NCBI GenBank assembly: GCA_029204225.1
Contig: CM055097.1
Coordinates: 53,683,592 to 53,747,591 of the forward strand
DNA: 64,000 bases
Direction: 5' to 3'
From: Diphasiastrum complanatum
Taxonomy: Eukaryota; Streptophyta; Lycopodiopsida; Lycopodiales; Lycopodiaceae
Shown here: positions 1 to 64,000 of the stretch, in pieces
Numbering within the stretch: position 1 is the stretch's first letter
Layout of the letters: every line of letters starts with the position of its first letter
Program-made: the position numbers and the translations under genes
Notes under the pieces: generated by a model
The model's input: the letters and a program-made list of their open reading frames with translations, nothing else
Database searches by the model: none
Told to the model about the DNA's origin: nothing

Positions 1-534
1 AGCCTCCAAGCTTGGTAGCTCCTTTTTAATGGCATCGGATTGGACAAGGTTGTCAAATTCATTTCTCAAGCCATTGAGAATGACTTGGACTAGCTCACTT
101 TGATTGATAGAATCACCAATGCATGCAAGCTCCCTATGAATATCCTTGACTCTCAAAACATAATTAGATGCACTCTCATCACTCTTTTGACTACTTTGAA
201 AGATTTGATTTCTAAGAGTGAGAAGCCTAGAGGTGTTCTTAGCCTCATAGATAGTCTTGAGACAATCCCAAGCTTCTTTGGCTGTAGTGAAAGTACCTAT
301 CTCCCTCAATATCTCATTAGAGACATTCATCTTAATGTAGTGGAGAGCCATCCTAGCTCTCTTCTTGTATTTTTGAACCTCTTGAAGAACTTGAGGCTCT
401 TCTTCAAGGCCAAGAACAATGTCTATCACATCTTGAGATATCAAGATGGACTCCATCCTCAACTTCCATATTGAATAATTGGAATTGGACAATCTCTCAC
501 TTGGTTCCAACAAGAATGAACCCATTGCAGCCAT
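1..534 (-). CDS. Ty1/copia gag, N-terminal part, running off the window
   Basis: Reading the minus strand from an ATG at 534 gives an uninterrupted frame of about 178 codons to the window edge. It begins MAAMGSFLLEPSERLSNSNY and continues with IWKLRMES, KYKKRARMALHYIKMNVS, and ELVQVILNGL. These are the landmarks of plant copia gag (UBN2/DUF4219 type), the capsid protein that packages element RNA. The protein closely resembles the gag encoded on the plus strand at 5362. Protease and the zinc knuckle would lie outside the window. No break is visible, so this could be a fairly young copy. The family call is secure, but intactness beyond position 1 is unknown. Confidence 0.85.
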   Translation of the reverse strand, partial: MAAMGSFLLEPSERLSNSNYSIWKLRMESILISQDVIDIVLGLEEEPQVLQEVQKYKKRARMALHYIKMNVSNEILREIGTFTTAKEAWDCLKTIYEAKNTSRLLTLRNQIFQSSQKSDESASNYVLRVKDIHRELACIGDSINQSELVQVILNGLRNEFDNLVQSDAIKKELPSLEA

Positions 535-884
535 CTAAAGTGAAATGATCTCAAATGATGAACAAAAAATGATGCTACACACTCACAAAAGGATCCAATA
601 ATGATGTGCTATCACCTCCTATGCAAGGTCTTGCAACAAACTGTGAGATGATTCTCACTAGCTATTCCAATCTCTCCAAAACTAGATCTACTTCACATCA
701 AATGATGGAGTATAGACAAAGTTAGGATCAAATACTCTTAGCACATGTGAAATACACTAAGAAACCAAATTTGACTCAAATACAATGATATTGCATGAAA
801 CAAAATGGCTAAGTTCTCAAGACAGTGCCTAGATCACATATAGATACTCTGAAAATCTATGGAAAAACACAGTGAAACCTAAGA
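535..884. other. Probable leader of the copia gag at 1-534; no gene seen
   Basis: This AT-rich stretch lies upstream of the minus-strand gag. In this family it would hold the untranslated leader, the primer-binding site and the 5' LTR. I could not find a TGGTATCAGAGC-like site on the minus strand here, and gypsy sequence starts at about 885, so the leader seems truncated by a neighbouring element. Confidence 0.4.
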
Positions 885-1775
885 ATGACTTAAGTTCACG
901 AACCGTTTGAGGGACTGACCATTCAACTACCATCTTCACCATCTCCTGGTCAATCTTGATTCCAAAAGAGGTGATCTTATGACCAAGGTAAAGAAGTTCC
1001 TATTTAAAGAATTTGCACTTTGATTCCTTTGTGTAAAGCTTATCTTGTCTTAAGATACATAAGATAATATGGAGATGCTTAGCATGCTCTTTGAGTGTTC
1101 TACTGTAGATCAAAATATCGTCCATAAACGCTACCACAAACTTTTTCAAATATGGACAAAATAAATCATTCATCATTTGCTAGAAAGTTGTCGGAGCATT
1201 GGTTAAACCAAAGGGAAAAACTAGAAACTCGTAGTGGCCAAACCTTGTCCTAAAGTGGTCTTAGATACATCTTCCGAATGTATCCTGATATGATGGTATC
1301 CCGTACGTAGATCAATTTTTGTGAAGTATTTAGCTCCATTTAACCGATCTATGAGATCATCCATCCTAGACAACGTGTATTTATTTTTTATAGTAAGTTT
1401 GTTCAGACCCTTGTAATCTACACATAGCCGGAAAAACCCATCTTTCTTACTCTTAAAAAGGACGAGTGCTCCCCATGGAAACCTACTTGGTCTGATGTGC
1501 CCCATCCTGAGATATTCCTCGATTTGCCTAGCCACTTCCTCTTCTTCCTTTTGATTAAATCTATAAAGTTGTCTGAGAATGGACGACTATCGAGCAATAG
1601 ATATATCTTATGGTCCACCGACCGAGCGGGAGGTAGTCCGTAAGGTAGTTGTTTCGAAAGAACTTCACCAAATTCTTGTTTTAAATCTTGCAGTAATTGT
1701 CGCTCCTGATGCAAATTTTTGGTGTTAAAACATGAAAACATATTCACATAACCAACATCACAATGCATACAAATT
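885..1775 (-). pseudogene. Ty3/gypsy reverse transcriptase fragment, decayed
   Basis: The minus strand reads, in order, a pre-RT segment (FGEVLSKQLPYGLPPARSVD), the RT fingers ([38 protein letters not shown]) and palm ([13 protein letters not shown]), then after a frameshift FGLTNAPTTF and a catalytic box FMDDILIYS, and finally LLYLGHKIT. RT copies element RNA into DNA. At least one frameshift, near 1260, and stop codons within the palm region show that it is dead. Its sequence is close to the chromovirus RT at 26722, so both probably belong to one family. RNase H and integrase are absent. The low-coordinate end adjoins the copia leader at about 885, and the high-coordinate end adjoins non-TE coding sequence at about 1775. 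Confidence 0.82.
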
Positions 1776-2250
1776 TTAAAACCAAATAAAAGAGTTCATA
1801 ATCAAAATCATCATGAAGTTTTTCTATTAACTTAGCCGAGGAAATCATCGGCGATGGCAATACATCAGTCTCTCCAGAAATAGAGACTATTTGATCAAAC
1901 TTATTTTTAAATACCAAAGTATGGTTTTTGAAATATGTTGCTAATGAATCATATTTATCGAAAAAAGACTACATCTATCTAGATTCATGACATGGAAGTC
2001 GAATGACTCAACATGATCCCGCATCCGAAGCTCTAAATTTGAAACTTTTACATCCCAAACTTCCGTGTCTGACCCCAAGGCTGAAATTATTTGTTGAAGA
2101 AGCCTTGCACTGCTGCTTGTCACAAAAAAACTCAAAGTTGTTTTTTCAATTGATCTTTTCGGATGTGAGCCAAGCTCTCCTGTTGAATATGCCTTCCTAA
2201 GCAATTGCAATCTTTTCAGTCCTGTTGTTTCATCTTTAAATTGACACTTT
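1776..2250 (-). pseudogene. Unrecognised coding fragment (probable host-gene exon) with frameshift
   Basis: The minus strand reads through a coding-like stretch that includes GLKRLQLLRKAYSTGELG, KTTLSFFVTSSSARLLQQII and LGSDTEVWDVKVSNLELRMR. After a one-base frameshift near 1955 it continues with SLATYFKN, FDQIVSISGETDVLPSPMIS and KLIEKLHDDFDYELFYL. Composition is rich in charged and aliphatic residues and lacks low complexity, which argues for real coding origin. I do not recognise the family, and no retroelement domain is visible. It ends abruptly against gypsy sequence at about 1775. It may be a downstream exon of the gene whose other pieces are at 3190-3535 (-), 3750-4039 (+) and 21515-22755 (-), but nothing in the sequence proves that. 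Confidence 0.5.
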
Positions 2251-2305
2251 CACTGATTTTCATACAAAAAATGCAAATAAATATATATCAGAAGAATCAT
2301 CCCTT

Positions 2306-2500
2306 GGTCCAACGCCAACGCTGGACCCTCAGAGTCCTTTTTGGCTCCTGGAACTCCTAATCTTTTTTTGCATTTTTTGTTGTTCTAGGATTAAAAAAAT
2401 GCATCCCTAGGTCCAGCGCTGGCGCTAGACCCCTGGAGGCTGCTTTTTAGGATACTTCATCACTGGCTTGTAAACGCCACCGGGGGTCCAACGCTGGACC
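2306..2500. repeat. Three palindromic GGTCCA...TGGACC elements
   Basis: Near-perfect inverted repeats occur at 2306-2327, 2410-2431 and 2485-2500. All have GGTCCA on the left and TGGACC (TAGACC in the second) on the right, separated by 4 to 10 bases rich in GCGC or ACGC. Flanking words such as CCCTTGG/CCCTAGG and GGCTTTTT/GGCTGCTTTTT also recur, so this looks like a diverged repeat with units of roughly 75-105 bp. Function is unknown. The GC-rich arms stand out from the AT-rich surroundings. Confidence 0.6.
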
Positions 2501-3189
2501 CCGAAGGCTTTTTCTCTGATCCTTTAAAGAGGCATTTTATCTGTTTCTGGTTTAGATAATGAGAAATTAATTTTGTAATCTCTTATTTAGAACAATAATT
2601 GCCCAACAGTTGCGTAACAATCATGGTGGCAATGGAAAAGATCCAAAGCTTTTGAAGTTTATCAGTCTTCAAATACTAGAAAGAGTTCCTTTATCATAAG
2701 AATTGATAGATTCTGTTTGTTCCCCATGCTTTTTCACTACATCAAGGCTGAACGCTCCTATATCGTAAGAATTGACCATGATATTTCGAGCGTTGAGAAC
2801 CCTAAATTGGCATTTTGTAGATAAATAATATAACTTAAATCTTGGCACTCATTAAACTATTTTCTTTCTTCTCACCTATACTATTATTGGTACCGATGTG
2901 ATTGCAGAGAGGGAAGTTCAAGTTCTAGATATGATATATTCTGATAGGAACACAATCAAAAACTTGATTTGAATTCCAAAAAACAGGTTCTTATACGTCA
3001 TTAGGTTGCATGATCATTTGGTATTATTGTTTATCACATGTGAAAATGGTCGTGATGGTTTACTAAGCACTTAATAATATTCTACAACTGTACAACTTTA
3101 AATGACATGGTTGGGTGACTTTATGAAATATGTAATAATTGTAATGTCAAAGGAATCTAGAGGTTCTTTATTCAAAAATGTTATGTCAC
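2501..3189. other. AT-rich stretch, no gene seen
   Basis: No ORF of note, RNA gene or element terminus was recognised. It lies between two minus-strand coding fragments, so it could be intron sequence. Confidence 0.4.
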
Positions 3190-3535
3190 TGTCAGAGCGT
3201 TTGTCAAAAGTATTCAAGGGTGTTAACGTGTATCAAAAATTGTATCCTGCAGCATGAAAAAACCTAAAGCCTAAATCTTTTTAACCAGTTGATAAGCTTC
3301 ATCTGACCATAAATCAGAATTCTGAACTCCTGAAAATATTTTTTGCAAAGCAATTCTAGAAACAAATGTTTTCTAACTTTGGTGACGATTTCATTTTTAG
3401 GAGACAAAGGATGGTTTAGATCTGCAAATAATGCCTCAGATTTGTCAGCGACAGGCTTTTGATATTTTTTTGCGTCTATACTCTCTAATTCCCAAACTTG
3501 AAATAAAATGCTATATACTGCTATTCTCAAACTTG
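3190..3535 (-). pseudogene. Unrecognised coding fragment (probable exon), frameshifted
   Basis: The minus strand opens after a possible acceptor (TTTCAAG) at about 3505 with VWELESIDAKKYQKPVADKS, then EALFADLNHPLSPKNEIVTK. After a shift of frame it continues with IALQKIFSGVQNSDLWSDEA and YQLVKKI, and then meets a TAG. The change of frame inside otherwise protein-like sequence indicates a small indel, so this is probably a broken exon. No retroelement motif is present and I do not recognise the family. It has the same orientation as the fragment at 1776-2250 and the opposite orientation to the exon at 3750-4039. Confidence 0.5.
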
Positions 3536-3749
3536 AAAATTTACCATGTCCAGGCTATTTTTTTTTTTTTTAAGCTATTTTCTGCCTTCTTGTCAATATT
3601 CTAAGACGTTTTTTTATTTGTGATCAGCTAAAAAAATGACCGGTTCTAAATATAACCTTCGTTCAAGTGTTTGTGAACAAGCCGAATCCACAAACAGTGA
3701 AGACACAATCTAGCCAATGCAACATAATCCGAATGTAATCTGGTCATAG

Positions 3750-4039
3750 CTGACAAATCAAATCTCTACGTTTAGAGAGAATGTTGCGACTATGGGTCAC
3801 AAATCCGTGCAAGCATCTGGACTGTCCATACGAGAAGAGCAAACGACAACTGATGGTAAGGGAAGCAGTATTAGTTTATATGGAAAAGTAATTGAAACAG
3901 ACATCTTACAAGACCTCGTTGCATCACTTAGAGTTGTAAAAAGTGTGCCACCGCCTCCTATTCCTCTGTGTCATCTGGTAGTCAACGAGGCTATTAGAAC
4001 AGTTCAAGAAAACATCACAGACCTTGGAATGAAGTTTCG
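3750..4039 (+). CDS. Exon of an unrecognised host gene, interrupted by a copia insertion
   Basis: An open frame follows a plausible acceptor (GGTCATAG at 3742-3749). It reads LTNQISTFRENVATMGHKSV and later SLYGKVIETDILQDLVASLR, PPPPIPLCHLVVNEAIRTVQ and ITDLGMKF, up to the LTR that begins at 4040. The final bases AAG TTT CG are split in mid-codon by the LTR. The sequence that follows the matching duplication at 22751-22755, read on the minus strand, supplies C ACA ATG GGA and keeps the frame open as FRTMGYPRDLG. The element therefore lies inside a coding exon whose second half is now 18.7 kb away in inverted orientation. ATG at 3792 is internal, not an evident start. The protein family is unknown to me. 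Confidence 0.6.
4035..4039. other. Target-site duplication TTTCG (left copy)
   Basis: The five bases TTTCG sit directly before the TGTGAAAA start of the LTR at 4040. The same five bases, on the minus strand, directly follow the TTTTCACA end of the minus-strand LTR (22751-22755). A five-base duplication is the normal size for copia integration. Sharing it between two distant half-elements indicates a single original insertion. Confidence 0.8.
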
Positions 4040-4730
4040 TGTGAAAAATTGCCTACATTGGCAAATCTAGCCATGTAGAATATTGTACATTTTGTCAATA
4101 TTGTTTGTTGGTTACTTCAATGGCCAAAGTGCCACTTGTACATACACACCTAAAGTAGGTTACCACAAGTCAAGAGGAGTGGTTGTGTCTATTTGGTAGT
4201 GATTCCTACTTTGTAGGATCTAGACCATGATTTATGATGAGATTTGTACCTACCATGCACCTACCAAGCATGACTCTTGGATCTAGGCTAGGGTTTTCAC
4301 ATTAGGGCAAGAAAGTGGAGTCTACTTCCTTATTACATGCTGGATTTTCACCTAACTTTGCAAAGGAAGTGTGTTTTACTATGTATTCACATTCTCCATA
4401 GTGAGAAGATAGAAACTTTTTGGAGCCTCAAGGAGAAACTCGAGTTTCCTCTCATTGTATGGTGATTACTCTATTTTTCCAATGAAACCCAACTTTGGCA
4501 CTTTGTAAACACTGTCTACAGGCCGTACTACAGCCTTATTTCCACACGTGTGGAGTTGGATTATACTAATTGATCAATGTTTTGATTGTCTCTACTTGTT
4601 TCCTATCAAGCTGCTAAACTAGATCTTGTTTTCTGATGACTAGTTTCTGATAGATTGTTTAACAAGTATACAATCACCTTGTGGATCATTCAAAGATCCA
4701 TTTATGGTCCTTAGTACTGTACTTTTCACA
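4040..4730 (+). repeat. 5' LTR of the split copia element (691 bp)
   Basis: The LTR starts TGTGAAAAATTGCC and ends GTACTTTTCACA, giving 8-bp inverted termini (TGTGAAAA/TTTTCACA). It is 691 bp, exactly the length of the minus-strand copy at 22756-23446. By eye I count about five base differences between the two. A TCCACACGTGTGGA palindrome lies at 4541-4554. It is followed at once by a primer-binding site. Confidence 0.9.
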
Positions 4731-4742
4731 TGGTATCAGAGC
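4731..4742 (+). promoter_or_regulatory. Primer-binding site, initiator tRNA-Met type
   Basis: TGGTATCAGAGC lies immediately after the LTR. It is complementary to the 3' end of plant initiator tRNA-Met, the usual primer for minus-strand DNA synthesis in plant LTR elements. Confidence 0.9.
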
Positions 4743-5361
4743 CAAGTACAAGGCCATTGATCTGTGTCTGAATCTAATCCAGTTTTAGCAGGTTTTGGGG
4801 CAAAAAGCTAGTATTGGAAGGGCGAGCTGGTATCCAGGTTTTGGTGAGGGGATTTGATCCCAAACTTTTTCAGGATCAAAATCCATACTGTTCACACGTG
4901 TGGGCATCTCTGAACCAGCATTTAATAACCCATATTCATTGGATCATAGAAAATTTATCTGGTATCAGTTTGATGTAATTTTTGGTGCAAATCCTAGGAT
5001 AACCTACCAAGATCACTTGCCATTGATTAGTTTTGAATTTGTTTCATGAAAACTAATTAATCTAGGCTGATTTCAGACCTTCTTAAAGTGAAAACCAGGT
5101 CTTGAAAGTACATCAAAGTGAATGAGAGAGATAAAGTCAGTTTTTGTCCAAGAATAGCCAAGATTGGCAAGATTTGCTTGAGTGTAGTTTTCATCTCATC
5201 TTATCTTCATTCCAGCTTGTGAGGGAGTGATAGAACTGTGATTACAAATCCATTTGTTGGATTAGAAGTCAACATTTGAGTGAAACACTGCAAGTTAGAA
5301 ACCTTTGTGAGTTTCAAGTACAAACAAATCTATATCTTGTGTGTAGAATCTTGCTAGTAAG

Positions 5362-7465
5362 ATGGGATCAGTGGGAGCCTACCTTCTAGAAGCTAGTGAG
5401 AGGTTAAATTCTACCAATTATGCTATTTGGAAAGTGAGGATTGAGTCACTAATGGTGCTCCAATATCTTTATGAGTTTCTAATAGATGATGAAGATGAAC
5501 CTCTAGGTGCACAGGAATTAGTGAGATACAAGAAGAGGTCTAGGCTTGCACTTCACTGTATTAAGATGAATGTAAGCAATGATCTTTTAAGGGAAGTATC
5601 ATCATGTAAGAGTGCTAAAGAGGCTTGGGAATCTTTAAAATCTATCTATGAGTCTAGTAACACTTCGAGGGTTCTCATGCTTAGGAATCAGATTCTACAA
5701 AGCATGAAGAGGAGTGATGAGAGTGCACAAGATTATGTGCTAAGAATCAAGTCTCTTAATAGGGAGTTAGCTTCCATTGGAGAGAAGATTCAAGATAGTG
5801 AGCTTGTTCAGATTGTCCTAAATGGTCTAGGGAGTGGCTTTACAAATTTGGTCCAAAGCTTTGCAATCCAAGACACTTTGCCTACTATAGAAAAGCTACA
5901 CAGTGTATTAGTAGTTGAAGAGTGTAGGATGTTGCATACCAATGCAAGAATGAATGCTATTTCTCTGCAGGATGGTGATGAGAAAGCTAATTTCTCATTC
6001 AAAGCAAGAAAAAGACCAATGGCAAGAAGAAGCACTTCAAGGAGACCAAGGAGGAGGATGAGGCTTCAAGCTCAAAGGGCAAGATCAAAGATTTTGATCA
6101 AGTCCAAGTACAAATGTTTTTTTTGTGGAAAGAAAGGACATTTTGCATCAGAATGTCTCAAGAAGAAGAAGGCACAAGAGAGCAAACAAAGCAACATTGC
6201 ACATCAGGAGGAAGAGGAGGATGAAGAGTCATCCTTGATGGTTTCCAACAAACCACCATCATCCAAGAGCAACACCAATGATTCTTGGTGGATTGATAGT
6301 GGGGCAAATTCCCACATGACATATCAAAAGGACATATTCTCCACCTTACTTTCTTACAATGACTTACATAGATCAATCTATACTGCAAGTAGTCAAGAAT
6401 GTAAGATAAGTGGAATAGGAACAATTCCCTTGTATGTGGGATCATCCAAAAGGACGAATCTAGATAATGTTCTTTATGTTCCTAAGTTAAACCAAGAAGT
6501 TGTTTAGTGTTGGCCAGTTAATGGATAATGGCCTAGATGTACAATTTAAGCATGGAGTTTGTTCCATCCTTAGAAATGATGAATGTATAGCCAAAGGCTT
6601 TAAGCAAGGTAGATTGTTTAAGCTTGATGCTAATATTGCAGTGGAGAGTGTTAACTTGGCAAAGGTGGAGCTATCAAAGGTGAAACTGTGGCACAAAAGG
6701 TTGGGCCACCCCAACTACAAAGCCATGGAATCTATGGCTACAAAGGAGCTTGCAGTTGGACTCCCCAAGCACTCCCTTCTTGAACTCATCCATTCGGATG
6801 TTCATAGTTTTTCACATGAGTCTAATGGTGGTGCCAAGTAATATGTAATCTTCATTGATGACTATTCTAGATTTTGTTGGATGTACCTCTTGTCTAGCAA
6901 AACAATGGTGTTTGATTCTTTTGTAAAGTTCAAGACTTTGGTAGAAAATCAACTTAGTACCAAGATTAAGGTATTAAGGAGTGATAATGGAGGTGAATAT
7001 ATCTCCAATAAGTTGATTGACTTTTGTAGTTCTAATGGCATAAAGAGGGAGTTGTCATGTCCATACACCCTTCAACAAAATGGAGTGAGTGAGAGAAGAA
7101 ATAGATCTCTTTGCGAGTGTGCTAAGGCCTTAAGGCTAGATGTTTCTCTATCCAAACCATTTTGGGGTGAAGCAATAACTTGTGCTAACTATTTGTGCAA
7201 TAGATTGCCAAACCAAGCCATTGGAGGAATCACACCATTTGAAGCTCTATTTGGAGAGAAGCCCAATCTCAAAGATCTCAAAGTTTTTGGATCCACTTGC
7301 TATGTACACCAATCCTTGGATAAGAGAAGGAAGGATGATGCAACATCCATCAAAGGCATCTTTGTGGGATATGGTGAGAATAGCAAAGGTTATAGAGTCT
7401 TCAATCCCATCACTAGCAAGGTGATAGTGAGTAGGGATGTTATTTTTGATGAAGGACATGCTTAG
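5362..7465 (+). pseudogene. Ty1/copia gag-protease-integrase (5' half of the split element)
   Basis: From ATG 5362 the frame gives gag (MGSVGAYLLEASERLNSTNY, LHCIKMNVSNDLL), a zinc knuckle CFFCGKKGHFASEC (CX2CX4HX4C) near residue 254, and a protease active site WWIDSGANSHMT near residue 311. An extra base near 6497 shifts the frame. Integrase then follows with the zinc-binding start LWHKRLGHPNYK. The CxxC half of that zinc site is missing, apparently by a small deletion near 6775. A TAA at 6839 interrupts the lead-in to IDDYSRFCWMYLL. The catalytic core shows RSDNGGEYIS and QQNGVSERRNRSL, and the last shared codons are VIVSRDVIFDEGHA. There is no RT here. The reading stops where sequence matching the minus-strand RT half should continue, so about 7460 is an inferred rearrangement breakpoint. 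Confidence 0.88.
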
Positions 7466-8480
7466 GTGTCAAAAAGTCAAAAATAGTGTATTTTTGTGGT
7501 TTTTTTGAGCTTAAATAGCTCTCAATTGGTGGTCTGAACCTATTGGATATGAAAGATATGATGGATTGCCTCTTATTTGAGCCATCATGCATCCAAATTG
7601 GAGTTGGGAGGCTTAGGCACCAATATTTGTTGAAGGACTCCATAAATGCAAATAGCTTATGATTGCTTGCTGGACCTAATGCAAGCCTCTATGCCTCTCT
7701 AACAAATCTTAGAAGAGTGCTTTGTAACCTCTAATTGGATGCATATTGGGCTGGAGTTGGATTTTTGACAATACCCCCTAGAAAAGTTCACCCTCCCACT
7801 GTAATTTTAGTCTAATACATATCGCACGTGTGATGCCCAGGTGGCAAGATGATGTGGTGAGTGTCTTGCTAACCTCCTCTCCCTTTGTGCTGTTCTTTAC
7901 AGCGACCAAATCGGAGTCCTGTAGCAAAAGTTATGGTCGTCGGAAGTTTGGCAATTTTTAGAGTGAAATTTGAAAATTTTCCGAAATGTTCTAATTGCAT
8001 GCAGCACTCTCTTGAATGTCAAAAAATGAACTCAAGAAGAAATCATAATTTCATATAATTATAATCAGTCCTTTAGAACAAAATTCCACACTGGAGGAAT
8101 TATATGAATCTCAATCCAATTGTCTCGTGTTTAAGAAATTTCTAAAAAGTATAGGTTCAAATAAAAGAGAAATAGATTTAAGGACCTCCAAATTTTGTAA
8201 ATAATGAGATACTATTTGGAATCCGGATCTATATGACATAATTTCCCAAAATACCCTGAACCAAACAACCAATGGATTTCTCTATTAGTATTACATTACA
8301 ATAACTACTAACCATCGGTCTACAAATCACTCTCACACAAGAAAATCTGTTTGGAATCACCGATGTCCCATACCACCAGCTTTTCCTCCAAAAGATCATT
8401 TTCTTCTAGATCTTCTTACCAAAAAGTTAAAAAGATTAATTGGTTATCCTATATCCCAATATGGGCTCAGATTCAAAACC
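7461..8480. other. Non-coding sequence after the inferred inversion breakpoint
   Basis: This segment bears no resemblance to the copia polyprotein that ends just before it. I see no intact ORF, RNA gene or LTR terminus. A GCACGTGTG core occurs near 7823. Confidence 0.4.
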
Positions 8481-8730
8481 AATTTCAGGAGATACTTCTT
8501 GAATTTCTCTCATGCTCCTTAAGCGTTTCATTGTAGATGAAAACATCATCTAAGAATACCGCTCCGCATTGACCCAGGTATGATGAAATATATCGTTCAA
8601 ATACTGTTGAAATGAGATAAGTGTATTCACTGAACCAAAAGGAACATTGGAGAATCTCAATATATCTAAAAACAATACTATAATAAATATGAAATATCCA
8701 TTTCAGAATCGGTAAAAATAATTTCATTCT
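8481..8730 (-). pseudogene. Gypsy reverse transcriptase remnant
   Basis: The minus strand keeps only scraps of RT: an FQQYLNDIF-like helix, then AVFLDDVFIYNETLKEHE, which aligns with the catalytic FLDDILIYS box and following helix of gypsy RT. Frames shift and stops are frequent on both sides. The sequence from here to about 9650 may be more of the same element, too decayed to read. Confidence 0.6.
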
Positions 8731-9897
8731 TTCAAAAGTTAGAAGTTTTCTTGGTTGTCTTAGTCATTATAAAGAAACATTCTATAATGTCTCAAAAAGG
8801 AATCCAAAATACTAGATTCCTGTATGGAATACATTCCAACTACTTTTCATTTGTAAATTCTAGGGATTTAATCCAAATCCAATTGCAACACAAAGACGGT
8901 TCCAGAAATGGATTTTTATCTGACTGCCATTACCTCTTCCCTTCGAATTTCGACATCTAAATGAACACTGGAAAAATGAATCCAAATTTCTAGAGGCAGT
9001 TTAAAAGATACAATTTCAAAGCCTAATTTCCATTTGCACCCACTCTCACAATCACTTATACTTCCGAGATTCAAAGTAGATCAACATAACTAGTCGAATC
9101 AGTCAACCAATTCTCTACACCACAGGCTTCATCTCCTTCCTCCCTTCCCAAATGTGGTTCAGACTGAAAGCCCCAGATTTGGCTAGGAAAAGGACCAATC
9201 TCGAGTCATTAGTACTTTATCTACTTGTAATTCAATTAGTTTTGATTGTTCACTAGTTAAGTGCCACACTCTACTATTGGCAAATCTACGTGTAGATCTG
9301 CATAGAAACCGTTCCAACAAGACTTGCATTATTATTGGTCTTTATTGATCACATAAAACAAGAAATGTTGTCTTTAGCTGACAGATTTCAAAATCTTTAA
9401 CCAAAAGTAAAAGGTAATGTGACCTTATAAAACTGACTGATTTGATCTTAATAAGGTCATTCACTTTACAAACAATTTCTGTTTATAAAAAACCAACAAA
9501 TTTGAACAAAATCAAAAGTTCCAATATTCTTTCAAAATTTTACGTAAATGGGATTTCCAAATTCCGTTCGATATGGACCAAAACTGTGAAAATCGATTTA
9601 AAGTATCGACTTGGCCATTTCACAACTACCACCCCATTTCGAAACATCTGACATGCATAAACAATGACATGTAATGATTTCTAAAAAATCAAAAAAAAAT
9701 TACGTTAAGTACCTAGTAACTGGAAAATTTGTTTTTCGACTAGCTTTTTACAAAACTGTATTCAATCATGAAATTACTCTGATCAGCCTATTGTACCACC
9801 TTGTATCATGCATCCAAACATTTTCAACATTGAAAAAGCACTCTACTGCTTCACAGCCTTGGAACAGGTTGAAAGAAGAAGATCAGGTTATTGCAAC
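8731..9897. other. Decayed sequence, nothing recognisable
   Basis: Short open frames occur on both strands, but none carries a recognisable domain or codon-like composition. No LTR terminus or primer-binding site was found before the copia gag that starts at 9898. Confidence 0.35.
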
Positions 9898-11500
9898 ATG
9901 GCTACAAGTGGTGGATTCATGTTGGAATGCAATGATGGGCTTACCTCAAGTAACTATTCATTGTGGAAAGTGAGGATGGAATCACTTCCTGAAATGAATG
10001 ACGTTTTGGATATTGTTGTAGATTTGGAGGAGTGACCAGCAAATCAACAAGATCAAATGAGGTATGATAAGAGGGCCAAAAGGGCTCTACACATGATTAA
10101 GATGAATGTTACCAATGAACTTCTCAAGGAGATTGGTAAGTGCACATCATCTTTGGAGGCTTGGGAAACTTTGAAGAAGCTTTATGAATCCAAGTCTACA
10201 TCGCCTAGAGGCAAAACTTTCAAAGTTTGCAAAAGAAGGAAGAGAGTACTCATGCTTTCGTTTTGAGGGTAAAAGCATCCAATGATGAGTTAGCATGTAT
10301 TGATGAAAGCATTAAGGAGGTAGAACTTGGTCAAGCTATACTTAATGTTTTGTTGGATGATCATGTTAATCTTGTTCAAAGTTTTACTATTCGGAAGACT
10401 TTGCCAAGTACTATAGATTTGCAAGAGATCTTGGTGAATGAAGAGTTTGGGCTTCAATCAAGAGGAGGTGGATCTACATCAAGATCTCATTATGAAGAGG
10501 AGGTTATGTTCATCAAAGGCAAGTTCAAGGAAAAAGGCAAAGGCAAGTGGTCTAAAGGGCAAGATCAAGGTGAGAATGAAAAGTCTAAGTTGAAATTCTT
10601 TTATTGCCACATCAAAGGGCATTTTGCAAATGAATGTTTGAAGAAGCAAAGAGATGAAGGTAGCAAGCAAATCAACTTTACTACTAATGATGAGGATCTA
10701 GGTGGTGGTGATTCTCTTTTGATGTGTTCTTCAAGTCTAATATTAAGTGAAGGTGACAAAGATTCATGGTGGATTGATAATGGAGCTAGTTCATACATGA
10801 CTAGTTACAAGGAGTTCTTTACATCTTTGGTCACATATGATGGAGCAAAGAAAGCAATTCACATGGCCAATGATGGTGAGTGTGTGATTGAAGAAGGTAT
10901 TGGTTCAATTTGTCTCTCTACTAATAGGAAAGCAAGACTTGATGGTGTTCTTTATATCCTTCACTTTCAAAGAATTTGTTAAGTGTTGGTCAAATGATAG
11001 AGAAAGGATACATGGTAAAGCTGGTGGTGATGCTTGTTTCATTACAAAGGAAGAAATCTTGGTTGCTAGGGGCAATAGACAAGGTAGAATTTTTCAAGCT
11101 TGATGCTTTTGTTATGGCTAATAAAAAGGATGGAATGGAAAAGGAGATTGGTCTCAACTTTCCAAAGTTACATTTTAGCATCAATAAGATTGGTGGACCT
11201 TATGCAAAGTCTAACAAGCTTCCTTATGCTAGATCTATGTCAAGATCTAATATGCTTCTTGGAGATGTTCATCTTTGTGCTAACTTGGCTAGTTATGAGG
11301 ATAATGATGGTTCTTCAATGGTTCTTCATGGAAAGTGCAAGCATGCAAAAGGTAAGGAAAGAGCTAACTTCATCAATAAATATGGTGAAGGTTCTTCCTT
11401 GGAAAAGGTTCATCATATGGAAAAAGATGTTGCTAGGTGCATTCATGAAGAAGATGGTTCTTCTACATTTGTGTTGAGTCGAAGAAAGTCATTTTTTTAA
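9898..11500 (+). pseudogene. Ty1/copia gag-protease remnant lacking integrase and RT
   Basis: ATG 9898 opens MATSGGFMLECNDGLTSSNY, a copia gag start. TGA at 10033 and a frameshift near 10205 break it. Gag continues with LNVLLDDHVNLVQSFTI to a zinc knuckle whose first cysteine is lost (FYCHIKGHFANEC instead of CFYC...). The protease active site reads WWIDNGASSYM, with the usual DSGA changed to DNGA. After a further break near 10980 the sequence MLSVGQMIEKGYMVK matches the post-protease segment of related elements. The integrase is replaced by about 400 bases of unplaced coding-like sequence ending at TAA 11498. It is dead and internally deleted. The next feature downstream is a large LTR of another family. 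Confidence 0.8.
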
Positions 11501-11515
11501 CAAGTGGAGTCACAT

Positions 11516-12723
11516 GTTTGTTGGATTATTCTCTTTCCTACTAATCGACTAATTGATTTTTCATCCAACTATTTATCCAGTTCTACAAATTTTTCCGTGT
11601 CTTTATACAATCTGCAGAATTACAAGTGTTTTTACACAATCTGCAGAAATACATAGAGTTTGACAACAGTGTCGCATTTTTATCTCTACAAACCCGATAG
11701 TATCACTTGTCAGGAATCTCGTGTAAAAATGCATTGTCGGCTTTTTTGCATTTTTTGCCTGTCAAAAATTGGATGTAAAAATGCAGTGTCACCTTTTTTG
11801 CCTGTCAGGAATTACATGTAAAAATGCAGTGTCATTTTTTTTTTCACATTTTTCGCCTGTCAGGAATTACGTGCAAAAATGCAGTGTTGTCTTTTTCGCA
11901 TTTTTCGCTTGTCAAAAATCACGAGTAAAAATGAAGTGTCACATTTCTCACCTGTGGCAATTTACGTTCATTAATGCAGAATGACAGTTTACGTTCATTT
12001 ATACAGACAGGCTGTTTACAACCAATTGTCACCGCTTATCAGCAAGTAACTTCTGAGAAGAACTGGATGAATGCCAACAGACACCAGCCAACTGGCAAAT
12101 GCATTTGACGACCTAATTACTTAGTATAAATTAGTTGTTCATACATCTCAATTATCAATCTGAAAATGTTATTGTAAATTGTGAAGGAGTTGAGTGTTAT
12201 TACACGACGCTTCCTGCGCTCTCATCAAAGCAGATCGTTCTCAACCATAAAGTATTGTTGTTAGCTCTCTATCAAGCTTTCAAGCTTGAACTCTCTTGAG
12301 CATTCTAGTTCAATCTTTTAGAGATGTATTTTAGAGTTTCTATTGTGCTACTGCTTATCAGGAGAGTTGCTTATTTCAGACTTATTCTCAGTTACTCAAA
12401 GACAACTTTAGAGTGCGCAGTTTCTATCTGCTTTTGTCTTGCACTCATCAGCATATGATCTTGTTTTTTAAAATCAATACTATTTTCTTATTGCGTTCAA
12501 TGTGTCAGAATGCATGCATCTCTGTATTGCTTTTGTAATTGATAGAAATTGTCTGAGAATTCAATATTTTATGTTTGGCTCCGTAATCACTTAGTATCTA
12601 GCGAAAGTTAGTTGCTAAAGATTGAACATGATTTCCATCACTACCGCTTTGTTCAATTTTTTATAGACGTAGTCATGCATTGGAAGCCAAAAGTTTTCGC
12701 ATTCTTACTCACCTATTTTTGAC
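11516..12723 (+). repeat. LTR (about 1.2 kb) related to the LTRs of the 48695-54974 copia element
   Basis: It ends TTTTTGACA directly before a TGGTATCAGAGC primer-binding site, so the right edge is firm. The left edge near 11516 (TGTTTGTTGGATTA) is less sure. The stretch around 12570-12680 (ATGTTTGGCTCCGTAATCA, GATTTCCATCACTA, ACGTAGTCATGCA) matches the corresponding part of the LTRs at 48695 and 53923. An internal minisatellite occupies about 11690-11955. No matching partner LTR for this copy is in the window. Confidence 0.65.
11690..11955 (+). repeat. Minisatellite inside the LTR, unit roughly 55-60 bp
   Basis: The words CCTGTCAGGAATTAC, GTAAAAATGCAGTGTC and TTTTTCGCATTTTTCGC recur four to five times, with small changes such as AAAATTGGATG, AATCACGAG and GTCAAAAA. 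The copies differ in the length of the T-run. Two shorter, related words (GACAACAGTGTCGCATTTTT) precede the array near 11655. Confidence 0.75.
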
Positions 12724-12735
12724 ATGGTATCAGAG
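12724..12735 (+). promoter_or_regulatory. Primer-binding site, initiator tRNA-Met type
   Basis: TGGTATCAGAGC follows the LTR end. Similar words recur nearby (TGGTATCAGG at about 12745 and TGATATCAGAGC at about 12851). The coding part of this element is missing, because another element's LTR begins at 12936. Confidence 0.8.
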
Positions 12736-12935
12736 CATTCTAACATGGTATCAGGATATACCAATATAGTATCAATGGTAGCTCACTATTTCTTTATCTA
12801 AACCATCACAGTATCATACTTGTAATCTCTATCAGGGCCTAATACTATTTTGATATCAGAGCAAAAAGCTCTAATACTTGATATCTTTCGCAATATCAAA
12901 TTGATATCATATTCTTTAGTTCCTTTCATCCTTTT

Positions 12936-13755
12936 TGTGAAAAATACAAAAATAAGCTTGGTAGAGGCCAAAAATCATGTATATAGGATGATTACACATG
13001 TGTGGAGCCTGTTCCCACGTGTGAAAGTAGTGTACTTGTCATGTACCATAATCATATGGGTTGTACATATGATTTAATTCAAGTTCTAGTGGCTAAAAAG
13101 GCCAAAAACTAGTTTTCTAGACATATGACACATGGCATCAATCTATTGATTGCATGAGCCACATCCTTTGGTTAGGTGTCATATCACATGTGTAGAGGAC
13201 AACTCACATGTGTGGAATAAGCTGAAGTAGGCAAATTTTGACTTCTAGAAGATTTCCAAGTAGATCTTCATATAGAAGAAAAATGGACCAAAAGTGCTCA
13301 AAATAGAAGGTTTTGTCCAAGTGTCAGTTTTGCATGATGAATCATCATATGACAAAGCACCTTCACACATGTGGGATCAGAGGGATGATCAGTACCATGA
13401 TCTCCCACTTATTGTATATATAGAGCCACATTTGGCCATAATCAATTTGAGACACCAATCTTGGTTTTGGAAGCAATTTTGAGTGATTCTCTCCATTTGT
13501 CTACATTTGTTTTGATTGTTTTGAGGTTCTGTCAATATGTACTTGATTTTCAGGTTGGAGTCCGTACTCAGACAGTGTTTCACACGTGTGAAACCATAAA
13601 GTACACTTGATTGTTCTTGTTAGGATTTTGTGTCTAGAATTGATCTAGATTTATCTTAATCCGAAGTAGATTGATAGATCAAGTAATATAACGACCAATC
13701 CCTCTTGAGGATCAGATTAGGATCCACTCTTGGTCCTTTTTGTACTTTCTCCACA
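12936..13755 (+). repeat. 5' LTR of a retroelement with an unknown ORF (family A)
   Basis: It begins TGTGAAAAATACAAAAATAA and ends TTTCTCCACA, with TGGTATCAGAGC directly after it (13756-13767). It matches the copy at 17438-18190 almost base for base up to about 13680. A TATA box (TATATATAG, 13415-13423) with downstream sequence typical of an R region is present. Several ACACATGTGTG/CACACGTGTG palindromes occur, including TTTCACACGTGTGAAA at 13578-13593. A 62-codon open frame at 13294-13482 is repeated in the other LTR but overlaps the TATA box and is unlikely to be a gene. Confidence 0.88.
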
Positions 13756-15357
13756 TGGTATCAGAGCTTATTACAAGAGGTTTTGTTGAAATTGATAGGG
13801 TTAATCCATATCAAAGCCAAAATTAGCAGTTTTTTGGAAACTAGTCAAATTTTGTGTAGCGAGTTGGATTTGATTTGATAGCTATTCTCAAAATTTTTGG
13901 TCCAAATCTTGTTGTGAGTTGTAGGAATCCTTTTCACACGTGTGAGTCCGTATAGCTCCAGTTTTGACTGAGAAATTTCAAAGATTTGTAGAATTTGACT
14001 CACATACCCAATTTGAGTGATTTTTGGTGCAAAATCAAGCATTTTCTATAGAGAATCTAATCCCTTGATTATTTTTTGGATTAGATCAGACAAGAAATTA
14101 AATTTGAAGCTTGAATTAGGTGCATTAATTGATTATCTCTGATTTTTTGAGTGCATGTTGAAGTTGAGAGAGATTTCGCTAAAAATCATAGATTAAGGAG
14201 TGATATGCAAGGTGAGAGGTTGAAATCCATTGTACCATCACTCTAGATTTGTTCAAGAGTGATAGGGTCAAGTTTAGAAGCATCAATTTGCTAGAAAACA
14301 TCCTTGGATCTGTCCTACAAGTGAAACCTTTGAGAGTTTCTAGTGCATATAGAGCATCTATGCAAATCTTTTGTAGAATTTAACATAGATTGGCTTAAAT
14401 TGAGAATTCTAGAAAAGAGATTGAGATCCAAGTCACATTGTTCAACCCTACTCAATTTGTTTGAGTGATTTTAAGGTTTGAAAAGAGTCATTAAGGTGTC
14501 TATGGTAAATGTGTAGATAGAGATCCAATTTTCTAAAGAGTTCCTTCCTTTGTAGAGGGCAAGACCTAGAAGCTCATTATGTGTTGTTATAGGTGAAGAA
14601 TTTGTCTTCTCCTAGGTGATCAAATCTTTCTAAGTGGTATTAGCTCTTTGAAGCACAATATCTTAGTGAGAAAAATCACAACTTTTGATTTTAAATTTCA
14701 TTCCAAGTCTTAAAAAGTAGAGTAATTGGTGTCCAATAGGAGTAATTGAATTCAATTTGTTGAGCAAAAATTGACATAGAATGTATGAAACTCAAATTAG
14801 TTCTATTCAACTTTCTTTGTGAGAGTGTGAGGGTCAATTTGTGATCCCATTGGATGTCTAGAATGAGGAGGAGTCCATATTTGAGTATTCATGCATGGTT
14901 GAGATCTTTGTGAATCTCTAGTTGTCTAATTTTTTAAGCTTTGTGAAAAATTGGTGGTATAATTTGTTGTAAAATCAAATCAAATTCATTCTAAATCTCA
15001 AGTGTGAGATCATTTGGGTCAAGAGTGAGTCCAAAAGAAGTGATTAAGTTTGATTTTCATGTATTTGAAACAAAACCCATCTTTTGTTCAAGAATATCAA
15101 GTGTTGAGAGAACTAGTCAAGTGAAAAGGAAAATCTAGGTGCCAAATCTTTTTCATATCCATTTCAACTTTCAAAAGAAAGAGTCATTGGTATTTGATGA
15201 GTCCAATAGGCGATTGGATCTAATTTCTTTAGTGATTTGATTCAAAGATTGTGTGCTTTTGTCTTAGTGATCAAAACAAAGTTTCCAAGTGACTAGTCAT
15301 TACCGTGAAGATTGATTCTTAGGTTTGTGAGCTAGATCTTTTGTAGGTCCTTCTAGA
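13756..15357 (+). other. Primer-binding site and long non-coding leader of the family A element
   Basis: It opens with TGGTATCAGAGC at 13756, followed by about 1.6 kb of AT-rich leader without a credible ORF. The phrase TTTTCACACGTGTGAGTCC at 13931 repeats the palindrome found in the LTR. Words such as GTGAGATCATTTGGGTCAAG and AGAGTGAG recur loosely, suggesting old internal repetition. Confidence 0.55.
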
Positions 15358-16371
15358 TTGTTGAAGATGTTCAAATCTAGTTTCTTGAAAGTCAAAAATT
15401 ACATTTGTAGAATCATATCACAGGATTTTATTCACATGGCATCAATAGGTGGCATCCTATTGAAGGAAAGAAAGGATCCTGAGTGCAACCTTTGTGGCAA
15501 GGGAGGATATTTTTTTCTCAAGATGCTACAAAAAGAAGACCAGTCCATCCAAGGAGAACCAAAGCAAGGGGGCCGAGGTGAAGGATGGAGCTTCAAGTTC
15601 AAAATGCAAATACAAGAAGGACAAGTCCAAGGAAGGGTGTTTCCTTTGTGGAAAGGTGAATGAGGCTTGGAGTCTCACAAGGACTTGCAAGATTTGTCTT
15701 CAAGAGTCCATCACAACACGTGTCAAATCTTTTGAAATTTTTCATTTGGAAGTGCATTGTTTGGTTCAAGATGCAAAGATAGATGTCACTTTCATGAAAG
15801 TAACTTGGATTTATTTTATGTCCTTGGAAATTATTTTGCTTGGAACTTTGGACAAGTTCAAACTTATTGTTATTATCCAAGAGAAAACAGTCAAGAATAA
15901 GGAGCAATCACAAAATGAAAATAGTTTCATTTATGCTCTCATGTCAACTCATTTTGCTTTGAAGAGATTTTTGTATCTCAAAGGTGGATTAAGGCAATAC
16001 TAGTTGAGTGTGACGCCTTAAAAGATAGTAAAGTATGTTTTCCTTGTAAGCTTACATTAGTTATGAAGTCAAGGAAATGGAAATATCTTCATAATGTCGG
16101 ATCTTTTGGTTTCAATTAGATCATGAATGATGTGTTCATTCATAAAGATGAAAATTGTAAGTTTTCAATTTTAAAGGCAAGTTGTAAACTTCTTATGAGA
16201 ATAAGTGAAGCATCCAAAGTGGACACTTATATCCATAAGCAAGTAGTTAGCCTTATTGAGATGGAAATACCTTTTGATTTCAATATTGGAAAAATCATGC
16301 CAAGTTGTGTTGATTTTTGGACTCATGTTTCTAGCATAAGTAATCTTGATAATCATAGAAGCGCATATTGA
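15358..16371 (+). pseudogene. Family A element, upstream ORF copy: zinc-knuckle-like part and first copy of the unknown domain
   Basis: Two overlapping frames carry knuckle-like pieces, CNLCGKGG at about 15488 and CFLCGKVNEAW at about 15639. Both lack the full CX2CX4HX4C spacing, so they look like broken gag knuckles. Lysine-rich sequence lies between them (KKKTSPSKENQSKG, KCKYKKDKSKEG). Further on, 16123-16371 encodes ASCKLLMRISEASKVDTYIH and KQVVSLIEMEI. These are clearly related to a segment of the next ORF (ANCKLFMRVSESSSKDTYLH), so this is one arm of a tandem duplication. Stops and frameshifts separate the parts. There is no protease, integrase or RT. Confidence 0.6.
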
Positions 16372-17300
16372 ATGGTCATACTTTTTGTGATCATTATGAG
16401 ACATGGAAGTCTCGGATTTCCATCAAAAAGGAGCACCATGAAGAGGATCTTAAGGAGTCATCTCAAGGTTCAAATGTGCCAAGGATTGAGGAGGAGAATC
16501 CTTCTCAAGGTTCAAGTGTGCCAAGGATTGAGGAGGAGAGACCTTCTCAAATTGTGATTCCAAAAATAAACTCAAGAAATATGGTTGAATCCATGTGGCT
16601 CACATTTCAAGGGAAAGAGGAGCATATCTCATGTGGTATACATCTCATACTTACTTCTCTTATGTCATTTAATAAATCAATTTGCTTTAGTGAAATCATT
16701 GCATCTCAAAATTGGAGTAAAGCCATACTAGTTGAGTATGAAGTCTCTCTTGAGAACATAGATGATGTTCTTAAGAGATTGAAATTGATTTCAAATAAAT
16801 TAGAAAGCAAATGGTTATTTCATCAAATGTATGCTCTTGAGTCATGCAAGAGCAAAAGTGATTTTTTCACTCATAGTTTGAAAATTTGTATTGAGGCAAA
16901 TTGTAAACTCTTTATGAGAGTAAGTGAGTCATCTTCTAAAGACACTTATCTCCATAATGAAGTATTTAGCCTCATTGGATCTGAGATTAGGATGGTAAAC
17001 AAGCATGAAGATATATTGCAAACACTTTGTTATTATAGCATGCATAGTCTTGCCAATCTGGATGAGACTAATTCTCTAGATCGTAGTAACATGATGTTAG
17101 ATCTTTGTGATCCTAAAAAATCAAAAAGAAATCTTTATTTTCTCATGGAGGAGCATGCACATGAAGAAGGAGCAAGCCTCAAAGTCAAGCATCTACATGA
17201 AATTTGGAAGGAATCGATTTTGGAGGTGCTAGGATGGTGCAAAGCTCTCAAGTTCATCAAAGATGTCAACATCAAAAAAACACTATCATGGATATGGTGA
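16368..17300 (+). CDS. Unknown 310-residue protein of the family A element, carrying the second copy of the duplicated domain
   Basis: An uninterrupted frame of 310 codons starts at ATG 16368. The N-terminal third has a short tandem repeat (SQGSNVPRIEEENP then SQGSSVPRIEEERP, residues ~32-58). The middle has AILVEYEVSLENIDDVLKRL and KLISNKLESKWLFHQMYALE. Residues ~180-205 repeat the domain found at 16123-16371. The C-terminal part is charged (EEHAHEEGASLKVKHLHEI). I find no retroviral enzyme motif, zinc knuckle, transmembrane segment or known fold. It lies between two LTRs with a primer-binding site, so it is a passenger or a gag-like gene of a non-autonomous element. Its long open frame argues for recent constraint, but the ATG may not be the true start. 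Confidence 0.55.
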   Translation: MNGHTFCDHYETWKSRISIKKEHHEEDLKESSQGSNVPRIEEENPSQGSSVPRIEEERPSQIVIPKINSRNMVESMWLTFQGKEEHISCGIHLILTSLMSFNKSICFSEIIASQNWSKAILVEYEVSLENIDDVLKRLKLISNKLESKWLFHQMYALESCKSKSDFFTHSLKICIEANCKLFMRVSESSSKDTYLHNEVFSLIGSEIRMVNKHEDILQTLCYYSMHSLANLDETNSLDRSNMMLDLCDPKKSKRNLYFLMEEHAHEEGASLKVKHLHEIWKESILEVLGWCKALKFIKDVNIKKTLSWIW

Positions 17301-17437
17301 TTTCCGATCAACATCAAGCTCATTAGATGATCTTCACACCTTTTGAACCAGCAAAGACCAATTCAGCCCATGGAGTCAAGTTCAAGATCATCATGTTTTC
17401 CATCATGCTAGATTTACCAAGCTAGATTTTTTAGGAG

Positions 17438-18190
17438 TGTGATAAATGCAAAAATAAGCTTGGTAGAGGCCAAAAATCATGTATATAGGATGATTACACA
17501 TGTGTGGAGCCTGTTCCCACGTGTGAAAGTAGTGTACTTGTCATGTACCATAATCATATAGGTTGTACATATGATTTAATTCAAGTTCTAGTGGCTAAAA
17601 AGGCCAAAAACTAGTTTTCTAGACATATGACACATGGCATCAATCTATTGATTGCATGAGCCACATCCTTTGGTTAGGTGTCATATCAAATGTGTAGAGG
17701 ACAACTCACATGTGTGAAAATAAGCTGAAGTAGGCAAATTTTGACTTCTAAAAGATTTCCAAGTAGATCTCCATTTAAAAGAAAAATGGACCAAAAGTGC
17801 TCAAAATAGAAGGTTTTGTCCAAGTGTCAGTTTTGCATGATGAATCATCATATGACAAAGCACCTTCACACATGTGGGATCAGAGGGATGATCAGTACCA
17901 CGATCTCCCACTTATTGTATATATAGAGCCACAGTTGGCCATAATCAATGTGAGACACCAATCTTGGTTTTGGAAGCAATTTTGAGTGATTCTCTCCATT
18001 TGTCTAAATTTGTTTTAATTGTTTTGAGGTTCTATCAATGTGTACTTGATTTTTAGGTTGGAGTCCGTACTCAAATAGTGTTTCACATGTGTGAAACCAT
18101 AAAGTACACTTACCTTCAATTAATGATTGTTCTTGTTAGGATTTTGTGTCTAGAATTGATCTAGATTGATCTTAATCTGAAGTAGATTGA
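17438..18190 (+). repeat. 3' LTR of the family A element, truncated at its right end
   Basis: It starts TGTGATAAATGCAAAAATAA, matching 12936. Identity is very high up to GAAGTAGATTGAT, where it stops short of the expected right end by about 70 bases and abuts another LTR at about 18192. It has a small extra segment (TTACCTTCAATTAA, near 18110) missing from the 5' copy. The missing end means the target-site duplication cannot be tested. Confidence 0.85.
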
Positions 18191-18191
18191 T

Positions 18192-18729
18192 TAGTAAGTG
18201 TATTTTTTCAGTATGAAGAAGTGTCAAACTTCAAGACCTTCGAAATGAGTCCATTTTCATGTATTTTGGACATATATGCCAATTTTACCTATATAGGGCA
18301 TATTTTAGGTAAGGAGGGTCTAGAGAGAGGAGAGAGAGTCATCTCTCTCAGCTATATATAGCAGGTAGGCCGTGGAGAAACAGGTTGGAGCAGATCCATT
18401 GTATTCATTTGCTTAATGAGAGATTTTTCTATTGGGTTCTCCTTCCATTGTTGGCATTGTGTAGTGATTGAGTTCAAGCTTTGTGTGTATGATCTTAGGT
18501 GCTTTCCAAAAGTGATAGGCTGATGTATTATGGACTGTATAATGCTATTTTGGGCCGCACTTGATGTTTATGGAAGTTTCCATTTGTGATAAATGCTTTT
18601 TGATCAAGTTCTTTGCATTCTAGGTAGCATAGAATGTGTTGCCAATTCCTAGCTTATGTAGTTTGGAGTGCAAGCATTCAAGCCAATGATCTTGGAGTTT
18701 AGATCCACTTAGGATCTGTATTTTTCACA
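18192..18729 (+). repeat. LTR of family G, plus orientation, 5'-truncated
   Basis: It ends GATCTGTATTTTTCACA. It shares, in inverted orientation, the landmarks of 18923-19560: AAACTTCAAGACCTTCGAAATGA, GAGAGAGAGTCATCTCTCTC and CGTGGAGAAACAGGTTGGAG. A TATA box (GCTATATATAG) lies near 18350. It begins abruptly at the cut end of the family A LTR, which suggests that one was inserted into or recombined with the other. Confidence 0.75.
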
Positions 18730-18910
18730 GCTTCTTCTCAGCATCTGATCTTCAATAGACCTGAAATATGCTTTTGATCCACAAGTTCAACTCACAAAAC
18801 AAAGGTTAGTAAGATTTGATCAACAATGCAATGCATAATCATGCTAGAACTTGATCAAACATCCAAATATCACCATAAATGGAAAACTTACTAAAAATAG
18901 TAGCCAACTA

Positions 18911-18922
18911 GTTCTGATACCA
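18911..18922 (-). promoter_or_regulatory. Primer-binding site of the minus-strand family G LTR
   Basis: Read on the minus strand, TGGTATCAGAAC follows directly after the TTTTCACA end of the LTR at 18923-19560. The internal region is only about 190 bases before the opposing LTR end at 18729, so the element has lost its body. Confidence 0.75.
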
Positions 18923-19308
18923 TGTGAAAAAAGTGGATCTTGAATGGATCCAAACTCCCAAAATACTTGGCTAAGATCTTTGCACAACAAGCTACAAAAG
19001 CTAGAAATAGCAAAGCATCCTAATGCTACCTTTGATACACATGAACTTGACAAAGCATTCAAGAGACAAAAGAAACTAATAAAAGGTACTGATGGCAGCC
19101 AAAAACAATAGTATACCAGCCCTACAATAGCAGCCTACCACTTTTGAAAACCTCTTTAGATCATACACAAAAGCTTGAAGACAATACACAAAGCAATGCT
19201 CTCAATGGAGGAAGAAACTGTGACAATGATCTATTGATCTCTCTCAACAATACAATAAGTTTCTCCAACCTGTTCTCCACGATTTCAGCCTAATATAGGT
19301 GAGAGAGA

Positions 19309-19398
<90 letters not shown>

Positions 19399-19560
19399 GA
19401 ACTTAGGACCCAAATTTAGGGCACCAGTAGCCTAAAATAGCCAATTTTGGCCTATATGTCCAAATAACATGATTTTGGTGTCATTTCGAAGGTCCTGAAG
19501 TTTGAGACTTCTTCAACATGAAATATATACTAAAATAAAAGTATCTAGGCCTCTTTCACA
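18923..19560 (-). repeat. LTR of family G, minus orientation (638 bp)
   Basis: On the minus strand it runs from TGTGAAAGAGGCC (19560) to CCACTTTTTTCACA (18923). It is head to head with the plus copy at 18192-18729, forming a large imperfect inverted repeat with a spacer of about 190 bases. It contains the CT microsatellite at 19312-19397, which is only a short GAGAGAGAG in the plus copy, so the microsatellite has expanded in this copy. TTTCACACGTGTGAAA spans its outer edge at 19554-19569. Confidence 0.75.
19312..19397. repeat. (CT)n microsatellite, about 86 bp
   Basis: A near-perfect CT dinucleotide run sits inside the minus-strand family G LTR. The homologous position in the plus copy (about 18320-18345) has only a few repeats. 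Confidence 0.97.
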
Positions 19561-19639
19561 CGTGTGAAATACTAGATCCAAAACTATATACAAAAATTGC
19601 CAATTTAGACCTCAAACTAGCTAGGAAATGTTGACAATT

Positions 19640-20599
19640 TTCACAAGGATCTGCAAGCCTCCAAGGATCTCTCCTCTACCTGTGTCCCTACTCTTTAAAC
19701 ACAAAGATAGATAACAAGCTGGCCTCAAGTATTCATCACCCAACCATAGCTAGATCCAAGCTCCAAGCAAGACCTATCTAGCACCCCCTTGCTAACCATA
19801 AACAAATCACAAGCATACCACAACACTCCATAGCATTCTCAAGATCCAGACCCTACTTATGTCCCATACCATAAGCAAGATCCAAACCTCAAGCATACTA
19901 CCACAAGAAAGCACTCTACACACTAGTAGCAACACTAGAGCATAAGCAAAGCAAACAAGAGAGATCTCCCCCTCCAAATGGGCGCCCTACTACCCTCATA
20001 TAGATGGCCCATGGACCCCTCCAATGCAGTATGGAGTTCTATGCTCATCCAATGAGAGAGAGAGAAGCTAGGGGAGTTAAAGAATTTCCAAGAGCCTCCA
20101 TAGGCTTATGGAATGTCAAGAGACTCCTTCCATAACCTATGACTCTTTGAATGTCTTTCTTGTGGGAGTTGGAAACTCAATGGACACTTTAGAAGGGCGC
20201 CCTTTTACTAGGTCCCATTGCCCAAGCTGTGCAAGTATACTTTGGTCCTAGACCAATAAAGTGATATGGTTCAAGGTTGAGGCCCAAGGTTTAGAAAAAT
20301 AGTCATCCAATGAATTTCTAACACCTCTCTAGGTTCCATACCTCCATCCAAGGTATAGACACCTACCCGTCCTTACCCAAGGACACTAGTACCTTAATCT
20401 AAGACACCTACTCTTAATACTAAGGGTACCCCTTATCCAAGGGTCATGTGACTCCATACCTCCAACTAGGTATAGTCACTTGTCTGTCCTTATCTAAGGG
20501 CACATACCCTTAGTCCTAAGGGTACCTTGCCATTTAGCCCCCAACACTAGATGGACTAATAGGGGTCTAAAGTACTACTAGTTACATAGGTATGTAGCA
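19640..20599 (-). repeat. Probable 3' LTR of the gypsy element at 20615-21514
   Basis: The minus strand has a polypurine tract (TAGGGGGAAGGAA, about 20600-20612) directly before TGCTACATACC at 20599, as expected for the start of a 3' LTR. The low-coordinate end is not defined by a matching copy and is my estimate. The block contains repeated words such as CCATACCTCCA and AAGGTATAG around 20338-20475. Confidence 0.45.
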
Positions 20600-20614
20600 T
20601 TCCTTCCCCCTAAA

Positions 20615-21514
20615 CTTAAATTTTTCCTTGCAGGGAAAAATTTGGAAAATTCTTCTAGAGATCAGCCTCCTTTTCTTAGGTATCCTCCTCTTCTGATTTT
20701 CCCCTCCACCTGACTAAAAATTTCCGAAGCACTCTACTTCGTAGAGTCCTCTGCTTTGTAGAGTCCTCTGCCGGCTATTAATTATTGCCTCGGGTTCAGG
20801 TTGTTTACTCACGGACTCATCACGAAGAAGTTCCACTAGATCTTCCACAGGGACCAGGGTCTCCCCAGACCCCAACGAGGGTTTCAACTTACTAACGTGG
20901 AAAGCATGATGAATTCCAACGTTAGCTGGAAGGTCTAGTTTGTATGTGACCTTGTTTATCACTTGGATAACCTTAAAAGAACCGCAATACCTAGGCGCCA
21001 ACTTTGCACACTTTATAGTTTTCAAGCCCCTAGAGTGACTAGGGACTCTCAAAAACACTCAGTCGTTGACCATGAATACCTTGTGCTTCCAAGATAGATC
21101 AGCATAGTGCCTTGCCCTGTCCTGGGCACTTCTTATGCTATCTTTAGCCAGCTGTAACATTTCTTGCATATCCGCAAGGAAATCAGCTGCGGCTTGCACC
21201 CGTAGGTTTTTCATGCCAACACTAATTGGTGATCGAGGTTAAAAACCATACATAAGCATGAAAGGGCTAAATCCGGTCGCTAAATGTTTTGCATTGTTAT
21301 ATGCAAATTCCACCAGTGGAAGGTAATGTTTCCAATCAGACTGCCGATGGCCCACATATGCTCGAAGCATATCCTCCATCGTCTGATTGGTCCTTTCTGT
21401 TTGACCGTCTGATTCTGGATGATCTGTAGAACTCAAACTTAAAGTTGTTTCCAAATTTTCAAATACTGCTTGCCAAAAATTTCTAGTGAATACGGTCACT
21501 AACAATATCGCAAT
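20615..21514 (-). pseudogene. Gypsy (chromovirus-like) integrase core, tail and chromodomain, decayed
   Basis: The minus strand reads the end of the integrase core (TRNFWQAVFENLETTLSLS, TDHPESDGQTERTNQTMEDM, YLPLVEFAYNNAKHLATGF), then the linker and GPY/F-like module (LAPRYCGSFKVIQVINKVTY, GIHHAFHVSKLKPSLG). Last comes a chromodomain-like end (FLVRWRGKSEEEDT, then KNFPNFSLQG). Integrase inserts element DNA, and the chromodomain steers it to chromatin marks. Stops (TGA near 21060 and others in the chromodomain) and a missing N-terminal half make it non-functional. Its upstream edge abuts host-gene sequence at about 21515-21545. Confidence 0.82.
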
Positions 21515-22755
21515 GCATGCCCTCTTCACGTGGATTGGGGTCCGACGTGGTTGCATCAAGGCCGCCTGCACGGTCATGTGACTCAATAGCAATATCTAGG
21601 CGCTTTTTAGATCTCAGCTCTGCGGGATCTATGTGCCTTTTTGTTTTTGTTTTTGAGGCTGATCCTTGTGGTGGAAGTGGCGAGAGTTTATTTCTTCCCT
21701 TTTGGAATGCCTGCCATTCAAGATGCAGGTCATTTTCACAATTGTGTCTCTCACCCTTCGGGTAATCCAGCCACCAGGGACATTTGTTTACTTCCCAAGC
21801 TGTGATTCCCCAATCTTTCCACTATGTGGGGAATATTATTCACCTTAATGGCCGCGTCATGCTGAGCTTGACACTCCCCAAGAGATAGATTCTCTCTATC
21901 AATTCTGGAGGTTGCCTGATCGAGCAACCTTGTGAAATCTTCCTGTGCATGCATTGCCAATACAACGTTACAATTATCAGTGCATCCACAAAGATAAAAT
22001 ACACTGCACCAGCTTCAAGTTTTCTTACCTTGAAAACCAATTGAGAAAATATTACCATTGGCACATTGTACCAAGATTTGTGTTGGCCTTTTCATTCTAT
22101 TCTCATTTTTGCTTCCATCCAATATCTATCTTGGATTGGCATGTTCCTCAACAGTGTGGCCTTGTCAGATAGTCCAAATTTCTACAGCATGAACACGTCA
22201 CGTGACAACGTGTGCGACACATGTACGCAGGTCAACCTACAAACAAATCAATTACATCAGGACAAGGAACAACCTTATAAAAATGGGGAGTGGTGACACT
22301 AAAATGAGGTCCATACTTGTTGATGGAATGTAGAGCAAGTATGAGCTCGCCTTCTTTAGATCTGCTTGCCTCGATGAAAGTGCAATCCACCCTAATATGT
22401 CTTGCTTTATTCAATGGAAATTTTGAGCCAAAAAATGCGAGGAACTTTAGCACTTAACAATTAACGAGAACATAAAAAGAACAAATATCTGCAAACAACT
22501 TTGTATACCTTGTTTTATCTTTTTCATCCATGCGGTGGCTCGATGGTTGCCATCCCAAATGATGTACTTCTTATTGCTCAAGTGTTGCCACTCGGGTGAG
22601 TTACAAAGATCTTCCTCAAACTCCATATTTACCTCTCTCCAAATAGGACCCCAATCTTCTAGATCGTATTGGTCCACTTCAAGCTCTGACTCACCTACTC
22701 TTTTCATGGAGACAAAGAAAGTTCCCAAATCTCGAGGATATCCCATTGTGCGAAA
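21515..22755 (-). CDS. Multi-exon piece of an unrecognised gene with a DGNHR motif
   Basis: Reading down from 22755, a first exon part (to 22509, donor G|GTATAC) encodes TMGYPRDLGTFFVSMKRVGE, VDQYDLEDWGPIWREVNMEF and KKYIIWDGNHRATAWMKKI. An exon from 22452 (acceptor TTAAG) gives VLKFLAFFGSKFPLNKARHI and CTFIEASRSKEGELILALHS. One ending at 22029 (AAG|GTAAGA) gives KFGLSDKATLLRNMPIQDRY but holds a TGA. The exon 21942-21844 has clean CACAG and AAG|GTGAAT edges. A last one from 21821 encodes ITAWEVNKCPWWLDYPKGER and CENDLHLEWQAFQKGRNK. The gap before it is only 22 bases, too short for an intron, so a frameshift is likely there. DGNHR resembles the ParB/sulfiredoxin-like motif, which is inference only. 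It continues the exon at 3750-4039 in frame and is probably now a pseudogene. Confidence 0.6.
22751..22755. other. Target-site duplication TTTCG (right copy, read on the minus strand)
   Basis: Plus-strand CGAAA, which is TTTCG on the minus strand, directly follows the TTTTCACA end of the LTR at 22756-23446. It equals the duplication at 4035-4039. Confidence 0.8.
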
Positions 22756-23446
22756 TGTGAAAAGTACAGTACTAAGGACCATAAATGGATCTTTGAATGA
22801 TCCACAAGGTGATTGTATACTTGTTAAACAATCTATCAGAAACTAGTCATCAGAAAACAAGATCTAGTTTAGCAGCTTGATAGGAAACAAGTAGAGACAA
22901 TCAAAGCATTGATCAATTAGTATAATCCAACTCCACACGTGTGGAAATAAGGCTGTAGTACGGCCTGTAGACAGTGTTTACAGAGTGCCAAAGCTGGGTT
23001 TCATTGGAAAAATAGAGTAATCACCATACAATGAGAGGAAACTCGAGTTTCTCCTTGAGGCTCCAAAAAGTTTCTATCTTCTCACTATGGAGAATGGGAA
23101 TACATAGTAAAACACACTTCCTTTGCAAAGTTAGGTGAAAATCCAGCATGTAATAAGGAATTAGACTCCACTTTCTTGCCCTAATGTGAAAACCCTAGCC
23201 TAGATCCAAGAGTCATGCTTGGTAGGTGCATGGTAGGTACAAATCTCATCATAAATCATGGTCTAGATCCTACAAAGTAGGAATCACTACCAAATAGACA
23301 CAACCACTCCTCTTGACTCGTGGTAACCTACTTTAGGTGTGTATGTACAAGTGGCACTTTGGCCATTGAAGTAACCAACAAACAATATTGACAAAATGTA
23401 CAATATTCTACATGGCTAGATTTGCCAATGTAGGCAATTTTTCACA
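22756..23446 (-). repeat. 3' LTR of the split copia element (691 bp)
   Basis: On the minus strand it runs from TGTGAAAAATTGCC (23446) to GTACTTTTCACA (22756). Length equals that of the copy at 4040-4730, and I counted about five mismatches by eye. It includes the stop codon of the RT polyprotein and the palindrome TCCACACGTGTGGA (22932-22945). Confidence 0.9.
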
Positions 23447-25240
23447 CGAAACCTCAAATCTAGCCTTGGAGATCACAATGCTTTTATCAATAACTCCAAT
23501 TGAAGATCTAAGCTTGACAAATGAATCTTTAGGTAAAGGTTTAGTAAACAAATCAGCCAAGCAACTTGGTGATGGCACGTGTTGGAGCTTGATCTCTTTA
23601 GCTTGCACTTTTTCCCTCACGAAATGATGAGCAATTTCGATGTGTTTGCTCCTTGCATGGAATGTAGGATTAGTTGCAAGTGATTGGGCTGATTGGTTGT
23701 CACAATAGATGATAGGGATCTCCTCCTCCATGACATGAAGCTCCACCAATAGCCTTTTGAGCCACAAGACCTCCTTGCATGTTGATGTCAAGGCCTTGTA
23801 TTCGGATTCTGTGGAAGATAGAGAGATGGTATCTTGCTTTTTAGAAAGCCATGATACTACTCCATCACATAGAAAGGTGGCAAAGGCACTTGTTGATCTT
23901 CTATCCACTTTGTCACCTGCAAAATCCGAGTCACTATAGGCTCTTAAGCCAAGATTAGTTCCTCTATACAAAATACCAAAATTCTTAGTGAATGAAATGT
24001 ATCTAAGAACTCTTTTTGCCATCTTCCAATGTGAAACTAGAGGACTTCGCATGAATTGGCTTAACTTTCCAACACTATAACTAAGATCAGGTCTAGTTAT
24101 AGTTAAATAGATCAAGAATCCAATAAGCCTTCTATATAATGTGATGTCCTCAAAGGATGCTTCATCACAACCAATAGATGCTTTTACATGTTGCTCCATT
24201 GGTGTCTCAATGCCTTTACAATTCTTCATTCCAAATCTATCTAGGATGGATGTAGCATATTTAGATTGACAATTGAAGCTAAAATCACATCGTCTAATAA
24301 CCTCTATTCCAAGAATGAAGCTCAATAGGCCGAGATCTACCATCTTAAACTCTTTTGCTAAAGCAATTTTTACATCTCTAATTCCATCTAGATCATTACC
24401 ACTCAAGATAATGTCATCTACATACAAAACAAGAATAATGATCATGCCATCATGAAAACTTATATACAATGATGGATCATAGGCACTCATTACAAAATTG
24501 ATGGAAATGAGAAAAGAGTTTAGCCTAGAGTACCATGCTCTAGGTGCTTGCTTGAGCCCATAAAAGCTCTTCTTCAAAAAACACACCTTTCCTTCATGCT
24601 TTGCCTTGATGAAGCCCTCGGGTTGCCTCATGTAGATCTCTTCCTCCAAATAACCATTGAGGAATGCATTTGTGAAGTCAAGTTGGAATAGCTCCCAATT
24701 GAAGGTTGTAGCAAAACTAATGATCAACCTGATAGTAACAAGCTTAGCCACAGGAGCAAAAGTCTCATCATAGTCAATGCCTTTGGTTTGTAAAAAACCT
24801 TTGGCAACAAGCCTAGCTTTATGCTTGCTTATTGATCCATCTTGATTATACTTCAACCTAAACACCCACTTGCAATCAAGAGGTTTCTTCCCTTGAGGAA
24901 GATCCACAAGATCCCAAGTATGATTTTCAATAAGAGCATCATACTCTACTTGCATAGCATCCATCCAACTTTTAGACTTACAAGCATCTTCATAGCATGT
25001 TGGCTCATCTAACATTGAAGTAAGAAAGGTGTAAGATGTGAAAGATGATGAGCCTTCCCTTTGATCACCTTGACCATCATAGGTGAGCCTCAATGGCTCG
25101 GATCTTGCCCTTGTAGATCTTCTTGGAGTTCTTGCATCTTGAGGTGGATCCTCAAGTTCTTCTTCACTTGGAAGCTCCTCCTCCATCCTAGCATGATCCT
25201 TGGCATCAAGATGATTAGTAGCATTATTGACAGCCTTATG
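23408..25240 (-). CDS. Ty1/copia reverse transcriptase-RNase H (3' half of the split element)
   Basis: The minus strand is open from about 25240 to the stop at 23408, roughly 610 codons. From ATG 25186 it gives 592 residues. The order is an acidic linker (EEELPSEEELEDPPQDARTP), the RT lead-in (WMDAMQVEYDALIENHTWDL), RT palm motifs (KARLVAKGF, FAPVAKLVTIRLII, QLDFTNAFLNG) and the catalytic box LYVDDIILSG. RNase H follows (AYSDSDFAGD, SLSSTESEYKAL, YCDNQSAQSLATNP) with the C-terminal KHIEIAHHFVREKV and LADLFTKPLP. All catalytic residues I can check are present and no stop interrupts it. It has no gag or integrase of its own. The missing 5' part matches in family and in content the half at 4040-7460. 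The frame breaks near 25240, at a GH-coding triplet pair also seen at the other breakpoint. Confidence 0.93.
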   Translation of the reverse strand, partial: HKAVNNATNHLDAKDHARMEEELPSEEELEDPPQDARTPRRSTRARSEPLRLTYDGQGDQREGSSSFTSYTFLTSMLDEPTCYEDACKSKSWMDAMQVEYDALIENHTWDLVDLPQGKKPLDCKWVFRLKYNQDGSISKHKARLVAKGFLQTKGIDYDETFAPVAKLVTIRLIISFATTFNWELFQLDFTNAFLNGYLEEEIYMRQPEGFIKAKHEGKVCFLKKSFYGLKQAPRAWYSRLNSFLISINFVMSAYDPSLYISFHDGMIIILVLYVDDIILSGNDLDGIRDVKIALAKEFKMVDLGLLSFILGIEVIRRCDFSFNCQSKYATSILDRFGMKNCKGIETPMEQHVKASIGCDEASFEDITLYRRLIGFLIYLTITRPDLSYSVGKLSQFMRSPLVSHWKMAKRVLRYISFTKNFGILYRGTNLGLRAYSDSDFAGDKVDRRSTSAFATFLCDGVVSWLSKKQDTISLSSTESEYKALTSTCKEVLWLKRLLVELHVMEEEIPIIYCDNQSAQSLATNPTFHARSKHIEIAHHFVREKVQAKEIKLQHVPSPSCLADLFTKPLPKDSFVKLRSSIGVIDKSIVISKARFEVSCEKLPTLANLAM

Positions 25241-26155
25241 ACCACATAATTACACCTATGAAAACGTGCAAGCAAAATATTAGCCATGTATTTTATGAAT
25301 AACACCAAAAACATTGAAAATACCATTAAAAAACCATGTTTTTTTGACCATTTTTCAACCATTTTTGCAATTTTTTGTGGATCAAACCCACATGCAAGTG
25401 CAATCAGGACATATCTACTCTAATTCAATTACATAAAAGCACTAAAAGTTTTGATTTTAATCAATCATGGTTCATATAGCCCATTTCTAGCCCAAAAATC
25501 ATAATTTTTAGCTAGAAATCACTATCTAAGTCCAATTTTGACTTTTCAATTAGCATGCAATCTTAGAATTAATCATAATGACTGGAAAACAACAAGTACA
25601 ATTTTGAAAAACGTTCAAGATCAGTAGCTTTGATGAATTTCAAGCAAAAACATTGAATACTAGCTCAAAAACTACAAAAATTATATTCATACATTGTGTT
25701 ACTTCTCTTTACTTCTTCTTCTTAGGTGGTTTTCGCTCTGGAAACCTAGTGTTTTTGCCCGTTTCCAGGACTCAGTTATTTTCAGTTAGGTCCTCTAGTT
25801 TAGAACTATTTCTAGGCAGATCGTTTGTCAGTTGAACATATGTATTCCCAGCTTGTCAGTGGGATGAAATAGTTTTGTTCACTCCCGCTACATGCATTTA
25901 CAAGCCATGTAACCAATCCTTGCTCAACAGATTAGCATTCTGAATCAGAGAGCAATCTACAAATCTGTCTACTAAACTACTCTAAGAAATCAGGGAACAA
26001 TACAACATCAAGATTAATCTACACAACAAAAACAAGAATCAAGAATACTAACTACCTAACATCATTCTAGCATCCCAAGAATCAAGAAATACACCTCTCT
26101 TGATGCTTGGAATTCCCAAGAACAATCAAGGATAGGATTGTTAGTGAATATGCAA
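25241..26155. other. AT-rich sequence, no gene seen
   Basis: Just beyond the inferred second breakpoint the sequence is unrelated to the copia element. A short T-rich area with repeated CATTTTT words lies near 25340-25375. I recognise no gene or LTR until 26156. Confidence 0.4.
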
Positions 26156-26717
26156 TGTTATGTCCATGGCCAATAAGTAGGATTTAGTATACTCCTAGAC
26201 TTGGATACATGGTACTCCAGTAAATCAAGCTGTTAGTTATGCCACGTCATACTAGATGTGACCTGAAAGTAACTAATGTCCTTGTGAGGCCTAGAACACA
26301 TCAAATGGAGTTTAGACGAGGTATGAGATCATGTATGCATGTGTAGAGTTATCAATAACAATTCTATGATAGTTGGTCCATTCTTAGGACTCTATTCTAG
26401 GTGAATCTATGTATAGGGAACTTAGGGCTATGCATGGCTATGTGCCCAAGTTGCTTTTGGCTCTATATATTGAGGCCAAACTCGCCCTACTCCTCATTAT
26501 GATCATTGATTCATTGCCAGGATTTCACTCTACCTTCATGCTTCTTATTCTTTGGCTTGGGAGTGAAGCTTCTAGAGTTGATTGGTTGCTTCTACTTAGT
26601 TGGGTGGTTGCTCCATAGTGTGTTTTTCATTGTGTTTTGTCTTGTAAGCAGGATCTTAGGGAGCTTCCCTTATATTAGTATCATTGTGTTTGTGATTTGT
26701 AAGCAGGATCTAAGGAT
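26156..26717 (+). repeat. 5' LTR of an internally deleted gypsy element
   Basis: It begins TGTTATGTCCATGGCC and matches the copy at 28256-28706 through TGTTAGTTATGCCACGTCAT, GTGACC(T/C)GAAAGTAACTAAT and CCTTGTGAGGC. A TATA-like word (CTCTATATATTGAGG) lies near 26460. The right end contains an imperfect duplication of a segment with TTGTAAGCAGGATCT, so the exact end is uncertain. Confidence 0.75.
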
Positions 26718-28226
26718 CTAAGTGACTATAAAAAATAAATATCCATTACCCAGAATGGATGACCTTGTAGATTGCTTGGGTGGAGCACGATATTTCACCA
26801 AGATAGATCTCAGGATATGGTACCATCAAATAAGAATTAAGTCAGAAGATGTCCAAAAGATAGGATTTCGTTCTAGATTTGGTCAATATGAATTCTTAGT
26901 GTTGTCATTTGGATTTACGAATGCTCCAACAACGTTCCAGCAAATGATGAACGATTTATTTCTTCCATATTTGGGGAAGTTTGTGATTGTATTCTTAGAC
27001 GACATTCTCATTTACAGTAAATCCTTGGTGGAACACGTAGAACACTTAAAAATCATCTTGATGAAACTTCGTCAGGAGTTACTCTATGCTATAGAGTCCA
27101 AGTGTGAATTATTTAAGCAAGAGTTGCTTTATCTTGGTCATAAGATCACAATAAATGGAATCAAGATTGACGAGGATAAAACCAAGATTGTGATTGAGTG
27201 GCCAATTCAGAGAATTGTGAGGCACATAAAGTCATTTTTAGGTTTTACACTTTTCTTCAAGAGATTTATTGAGGATTATGCTAAGTTAACAGACCACTTA
27301 ATAATCTGACAAAAGGGTTTGTTAATAAAAAGAAAAAGAGGAAGCAATCTAGTCCGCCTATTGTTTGAAACGAGGAATTGAATCATTGTTTTGAGAAACT
27401 TAAAACAATGATTGTTTTAGCTCTCGTGTTACAAATTGCAAATCCAGATTTACCTTACGTCGTGAGATCGGACGCAAGTGATGTTGCAGTTGGAGCAGTT
27501 CTATTACAAATGGATAGGCCACTAGCGTTTGAGAGCAAAAAATTCACTGATCCTCAGTTGCATTATACTACGTTGGGAAAAGGAATTGTTTGCTGTAATC
27601 CATGCACTTAAAATCTGGAGACACTACTTGTATGGTAGTAAGTTTGTAGTGTATTTTTGTAATCCTTATAGTGGTATAAGAAGGTTGCTGATTTTTTCCA
27701 TGATATGCAAGAAATGTTGCAAGTGGCTAAGGATAGTATCCGAAGTGCTCAGGATAGAGCTAAACACTATACCGATCTTAAGAGATCTCCAAGAGATTTT
27801 AATGTTGATGACTGGGTATATCTTAGGATTCCAAAATATTCTAAGATGTTACGTATAGGAAAGCATTATAAGTTGTCTACCCGTTATTGTGGACCTTTCA
27901 GGATTGTACGTAGAGTTTGTTCTTTGGCGTATGAATTCGATCTTCAAGAAAAATGGACTGCACACCCAGTATTTCATGTAAGTCGTTTAAAACTAAGTTT
28001 ACATGATGGTAATACAGTTGGATCGGATGAGGATTTATCCTATTTGAAAGATTTGTCGCTTAGTGTACCTCTGGAACCTGAGAAAGTGCTCAGAACCAAA
28101 GATAAACAATTGAGGAATCGTTCTATCTCTGAGTGCTTAATTCGGTGGAAGGGTCGTATTGAGGATGATGATTCGTGGCAGAGAGTTAATAGCATAAAGA
28201 AAAACTTCCCAAAGTTTAGTTTCTAA
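26718..28226 (+). pseudogene. Chromovirus RT, partial RNase H and chromodomain, with gag/protease and integrase deleted
   Basis: RT starts immediately after the LTR with TIKNKYPLPRMDDLVDCLG and carries KIDLRIWYHQIRI, FGFTNAPTTFQQMMNDLF and the catalytic FLDDILIYS. Gag, protease and the RT fingers are therefore missing. RNase H follows (PYVVRSDASDVAVGAVLLQM, LGKGIVCCNPC, RHYLYGSKFVVYF) with a frameshift. At about 27650-27700 the sequence jumps to the post-integrase tail: MQEMLQVAKDSIRSAQDRAK, YCGPFRIVRRVCSLAYEFDL, HPVFHVSRLKLSLH. It ends with a chromodomain (LIRWKGRIEDDDSWQRV, KKNFPKFSF, stop at 28226). Two clean internal deletions remove most of the pol gene, so it could only move with help. 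Confidence 0.85.
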
Positions 28227-28237
28227 GGATAGAAACA

Positions 28238-28255
28238 GTTTAAGGAGGGGAAGAA
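28238..28255 (+). promoter_or_regulatory. Polypurine tract
   Basis: GTTTAAGGAGGGGAAGAA lies directly before the TGTTATG start of the 3' LTR, the expected primer site for plus-strand DNA synthesis. Confidence 0.85.
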
Positions 28256-28706
28256 TGTTATGTTCATGACTAGTACATAGGATACAATATACTCCTAGTC
28301 TTGGATACACGGTACTCCAGTGAAACAAGCTGTTAGTTATGCCACGTCATACTAAACGTGACCCGAAAGTAACTAATATCCTTGTGAGGCCCAGAACACA
28401 CTAAATGGAGTTTAGATAAGGTATGAGACAGTGTATGCATGTGTAGAGTTATCAATAGCAATTTTATGAATAGTTGGTCCATGCTTAGGACTCTAATCTT
28501 GATGAATCTATGTATAGGGAACTTAGGGCTATGCATGGCTAGATTGCCAAGCTCTCACTCTATATTCATGTTTCTTGTTCCTTGGCTTGAGGGTGAAGCT
28601 TCTAGAGTTTGATTGGATGCTTCTACTTGGTTGGGTGGTTTCTCCATAGTGTGTTATCCATTGTGTTTGTGATTTGTAAGCAGGGTCTAAGGAGCTTCCC
28701 TTATAA
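28256..28706 (+). repeat. 3' LTR of the internally deleted gypsy element
   Basis: It starts TGTTATGTTCATGAC and follows the 5' LTR with scattered substitutions, for example CATACTAAACGTGACCCG versus CATACTAGATGTGACCTG. It lacks about 90 bases found near 26430-26530 in the 5' copy. That level of divergence suggests an old insertion. Confidence 0.78.
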
Positions 28707-28879
28707 TGTCCTGTAGCCAATAATATGATCATCTGAAGTTTTGCAATTTTGTGAGTAAAATTGGTAGAATTTCGAATTGTTCTAATTGCATGCATGTCAA
28801 TTTCCTATTTTGAGATATTGTGCTTGCATGGAATGTCTGCATGTTGATTCTCAAGGTGATTCTGACATGCATAAGTAGT

Positions 28880-30750
28880 TTAGATATGTTTTGAGTGGTT
28901 ATACGCATGTATTCTGACTAATAGATACAATAGTTGTTGTACAGCGTAGACCATGGCCAATGGTTCTTTCTCTGTTGTTGTATAGTTTACTTCAACAGGC
29001 ACCAGTTGTCTGCTGAAGAAACGGATTTGAAAATCCTTTCCATATTCGCCAGGTTGTGCAAGGAGACCTCCTATGGCATACTTACTTGCGTCGGTATGCA
29101 CATAAAATACCTTCGTGTAGTCTGGGGAACGAAGTATGGGGGCTATTGTGAGCGCTGTTTTTAATTCCTCCAAAGCTTTGATACACTCATCGGTCCATCT
29201 AGGGTCTACCACAACTAAATAAATGAGTCGTGCCTTGTCGGCATAATCAATTATGAAGACAATAATAATTAGTGTGACCTAGGAAAACGTAAACTTACTT
29301 CATTGTTGTAGGTAAGGGCATTTCAACTATGACCTTGATCTTTGAAGGGTCGGTAGAAATACCATCCTTCAAAATGATATGTCCGAGTACTACCCCATCG
29401 GTGACCCATATTTGACACTTATCAGGGTCTAGTGAAACTCCAAACCTACAACAATGAATGAAGATTTTTTCTAATGCTTCAAGGTGCTTGTCGGTTGAAG
29501 AATGTACACCCAAATCATCTAGATAAATCTCGATGATCCGGTGTAGCAAGTCTTGAAATGCCATTTGCATAAGGCATTGAAATGTTGAAGGGGGCATTAC
29601 ATAAGCCAAAAGGCATGACATTATAAGCGTAAACTGTATTTTCTGTTGCAAAGGTCATCTTGTGTCTATCTTCAGGGGCTATTTGGATCAAGAAATAGCC
29701 ACTGAAATCATCTAGAAAGTTGAAAGCTTCAGCTCCTGCCATTTCCTCAAGGATTTGTGTAGTTAAGGGTAAGGGGAAATGGTCTTTTTTTGTAACCGCG
29801 TTAAGATTCTTTAGATCGACGCAGATACGAACCTTGCCATTTTTCTTGGGTACAATCGCATTGGGTGATACCCAATTAGTATGTTGGACTTCGAAGATGA
29901 ATCTAGCATCCAGCAATTTCTTAATATCTTCATCGATCCACTCGCGATAAACAAAGTTACTTCGGTATGGCTTAGCCCGAATAGGCTTAGCGTTATCCTC
30001 TAAAGGAATCGTATGGACTGTTATTTCAAGCGAGATCCCTTTCATCTCATTATAATTCCACGCAAATAATCTCTGTATTTACGAAGTAAGGTCTCTAGAT
30101 TAACAAGTTGATCGGGTGTAAGATGGGCTCCGACATGAACAATGCGACCCACATCCTCATCAGGATCTTTAAGGTTTAACGGAATGGTTTTAGTGGGTCC
30201 TTCAAAGGAGTGGAAACTTTGTGTGGATTCCTGGTGTGGATGTGGTAACTGAATAATAACGTCATCCAGTGTGAAGTCTTTAAACTTTTGTGGGGGATCA
30301 AAAGGTGGTTCCACAAAGTTTTTGAAAACTTTGAGAATCATTTGCTTTGAGGCACTACCAGATGTAGAAGTTTGATCGGATTGTTTGGTTTCTGTCTATT
30401 TAGACAAGGGCTTAATCGGTTGCTTTAGCTTCTCACACATCTGTTTTTGACACTTGGTTAATTTTGTATCAATAGTATTTTTTTTTTGTAATTGAGGTTT
30501 TCGAGGTTGTTGAGGGGGCAGTGTTGTTGCCTCGCTTATCATGTCGTCATCTATTGTATCCTAGACTTCTTTTGAATACACGTCCCATGTGTATACTTTG
30601 GGCTTGGGCCTATATGTTTGTGTGTTGGATACTTTGGAGGTCATTTGCACATGAGCCAAAGGCCTTAGTGATTTGATCTCTTGTGGGATCGATTTCAGCG
30701 GATAATGTTTGTTATCAAGATAAAGGAGTACATGTTCAGTCAACATCATT
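28880..30750 (-). pseudogene. Ty3/gypsy RT-RNase H, Tat-like lineage, decayed
   Basis: The minus strand begins with an open pre-RT linker (KSLRPLAHVQMTSKVSNTQT and on to QLVNLETLLRKYRD) and a frameshift at about 30060. RT follows: TVHTIPLEDNAKPIRAKPYR, WIDEDIKKLLDARFIFEVQH, GKVRICVDLKNLNAVTKKD and FNFLDDFSGYFLIQIAPEDR. After another frameshift near 29580 come EIYLDDLGVHS (catalytic box), FIHCCRFGVSLDPDKCQIW and LGHIILKDGI. RNase H follows at 29212 (PRWTDECIKALEELKTAL, VHTDASKYAIGGLLAQPGEY, FFSRQLVPVEVNYTTTEKE) and breaks off near 28930. The DLFAW-type linker and long RT spacing suggest the Tat/Athila side of gypsy, which is inference. Integrase and the LTR are missing. Confidence 0.82.
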
Positions 30751-30879
30751 CATGGAAAGAATACCTTCTTCCGAAACATGGGCGGTAGAGACGCTAGGTT
30801 CTCCTGGGCACCAAGCTATAGAAATAGGGTCAATCATCATAAGAAGGTGTTGGAAGTATTTCTAGTTCATGCAATGGCT

Positions 30880-31611
30880 AGTTCTACTTACGGGTGTAGT
30901 ATAGGGATGTAGAGATTCGTCCACTTTCTAAGTTTTCTACAACAAGCTTCAATGGAAATACGAAAATAATCAACAAATATGAGAGCACTAAGGCTTACCC
31001 AACTAGTGCCCGAAACGGCAATAAAGCTAATCAAAAACAGCAATAAAAATTCTTGCTAAGGCAAACCCAACTAGCAAGATTGCTAAACTAAGACCTAAAT
31101 TAACACCCAAAGGGTTTGAAAGATAAATTGCGGCTAACTAAATAAACCAATAGAAACATGCCACAATAATCCAATGAAAGGAGGCAAGAGGAGGCCCGAG
31201 CACCTTCCCTCAAACACAAAAAAATAGAATGATAATCTCAATAGAGAGCAGTTTAGCATAATCTCAGAGTGCTGTTTACAATGCAAGTACCTCTCCTTTT
31301 ATGGCAAGGAAGATCTTCCATAATCTGTTTCTAGCCTTTCTAGAACTTCGAACTTAGGATTTAGAACTTCAAAGTTTCTTCACTTAGGAAAACTTAAGAT
31401 AAAATATTTCTAATCTTAAGTTTCCTAAGTGTAAGTTCTAAATCTAAGTTTAAGCTATTTTATTATTATTTAAGCTTCTACTCATGGGCTTACAAAACAC
31501 ATGCCATGGTTGAAGTTTATTGACAGATACTCATACATGGACTCACAAAACACATGCCATAGAGTTTTATTTATTTCTTTTTAGTTTCTCTGTGTTAGCA
31601 CAGTTGCTAAC
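30880..31611 (-). repeat. Probable 3' LTR of a gag-only element
   Basis: The minus strand shows a polypurine tract (TAAGGAGGGAGATAA, 31612-31626) followed at once by TGTTAGCAACTGTGCTAACA at 31611. This start carries a small inverted repeat (TGTTAGCA/TGCTAACA). The other end near 30880 is an estimate. Within it, sequence at 30990-31140 repeats words about AACCCAACTAG. No partner LTR was found at higher coordinates. Confidence 0.55.
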
Positions 31612-31881
31612 ATTATCTCCCTCCTTATTGGATTGGTGGTCCCACACCAATCGAAGCCTTTCAACAGTTGGTGACCATGTCTTCGGCTAAGTTGCCGGTA
31701 TCGACGCCTGTGAGCTTGGGCCAAAATATTCTATTTTTGACCTTGGTGGCAGGAAACAGTTCTCGCCTCGCTATTGGATAGTAATAAGGATTTGTGCGCA
31801 TGCAGGAGGGAGCTTCGATATACCATGCCATTGAGGTCTTACTTTGCAGAAAGAGCTGATGACACCAGTGAGGTTGTGGAT

Positions 31882-33009
31882 CTAGGAGTTTGACTGCTTC
31901 TTTATGTGTTTGACTCTGTCCAGATCTGACAGTATGTAGCCACCTCGCTCTTTTGTTGTTGGATATTTCTTGGCAAACTCCTCAGAGGTGCGCAACTCCT
32001 TGTTCGGTTCTATGGGCGTGATTCTGTGTCGGATGGTTGGTGCTTCAGAGGCAATCTCGTGTTGAATTCGAGGATCGGGTTCAGGGGAGAGAGGAGGCGA
32101 GGGGTTAGCTTCAACAATTCTTTGTGACTCAGGAGAAAATTGTCGTGGAATGAATGGGGAGTTAGTGGTGTCAAGAGAGTTAAAAGCGGTGGAAGAAAAG
32201 GGATAATGTTGGGAGCCGGTACCCCCAGAGCCTAACAGATTGGTTGGTGCTTGAGCTCCTTGCCCCAAGGGTTGGCCTTGAAAAGAGGAGCCTTGAGTTG
32301 CAGGAGGAGGCTGTTGGAATCATGCTCCATCTCCACCATCTGGTCCATCAAAGTGGTGCCCCGAATCATGGAATTGGGCGTGCTCTACGTGAACCGATGG
32401 TGTCGACTGAACAACGGCCTTTAAGCTTGCTTCCAGGGTGGCTAAGTGTTAGTTCAGGGCCTCGACGGAAGCAAGGTATGATTGTTGTAATCTTGAGTGC
32501 TGCTCCGTCGTGGCTTTCAACTTTTGGGCCAGCGTTTGATAGGCCACCACTGGAATGGCAATTCCCTCAGGAATAGCTGGTGGTGCGAAGTTGTTGAAGT
32601 TCACCAATTCCAACTATTCCTTCATAGTGGAACGTGCGGCTTGTGCATCTGCTACAGCCTCATCCCTTTCGGCTTTGAGGTTATCGATAGTATGTTGCAT
32701 GTTGGATACCTTTAGTTGGAGCTGGTTCTGGAGGTGGAGTAGCATCTGCTATTGTTGTTGACTATAATTTGTGAGGTTCTGGATCAGCAGCTGTTGTTGT
32801 TTGTTTTCCTCCTCCAGCCTTACTTTTTCTTTCTGAAGGTTCGCCATAGCACCATCGTCAAATTGCCGCATAGTATATTGTCCCCCCCAGGGTGCCAAAT
32901 AGATTGTATTGGAGCTCATTCACCAACCATACCGCTTTTTGGGCTGCAAGGGGTAACTGCTCCCAAGGACCAATGTCAGGGAGGGTGCGTGTGTAATTAG
33001 GATACGACA
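31882..33009 (-). pseudogene. Gag-like ORF with long coiled coil
   Basis: From ATG 33009 the minus strand encodes SYPNYTRTLPDIGPWEQLPL and AVWLVNELQYNLFGTL. After a frame change comes a heptad-rich coiled coil (KEKVRLEEENKQQQLLIQNL, LQNQLQLKVSNMQHTIDNLK, AERDEAVADAQAARSTMKE) of roughly 85 residues, broken by TAG codons. Then NNFAPPAIPEGIAIPVVAYQ and TLAQKLKATTEQ follow. The last 128 codons form an open, proline-rich end (ANPSPPLSPEPDPRI, KYPTTKERGGYILSDLDRVK) with a stop at 31882. It sits just upstream of a polypurine tract and LTR on the same strand, with no pol in between. It is therefore probably the only protein of a non-autonomous LTR element. Protein identity is unknown. Confidence 0.55.
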
Positions 33010-33469
33010 TGATGTATGAAAATTAGGGTTAGATGGAGATGTATGAAAGGCAGTGGAGGTGATTGAGGGTTGATGGGTGAAAGAGGTGGGGAGATACTGC
33101 GTGGCGGAGATGCATGGCTTGGGTTAGTGGTAACGGTGATTGATGGAAGTGCGGTTAGTAATTGTAATGCAAAATCATCTACGTTGACTATGGAGTCAAG
33201 TAGGGTGAAAATTTGTATAGGTGAGGGCTTTTTTGTGGAATTGTGGAAGTGAAGCCCGTGTTGAGAGTTAGTGAGGGTGTGGAGGTGGCAGTAAATGGTG
33301 GGGGTGGTGGTGGGAGGGTGAGAGCAAGTGAGGGAGAGGAGGTTGCCTGTGTGGATGGAACCATGCCCATAGGATCAGATCCTGATGTGTCTGCCGCCAC
33401 TGAGCTGCCTGCTGCTGCCGCTACTGCTTGCCTGCGTTGCTGGGCCTGGTGAAGTAAGGCCGCTGCTAC
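33010..33469. other. Low-complexity spacer between the two gag-like pieces
   Basis: On the plus strand this is GT/GGT-rich, and on the minus strand it reads proline-rich in several frames (PPPPPPF-like). It probably encoded a disordered linker. No separate gene is evident. Confidence 0.4.
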
Positions 33470-34378
33470 TCTAGGACCTCCTTTGGGACCTAAGAGGGTT
33501 TAAGGCTCCCTTTGTATTTAGCATACTCCGTCTCGATGTCGCTGGATAGAATTTCACCAGGGACATCGCCTTCTGTGCTGATCGCCTTCCCTTTCTGCTT
33601 CTTAGTAGGTGGGGCTGGTGAGACCGGTTCTGCTGTCGGTTGGGGGGTGGCTCATTTTTTTGTGCTTGGATAGAGATAATCCAGCTCTTTGATGGCAGCA
33701 ACTGCCCTAGACCCCAACTGTTTGGTGACCAACATGTGGAGGAGATATCCATATTTGGTAGTTGGTTTTCTAGCTTTCAAAGCTCCACACAACTTCTCTG
33801 CTACCTTCTCAGCCCACTTGTAATTTTGAATGGGATCATCCATGGTGAGGGTCAAAGAGAAGAAGTCGCTCGGTGGTATGCGATCCATCTTGGCAGTATG
33901 CACTTCGACCATGGTGACGAGGATTTCTGAGGCGGCCCGTAGATGGGATCCGCGATGAGACGTATGGCGATCCCGTTGTTGGTTTGGGCAATGGTTTTGC
34001 CGTCCTCTATTAGAAACTTTGTAAAGTATTTGGCATCATAGCTGGTGCCCTTGCCATGCATTGTCTCTCCGAGATTAGGGAAGCCGATGCTCTGGAGATC
34101 CATAGGAGAGACGTTGATGATGGTATAGCTGCCGCTCTTAGATGTTAGCCTTAAAGTTTGGAATTCATCCGAATAGGTGGACTAGGCCGCTCGGATGAGG
34201 CTCTCGCTCTACTGGTCCCGAAAAAGAGTCAGATCAAAAACAAGGCTTGTGAGGATATCCTTGGCCAGGGTGAGCTGCTCGGCGTAATTCTTGATACAGA
34301 TCATAAAAATATCCCTTGTATAAGGACGAGGGGGTTTATGGCGATGCAAACTGAGCGAGGAATCATGGGAGGCCATGA
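33470..34378 (-). pseudogene. Upstream part of the gag-only element's ORF
   Basis: ATG 34378 begins MASHDSSLSLHRHKPPRPYT and reads through NYAEQLTLAKDILTSLVFDL, two stops, then SGSYTIINVSPMDLQSIGFP, GTSYDAKYFTKFLIEDGKTI and GIAIRLIADPIYG. A shift of frame near 33900 leads to HTAKMDRIPPSDFFSLTLTM, NYKWAEKVAEKLCGALKARK and YLLHMLVTKQLGSRAVAAIK, then a KKQKGKAI basic stretch. Composition is protein-like throughout. It has the same orientation as the coiled-coil ORF at 31882-33009 and lies before it, so both may once have been a single protein of about 800 residues. I recognise no family. Confidence 0.5.
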
Positions 34379-34723
34379 TAGCAGTGATTTTAGATTGCTC
34401 TGAGAATTTTAAAAATTTTGAAAATTTTTGGCATGAACTCGAGAGCAGCAATCTAAAATGATTTCGTGAAGAGAAGGGTGGAGGTCTATATATAGACTTT
34501 TTTTAACAGGAATATGCAACGTTACTCAGAAATTGTCCTCAGTGTCCACAATTTGGTAATGATGGTCGCGAATTTCAAGGCAACGTTCTGATGGTCCGCG
34601 AATTTTTGTAAGTGATTTTTTTATGCCAAAAGAGAAAATAACATCTAACAGTGCAAAATTTTGTCTAATCAAAATTCGCAAAGATAGCAGAGAAATCGTG
34701 GGAATCATTTTGAGCTCCTTGCT

Positions 34724-36388
34724 CTAGTCATGAACAACTCGTGCATTGGTGAGCCACGGATGACCAAGTAGTAATTCATAAGAATAGACATTATTGGGAA
34801 TATCAAGTACTACGAGATTGATAGAAAACTTGAGACCTCCTTCTCTAATCAGCACGTGTGGAAGGAAACTAGTAGGTCGAACCACACTTTGATCAGCCAT
34901 CTGAAGCTGACAACTGGGTTTGGCTAGCTTGTCTCTCAGATTCCATTCTATCATGAGGGATGTGGAAATGATATTGACACCGGAGCCACCATTAAGTACT
35001 GCTAAAACTTCACGGGATTGATGATGGGTAGCTGGGATTTTGATGTTGCCTCGTTTGTTGAGTGGATTGGTTAGATATAAGGGCATTTCAGGCAACTCGT
35101 CAGTAGTGGTGGTGTTATTGGATTTGATTTGTTGTTTCCACTGGCCAGCATGCTTCCAGATTACATGGAAATGAAGAGTGACATTGGCTTGTAGTAAATC
35201 TCCTCAAACTTTGGTACCTTCAAGGATTTTGCTTTCAAAGGGCTTGTGAGGTACTTTATGGGAAGTGGAAGATTGTTGGTCGACATTGCGGATTTGTTGG
35301 CGATACTGATGATGCAGCCAAATTTCTTCAGATGGGTGAGGATAAAATATCGGGGTTGAATCTTCACTTGGAGGAACAGCATGCGGTTGAGTTTTGTTGG
35401 GTGCAAGTGTAGGGGCTTGGCATTGGGTTTGTGCCCGAGTCAAGACCCAAGCACGATGAGTTTCAAAGGGTAAGGTTTCTACTTGCACTGAACAGACAGG
35501 AGTAGCTGGCTTAGATCGTCATGGGTAGTCCTTTACGTGATGTTCAATACCACAGTTTTACCAAGCTGGAGGAAAACAAAGTTTATTTGGGTAGCAAATA
35601 CTAGGATGTTTACCTGCACAGATAAAACATTCTCGTATTGCGGGTAGTTGATGTGCGGCAAAGACAACTTGGTTTGGATTGTAAGCTTGGGCATTGGGAT
35701 CCATTGTTTGAGCATTAGAATCATAGGTATAATAAACAACCATTTCAGTAGAGTACTGCGGTTGAGTATTGTCTTCCACATAGTAGGTGGCTGGATTGAT
35801 GGTATTCGGATCAAGATAATGGACAACGTTTTGTGGGGCAGGTTGGTTAACGACAAATTGTTGACGTGGGGATGGGTATTGATTTGGTGTAGTTGGCCAT
35901 GGTTGGTAGACCCCTGGTTGTGGCACAGGCTGTTGTAGAGGGTAAGGGCGGTAAGCTCGATAGATGGTTGGTCTGGTGGCTGCTGGAAAATGGTTTCACA
36001 GTTGAGGGCATTCATTAGCAGTGTGATGTTGTGAGCAGATTGGACACCAGACATTTTCCCTTGCTGGAAAGGATTTCTCAACAATCTGTTTCATGGTAGT
36101 TTGGAAATCAGTAGTGAGTTTATTTATATGAGATTGTTGAGCTTTTTGCCAGGTTTCCATTTGATGTAGAAGTTTAGAAGATTGAGCAATATTGTCAGAC
36201 TTCAGGTGATTAGGACAGTCCGGATTCTTAGATTTCTTTTCACGATGGTCAAATTCATCGTCGGAACCTTCGTCTTCCTCACGGATAGCATCGATCATCA
36301 CATCTTTAAGTTGATCATAAAGGTCAACTGGTTTGAGTTCACGACAGTTGCTTTTAGGCAATCCAACTAAGAACAATTTTATGGCCAT
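34724..36388 (-). pseudogene. Gypsy gag (zinc knuckle) and protease remnant
   Basis: The minus strand opens with a partial gag, MAIKLFLVGLPKSNCRELKP and KDVMIDAIREEDEGSDDEF, and has a knuckle-like CPICSQHHTANEC. A glutamine- and proline-rich segment follows (about 35950-35560) with a second cysteine cluster ECFICAGKHPSICYP. The protease lies at 35095-34724, where the active site reads LNGGSGVNIISTSL instead of LDSGSGVN, with later CQLQMADQSV and YELLLGHPWL. The lost aspartate and several frame breaks make it inactive. It is probably the front part of a Tat-like gypsy such as the pol at 28880-30750, separated by the gag-only element. That link is inference. Confidence 0.72.
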
Positions 36389-36825
36389 ACATTCAATGAT
36401 ATTTTCATCGCTTCAAAACGACCCTTTAAGAATTCGTGGAAGATCTAGTTTATATTATTAAAATATTATAACACTAATACTTTTGACTTGCCATAACTTC
36501 TTAATCGTAGCTCAAAAGTATGTCATCTAACATATAATTGGAAAGCCCTTGCCGAGTGCTTTCCAATGCACCAAACCCCACTAAATTCGGACTTACCACT
36601 AAAAAGTTATGCCATTTTTAGTGTGGAATCAAAATGTGGACTCAAAAAGTTACGTTACGTGGATTTCAAATTTGAGTGTTTTGATTGGCCCATGTGTAAG
36701 AAAAAATTGAGAAAAACTATAAAAAGAATCTTTACAAAGGGTCTTTTTTGATTTAGAACTCCTCTAATGTACCACTCCTTGGCGGTTCCATAGAGTACCA
36801 TAGGAAATTGGCGAAGCTTTTCAGT
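36389..36825. other. AT-rich spacer, nothing recognised
   Basis: No domain or repeat terminus could be identified. It separates two protease-bearing gypsy fragments of the same orientation, so a boundary between two elements probably lies within it. Confidence 0.35.
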
Positions 36826-37620
36826 TTAACTATCGGATTTGTCATAAGTTGTTGATGACCAATCATCATAAACTTTAGCAGGCATTACATGGCCAGTTGA
36901 ATCAACAATGACTCGTTTGTCGTTATTGCCAAAGGTGATTTTGCTACGCTTCCAATCTTGGACAACGCCTGCCATCTGTAGCCAGGGTGTGCCAAGAAGG
37001 AGTTTATATGTATTTGCATCATTTGGTAAATCAAGAACGACGCAATCAATGGTAAATTTGACACCTGCAATACATACTGGGATATTTGATAAATGACGTG
37101 CAGGGTCTGTGACTCGCTGATCGGCCATACGAAGTTTGTAACGTGGCTGATCTAAGGTATGGAACCCCCCTGACTTTGCTAGCAACAAAGCCATTATGTT
37201 TACACCTGATCCACTATCAAGGATAGCGGATAATGTTGGATAATCTTTATAAGAAAGGCAAGGTGATGCTAGCCCCCTTAGCAACACCTATATTCATCAG
37301 ATTCATAGGAATATAGTCTTCTAGTTTTCATTGTTCGTCTAGAATGATAGGCAACTGAAAACTACGATGGATGTAGCGTTGAAGCCCTGTGAAAGATTTT
37401 ATGGCGCTATGGAATGGCATGGTGATTTGAGCTTGCAGGAGTTTAGAGAATACCTCGAGTCCCTGTAGGGATTGCTCTTTTTCGGGGATTGGAGCAGATA
37501 ACAGACCGTCCATATTTGCTTCTTCCCGCAAAAACTCATCTCTAAATTCATTGTACTACCTTTGTTCCACGTGTGGGTCTGGGTAATCTTTGGGTAAAGT
37601 GGAAGTTGTCAATGGGCAGC
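36826..37620 (-). pseudogene. Second gypsy gag-end/protease fragment
   Basis: The minus strand reads EEANMDGLLSAPIPEKEQSL and MPFHSAIKSFTGLQRYIHRS, then the aspartic protease AILDSGSGVNIMALLLAKSG with the catalytic DSGSGVN intact. QPRYKLRMADQRV and NTYKLLLGTPWLQMAG follow. It is related to, but clearly different from, the protease at 34724-35095, so a second gypsy copy is present. A frame break falls near 37300. No RT follows in this orientation. Confidence 0.72.
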
Positions 37621-38339
37621 TTGTAATCCTCGACTCTCATTCTCGGCTCTCAGCTTCTTCCTGCTCTCCTCCTTCTGAGACCTCCTCGGTCTTGGGTGAG
37701 AGACGCTCTATGTTTCAGCTTGGCTCAGCATCTAGGGATTCTTTGGAATCTGGTAACATGATCATTAGGCTGAAAGAAGACCAAAATCAAAGGAGACGCT
37801 TACTTGGAGGTCAATTTCACCATCAGGAAGTAAAAAGCGAGGAAATATCAAAAAGCTTGAAAAAAGCAAAAAACAACTCCACCTTCTAATCGATGCAAAG
37901 CTATGATACCACTATAAGGATCGCCAAGTGAAGATCTACCTAGATCATGTTGCATGCAACCAAAAGGACACCTATGGAGGCAAAGGTTGAACTATCCTAG
38001 TAAAATAGAGGAATTCTCTAGGGATTGTTGCGTATAATCTGGAACTAGAGGAGTTTTGGGGATATCGAGCTGTGAGTTATTCATAATATGGATAGTAGTG
38101 ATAAAGGTTAAACTTAGATTACACTTATTGGCTTACCAAGTACCATTTTGTTATGACTTGGAACAGGTGAAAATAAAGCTTTAATCTTAAACTTATGTCC
38201 AAAGATGTCTGTATATTATTAAGTCAACCTAATCTTGGTTTGAGTACTAAAATCTGATGTAAGTTGATTGAGTGAAGAATTTTTTCTACTTTTCTTCAAG
38301 AGAATTATCACTTCTTGAGCACCTTTGTTGTTTTGTAGA
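37621..38339. other. Non-coding sequence, nothing recognised
   Basis: A serine-rich open frame near 37590-37889 (+) lacks any domain and is probably chance. No LTR terminus was found. Confidence 0.35.
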
Positions 38340-38480
38340 GTTTGTCTCTATAAAGAACATCAAAACAAGATGTGGTGGAGATCTAGAAAAGACGCCTTTT
38401 ATTATGGAATGGGGCATGTATGCATATAAGGTGATGTCTTTCGGAATGGGGAATCCCGAATCATGGGCCGCATCTATGAC
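38340..38480 (+). pseudogene. Small gypsy RT scrap
   Basis: The plus strand reads LEKTPFIMEWGMYAYKVMSF then GMGNPESWAAS. It corresponds to the part of gypsy RT that normally reads KTAF...YxVMPFGLxNA. The fragment is only about 45 codons and no flanking RT is recognisable. Confidence 0.55.
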
Positions 38481-39935
38481 ATGTGAGAAATCGTGAAATT
38501 CATTCAAAGAAAAACACCCGTTGACTCACTACAATCCAAAGAAGCAACCAATTAGGACTTTGGAATGTAAAACTGAAGATCCACGAAGACAGTAAATTCT
38601 AGGACATGAACTCATGATGCACCCAATACTATTACATTAGCTGTTAAGCAAACATTCACTTATTCTACAGATTTAACCTTCACAAAACACAAGGGTATTA
38701 GAAACACACTATACAAATGTAGCATCTATTTTCTGAAATTCAACTTAAATTTAAAGATTTCAAGCTCTATGCATGATGAGGCAAGCAAACGCTCCTTTTA
38801 GTCAGGCTTCAAAGATTCAACGATCTAAGAATTGGCTATAAAGATGTTGTGAATGTCAATCCCAACAGCTTAAAAAGTTTTGCAAAGAAACAGATTTGCA
38901 AGCAAATTCTTAAGCCGATTCAACAAAATAGCCAGCATGTGGAAGGCAGCATTCCATACAATGTATTATACATCATACAGAACACAAACCCAAATTTTCG
39001 CTTTCAAGCTTGCAGCAAATGGTAAACTGCTTTTTGTACACTGATGTAACAATGAGTGACTAGCATGATAATGCAATATAAATTTACAGGACATTAGCAC
39101 AAAATACATGGTTAAGGCACCGAGAGAAATGATTCACATTCTAGTTTTTTTTTGGAAATTACAAAACTTTTTTAAGAGATTCTGAATTTCCTTAGCAACA
39201 ATTTCATACAGAATGAACAATGAAATGGATGGAGTTCAAATCTGCACTGTCTCATCTCAACAATCTATACATAACCTTCTACTTATGAATGCATAATTTA
39301 TCCAGATGTATTAAAAGTTACGACCTCATATATGATAGCTTGAAAATCAGATGTCACATAAGTCACCCATCCAAGATGGAAGATCGAAAGAAATCTTAGT
39401 GCGACTGCAAGAATATTTCACATCCTGATTCAATCCAGTAAGAAATAGGCGATATCGATATTGATTTTCAAGTACTAGCAAGATCTACACAAACCAGCCA
39501 AGGAAATGAGAAATCTAGAAAGTAAAATGTAAAATATTTGTGTTTTGATCAACAAGCTTGCTTGCTGACTGTTTACATTATATTCACTTAGAGCTTGCAC
39601 GAGAAATGAATGTCACAGTCCCTACATGAAACTTGTTTACAGTCGACGCTAGTTTCTTGTACCTACGTTTTTAGGTGAAAACCGATGGATTGCATTGCAT
39701 GGTGGGGTGGAAGCCTAGGTACGCCTGTGTTAAAAAAACCATGGATTGCATGGAGGGGTAGATACGCCCGTGTCAAAATGTCTCACTGAATTTGCAGATT
39801 TCTCCAAAAAAGCTTTTGCTATCTGCAAAAGGATGTATTTGAATTACTTAATATGCACCACTTTCCTGGTGCAATTTCTTCCAGAGGTCTCCAGTAGAGT
39901 CGGGAACTATAGAAGCAAGAGCTTCATCTTCTGCT
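38481..39935. other. Region 3' of the AIL gene; contains its 3' UTR by position
   Basis: AT-rich, without a credible ORF. The part nearest 39935 should be the 3' untranslated region and polyadenylation area of the minus-strand AIL gene. A short direct repeat (GGATTGCATTGCATGGTGGGG and GGATTGCATGGAGGGG) lies at about 39686-39760. Confidence 0.4.
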
Positions 39936-42900
39936 CTAGGTTTCATTCCAAACTGCAAATATAGGCATGTGGGCAGAAGCAAGGTGTGGCCTTCCATGGA
40001 TGTTTTGCATTGCAGGAGTCATTACTGATCCTAGCATGTTGTTCTCGTAGGCAGATTTTATCATAGTAGGAGGTTGCGTTTGTGAAAGGTAGAGCTGGTA
40101 TGATCCTCTTATGGGATCTCCTTGCAGGATACGATCAAAGGCAGCTTGCTTGGAGTTTCCTTCCACGTTTTGACTAACTGAGCGCGTAGGACTTTCTGGA
40201 GTGACTGAGTAAGCCGAATTTGTCACGAGGGTTTGGTTTGTTGCTGACATGTTGTTTAGGATGCCATTTGAGCATGCCGTATCACAAGACAATGATGTAT
40301 CGAGGCCTATGAGGTTGCGAAGCACTGCTGGAGGCATGCTCGTCGGCTGCAGGAAATTTTGATAGGAATGCGCTACGTGATCTGGAAGATACTGTTGTTG
40401 TCCTTGGTCATACCAGCTTTTATGCTGCTCCTGTTGCTGCATTTCACGGGATTGTAACGGTGCTACGTTCTGCCAATCCTCAACATCCTTGTGGCTCAAA
40501 TCACTTTGAAGCGGCACAGTTTGCAGCAGTCGGTTTTCCTTTGATCTTTGAGAATGTTGAGTCTGATCGTCGCTTGTATCACATACTTCTATTTCTTTAG
40601 TGCGCCTGGCGGTGTCTCCAAGCAATAGGCTTGGGCTTGAGCATATTCTTTTCACATCGTATCTGCTTATGTCGAAATTAGTTACCGCGCTGATGCCTCT
40701 GAACTTGATGGCAGCTATGTCGTAGGCCTCAGCTGCTTCCTCTTGGGTACCTGTGAAAGCAGAACCGGATTAAGCTTCGAAGATCTTCTACGAGGATCAG
40801 TGAACTCAAAGATTATTGAAACGCTTCTTTCCACTCACTGAATGTCCCCAAGTAGAGATCCTTGTTTCCAGCAACTCGTCCTATTCGAGCTTGCCATCGT
40901 CCTTGTTGATGATGCCTGAAGGACAAGCAAATGGAGATTAGTCCTGATCGATAAAGGAAACTGTGATAAGAATTACGTTCGCTGACATATTTCCTAATCG
41001 CTCGAAGTCCGTCAGATCATACAGCAATCATGTGAGATGGAAAAATAGCTGGGCTGAATCCTTTAAAGTAGCACAAACCTCGTCACCCCACGATAGATTG
41101 AAGCACCTCTAGAGAAACCGCTGCTTTTTCTGCAATCCCAAAGAAATCGGTTACTTTTCTAATTTCATAAAGATACTTTTTCTCTGATCCCATCCTATGA
41201 GAAACGGTAAAAGCTCAAACCTCATTTTCTATCAAGAGCTTGCAACAAGTGCTATGACAGTATGGTTTGCGTTCCAGTAGCGGGCTATCAACCAGTGAAT
41301 GGAACAAAATTGTATCATCCGCAGCAGAGCGCGTGTTTTCATCGTTGAAGCAACCAGAACTATCTCTAAATACATGACAAAACCAATAACTAGAGTCAGT
41401 CGAAACGTCGAAACTTGGCAAATACCTTCTTAACGAGGCTACGTATTCTTGTCTTGTCATGCTCTTCATTTCTTCAAGCTCCTTCTCGTAATTACTCAGC
41501 TGTATAAACACAGTGACGAAAGTTACCGTACTGTTACAAATGGAAATTCTCTCCTGACAAGACGTGTGCGGCAGTAATGAATCCCCCCGGCGGAAGGCAA
41601 AGCGATGGCCGCAATGACTCATGACTGGATTTGCATCGATTCAGCAATAGTAGGGGTTGTGAAATACTATCCTCACCCTTACCAGTTCTAGTCTCTTAAC
41701 TATTGAAGGATGACAAGATGGGTCAAAGAAGGGCAACGCTGGACATAGAAATGAGCCCAAAGTTATAAATGGAAAAAATTCAGGGATACAGTATACTCAA
41801 AATCCTACTCTACAAGAATCATAAATGTTGCCAACTCAATCACAAATCATGGCAACAATGACAACATACAATATAAAGCATTCACAAGAGCAGTTTCCAA
41901 CTAAAAATCTTGATAAATAACAATGATAAGGAAACTTGATGAGCATCAATGGGTGTGAATAGCCGGACTTAACCAGAACTCCAACTAAGATCTACATAAA
42001 AACTGTACTCCAACTTTACTCGTTGCAGGACATCAAATAGGGTAGTCACACAGACAGGCCCATCACTGAGTCTATAAGTTTTAGCATTTTAATAATTACT
42101 TTTACTCCAAAAAGCTCATTACCCGTCATTACACACCTAGAATGTGCATCGATTGGGGAATGCTGGACTCCTGGAGATCCAGTTTGGTTGTGAAGCTACA
42201 CTACTCTACTCTAGAAAGTTGGTAATAAATAACGGAGCCTGTTGCCTGCCTCAACGATATAGGTAACTCTACTACCTAGACAAGTTTTATTTCATAGAAT
42301 TCCCAGGCGACCATGGCTTGTAGGACAGTAGGCTGATATGGCTATAGTATACAGGAAATCTTTTCTTGCCAAGCGAAATCAGAATTCAGAACCGTAGCAA
42401 TGACTCGTGAGCATAGAAATTTAAGTCTTACTGGGAAGTTGATCGTTGTCGTAGGTCCCCAGTATTTGAGTGCAGCCAAGTCATATGCTCTCGCTGCCTT
42501 CTCCTCCTTGTCGTAGCCTCCTGTTGTACATAGTAGCAGCATGTTGCAAATCATCAAATCATCATGTTAAAAGTTAAAGTGCGCCGGTTTGACAGCGTAA
42601 AAGTCTCTTCATGTCAGTCACATCTGATCCAATAGCTAACTAGCTCAATCACAATGAGAAGAAAAACAACTTCGAAAATGTAAGCGTACGTACCCAGATA
42701 AACTGTTTGATTTCATATTGGACCAGCGATGTGCCGCAGGTGAAGGCACAAAAAAGAAGAGTGAGATACAGTGAGTGATACACAACATTACGCTATTTCA
42801 GCAAAAATCTCACTCACTTGCAATTAGAGCTAGCAAGAAACGTAAGCTCTCCGAAAAGCGTACCTTGTCTCCCCTTTCTAGTTTGGCCTTCTTTTTTGCA

Positions 42901-44606
42901 GCTGTTATCCCACAGATGAGCTTCGTAGCGTCCCGTCCAGCGATGTCTAGAAAATTTACGTCAATCGAGTCCCAGGAAAGCATCAGACTCCTGCTGCTCG
43001 TATTGTTCGTAAACAAGGAACACATAGCAAAACACAATATAGCCGATTCTCCATAACAAAAGAAATTTGAACATCTACTCATGATCTTCGTCATTCCACA
43101 GATAACGATACAAATTTTATCACCTGGATAATTATCTTCGTTATCTACTGAGAAGGATGCCTCAGAAAGAAGAAAGAGAGATGATTCTTGATTAGGAAGA
43201 GATTCCCAAAGTGATTTCACAGCCATGTAAAAGCAGTACCTCGTAACTCCTCTATAGATGGACGTGCGTTGTCCAAACGTGTCGATGGACTTTCTTTGAG
43301 AAGGTGCCTTGGCAGCAGCCTTTGAAGCCAGTCTCTTCTTGGATTCGGTAGGGGAGCTCACAGCATTCACCATCTGTGGCGCAGCAATGGAGCTGGACTG
43401 TGAAACTGGGCTCATGGAGAGGGCCAAAGATTGCAGATTAGCAATGGTGGTACAATCATTCTTGGAGGAGTTGCTAGATGATGTATCTGCATTCTCCGCG
43501 TTATTTTGGTGCTGCCGCAGCCATGTTTTCAAAGCCGATATCCCGATCATACTCCCATTCTCAGCGGCAACTGCAGCAGAAGACCCCGGAGGAACTTGCA
43601 AAATGCAGTCTGAAAACAAATGTTCATGACCGGTTGTGCCAAAAGCTTCATGAAGCAGGTTCTGTGCATGGATTGGTCGATTGTTCACCATCTCCATGCA
43701 GACGTTCGCTTCTCGGTGCTGAGATTGACCATAACTAGCTTCATAAACTGGAGATTGAAGAGCTGTATCCGTCACTTCTTCCTGATGAAAATGTGCTTGC
43801 ACATCTCTGAATGGATACAGTCGAGTTACATTTGTCTGAGAGTTTTGTCTGGAGAGGGAAACATGGCTATGGCTGCCGGGTGCGTAGTACATTTCTTCCA
43901 TATTACGCTGCTGTGGATGATCTCTTTCTGCATACCTACCACCCAACGATACACCACCCAAGAAGTCTTCCAGCTTCGGAGCTTCAGGCTCTTTCTTGGC
44001 TTGCACCATTGCATACTCCGTGTGCGCATCACAATTGTGTTCGTTGTTGCTCTTGGGCCTTGGATATGGCGTGGCAAGCATTTGTTCAGGGTGTACAGCA
44101 GCTGCAACGTGGAATCCTCTCGACGGTGCCATCCCAGAAAGCGGCCAAGCTGGATCTACAAAAGCAGCAACAAAGAGATCACGTTTATTTCTTGGGCCAC
44201 CACTTCGATTTATCGACAAGCAAATTACAATTAATCTACCTGCATAGCAGTACTGCTACAATCACGCCCGCGAGATAGCTTCACATATTTTCAGATAGAG
44301 AGAACCCACTTACCAGCTATAGCTTACAAGCTTACCTCCAGTATGTGCTTGATTCAAAGCCTCCATAATGCACAGGGAGGCAGTGCCTGTGTTAGGAGGA
44401 ATCTCAGGCATCTCCGGAGATGGCACGTTTCCTTCCGAGACTCCATAGCAGTCCGAAGATCCATCGTAGCCGATGCTGGACTCTGACACCTTAGTTGGTA
44501 CCATGGAAAGGCTGGTAATGGAGGACTGTTGTTGGCTGGAATCTGGTGCATCAAAGCGAGGATGTGGTGATAGCGAGAAGCCCAGCCAATTATCTACAGA
44601 CATCAT
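39936..44606 (-). CDS. AIL: AINTEGUMENTA-like (AIL/PLETHORA class) AP2 transcription factor, nine coding exons
   Basis: Coding exons on the minus strand are 44606-44336, 44155-43240, 42946-42864, 42702-42694, 42520-42432, 41499-41426, 41129-41079, 40915-40839 and 40750-39936. All introns are GT-AG, phases agree, and the sum is 2385 nt (795 codons with stop). The N terminus has the euANT signature NWLGFSLSP. Later come [25 protein letters not shown] and [16 protein letters not shown], all seen in this subfamily. AP2 repeat 1 runs from [10 protein letters not shown] to [13 protein letters not shown] and has the subfamily insertion ([20 protein letters not shown]). The linker is [20 protein letters not shown]. 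Repeat 2 starts [20 protein letters not shown] and ends [13 protein letters not shown]. Such proteins bind DNA in the nucleus and maintain meristems and embryogenic growth (family knowledge). The long C-terminal exon ends PIFAVWNET. No break was found, so it appears functional. [10 protein letters not shown] suggests the ANT/AIL1 side, tentatively. Confidence 0.95.
42694..42702 (-). other. AIL: 9-nt microexon of the AIL gene
   Basis: The nine bases TTTATCTGG lie between an acceptor (AAACAG) and a donor (GTACGT). With one base from the previous exon they encode V-Y-L plus the first base of the next glycine. This completes GRQ-VYL-GGYD in the first AP2 repeat. Without it the repeat would lose residues from a core beta strand, so the exon must be retained. 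A 9-nt exon at this place is a known trait of the ANT group. Confidence 0.93.
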
Positions 44607-45687
44607 CCGTCTGCTCCCTTGGTCAATTCAAAACTTCACTCGAAGATTTCAAGCTGGTGATCAGAGCTTGCAAACAAATGGGTTAGAAGGGATTGAACAA
44701 GGAAGCTTACATGAGCATGAAGAGCAAGAGTCTACCAATCAGAAGCTGCAGCATGTGATGGAATTTCCTCTACAGTCCATCGACTGCAGCTACTGTTTTG
44801 AAGTGTCGGGTGGAAGAAGCTGGTTACAAATTCAGCACTAAGAGAGTAGACTTGGCCATGCTGATCTTACTAATCGGTGAAATAATAGACTTGATCATGC
44901 TGATCTGAGTGCTGGGTAAGAGTGTACACTTGGTCACGCTGATCTGGGTGCTGCGCAGTATGAAAGAAATGCTTAGTTACTCTTCATCTACAATTTTCAG
45001 TGAGTCATTCCAGCTTAAAACAGTTTTATCTAAGTATATCTTCAAAGTCCATCTGCTACAATATAAGCCAGCAGGGAGGCGTAATCCGAGCTCCCAGACG
45101 TAGCTACACTGTCTTGGTAAGAAACATGAGCTGCCTCGATAAAGGTTTGATTCTAGCAACCTTCATCTGTTGCCGTTACCCTATTCCTCAAAGTCTTCGG
45201 TCAACAGCTCTATCACATCTCCATCCTCTCCAACCCAGACTTCATGGACTAAAAAAAGCTGTCTTCATCCTGCAACAGCACGGCACGAGAACCCAACAGG
45301 AGGCAGTCAGCAGACACAGAGCGCGCTCCACACAGCAGACAAAGCAAAAGGCACGCTGGCAGGGAGCTACAGGTCATGGAGCTGCTGCTACCACCATAAC
45401 CAAGCCTGGGCATATCGTGCAACATAACCAAGAAATTAATAGAAAATTCGATACTAGACTCAGGCAAGGATTATAATCTAAAGTTTACACACTATCGCAA
45501 GCCCAAAGCTTATTAAGGCAGCTACTTCAGAGCAGCTGGAGGGAGGAAGCTGAGCGCAGGGCTTTTGGCAACAGATCTCGGCTATGGCGAGAAGAGATCG
45601 CGAGCGCAGCAGCTATGGCGAAACCATGATGGCGGAGTAGTAAAAAGAACAAAAAGAACTATAAGGAAAGGTCAGGCAAGACGAAAG

Positions 45688-45727
<40 letters not shown>

Positions 45728-46170
45728 GCGAGCAAAAAGAACTATAGGAAAAGTCAGGCAAGACGAAAGGAGATAGGGAGAGAGAGAGAGAGATTGGGGG
45801 GGGGAGGCGAGGGTGACGTGGTGGTGGAGGTGGTGGTGGTGGCGGAAGCAGTTGCGTCACAAGCCAAAAATAGACAAAAGAGTAAGAGTAAGAAGAGGCA
45901 GGTGGTGGTGGTGGCAGAGGAGGCGGTGGGCCAGGGCAGGTGTTTGTATTTTTTCGTATTTCCAGAGAATGCATTTTTGCGAGGCGGGCCCAGCAGCAGC
46001 AGCAGCGGAGGTGCGACCCTGGAAGGACGCAGCAGAGGAAGCGCCGCTGCGATCGGGCAGACAAATACAAATCTAGGGGGGTGGCCGGATTCCAGAGGAG
46101 AGGGCCGGCCCTCCTGCACCCGCCGTGGCCCGTGGGCCGTGGGCCGTGGCCCGGGGCCGTAGACCATACA
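44607..46170 (-). promoter_or_regulatory. Upstream region of the AIL gene (5' leader and promoter)
   Basis: The block nearest the ATG is gene-like in composition. GA-rich repeats follow at 45692-45793, and then a strongly GC-rich block runs to about 46165. Minus-strand TGGGCC/GGCCC words recur at 46130-46155 (plus-strand GTGGGCCGTGGGCCGTGGCC). They resemble site II elements bound by TCP proteins, and GA repeats are typical targets of plant BBR/BPC factors. Both are family knowledge applied by inference. I could not place a TATA box or transcription start with confidence. Long open frames here are low-complexity proline/arginine/valine runs and not genes. Confidence 0.5.
45651..45793. repeat. 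Tandem duplication of ~83 bp with GA microsatellites
   Basis: The segment starting AAAAAGAACTATAAGGAAAG at 45651 is repeated from 45734 as AAAAAGAACTATAGGAAAAG. Both copies share GTCAGGCAAGACGAAAGGAG and run into a GA repeat (45692-45719 in the first, 45777-45793 in the second). It lies about 1.1 kb upstream of the AIL start codon. Confidence 0.85.
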
Positions 46171-47395
46171 AAATAGTGTCAGCAGCTGAATGTGAAGGTG
46201 AAGGTGGCCTGGTGGGGTATATTTCTTTTTTTTTTAATGTGTTTATGTTATGTATGTGAATGCTGATGTGTATGAATAAATGAATGTGTTATGTATGGAA
46301 GCAGGGAGGGAAGATAAGGAGGGTGGTCTTGTCACCAAATTAAGGAATTTGTAATGATGGGCCCATCCAATGGCAAAAGTATAATTGCAAGGGGCTGAAT
46401 GTGAGTGAGTTCATACCAAATTTATGTGACTCCACAGGCATATATATATATATTAGGAGAATATTTGTATCAAATTTGCCTTCTCTTTCTCATTCTTAGG
46501 AGATGGAGGGTGGATGTTGGACCTCACCTCTTCTCACATAAGATCAAATTTAATAAAACAAAAGAACAAAAAGGGATCTATTCTTATAATGTCAATGGTC
46601 TAGATTTTTTCTCTCCAACCTAGCACTTTGCATTATCATGTCAATGCTCTAGATTTTTTTATTTGCAAACTAGCACTTTGCAATACCATAGCAATGCTCT
46701 AGATTTTTCTTTGCAAACTAGCACTATGAAATACCATAGCAATGTTATATATCACCCCACACCCATAGCCATGGTTTGGGGTGTGGTGGTGCAATGTGCT
46801 TGAGTTGGGCTTGGCCGACCATTTTTTATTCCCAACATGTGGATGGGCATCTACTTGAGCCCAAGGAGAATTTCACATTAAACAAAATTAATGACATAAT
46901 TCACATATTACAATATTCAAATCTTAAATCCACATTAAGGCTTAGCAAATCTAGGGTGCAAACAATCCAATTTTCCTTTCTAGTGTCTTCATGGACCCAA
47001 CAAATGGTCTTATCAAATTAGATTAAATTTACTAATAGTTTACATTCTACCAATGTGGAGTCCATAATCGTTGGCCCCAAGTTGTAGATCTATACAAATC
47101 TATCCTGAATTCAAGCCCACCAATAGCAAAATCCAACATCATGCCCGTGCCGCTCTCCACGCTAAGCAAAACCAAAACTTGTCTCTCAATCCATTTATGT
47201 CATATTGAGCAAAAATAGTGACCTACATATCATCTCTTGAGAGTGGCAATGTGCATCTCAAAAACTTCGCCACCATGTTGCTAACATTCTAATTTGCCAT
47301 CAACATTTTTGTCTTCTTTGCACCATTTGACAATTGTTGCTTATTTTAGGCACATAATTGCTAGCCCTAATGCTAAGAGTAAGTTGTGTCATAAC
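46171..47395. other. Non-coding region upstream of AIL with a short tandem repeat
   Basis: No gene seen. It has a (TA)n stretch near 46440. At about 46590-46750 there are three copies of a ~55-bp unit (ATGTCAATGxTCTAGATTTTT, CAAACTAGCACTTTGCAATA). A partial hairpin (CACCCCACACC facing GGTTTGGGGTGTGG) lies at 46753-46785. Confidence 0.55.
46590..46750. repeat. Tandem repeat, three units of ~55 bp
   Basis: Each unit carries CAATGxTCTAGATTTTT followed by CxxCTAGCACT(T/A)TG(C/A)AxTA. The third unit is the most diverged. Confidence 0.75.
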
Positions 47396-47525
47396 ATTTA
47401 CCTTCATTAATGATTGTTCTTGTTAGATTTTCATGCCTAGACTTGATCTAGATTGATCTAAATCTTGTGTACATTGATAGATCAATTGTATCTAACATCC
47501 AATCCCTCTTGTGGATCATTTTAGA
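47396..47525 (+). repeat. Fragment of a family A LTR
   Basis: TTACCTTCATTAATGATTGT, then TAGACTTGATCTAGATTGAT and CCAATCCCTCTTGTGGATCA, match the right end of the LTRs at 12936-13755 and 17438-18190, including the segment present only in the latter. The rest of the element is absent. Confidence 0.65.
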
Positions 47526-48694
47526 AAAAACGTTACTCAAAACTCAATGTGAATATTTCTAGAGTTGAATCTCTTGGCAATAGTTTTTACTTAGATTCAT
47601 CTATTGGGGCAAAATGTTTCTATCGCTTATTCTATAATGGCTTATATTTCAAAAACAAATATTTAGTTGCTGATTTTTTACTACTCCACCTAATTTTCTA
47701 TAGCTAATGTGAATGATCTAGTGGCAACTATATGGGCTCCCACACCCCTCCACACAAACACCCAACCAACACACCCCCACCCCCCCCCACCCCCCCCCCC
47801 CCCCCCCCCCCTTCCCAAAAAAAAAAAAAAGTCTCTTATTGTCCTGTATATGTTTCTTAAACTTTATTTTAATGATTTTTACATCTAAAATCTTGCATAT
47901 TATGTATTTTAATGTTTCATGGCCTAAACATTGAAGTGTCATTTTATGTTCATGCTCAAAAAGTCTTCAAACATTGTTAAGGCTCATGTATCAAATGCAC
48001 CCTACTATAGATCAAGTTCATGTATCTTCCCCTCTTCCTATAGCCCTTCAGACATTGTTAAGGCTCATCTTGTTAAGCCCTTCATTCTTAAGCATCAACT
48101 TAGCTCTGTAACATATGAAACCTTCCCCTCTAATATAACATGTAGTGTGCCTATTGTTTTTCTCAAAAGGTGCATATGATGACAGACAATATAGCTTTGT
48201 CTACTCCTTGACACCAATGCATGAATCCTCAAGAGTCCTCACTTTACCTTTAAATAGTCATAAAGACTTATACTACTATTTAGTTTAAAAACATTCAAGA
48301 ATGTTCATAAAACCATTCAACCTAAGAATATAGACTATTGAGAGATGAATTTGAGTTGTGTGAAAATTCAAAGAGCTTTTATAATTATTCAACATTTGTA
48401 ATTTTTTTTTTTTGCTTGGAATTATGGCCTCTATGAATGGTGTACCAATTTTATGATATTTGTAGTGACTTTTGTGCACTTTTACGTTATGCATTACAAC
48501 TTAGTAGCCTTTACAGCATTGAAAACTTGAAAGTGAAGGCTATCATATGGCACAAGAGAGGGAAGGTAGGGGTTGTTGTAGTGTTATTCGCTACCCATGA
48601 AAAATTGCTACCCTCAAGAAAAACACCATGTGGCACAATCTTACATACAACAAAGTATGAGTGCCAATTGTGTTTGTGTGTGTATGAGAGAGAG
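47526..48694. other. Non-coding sequence with a long C homopolymer
   Basis: No credible gene. It holds the poly-C/poly-A tract near 47775-47835. A 22-base word (TTCAAACATTGTTAAGGCTCAT / TTCAGACATTGTTAAGGCTCAT) occurs twice about 80 bases apart at 47966 and 48048. The right end is a GT/GA-rich tract (48669-48694) that served as the target for the next element. Confidence 0.45.
47775..47835. repeat. Poly-C tract followed by poly-A
   Basis: Several runs of C culminate in an uninterrupted run of about 22 C, then TTCCC and about 14 A. Assembly length is unreliable in such runs. The G-rich complement could fold as a quadruplex. Confidence 0.9.
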
Positions 48695-49730
48695 TGTTAG
48701 ATTTGTTTACTTGACTCTCCCAAATCCCATCTTTAATCTGCCTCCCCTCATGCTGCATATTTAATCGCATTGTCGCGTAGTCTGCATATTAACATGCAAA
48801 TTCTCACTGGCGATGAAAGGACGAAAAGCAAAGGCTGACGTCACACCCTTTTCACGCTCACCCCACGCAGCTGCGCTAACAGACTGGACAACGACTGCAG
48901 CCACTCACGATCTCTTACAGCACATCCACACTGTACTTTCTTCATCTGCACACCTGTAACATTATGTGTATATACAGAGAGAGAATCATAGAGCTCATTC
49001 ATGGATCAAGAGGTTGAGTATTGGACGATTGAGTCCTGACGAAAGATGAGCATATGAGAGTGTATGTAAATTAGCATCAGAAGCCTATCAGGGAGATAGA
49101 CGAAGTAGATGCCTTGTGCATTGATTCTTTATCGTCAGTAATAAGGTTTCATTCCTTTACAGATTGAATAAGCTTCTAGGGCACGCGGTTTCGTCCGCTA
49201 TTGTCCTGTGCTCTACCGCATTATTGACATGTATACTTGATATACTTAATCTGATACAGTTCATTGTTCTGCATTCAGATCTGTGTTAATATTGCTATGC
49301 TTATTATTCATTTTGTCTGATCTTTCTAGTTGTTCTTTTAGGTAATAGACGACTAACATTTAGTCTTGCCTTTCACGAATCTTTCGCGACTAGTTATCAG
49401 TCGATCACAGTCTAGCTCTTCGCGACACATAATTTGTCTTGCTATTCACAACAAATTATTCTTCTGGCGCTTCATTTATTATGTTTGGCTGCGTAATCCA
49501 GAATGACCGTGATTTCCATCACTAAAGTTCTGTTCATTCTGATAGGCGTAGTCATGCTTACAGAGAGAGTCGTATAGCTCGTTCCGCTACACACGAATAC
49601 TTTCTGTTCGAGTTCGTTTCTCGTTTGTGTTTCATTTTTTGTTCATATTCATCTTACCCCTTTGAGCTAATTTTTCGTTTCTTACATACGACACCTTTCT
49701 CAACTCTCATTCATCTCCCTCTCTCCAACA
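48695..49730 (+). repeat. 5' LTR of the full-length copia (1036 bp)
   Basis: It starts TGTTAGATTTG and ends CTCTCTCCAACA, and TGGTATCAGAGC follows at 49731. A TATA-like word (GTGTATATACAG) lies near 48966. The pair TTTAGTCTTG/ACTAGTTATCAGTCGA occurs in both LTRs. Confidence 0.9.
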
Positions 49731-49742
49731 TGGTATCAGAGC
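49731..49742 (+). promoter_or_regulatory. Primer-binding site of the full-length copia
   Basis: TGGTATCAGAGC begins one base after the LTR end and matches the initiator tRNA-Met 3' end. Confidence 0.9.
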
Positions 49743-49886
49743 TATTTTCATAACCTGATAAGCTTCCACAGTACAAGACTCTACTAGCCGATAGAGTAAT
49801 TGTCTACTTGTTTTGTATTTTCAGTATCAGATTTTCATACTTAACTCATTGATAGTTTCTCCTATCACTTAGACTAATTCTTCCAC

Positions 49887-50775
49887 ATGGATTCCCAAGG
49901 GAAAGCCAGTCCTATCATGGAGAAGTTTGATGGAGCCAATTACCATCTATAGAAATTTAAGATGAAAATTGTACTAATGGCAAAAAAATTGTACGACATT
50001 GTTACAGGTGTAGAAGGGAAACCCGAAGCAGACGACACGACAATCTCCAGATGGAAGCTGAAGGATGGAAAGGATTTCGCGCTGATCATCCTCAACATCA
50101 CGGATACTCGGATCGGCCATGTATCTGAGGCTCAGACATCGAAAGAAGCCTGGGATATCTTGAGCACACTATACGAAGTGCGAGATATATCTTCCAAGCT
50201 ATATCTCAGAAAGAAATTCTACTCCCTCAAGATGACGAATGGTGATTCTCTGTAGAATCACATTAATCGATTCAAGAACCTGCTAAGACAAATGGCCGCT
50301 GTCAGATCTGTCATAGACGATCAAGACATAGTGATGCAACTGCTTAAAAGCTTGCCAAGCTCTTACGACAGCTGGGTGATGATCATCATGACTCATCCAG
50401 AATTGACTCTTTCAAGAGTCATTACTATGTTGTTTCAGAAAGACACGCAGAGGAACGAAGCCTCAAGTTCCTCAGCTGATTCTCACGCCTTGTACACCAA
50501 CAAGAGCATGACAGAGTTGAAGAAGAAAAAAGGCCCAAAGCAATCAAAGCCAAACCAGAAACCAGCTCAACAAAGGAACAATCGAATCCGCAGACAAAGA
50601 AGAAGCTATCCTGCAGATATCACAAACAAAACAACCACGAAATACAAGACTACCGCATACTTCAAGCGAAGAATAACAACAAGGGGCAATTGAATCAAGT
50701 GGCAAATGCAGTTGTAGAAGCTCCACAGCCTATTCAAGAAGCGGATCATGACGCCTTCATGAGCAGCCATTAAGG
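49887..50775 (+). pseudogene. Gag of the full-length copia
   Basis: From ATG 49887 the protein begins MDSQGKASPIMEKFDGANYH. A TAG at 49949 sits where plant gags read a tryptophan (NYHLW-K), and a second TAG lies at 50253. Between them are KMKIVLMAKKLYDIVTGVEG and YEVRDISSKLYLRKKF. After 50292 come VMQLLKSLPSSYDSWVMII and a lysine/glutamine-rich basic tail. A cysteine/histidine cluster (CRYHKQNNHEIQDY) in a shifted frame may be a degenerate knuckle. Both stops look like single-base changes, so the gag was intact recently in evolutionary terms. Confidence 0.85.
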
Positions 50776-53700
50776 AGCATCTGGCGACAATTCTTGGTTC
50801 CTGGATTCCGGAGCCACTCAGCATATGACTAGCCTCATTGGTTGTTTCGAGTCCTATACACCTTACAGTACCCAGAAATATGTCCACCTTGGTGACAATA
50901 GCACAGGCTATTAAAGGTGAAGGCACTGTAAGATTTAAGCTTTGCTAATGATTAGTCTAAGCTACTCTCAAAAGTCCTTTATGTACCAAATTTATCTACA
51001 AATCTGCTCTCTGTAAGCAGAATCACAGATCTAGGACAAAGAGTAGAATTCGAATGTGATCAATGTAAAGTAGTTGATAGGACAGGCAAGATCTTAGCAC
51101 TCAGAAAGAGACATGGATACTTGTACAAATTGAGTCATTGTTTTTTGCCCTCTAGTCAGGCTCTTAGTACTTCAATTCATTCAAATAAAGGTTTACTTTG
51201 GCATTATAGACTTGGTCATTTAAATCATGCTATTGTACAACGAATTTCTAGACAATCTATTGTTCTTGATCTCGACTATCCTCATGAAAAAGTCGAGTTA
51301 CCTGTCCGTCAAGACTATCTAGTTGGTAAACAGACTAGGAAACCACTCAAATCAAGCCATCGACATGTTGCTTGAGGGTTGCTAGATGTTGTACATTCAG
51401 ATATTTGTGGCCCGATGAAAAATCCTTCGCTGAAGGATGCCAAGTATTTTATAGCCTTTATTGATGAATTTTCCAAAAGGACTTTGGTGTATTTCATAAA
51501 GAATAAATCAGAAGCCTTCAACTGCTTTAGAATCTTCAAGGAGCGTGCAGAGAAGGAGACTAGAAGGACGATCAAGGCTCTCAGGTTTGACAACGGTGGA
51601 GAATATATCTCTATCGAGTTTAAGGAGTACTGCCAAAGCCAAGGCATTGAGCAGCAATTCATCACTCCTTACAGTCCTCAGTATAATGGCTTAGCCAAGA
51701 GGAAGAACCGTACTCTGGTTGAATATGCCAAATGTATGCTATCGCATGCATCGTTGCCTAAGAGATTCTGGGCTGAAGCTGTCTCCACTGCAGCTTATGT
51801 CCAAAATAGATGTTCGACCAAGGCCCTCTCAGACAAGACATCCCACGAGGTGTGGACAGGCTCTAAGCCTTCTTTGAAGAACCTACGAGTGTTTGGGTGC
51901 ATTGCCTATGCGCAGATCCCAAAGGACACAAGGAAGAAATTGGACTTCCAAGGTCTCAAGACCATCCTGATCAGATATACTTTGTTTGACAATATTTATA
52001 AGCTGTATGATCCTGATACCCAGCAAATCTTGTATAGCCGGGATATAGTCTTTATCGAGGATCAGTTTGTCGATCTCAAAGGCAAGGACATTACTCAAGA
52101 AGAATGTCCATCACCTGCCATTGACACGACTGTTCGAGTTTCTGGCTCAGGCGTGTCTATCGTCGATCCACTTCGAGACAGCAAATCAGACGAAGATGTT
52201 GCTGCTACCTAGCAACAAATCCCAAGAGCGGTTCATCAGTCGAATCTTCCCAGAAGATCAAGCCGAATGCGCACACAGCCCACAAGGTATAATCCCGAGT
52301 CTGCCTATCTCTTGATGTAGGAACCGACGACAGTCAAAGAGGCACTTAGCCAACCAGACTCTGATCTCTGGAGAGAAGCCATGGACAGAGAGTATTCCTC
52401 TATGATCAAGAACCAGACATGGTCATTAGTCGAAGCTCCTATTGGCTGCAATATCATTGATTGCAAATGGATCTTTTAAGATCAAATACAATGCCAACAG
52501 AGCAATTGATTGAAGGAAGGCAAGACTGGTAGCATGAGGATTCACCCAGATCCCAAATGTCGACTATAGTGAGACTTTTAGTCCAGTCGTCAAACATTCA
52601 TCAATCTGAATGCTCTTGTCTTATGTTGCAGCTGCTGACTTCAAAGTGCATCAACTCGACGTACAAACAGCGTATCTGAATGGAGTGATACAAGAAGATA
52701 TCTACATGATCCAGCCCGAAGGATATGTTCTATAAGGGACAAAGAATCATGTCTGTAAACTCCACAAAGCATTGTACGGCTTGAAACAATCTGCCAAAGC
52801 TTGGTTCTAGAGGATCAACACATTCCTCATTGAACAAGGATTCAAACCAAGCACTGCTGATTGCAACGTCTATTCCAAGACAGTGCAACAATCATTCATT
52901 ATCATCACCTTATACGTGGATGATATGTTGCTCTTTAGCAACAATACGAATATTACTAAAGATTTGAAACAGATGTTGTTCTCAGAATTCGACATAACTG
53001 ATCTAGGTGAAGCTCACTTCTGTCTGAGAATTCAAATCCACAGAGACAGAGCAAATCGACTGATTTACATCACTCAACAAAGGTATCTTCACAATGTTCT
53101 TAACAGATACAATTTGATGAATTGTAAATTAGCTGACTCACCAATGGATCTAGGCCTACATCTGTCAAAGGACCAATGTCCCCAGACCAAGCAGGAAGTG
53201 GAGCAAATGAGAGAATATCCTTATCGATCGATAATAGGATCTCTCATGTATGCAATGGTCTGTACAAGACCAAATATCTCTTTTGTTATAAGCTCACTCA
53301 ACCAATACATGGCTAATCCTGGCATTACCCATTGGAAGGCTCTCATACGAGTCATGAGATATATTCAAGCTACCATGGACCAGTGCATTTGCTATGGAGA
53401 TGTCAGCAACGACAATCTCCATTAGCTCAATGGTTATTCAGATGCAAGCTGGAGAGGAGATGTAGACAATCATAAATCCACATCTAGATTTACATTCTTC
53501 TTCAACGGCGGTCCTATCTCATGGAACATTCGTCAGCAAACTTCTGTCGCACTTTCTTCTATAGAAGCAGAATACATTGCTGTTTCTCAATCCATCAAAG
53601 AAGCGTTTTGGCTGAGAAATTTGCTGTCAGATCTTAATCTGAATCAGTACAGCCCTACAATTTTATTTTGTGATAATCAAAGTGCTATTGCCTTATCGGC

Positions 53701-53911
53701 CAACCCTAGATTTCACTCTAGGAGTAAGCACATTGAAATCACATATCACTACATCAGGGGCAAGGTTCTCGACAAAGAAGTAAGCTTAACGTATTGTAGA
53801 ACGCAGGACATGGTTGCAGACATATTCACGAAAGCACTGAGTGTTAATGCACACAACAACTTTTGTGCATTGCTTAGTTTGAAGATCAAGGCGTTCACAG
53901 ATCCAGATTAA
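50776..53911 (+). pseudogene. Protease-integrase-RT-RNase H of the full-length copia
   Basis: The protease site is NSWFLDSGATQHMTS (about 50795-50830). The integrase zinc-binding start LWHYRLGHLNHAIVQRIS (51198) lacks the normal CxxC (PVRQDYLVG in its place). The core has VVHSDICGP, RFDNGGEYISIEF and SPQYNGLAKRKNRTL. RT begins near 52320 (WREAMDREYSSMIKNQTW) with several stops and a frameshift between 52470 and 52870. It reopens with FIIITLYVDDMLLFSNNTN, so the catalytic YVDD is kept. RNase H shows NGYSDASWRGDVD, ALSSIEAEYIAVSQ and FCDNQSAIALSANP, and it ends near the stop at 53909 after VADIFTKAL. Confidence 0.88.
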
Positions 53912-53922
53912 GGGGGGGAGGG
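53910..53922 (+). promoter_or_regulatory. Polypurine tract of the full-length copia
   Basis: AAGGGGGGGAGGG lies between the pol stop codon and the 3' LTR, as expected for the plus-strand primer. Confidence 0.9.
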
Positions 53923-54974
53923 GTTTGGATTTGTTTCCTCAACTCTCCCAAATCCCATCTTTAATCTGCCTCCATTCATGCTGCATATTTACTCGCGTTG
54001 TCACGCAGTTTGCATATTAACATGCATATTCTCACAGGCGATGAATGGACAAAAAGCAAAGGCTGACGTCACACCCTTTTCACGCTCACCCCACGCAACT
54101 GTGCTAACAGACTGGACAACGACTGCAGCCACCCACGATCTCTTACAGACAGCACATCCACCCTGTACTTTCTTCATCTGCACACTTGTAACATTATGTA
54201 TATATACAGAGAGAAAACCAGAGAGCTCATTCATGGATCAAGAGGTTGAGTGTTGGACGATTGAGTCCTAATGAAAGATGAGCAGATGAGAGTGTATGTA
54301 AATTAGCATCAGAAGCTTATCAACGAGATAGACGAAGTAGATGCCTTGTGCATTGATTCTTTATTGCCAGTAATAAGGTTTCATTCCTTTACAGATTGAA
54401 TAAGCTTCGTAGGCCACGCAGTTTCGTCCGCTATTGTCTTGTGCTTTACCGCATTATTGACATGTATAGTTGATATACTTAATCTGATACAACTCATTGT
54501 TCTGCGTTCAGATCTATGTTAATATTGTTATGCTTATTATTCATTCTGTCTGATCTTTCTAGTTTTTCTTTCTGGTAATAGACGACTAACATTTAGTCTT
54601 GTCTTTTGCAAATCTTTCACGACTAGTTATCAGTCGAGCACAGTCTAGCTCTTCAAGAATCATTCGCGACACATAATTTGTCTTGCTATTTGCGACAAAT
54701 TATTCTTCTGGTGCTTCATTTATTATGTTTGGCTGTGTAATCCAGAATGACCGTGATTTCCATCACTAAAGTTCCGTTCATTTTGATAGGCGTAGTCATG
54801 CTTACGGAGAGAGTCGTATAGCTCGTTCCACAGCGCATGAATACTTTTTGTTTGAGTTCGTTTCTTGTTCGTGTTTCGTTTCTCATTCGTGTTCGTCTTA
54901 CCCCTTTGAGCTAATTTTTCATTTCTAACATACGACACCTTTCTCAACTCTCGTTCATCTCCCTCTCTCCAACA
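53923..54974 (+). repeat. 3' LTR of the full-length copia (1052 bp)
   Basis: It aligns end to end with the 5' LTR. The first bases read GTTTGG where the 5' copy has TGTTAG, so its terminal TG is mutated. It has small insertions (for example near 54150 and near 54650), which explains the 16-bp length difference. It ends CTCTCTCCAACA, followed by GAGAG. Confidence 0.9.
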
Positions 54975-54979
54975 GAGAG

Positions 54980-57949
54980 AGAGCTAGTAATGGCAAAGAA
55001 AAGCTTGATTGTAGTGAAGCCCAAATAGTGGTGTGACACTTTTTCTATCACTACCACAAAAGCAAAATGAAATTGCTCATTCATTTCATTAACATCAAAT
55101 AGAATTAGTTGTAGGATAGTTTTGAGGAAACAAGTTTCTCTCCCCTCAAAGGCAAGCAAATAAACCCAACATGAAGTCATGTTTTCTTGTTTGCCAAAAG
55201 AATAGCTTATTATTCCATTATAAACAAAATGTATAGAGGCTAGAAGATTTGACAATAATAAATCAGACAAGAGATCTCAAATTCATACGATATTGCAAGG
55301 TAGACCTCAACAATGACATCTATGATAGATGCTGACATTGCCACACAAGATGAGATTTTCATCATGATATTGTAGTAATAGGACCAATAATTGGTCCTGT
55401 CCTTCCTTTTGTTTGGATCAAGATTGATTTTCAAGATCGCAAAGGAGTATCAAGCTTTTAAATCTTGACATAACAACACCTTCTCACTAAATTTTAAAGA
55501 AAAAACTACTTATTGATAATCTCTAATGGATGCAATGGACCCCCAACCACTACCAGGCATCATGCTTCATTAAGTTAGTAGTGTTTACAATTGAGTACAT
55601 AAGACTATATAATGGTTTTTCATTTTGGCAAGTAGAATGCCTTTGTTTCCAAGCAGTTGTTTCATGTATGCCTACGTGTCGAACCGTGGCATTCATATAA
55701 GATTTGACATTTAATCTTGTCATATAGTGGCATGTGCACCTTGCTATCCATCAAGAAAAATTACTTATAGCCAGACTGATACTCTTTTCTTATTTTTTTT
55801 ATCTTTCATTTTGCTTGAGCATTCTAAGAATTAGTCCCATCAATTAAAGAAACAGTACGAATATAAACTATTTGAGATATCTAACCAAATCTTAAATCAA
55901 TTTGATAGAGTCCTCTAGGAGAAAAGTTTAAATCAATAAAAGGAAGCATATTCCCTTCGTTAATCCTACTAAAAGTATTTTCTACATGATAAGTAGAAAT
56001 CCTAGTTACTCAAAAAGTAGATCTTTCATATCCTATAGTATATCATGTAATTCATGGTGTACAATTTTTGCTTTAAAGTATTTAAAGAACACAAAACTCA
56101 AAAGACTACCATGATCTGCAACATCACCACATTGTAGTATTTAAATCAAGATGAGAAGAAACGATTAATATTTATGATAAGAAACATTTTCCATTATCTA
56201 AATAGGATACATACAATGATAAGTAGCATCCTTTTTTATTTGAATAGACACTAACCTAATATCATCAAAAAAATTCCAAGATTTGATTTAACTAATCAAG
56301 AGATGAAGTGCTAGACTTACTATAGAATCTTGCATAATCTAAGATTGAATCAACTCTATCAAGATTCATAATTTGAAAAGTAATCAATCCATTGTGCCTT
56401 GCATTTGAAGCTATACATTTGGAATCCTTGGATCCCATAAATCTATAAATGATCCCTCAACTAAGTGAACTGTATATGTATGATCAATAGCTTCCTTGGG
56501 AACTTGTAATTTTTGCAAATGAAAATTTGAAGAAAGCTCATGTGAGCCACTCATCAAGAGACATAGGCACATGAGTCTCTAAGATTTGATGTCTCGGTTG
56601 ATATATTTATGCCTAATATGAACTGTAACTTTCAAATAGAGTGGTATCTATTCTAGGCACTACACATAAAATGTCCATATAATCTTGGAATGAGTCATCG
56701 AAATTTCACAGTCCCAATTGAAATTTTTTATAGTTGTCAAAATCATCAATTAGTAACAAAAGGCTTTGAAAAACAATCCCCAAAAAAGCCCCAAGTTGTG
56801 GGTTTGGACCTCAAGAACAAGCCTTGATCTCTTGAAGGAAGTAAAGGACTACATCTATCTTCTTGTTATTAGGGACGACTTGGAGAGTACAATAACTAGA
56901 CAATCTATTAAGCCAATCCTTAGTCACCTCGTGATTATTATTATCATCTCGCCTTGAATAATATAAAAATCAAAATGAAAGAGTACTAGTAGTTTTAGCC
57001 TACATTAGTGTAAGTGATTATCGAATCTGCATATCTTGTCGTGAAATCTTAGACTGAAGGCTAACCATGCCTTGCTACAAAATAAGGTCAAACCTTTGAG
57101 TACATAAAAAACCTAAATATCTACTACGATGATAACTAATAGTCAAAATCATGTCATTGCAAAAGGCATCCACTCTACAAACAGATTGATTTCATTCTTG
57201 TGGGTGAATTCAACCATTTCGGGTGTTGCCATACCAAAACATTGACATTATGTCATGCTAGGACTTGATGACTAAGAATTATCCATTTTTGTATGCTCTT
57301 GGGTAAAGAGATTGGAATCTCAACTACATTAATCTTAGAATCTTGCTACGAGATAATATTCACATAATAGCCTATAAATTATATAGCAAGCAATACGTCA
57401 TGGAGACATTCGATATATGATCAATAGATAAGAAGTGTCCATTTGCATTGAAAAAGTCGTGTCTATCATAATTACAAAACAATCAATTGCTATTAGTAGC
57501 ATCATGTTTTTTTAACAAAAGAACATCATATAAATTGTCCCATACAAGTAGAAAATCATGGGGTCAATTCATGCTTTTGATTAGGCCGATCCACTTTGGA
57601 TTTTTTTTTTCCAGTTACATGCATGCAAGCAAAAGAAAACTCAAAAGATTGCTTGTAGCTTCGGGGACTGGCTTGCAACTTTCAATTAGCCTCGAATCAG
57701 GATGATCACAACATTATTTTTTTGTGTCTTAGTAGCATATTCATGTGTATTAATTGTAAAATTGGAGATTTTAGTTATGAATCTATTCATCATGACCTGT
57801 AGTCATCCAACATAGACATTTTCTATTCTAATAGCAATCACACAAACAATCACTTTAGTAGAAGCACAAAAACACATTACAGAGATAGAAGCTCACACAC
57901 ACATTTAGCCTTTACAATTGTACGTTCTCATTAACAAAATTTCTTAATC
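54980..57949. other. AT-rich sequence without a recognised gene
   Basis: Several short frames occur on both strands, but none has a motif I can name. Part of this may be the decayed upstream portion of the minus-strand copia at 57950-59210, which would be expected to continue downstream to lower coordinates. Confidence 0.4.
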
Positions 57950-59210
57950 ATTATGAAGATATCTGCCACTCGATCATGTGTAGAACAATAAATTTGCTCT
58001 ACTAAGTTAACCTTCTCACAAACAAAGTGATAATGAGTCTCAATGTGCTTCATAAGTGCATAGAGTACAAGATTTTTTCCAAACTATATGCAACTTTGAC
58101 TATCACAGAATATGGTGGTGGCCTCATATTGAAATAACAAAACTTTTAAAGTAGTCTTCTCAACCAAATGGATTCACATATCGCAACATTAGATAAATTC
58201 TATTCAACTTCAATTGAAAAATAGCACAAATAATAGCTTGTTTTTTGCTCTTCCATGAGATAGTATAATTTCCCAACATAGAAACATACCCTGAAATAGA
58301 TTTTCTATCTTCTACACTTGCAGCCCAAGCTGCATCACAATAACCATGAAGAACAAAACCATCAAAGGAAACATACCCTAATCCATAATTAAACGTATCT
58401 TTGAGATACCTAAGAATGCGTTTTGCACTCCAACGAGTTTCCCTTGACTAATCACACCAACACATACATATATATGGTCTCGTGATAGTCAAATAGATCA
58501 AGGAACCCACCAACTACCTAAATAAAGTGTCATTGACGTCCTCCCCATTACCCCAGTTTGTTAGCTTAACATGTGGTTTCATTGGTGTAGGAACTAGCTT
58601 TGAATCAAACATATAAAATTTCTTCAAAACACTAACAAATGTGTTTTGAATGAAAAAGAAATAATCTATTTTTATAATGCCATACCTCAATCCCAAGACA
58701 AAAATTTAACTCACCCAAATCCTTCATCTCCAATTCCAAGGACACGTTGCATTTGAACTTGTCCAACATCTTCTGACATCTCCCAATGATAATCAAATGG
58801 CATCCACATAAAATTGAGAAGAAAGCTATCAATACAAGCATACGAAGCTCTAGGTGATTTCTTCAAGCCATAAAGAGCTTTTTTTACATCATAAACAAAA
58901 TTAGTGAAGCTTTGTAGTTGCAAACATAGACTTCTTTATCCAATACACCATCCAAATAAGCACTCTTCACATCCATTTGATAAATGTGGCATGAAAAATG
59001 TGAAGCGATCATTAAAATACAACAAATAATGTTCATGTTGGCTACAAGACCAAAGGTGCTTCTTCAAAATCAATACCTTCATGTTGTGCATATTGCTTTG
59101 CTACCAAGCATGCCTTATGAAACTGTCCCATCTGACTTGTACATTTTACCTTTTTTTCATACCTTGAGATCCGCTTGTCCACAATCATTCCAGATTTCCT
59201 CTATTACATA
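57950..59210 (-). pseudogene. Ty1/copia RT-RNase H, heavily decayed
   Basis: The minus strand, in broken frames, reads AQHEGIDFEEAPLVL (RT lead-in, near 59080), YDVKKALYGLKKSPRASYA (58890-58835), LELEMKDLGELNFCLGIEVW and KKFYMFDSKLVPTPMKPHVK (58610-58560). Traces of RNase H (SLWLDYGMF-like and SMHL) run down to about 57960. These correspond in order to copia RT thumb and RNase H. The YVDD box is no longer readable. Frameshifts and stops occur every few dozen codons, so this is one of the oldest copies here. Confidence 0.72.
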
Positions 59211-59950
59211 AAGAAGTTGTAAGTTCCTTACTACATCTTTTCCTTGTGGAATTCCACCCTGTCATCATGGCATAATCATGGTGACAGGATGTAGCTATGA
59301 GAAATTTTGTCATGTAGAATGAAAACTCTTAAAAAAATACAAGCTTTTGTAATGCTACTACCTTCTGGCCTTCACTCACAAAACTTTTTAGTAAATTTAT
59401 GAATCTCTCAAGATGGAACATACACGTTGTGTGCAGATATCTGCTCTATTAATAATCTTGATGCTTTGCTATTTTTAGACAAGGATCAACCTCGGGTAAA
59501 AGAAATGCAATTATTTGCTTGAATACATAAATATCTAAAACAAAAATACTGAAGACAATTCTATTGATTTCTTGAACATTATTACAAACTATGACCCTAG
59601 CACTAGGACTTTCCATATGGCCAAATATGATAAGAAAAAATATATATGCTTTTTTTTTTTTTTCTTTCGGTATGTCCATCTTGCATCCAATAGACCTATT
59701 TTTAACTTTTGTAGCGATCAAATTACTTTCATATTCGAAGTATAGACTCTTGTTACTGCTTTTCAAAAAAGTGATTTCTTGAGAAAAAAAAGTGATTGTG
59801 AGCAATATTTTTCAATAATAGTGATTTTCCAGAATTGATGTATGATTTATCGGATAATGTTGATTCTCTCTTGGCAAGCAATTAGCATTTTCTCTCAAGG
59901 GTGCTAATCCCCCCCTAAAGAAAGCTTGCTAACTTCGAGATGATTGGTGG

Positions 59951-59990
<40 letters not shown>

Positions 59991-60780
59991 TTCATTCCAC
60001 ATTCTTTGATAATAGTTCTTTATTCTAGTTTATACTTGTTAGCTAAGAACAAGTTCAAGGCTCAGATTTTAGCTTTTTGACCATTCCTTATTCACCTAAG
60101 CCAATTGACCAATCAATTTATGAGCTACCTATCAAAACTACAATGGTTGTGTATGATGCCTCAACTAGTTCCCAGTAGCAATATAAGGCGATAACTTTGA
60201 TTACATTGTTCACTACAAATGAATATGCCAAAAAAATTATATTGTCACCAAATTAATACATAGTTTCATCTATCTAAACTTATAGACCCAAAGTTTGTCA
60301 ACCTTATTGTCTGATTTTGAAATGAGTATAAGTACACATTATATTATTTCTGACAATTACTACTAGTTATCATGAATAATTTTAAACCAAGTGCTCTCAA
60401 AATTTTTGGTAAGATTGGAAATCTTTTTTTTAAGAAATGTACCTTGTTAAATTATGATAGTTAGATGGAGCTCATCTTCTTAAATTTGAAAAATATGGGT
60501 GGATGGTTTTCCAGCTTAGGTAGATTTGCAAACAAGCACTACTTACCAACAAGCATCCCAAATTTCAAAGTAAGACTTATGTTGTGCATTGAATATTCAT
60601 GTTTTATGGATTGTAATTTTGTTAAATAGGAGGGATTACATATCATTGTATCTAACAAGATTCAAAGGAGGCATTACAAAAAATTTCAAAGGTCTCTTTC
60701 ATAAGATACTTCTTTCGTTCCACTTTTACATCCACATAGATTGATACCAATTCTCCAAATTAAATTTGATAGTACATTAA
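59211..60780. other. AT-rich sequence without a recognised gene; short CT microsatellite
   Basis: No gene or element terminus was recognised. A (CT)n run lies at 59953-59989, and a poly-T run at about 59651-59664. Confidence 0.4.
59953..59989. repeat. (CT)n microsatellite
   Basis: Uninterrupted CT dinucleotides for about 37 bases. Confidence 0.95.
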
Positions 60781-60990
60781 TGTTGACAGCTGTTACTAGC
60801 TGTAGTTAGTCGTAGGCTAGTTTATTAGTCTACTCGTAGATTTTCTCTCTCTATCAGGGTTCAGGGTTCATTTGTACATTTTACATTCAGTATGCAATAG
60901 GGTGACTGAGTTATAGTGTGTGTTCTTCTTCCGCCTTCTTTGGTGATTGCTTATGCTGAATGCTTGATGTTGCATATCTAATTATTGACA
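60781..60990 (+). repeat. 5' LTR (210 bp) of the deleted copia
   Basis: It shares with 62532-62709 the strings TTAGTCTACTCGTAG, TCAGGGTTCAGGGTTCATTT and GGTGATTGCTTATG. It ends in TTATTGACA before the primer-binding site. Its small size is within the normal range for copia LTRs. Confidence 0.82.
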
Positions 60991-61177
60991 TGATATCAAA
61001 GCTACGATAGTCCTGCATGCTTGTCAGTGGATACAGCTTGTCACAGGCTCCAGAATGAAGTGAGAAAGTCCTTCACAGGAGGTAAAAGCTTGGAGAGACA
61101 AAAACAGTTGGAAGAAATCATTCTTTGTTGTATTTTGTAGGTTTGGAGCTAAAATCATCAGCGGGGAACGAAGACAT

Positions 61178-61380
61178 AGTCCTGGAGGCATAAAAAAGGC
61201 CAGGGCAGCATCAAACAGATTGAAAATCTATTGAGTGGGGATATTTTTACAATACTTCCTAGTTGTTGTGAAAAGCACAGTCCCGGAGGCATCAAAAAGG
61301 CCAGGGCAACATCAGACAAATTGAAAATCTGTTGAGTGGGGGAGATTTTTACAATACTTCCTAGTTGTTGTGAAAAGTCC
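61178..61380 (+). repeat. Two tandem copies of a ~101-bp unit
   Basis: The unit AGTCC(T/C)GGAGGCATxAAAAA, GGCCAGGGCA(G/A)CATCA and TACTTCCTAGTTGTTGTGAA occurs at 61178 and again at 61279 with a handful of differences. It lies in the leader of the deleted copia. Confidence 0.88.
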
Positions 61381-61619
61381 CATTTGTGTGAGAGGTTTGC
61401 CGAGAAAATCATTTGTTTGTTTGGGGTCTGCAAATCACACTAGACAGTGTCTAGTACTGCCATTCAGAGTTAGGAGGCTTCATACTTCTCACATTACTGA
61501 TCTTTGTCTTTTGAACGATCACACATTTTGAAATGTAGAATATCCCCTCTGAAAGTTCTTATATTGCCTCTACTTTTCATCTTGTCCGTACCAATATCGG
61601 ATCGACGCACCAGAGGTAA

Positions 61620-62540
61620 AGAAAATCCAGTAGACATAGCTGGATTTATTTCATAAGCAAGAAATCTGATGCTTTTGCCAAGTTTAGAGAGTTCAAGGCT
61701 CTAGTTGAAAAACAAACAGGTTGTTATATTAAGACCCTCAGATCATATGGTGGCGGTGAGTATTTTTCAACAGAGTTTATAAATTTTTGCAAGGATCAAG
61801 AGATCAAGAGACAAACTACTGCCCCCTATTCACCACAACAAAATGGAGTTGCAGAACGGAAAAACAGATCCATTGCGAAGATGGCTAGGGCAATGCTTAA
61901 GAGCAAGGGTTTGCCAAATACTTTTTGGGTAGAAGCATGCAACACAACTACTAATATCTTGAATCGGTGTCCTACGAAGTCCTTGGAGGGTAAGACACCT
62001 TACGAAACTTTTACTGGAAAGAAACCTAATGTTTCTCATTTACGAGTATTTGGTTGTGATGCTTACGCTCATGTGCCTAATGAAAAACGAAAGAAGCTGG
62101 ATGCAAAAGCTGTTAAGTGTATTTTCCTTGGATATGATGAAAGAGCCAAGGGATACAGGATGTATGACACAGATGCACAAAAGATCATGATTTCCAGAGA
62201 TGCTACTTTTGATGAGATGGGTCAAAATGACCAAATAAAATTGAAAATTGATTCCTTTGATGATAAAGCTAAAGTACAGGTGAAGAAAGAAGTTTATGTC
62301 GATATGGAAGAGCCAATGGAAAAAGATAGGGTTAATAATGAGACTCCTAGGAGAGTGCCTAAGTGGTACTTGTCAGTAACAAGTGATGCTAATAAGGGAG
62401 ATACTCCCGAATCAAGTGAGCAGGGAGAGCTTAAAAGATCAAGTAGAAATCGAAAACCTCTTGCAAGATTAGAGATGAATCTAACCCTGATGGGATATGT
62501 GCTCAAGGCTCAAGAACCAAAAACTTTAGCCGTAGGGTAG
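61620..62540 (+). pseudogene. Ty1/copia integrase core and C-terminal part
   Basis: The frame starts within the integrase catalytic core (about WIYFISKKSDAFAKFREFKA, near 61645). It carries IKTLRSYGGGEYFSTEF, where the usual catalytic Asp (RSDNGGE) reads RSYGGGE, so the second DDE residue is lost. It continues with YSPQQNGVAERKNRSI and, from ATG 61881, an open 219-codon stretch (MARAMLKSKGLPNTFW, LRVFGCDAYAHVPNEKRKKL, VKCIFLGYDERAKGYRMYD, SRDATFDE). The final part (SSRNRKPLARLEMNLT) matches the linker before RT. RT itself is gone, and the stop at 62538 lies in the LTR. It is inactive. Confidence 0.85.
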
Positions 62541-62709
62541 CTATTAGTCTACTCGTAGGTTTTCTCTCTCTATCAGGGTTCAGGGTTCATTTGTACATTT
62601 TACATTCCATATGTGATAGGGTGACTGAGTTATAGTGCGTATTCTTCTTTTGCCTTCTTTGGTGATTGCTTATGGTGAATGCTTGATGTTGCATATCTGA
62701 TTATTGACA
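62532..62709 (+). repeat. 3' LTR (partial) of the deleted copia
   Basis: Matches 60815-60990 with substitutions such as TTTGCC for TCCGCC and CTTATGGTG for CTTATGCTG. Ends TTATTGACA. Confidence 0.82.

Positions 62710-64000
<1,291 letters not shown>

Follow-up and report, generated by a model that had tools for sequence, protein, structure and literature searches.

How a single retrotransposon came to lie in two pieces on opposite strands is the question raised by a stretch of Diphasiastrum complanatum chromosome 6 (scaffold C6; 64,000 nucleotides, hereafter the window). In this window, a Ty1/copia element is split into a 5′ half at 4040-7463 on the plus strand and a 3′ half at 25227-22756 on the minus strand. 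A preliminary description, made from the letters of the window, had proposed either one insertion cut by an inversion of about 17.8 kb or a misassembly. Comparison of the inverted insertion in the window (copy A) with its uninverted counterpart (copy B, C6:54417444-54423344) supports one copia insertion and a later 17,763-bp inversion with one breakpoint inside the element, both breakpoints being displayed by copy B.

Anatomy of the divided element

Both halves, the two 691-bp LTRs, and the outer TTTCG flanks were found as previously described (Table 1). The element still begins at 4040 and finishes at 22756, but its inner ends lie at 7463 and 25227 instead of 7460 and 25240, and the LTRs differ at six positions rather than about five. 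As in Ty1/copia elements generally, the two LTRs have TG...CA ends and the insertion is bordered by a target duplication, here TTTCG, and Pfam placed rve and an SH3-like domain in the 5′ half and RVT_2 in the 3′ half, which is the integrase-before-reverse transcriptase order. The integrase and reverse transcriptase named earlier were thus recovered, but no separate Pfam domain scored for RNase H, where the open reading frame continues past RVT_2. This 3′-half frame, running from 25249 on the minus strand, has homologues among public proteins, the best relative of the reverse transcriptase half being P0004 (51% identity). In copy B (locus L009), one contiguous pol stretch covers both sides of the break in integrase-then-reverse transcriptase order. 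The primer-binding site is one that we take to be of the initiator-Met tRNA type.

Table 1. Features of the divided element, its target site, and the inversion (window coordinates)
Feature	Position	Strand	Remarks
Host-gene exon left of insertion	3792..4039	+	From ATG; in frame with right flank; matches P0001 at 68% identity (81 residues)
Target duplication TTTCG, left copy	4035..4039	+	Identical flank in copy B
5′ LTR	4040..4730	+	691 bp; 6/691 differences from 3′ LTR
Primer-binding site TGGTATCAGAGC	4731..4742	+	Read from sequence
gag, zinc knuckle, Pol_BBD region	5347..6507	+	Pfam; open frame stop to stop
Integrase core (rve) and SH3-like domain, to breakpoint	6842..7463	+	Pfam; element homology stops at 7463
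Inversion junction 1, where pol meets the flank outside breakpoint 2	7463..7464		No shared base
Inverted segment	7464..25226		17,763 bp; reversed in order and strand relative to copy B
Host-gene exon right of insertion, now within inverted segment	22510..22755	-	In frame with 3792-4039; matches P0001 at 81% identity (53 residues)
Target duplication TTTCG, right copy	22751..22755	-	Identical flank in copy B
3′ LTR	22756..23446	-	691 bp
TTTCG replacing final five bases of polypurine tract	23447..23451	-	8/8 other 3′ LTRs read: GAGGAG or GAGGAGGAG
3′ half of pol, with reverse transcriptase and the coding region after it	23450..25227	-	RVT_2 (Pfam); element begins at 25227
Inversion junction 2	25226..25227		1 bp shared

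The target site in a host gene

TTTCG had been noted earlier before the first LTR and after the second, with chance named as a competing possibility. When the empty site is rebuilt from the two outer flanks, the host reading frame of the left flank carries on in the reverse complement of the right flank, and the public protein P0001 aligns across it ungapped. Because P0001 runs through the empty site without a gap and copy B carries the same two insertion flanks, identical and on one strand, the pair is not a product of chance. Judging from a public relative, homology may reach back to about position 3636, across two in-frame stops. Pfam returned no family for the two host exons or for two open reading frames of an AP2-like gene.

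Breakpoints at base level

Copy B keeps the ancestral order at both breakpoints. Relative to copy B, one break in the window cost 12 bp of pol and the other cost 15 bp, with none added. The comparison with an intact copy that had been proposed earlier yielded the ancestral order at both breaks, but the halves are separated by the 12 lost bases rather than abutting. The suggested join at Gly-His codons (GGACAT and GGTCAT) does not hold, since these 12 element bases are missing from the window and the GGTCAT near 25240 belongs to the outer flank. At the left junction, 38 of 40 scored matches (from 3431 candidates) stop at window position 7463; at the right junction, 37 of 40 (from 2825 candidates) start at 25227 and one starts a base earlier. 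The 12 lost bases are present in all 10 element loci read from the left-junction matches and are also kept in L009 (copy B) and in L010 (C9), and, among the 40 scored matches for each junction, A and B alone contain the outer flanks. What is shown is one insertion and, in the assembly, an inversion of known direction whose junctions are resolved to the base.

Placing the break by public relatives of the reverse transcriptase half was tried and rejected, as these are too distant (51% identity at best) and cannot locate it because their linker lengths vary. One breakpoint-2 cut falls in the loop of a hairpin (GACACC TTAAT GGTGTC, 6-bp stem), a weak association given that loops of this kind take in about 2% of window positions.

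The joins carry no long homology (0 and 1 bp) and the losses are small, a pattern expected of end joining and one that speaks against both homologous recombination and an error of the assembler. We infer that end joining made both joins.

Copy B as the probable second haplotype

Copy B sits 0.73 Mb from copy A on the same scaffold and in the same orientation. Its contig (54403677-54518367, 114.7 kb) is flanked on both sides by nominal 10-kb N gaps, and its first and last bases match A at 53673747 and 53773934, in the interior of the window's contig, with long matches between these ends barring insertions and two rearrangements. Contig B is therefore homologous as a whole to the interior of another contig, as is characteristic of a haplotig. 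Beyond both gaps, there was no match to A among the matches listed or in the A stretches compared; the 100 bases directly left of the left gap likewise had none in the A stretches compared, and an 8-kb A stretch had none in the C6 stretch past the right gap. A probe from A, 9.5 kb upstream, has a single match in the genome. From these sequence comparisons, copy B most likely represents the locus on the second haplotype, probably as an unpurged haplotig, so that the sequenced plant is probably heterozygous for the inversion.

Copy B also differs in that the distance from pol to the second break is longer (26 kb), owing to extra inserts. It also seems to carry a second rearrangement, an 18-kb block in reversed orientation within a different LTR element (family E3) whose LTRs are identical, with joins at 54486672/54486673 and 54504919/54504920. 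That each haplotype has its own end-joined rearrangement with a break in an LTR element, and that the locus, with only about 0.2% substitution between A and B, is a structural hot spot in which young elements are repeatedly broken and mis-joined, is a speculative and rather unlikely extension.

Suspected LTR conversion and the age of the inversion

In both A and B, the left-flank TTTCG also stands before the 3′ LTR, giving an altered purine tract (the join of GAGGTTTCG to the LTR), and it was seen in 0 of 8 other 3′ LTRs read. The presence in both copies of these donor-specific letters past the LTR edge suggests LTR gene conversion at this insertion, and such conversion weakens LTR dating. Copy B shares five of the six LTR differences of copy A. 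The two copies differ at 130 of 63,419 aligned positions (196 of 92,128 with five more blocks), unevenly along the locus (0.08-0.37% in eight blocks). The earlier expectation of a datable rearrangement is partly borne out in that A/B divergence bounds the age of the inversion from above, for which it is a better upper bound than the LTRs, but the LTR clock itself is put in doubt by the suspected conversion.

Proposed course of events and alternatives

In the scenario that we favor, the Ty1/copia element entered the host-gene exon, duplicating TTTCG. Two double-strand breaks would then have occurred, one in pol and the other some 18 kb farther on in the flank (26 kb in copy B), and end joining would have sealed them with the intervening segment turned over, at a cost of 12 and 15 bp and with 0 and 1 shared bases. 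The inversion is confined to copy A, and copy B would be the other haplotype, retained in the assembly as a mis-placed haplotig. We assign a probability of roughly 85% to this scenario as a whole, in which B is most likely the other haplotype and the inversion probably heterozygous.

The strongest competitor, itself unlikely, accepts the inversion as real but regards A and B as recent segmental duplicates, which would suit two copies some 730 kb apart on one scaffold in the same orientation; the nominal-size gaps could conceal a partner of the single-match A probe if the duplication were longer than contig B. However, B forms a contig bounded on either side by an N gap and homologous to A to its very ends, matches to A cease past the gaps among those listed, and the 100 bases left of its left gap are unmatched in the A stretches compared. 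The uneven A/B divergence fits alleles and duplicates alike, and we infer from the contig structure that the copies are alleles. An assembly chimera, with the window's contig mis-joined in high-copy copia pol and no inversion in the plant, appears improbable. Repeats of pol are numerous (3431 and 2825 candidates at first look) and the surroundings contain other duplicated contigs, but mis-joins normally arise at shared sequence, whereas these junctions share 0 and 1 bp with a few bases lost separately at each break; both segment ends are also joined consistently, and no N occurs in the window or in the neighboring A stretches read. The misassembly raised in the preliminary description is disfavored for these reasons.

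Homologous recombination between inverted repeats, such as the 7-bp TAGGTGT, or a nested element at the break seems very improbable. TAGGTGT lies near both junctions, which made it a plausible recombination site from the window alone, and the two LTRs are now inverted repeats; copy B disproved this site by revealing that the junction-1 TAGGTGT was created by the join itself and that the junction-2 one lies about 25 bp outside, and the LTRs are not located at the breakpoints. A nested element at the pol break was rejected, as no such repeat was seen and the outer flanks are confined to A and B among the scored matches. Least credible is the chance arrival of separate 5′ and 3′ fragments in opposite orientation, for which only their present orientation in the window speaks; the common target duplication, the host frame across the empty site, and the one uninterrupted insertion in copy B, with its shared LTR differences, already contradict it.

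Implications and comparison with known systems

A single assembly contains both the ancestral and the inverted order, with breakpoints resolved to one base, which allows the signature of repair and the event order to be deduced without a second genome: insertion, suspected LTR conversion, separation of the two copies, and inversion. This lycophyte example illustrates that an unpurged haplotig can expose a structural change or be mistaken for one, and it offers an instance in which a visible sequence feature casts doubt on the LTR clock. In our literature searches, no account was recognized as describing this locus.

With plant Ty1/copia elements, the present one has in common TG...CA LTRs, a 5-bp target duplication, a tRNA-type primer site, a gag zinc knuckle, and integrase before reverse transcriptase, but it differs in being divided between two strands by an inversion and in having its final purine-tract bases replaced by the target duplication. 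Unpurged haplotigs are a known class in diploid assemblies, and contig B resembles them in being short, set between scaffold gaps, and matched at both ends by internal sequence of a longer contig; here, however, two or more large rearrangements distinguish the copies. End-joining inversions with small breakpoint deletions likewise form a known class. The two breaks, the 0-1 bp of homology, and the 12 and 15 bp lost are shared with this class (one study, PMC7584159, reportedly concerns a Drosophila inversion), whereas here both arrangements occur in one assembly and one break lies within a young retrotransposon. Finally, gene conversion between the LTRs of one element is treated by Jedlicka et al. 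(2020; PMC7251063); the present case resembles it in that the surroundings of the 3′ LTR bear the flank letters of the 5′ LTR, but in this insertion the suspected tract overruns the LTR edge by 5 bp and is thus directly visible.

Split element and its uninverted copy

Our search of the 1.74-Gb assembly placed the window at G000:C6:53683592-53747591, on chromosome 6. The two LTRs of the split element differed at 6 positions, and TTTCG stood on the outer side of each. Pfam matches in the 5' half comprised gag, a zinc knuckle and the Pol_BBD region, followed by the integrase core and an SH3-like domain, and the 3' half contained the RVT_2 reverse transcriptase. A genome search with the LTR (40 matches scored of 1652 candidates) returned two further matches on C6, at 54417444 and 54422654. 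This pair encloses the same insertion on a single strand, between the left and right flanks, with TTTCG, known from the window (copy B; the window copy is copy A). Over 1.5 kb on either side of the copy B element, identity to the window reached 99.3% and 99.1%, and both copies have 5 of the 6 LTR differences in common.

Positions of the features in the window (copy A) and on chromosome 6 (C6)
Feature	Position	Strand	Remarks
5' LTR	4040-4730	+	691 bp
3' LTR	23446-22756	-	691 bp
Replaced end of purine tract before 3' LTR	23447-23451	-	TTTCG
O6H91_06G105000	39936-44255	-	AINTEGUMENTA/AP2-type gene
Direct-repeat pair	12936-18191		
Direct-repeat pair	48690-54962		
Direct-repeat pair	60823-62709		
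Contig B	C6:54403677-54518367		114,691 bp
Left gap of B (N where read)	C6:54393677-54403676		N
Right gap of B (N where read)	C6:54518368-54528367		N
E3 LTRs (in B)	C6:54485622-54486274, 54509066-54509718		653 bp, identical; ATTAG both sides

Beyond the 3' end of its element, copy B continued with window 22755 down to 7464 in reverse and then with window 25227 upward in the forward direction. The reverse-strand stretch was interrupted by 8.95 kb between matches ending at window 18729 and starting at 18191, where copy A has 0.54 kb (window 18192-18728). The arrangement of copy B is the pre-inversion order. The main claim of the preliminary description, a copia insertion split by an inversion, was correct, and comparison with copy B resolved it to a single base. 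The copies also differed by a 930-bp stretch present only in B (at window 28930/28931) and a 100-bp stretch present only in A (window 18-117).

Breakpoints

At the pol break, the copy B element was uninterrupted, and 12 bp (54420861-54420872) separate its bases matching window 7463 and 25227. These 12 bp were kept in all 10 of the other element loci read, and also in the copy B element (L009) and a copy on C9 (L010), which makes the arrangement in the window derived. The second breakpoint lacks, in the window, 15 bp that are present in B (54447173-54447187). For window 7300-7700, 40 matches were scored: 38 ended at 7463, and the remaining two were the window itself and copy B from 7464 on. On the minus strand of window 25500-25000, 37 of 40 scored matches, including the copy B element, started at 25227 and one a base earlier; the other two were the window itself and the outer flank of B ending at 25227. 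The start of the 3' half had been put at 25240, with a Gly-His match between the halves, which was 13 bp off. Homology at the joins was 0 and 1 bp, suggesting that two double-strand breaks were rejoined by end joining. One cut of the second breakpoint fell in the loop of a hairpin (GACACC TTAAT GGTGTC, 6-bp stem; copy B C6:54447168-54447184), and loops of 6-bp-stem hairpins take up approximately 2% of window positions as background.

Host gene

Together, both outer flanks formed a single reading frame, in which the left exon end (...NITDLGMKF plus CG) was followed by C plus TMGYPRDLGTFF... from the reverse-complemented right flank. With the joined flank exons as query, one protein was found (P0001; 394 candidates), which crossed the joint gap-free with 99 of 135 residues identical. 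The shared frame and this gap-free crossing indicate that the flanks, now 18.7 kb apart on opposite strands, were formerly contiguous. The host exons to the right of the insertion are on the minus strand, within the segment that was inverted, and the two exons adjoining the insertion had no Pfam match. In the frame 5' of the ATG at 3792, copy A has TAG at two codons and copy B has CAG at one of these, and the P0001 residues 5' of the equivalent of this ATG resembled the host-gene frame by eye. Possibly the host gene was already damaged; alternatively, its start may lie further in.

Alleles or duplicates

Contig B extended from the base matching A 53673747 to that matching A 53773934. Both gaps flanking it were 10,000 bases long, and the portions read in each were all N. 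In A, 53673592-53776591, including the window, held no N, and 29 of 29 60-base samples on either side (mostly 9 kb apart) were N-free. The sequence left of B's left gap (L042, C6:54390000-54390799) was near-identical to C6:55446089 (minus strand) and to the small contigs C3143 and C2118, with no A match among the genome matches listed; these copies are further duplicated contigs in the same part of the assembly. The 100 bases adjoining the left gap had no match in the A stretches compared. The sequence right of the right gap matched C6:54761730 and C6:55131535 at 96%, again with no A match among those listed. The homology between A and B thus fills one contig and ends at its gaps, giving the appearance of an unpurged second haplotype. 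A longer true duplication broken by gaps is a less likely alternative. A probe taken from A, 9.5 kb upstream of the region shared with B, had one genome match, itself; its partner could sit hidden in B's left gap. From these sequence comparisons, copy B most likely represents an unpurged second haplotype, in which case the inversion would be heterozygous.

An AP2-type window protein matched O6H91_06G105000 of Diphasiastrum complanatum (96% identity over 66% of the query), and the 06G in this locus tag agrees with chromosome 6 of this clubmoss. The gene lies approximately 15 kb outside the inversion; its region is also within copy B, and the annotation may count it twice. Three direct-repeat pairs in the window resemble LTR pairs of other elements, the first being within the inverted segment.

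A second REARRANGEMENT was found between the copies, with B C6:54483829-54509718 set against A C6:53744363-53765298 (window 60772 and beyond). The LTR element E3 of copy B is missing from A, where the empty site ATTAG is intact. An 18.2-kb block inside E3 (54486673-54504919) corresponds to A 53746068-53764411, just upstream and in opposite orientation. The approximately 1.7 kb of A beside the block (53744363-53746067) had no match in B and resembles a portion of a further LTR element. Either two inversions or a cut-and-insert event with three breaks would explain this arrangement.

Order and age of events

The sequence of events is insertion, A/B split and then inversion in A. The preliminary description likewise held that the inversion is younger than the insertion. 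Excluding repeat-derived side matches, A and B differed at 130 of 63,419 aligned positions in eight blocks and at 196 of 92,128 with five more blocks; divergence in eight re-aligned blocks was 0.08% to 0.37%. If 1e-9 to 6.5e-9 changes per site and year are assumed, rates not measured in clubmosses, the A/B split dates to roughly 0.16-1.0 million years, which also sets the oldest possible date of the inversion. The same rates give 0.67-4.3 million years for the insertion from its LTR pair, a date that is suspect because TTTCG stands in place of the purine tract at the 3' LTR edge.

Among 27 LTR flanks examined, ten were classed as 3' LTRs from their upstream sequence. Directly before the 3' LTR, seven of eight other copies had GAGGAGGAG and one had GAGGAG, the polypurine tract being intact in all eight; A and B had GAGGTTTCG. 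In both, the insertion's target duplication replaced the end of the tract. The simplest account would be gene conversion of the 3' LTR by the 5' LTR plus 5 bp of its flank, before the A/B split. Potential converted regions have been described in 25% of plant LTR pairs, with caution advised on LTR dating (Jedlicka et al. 2020, PMC7251063).

Taken separately, the element (a copia member) and the inversion (of the end-joining type) are both ordinary; the unusual feature is that the two arrangements occur side by side, along with a visible trace of LTR conversion.
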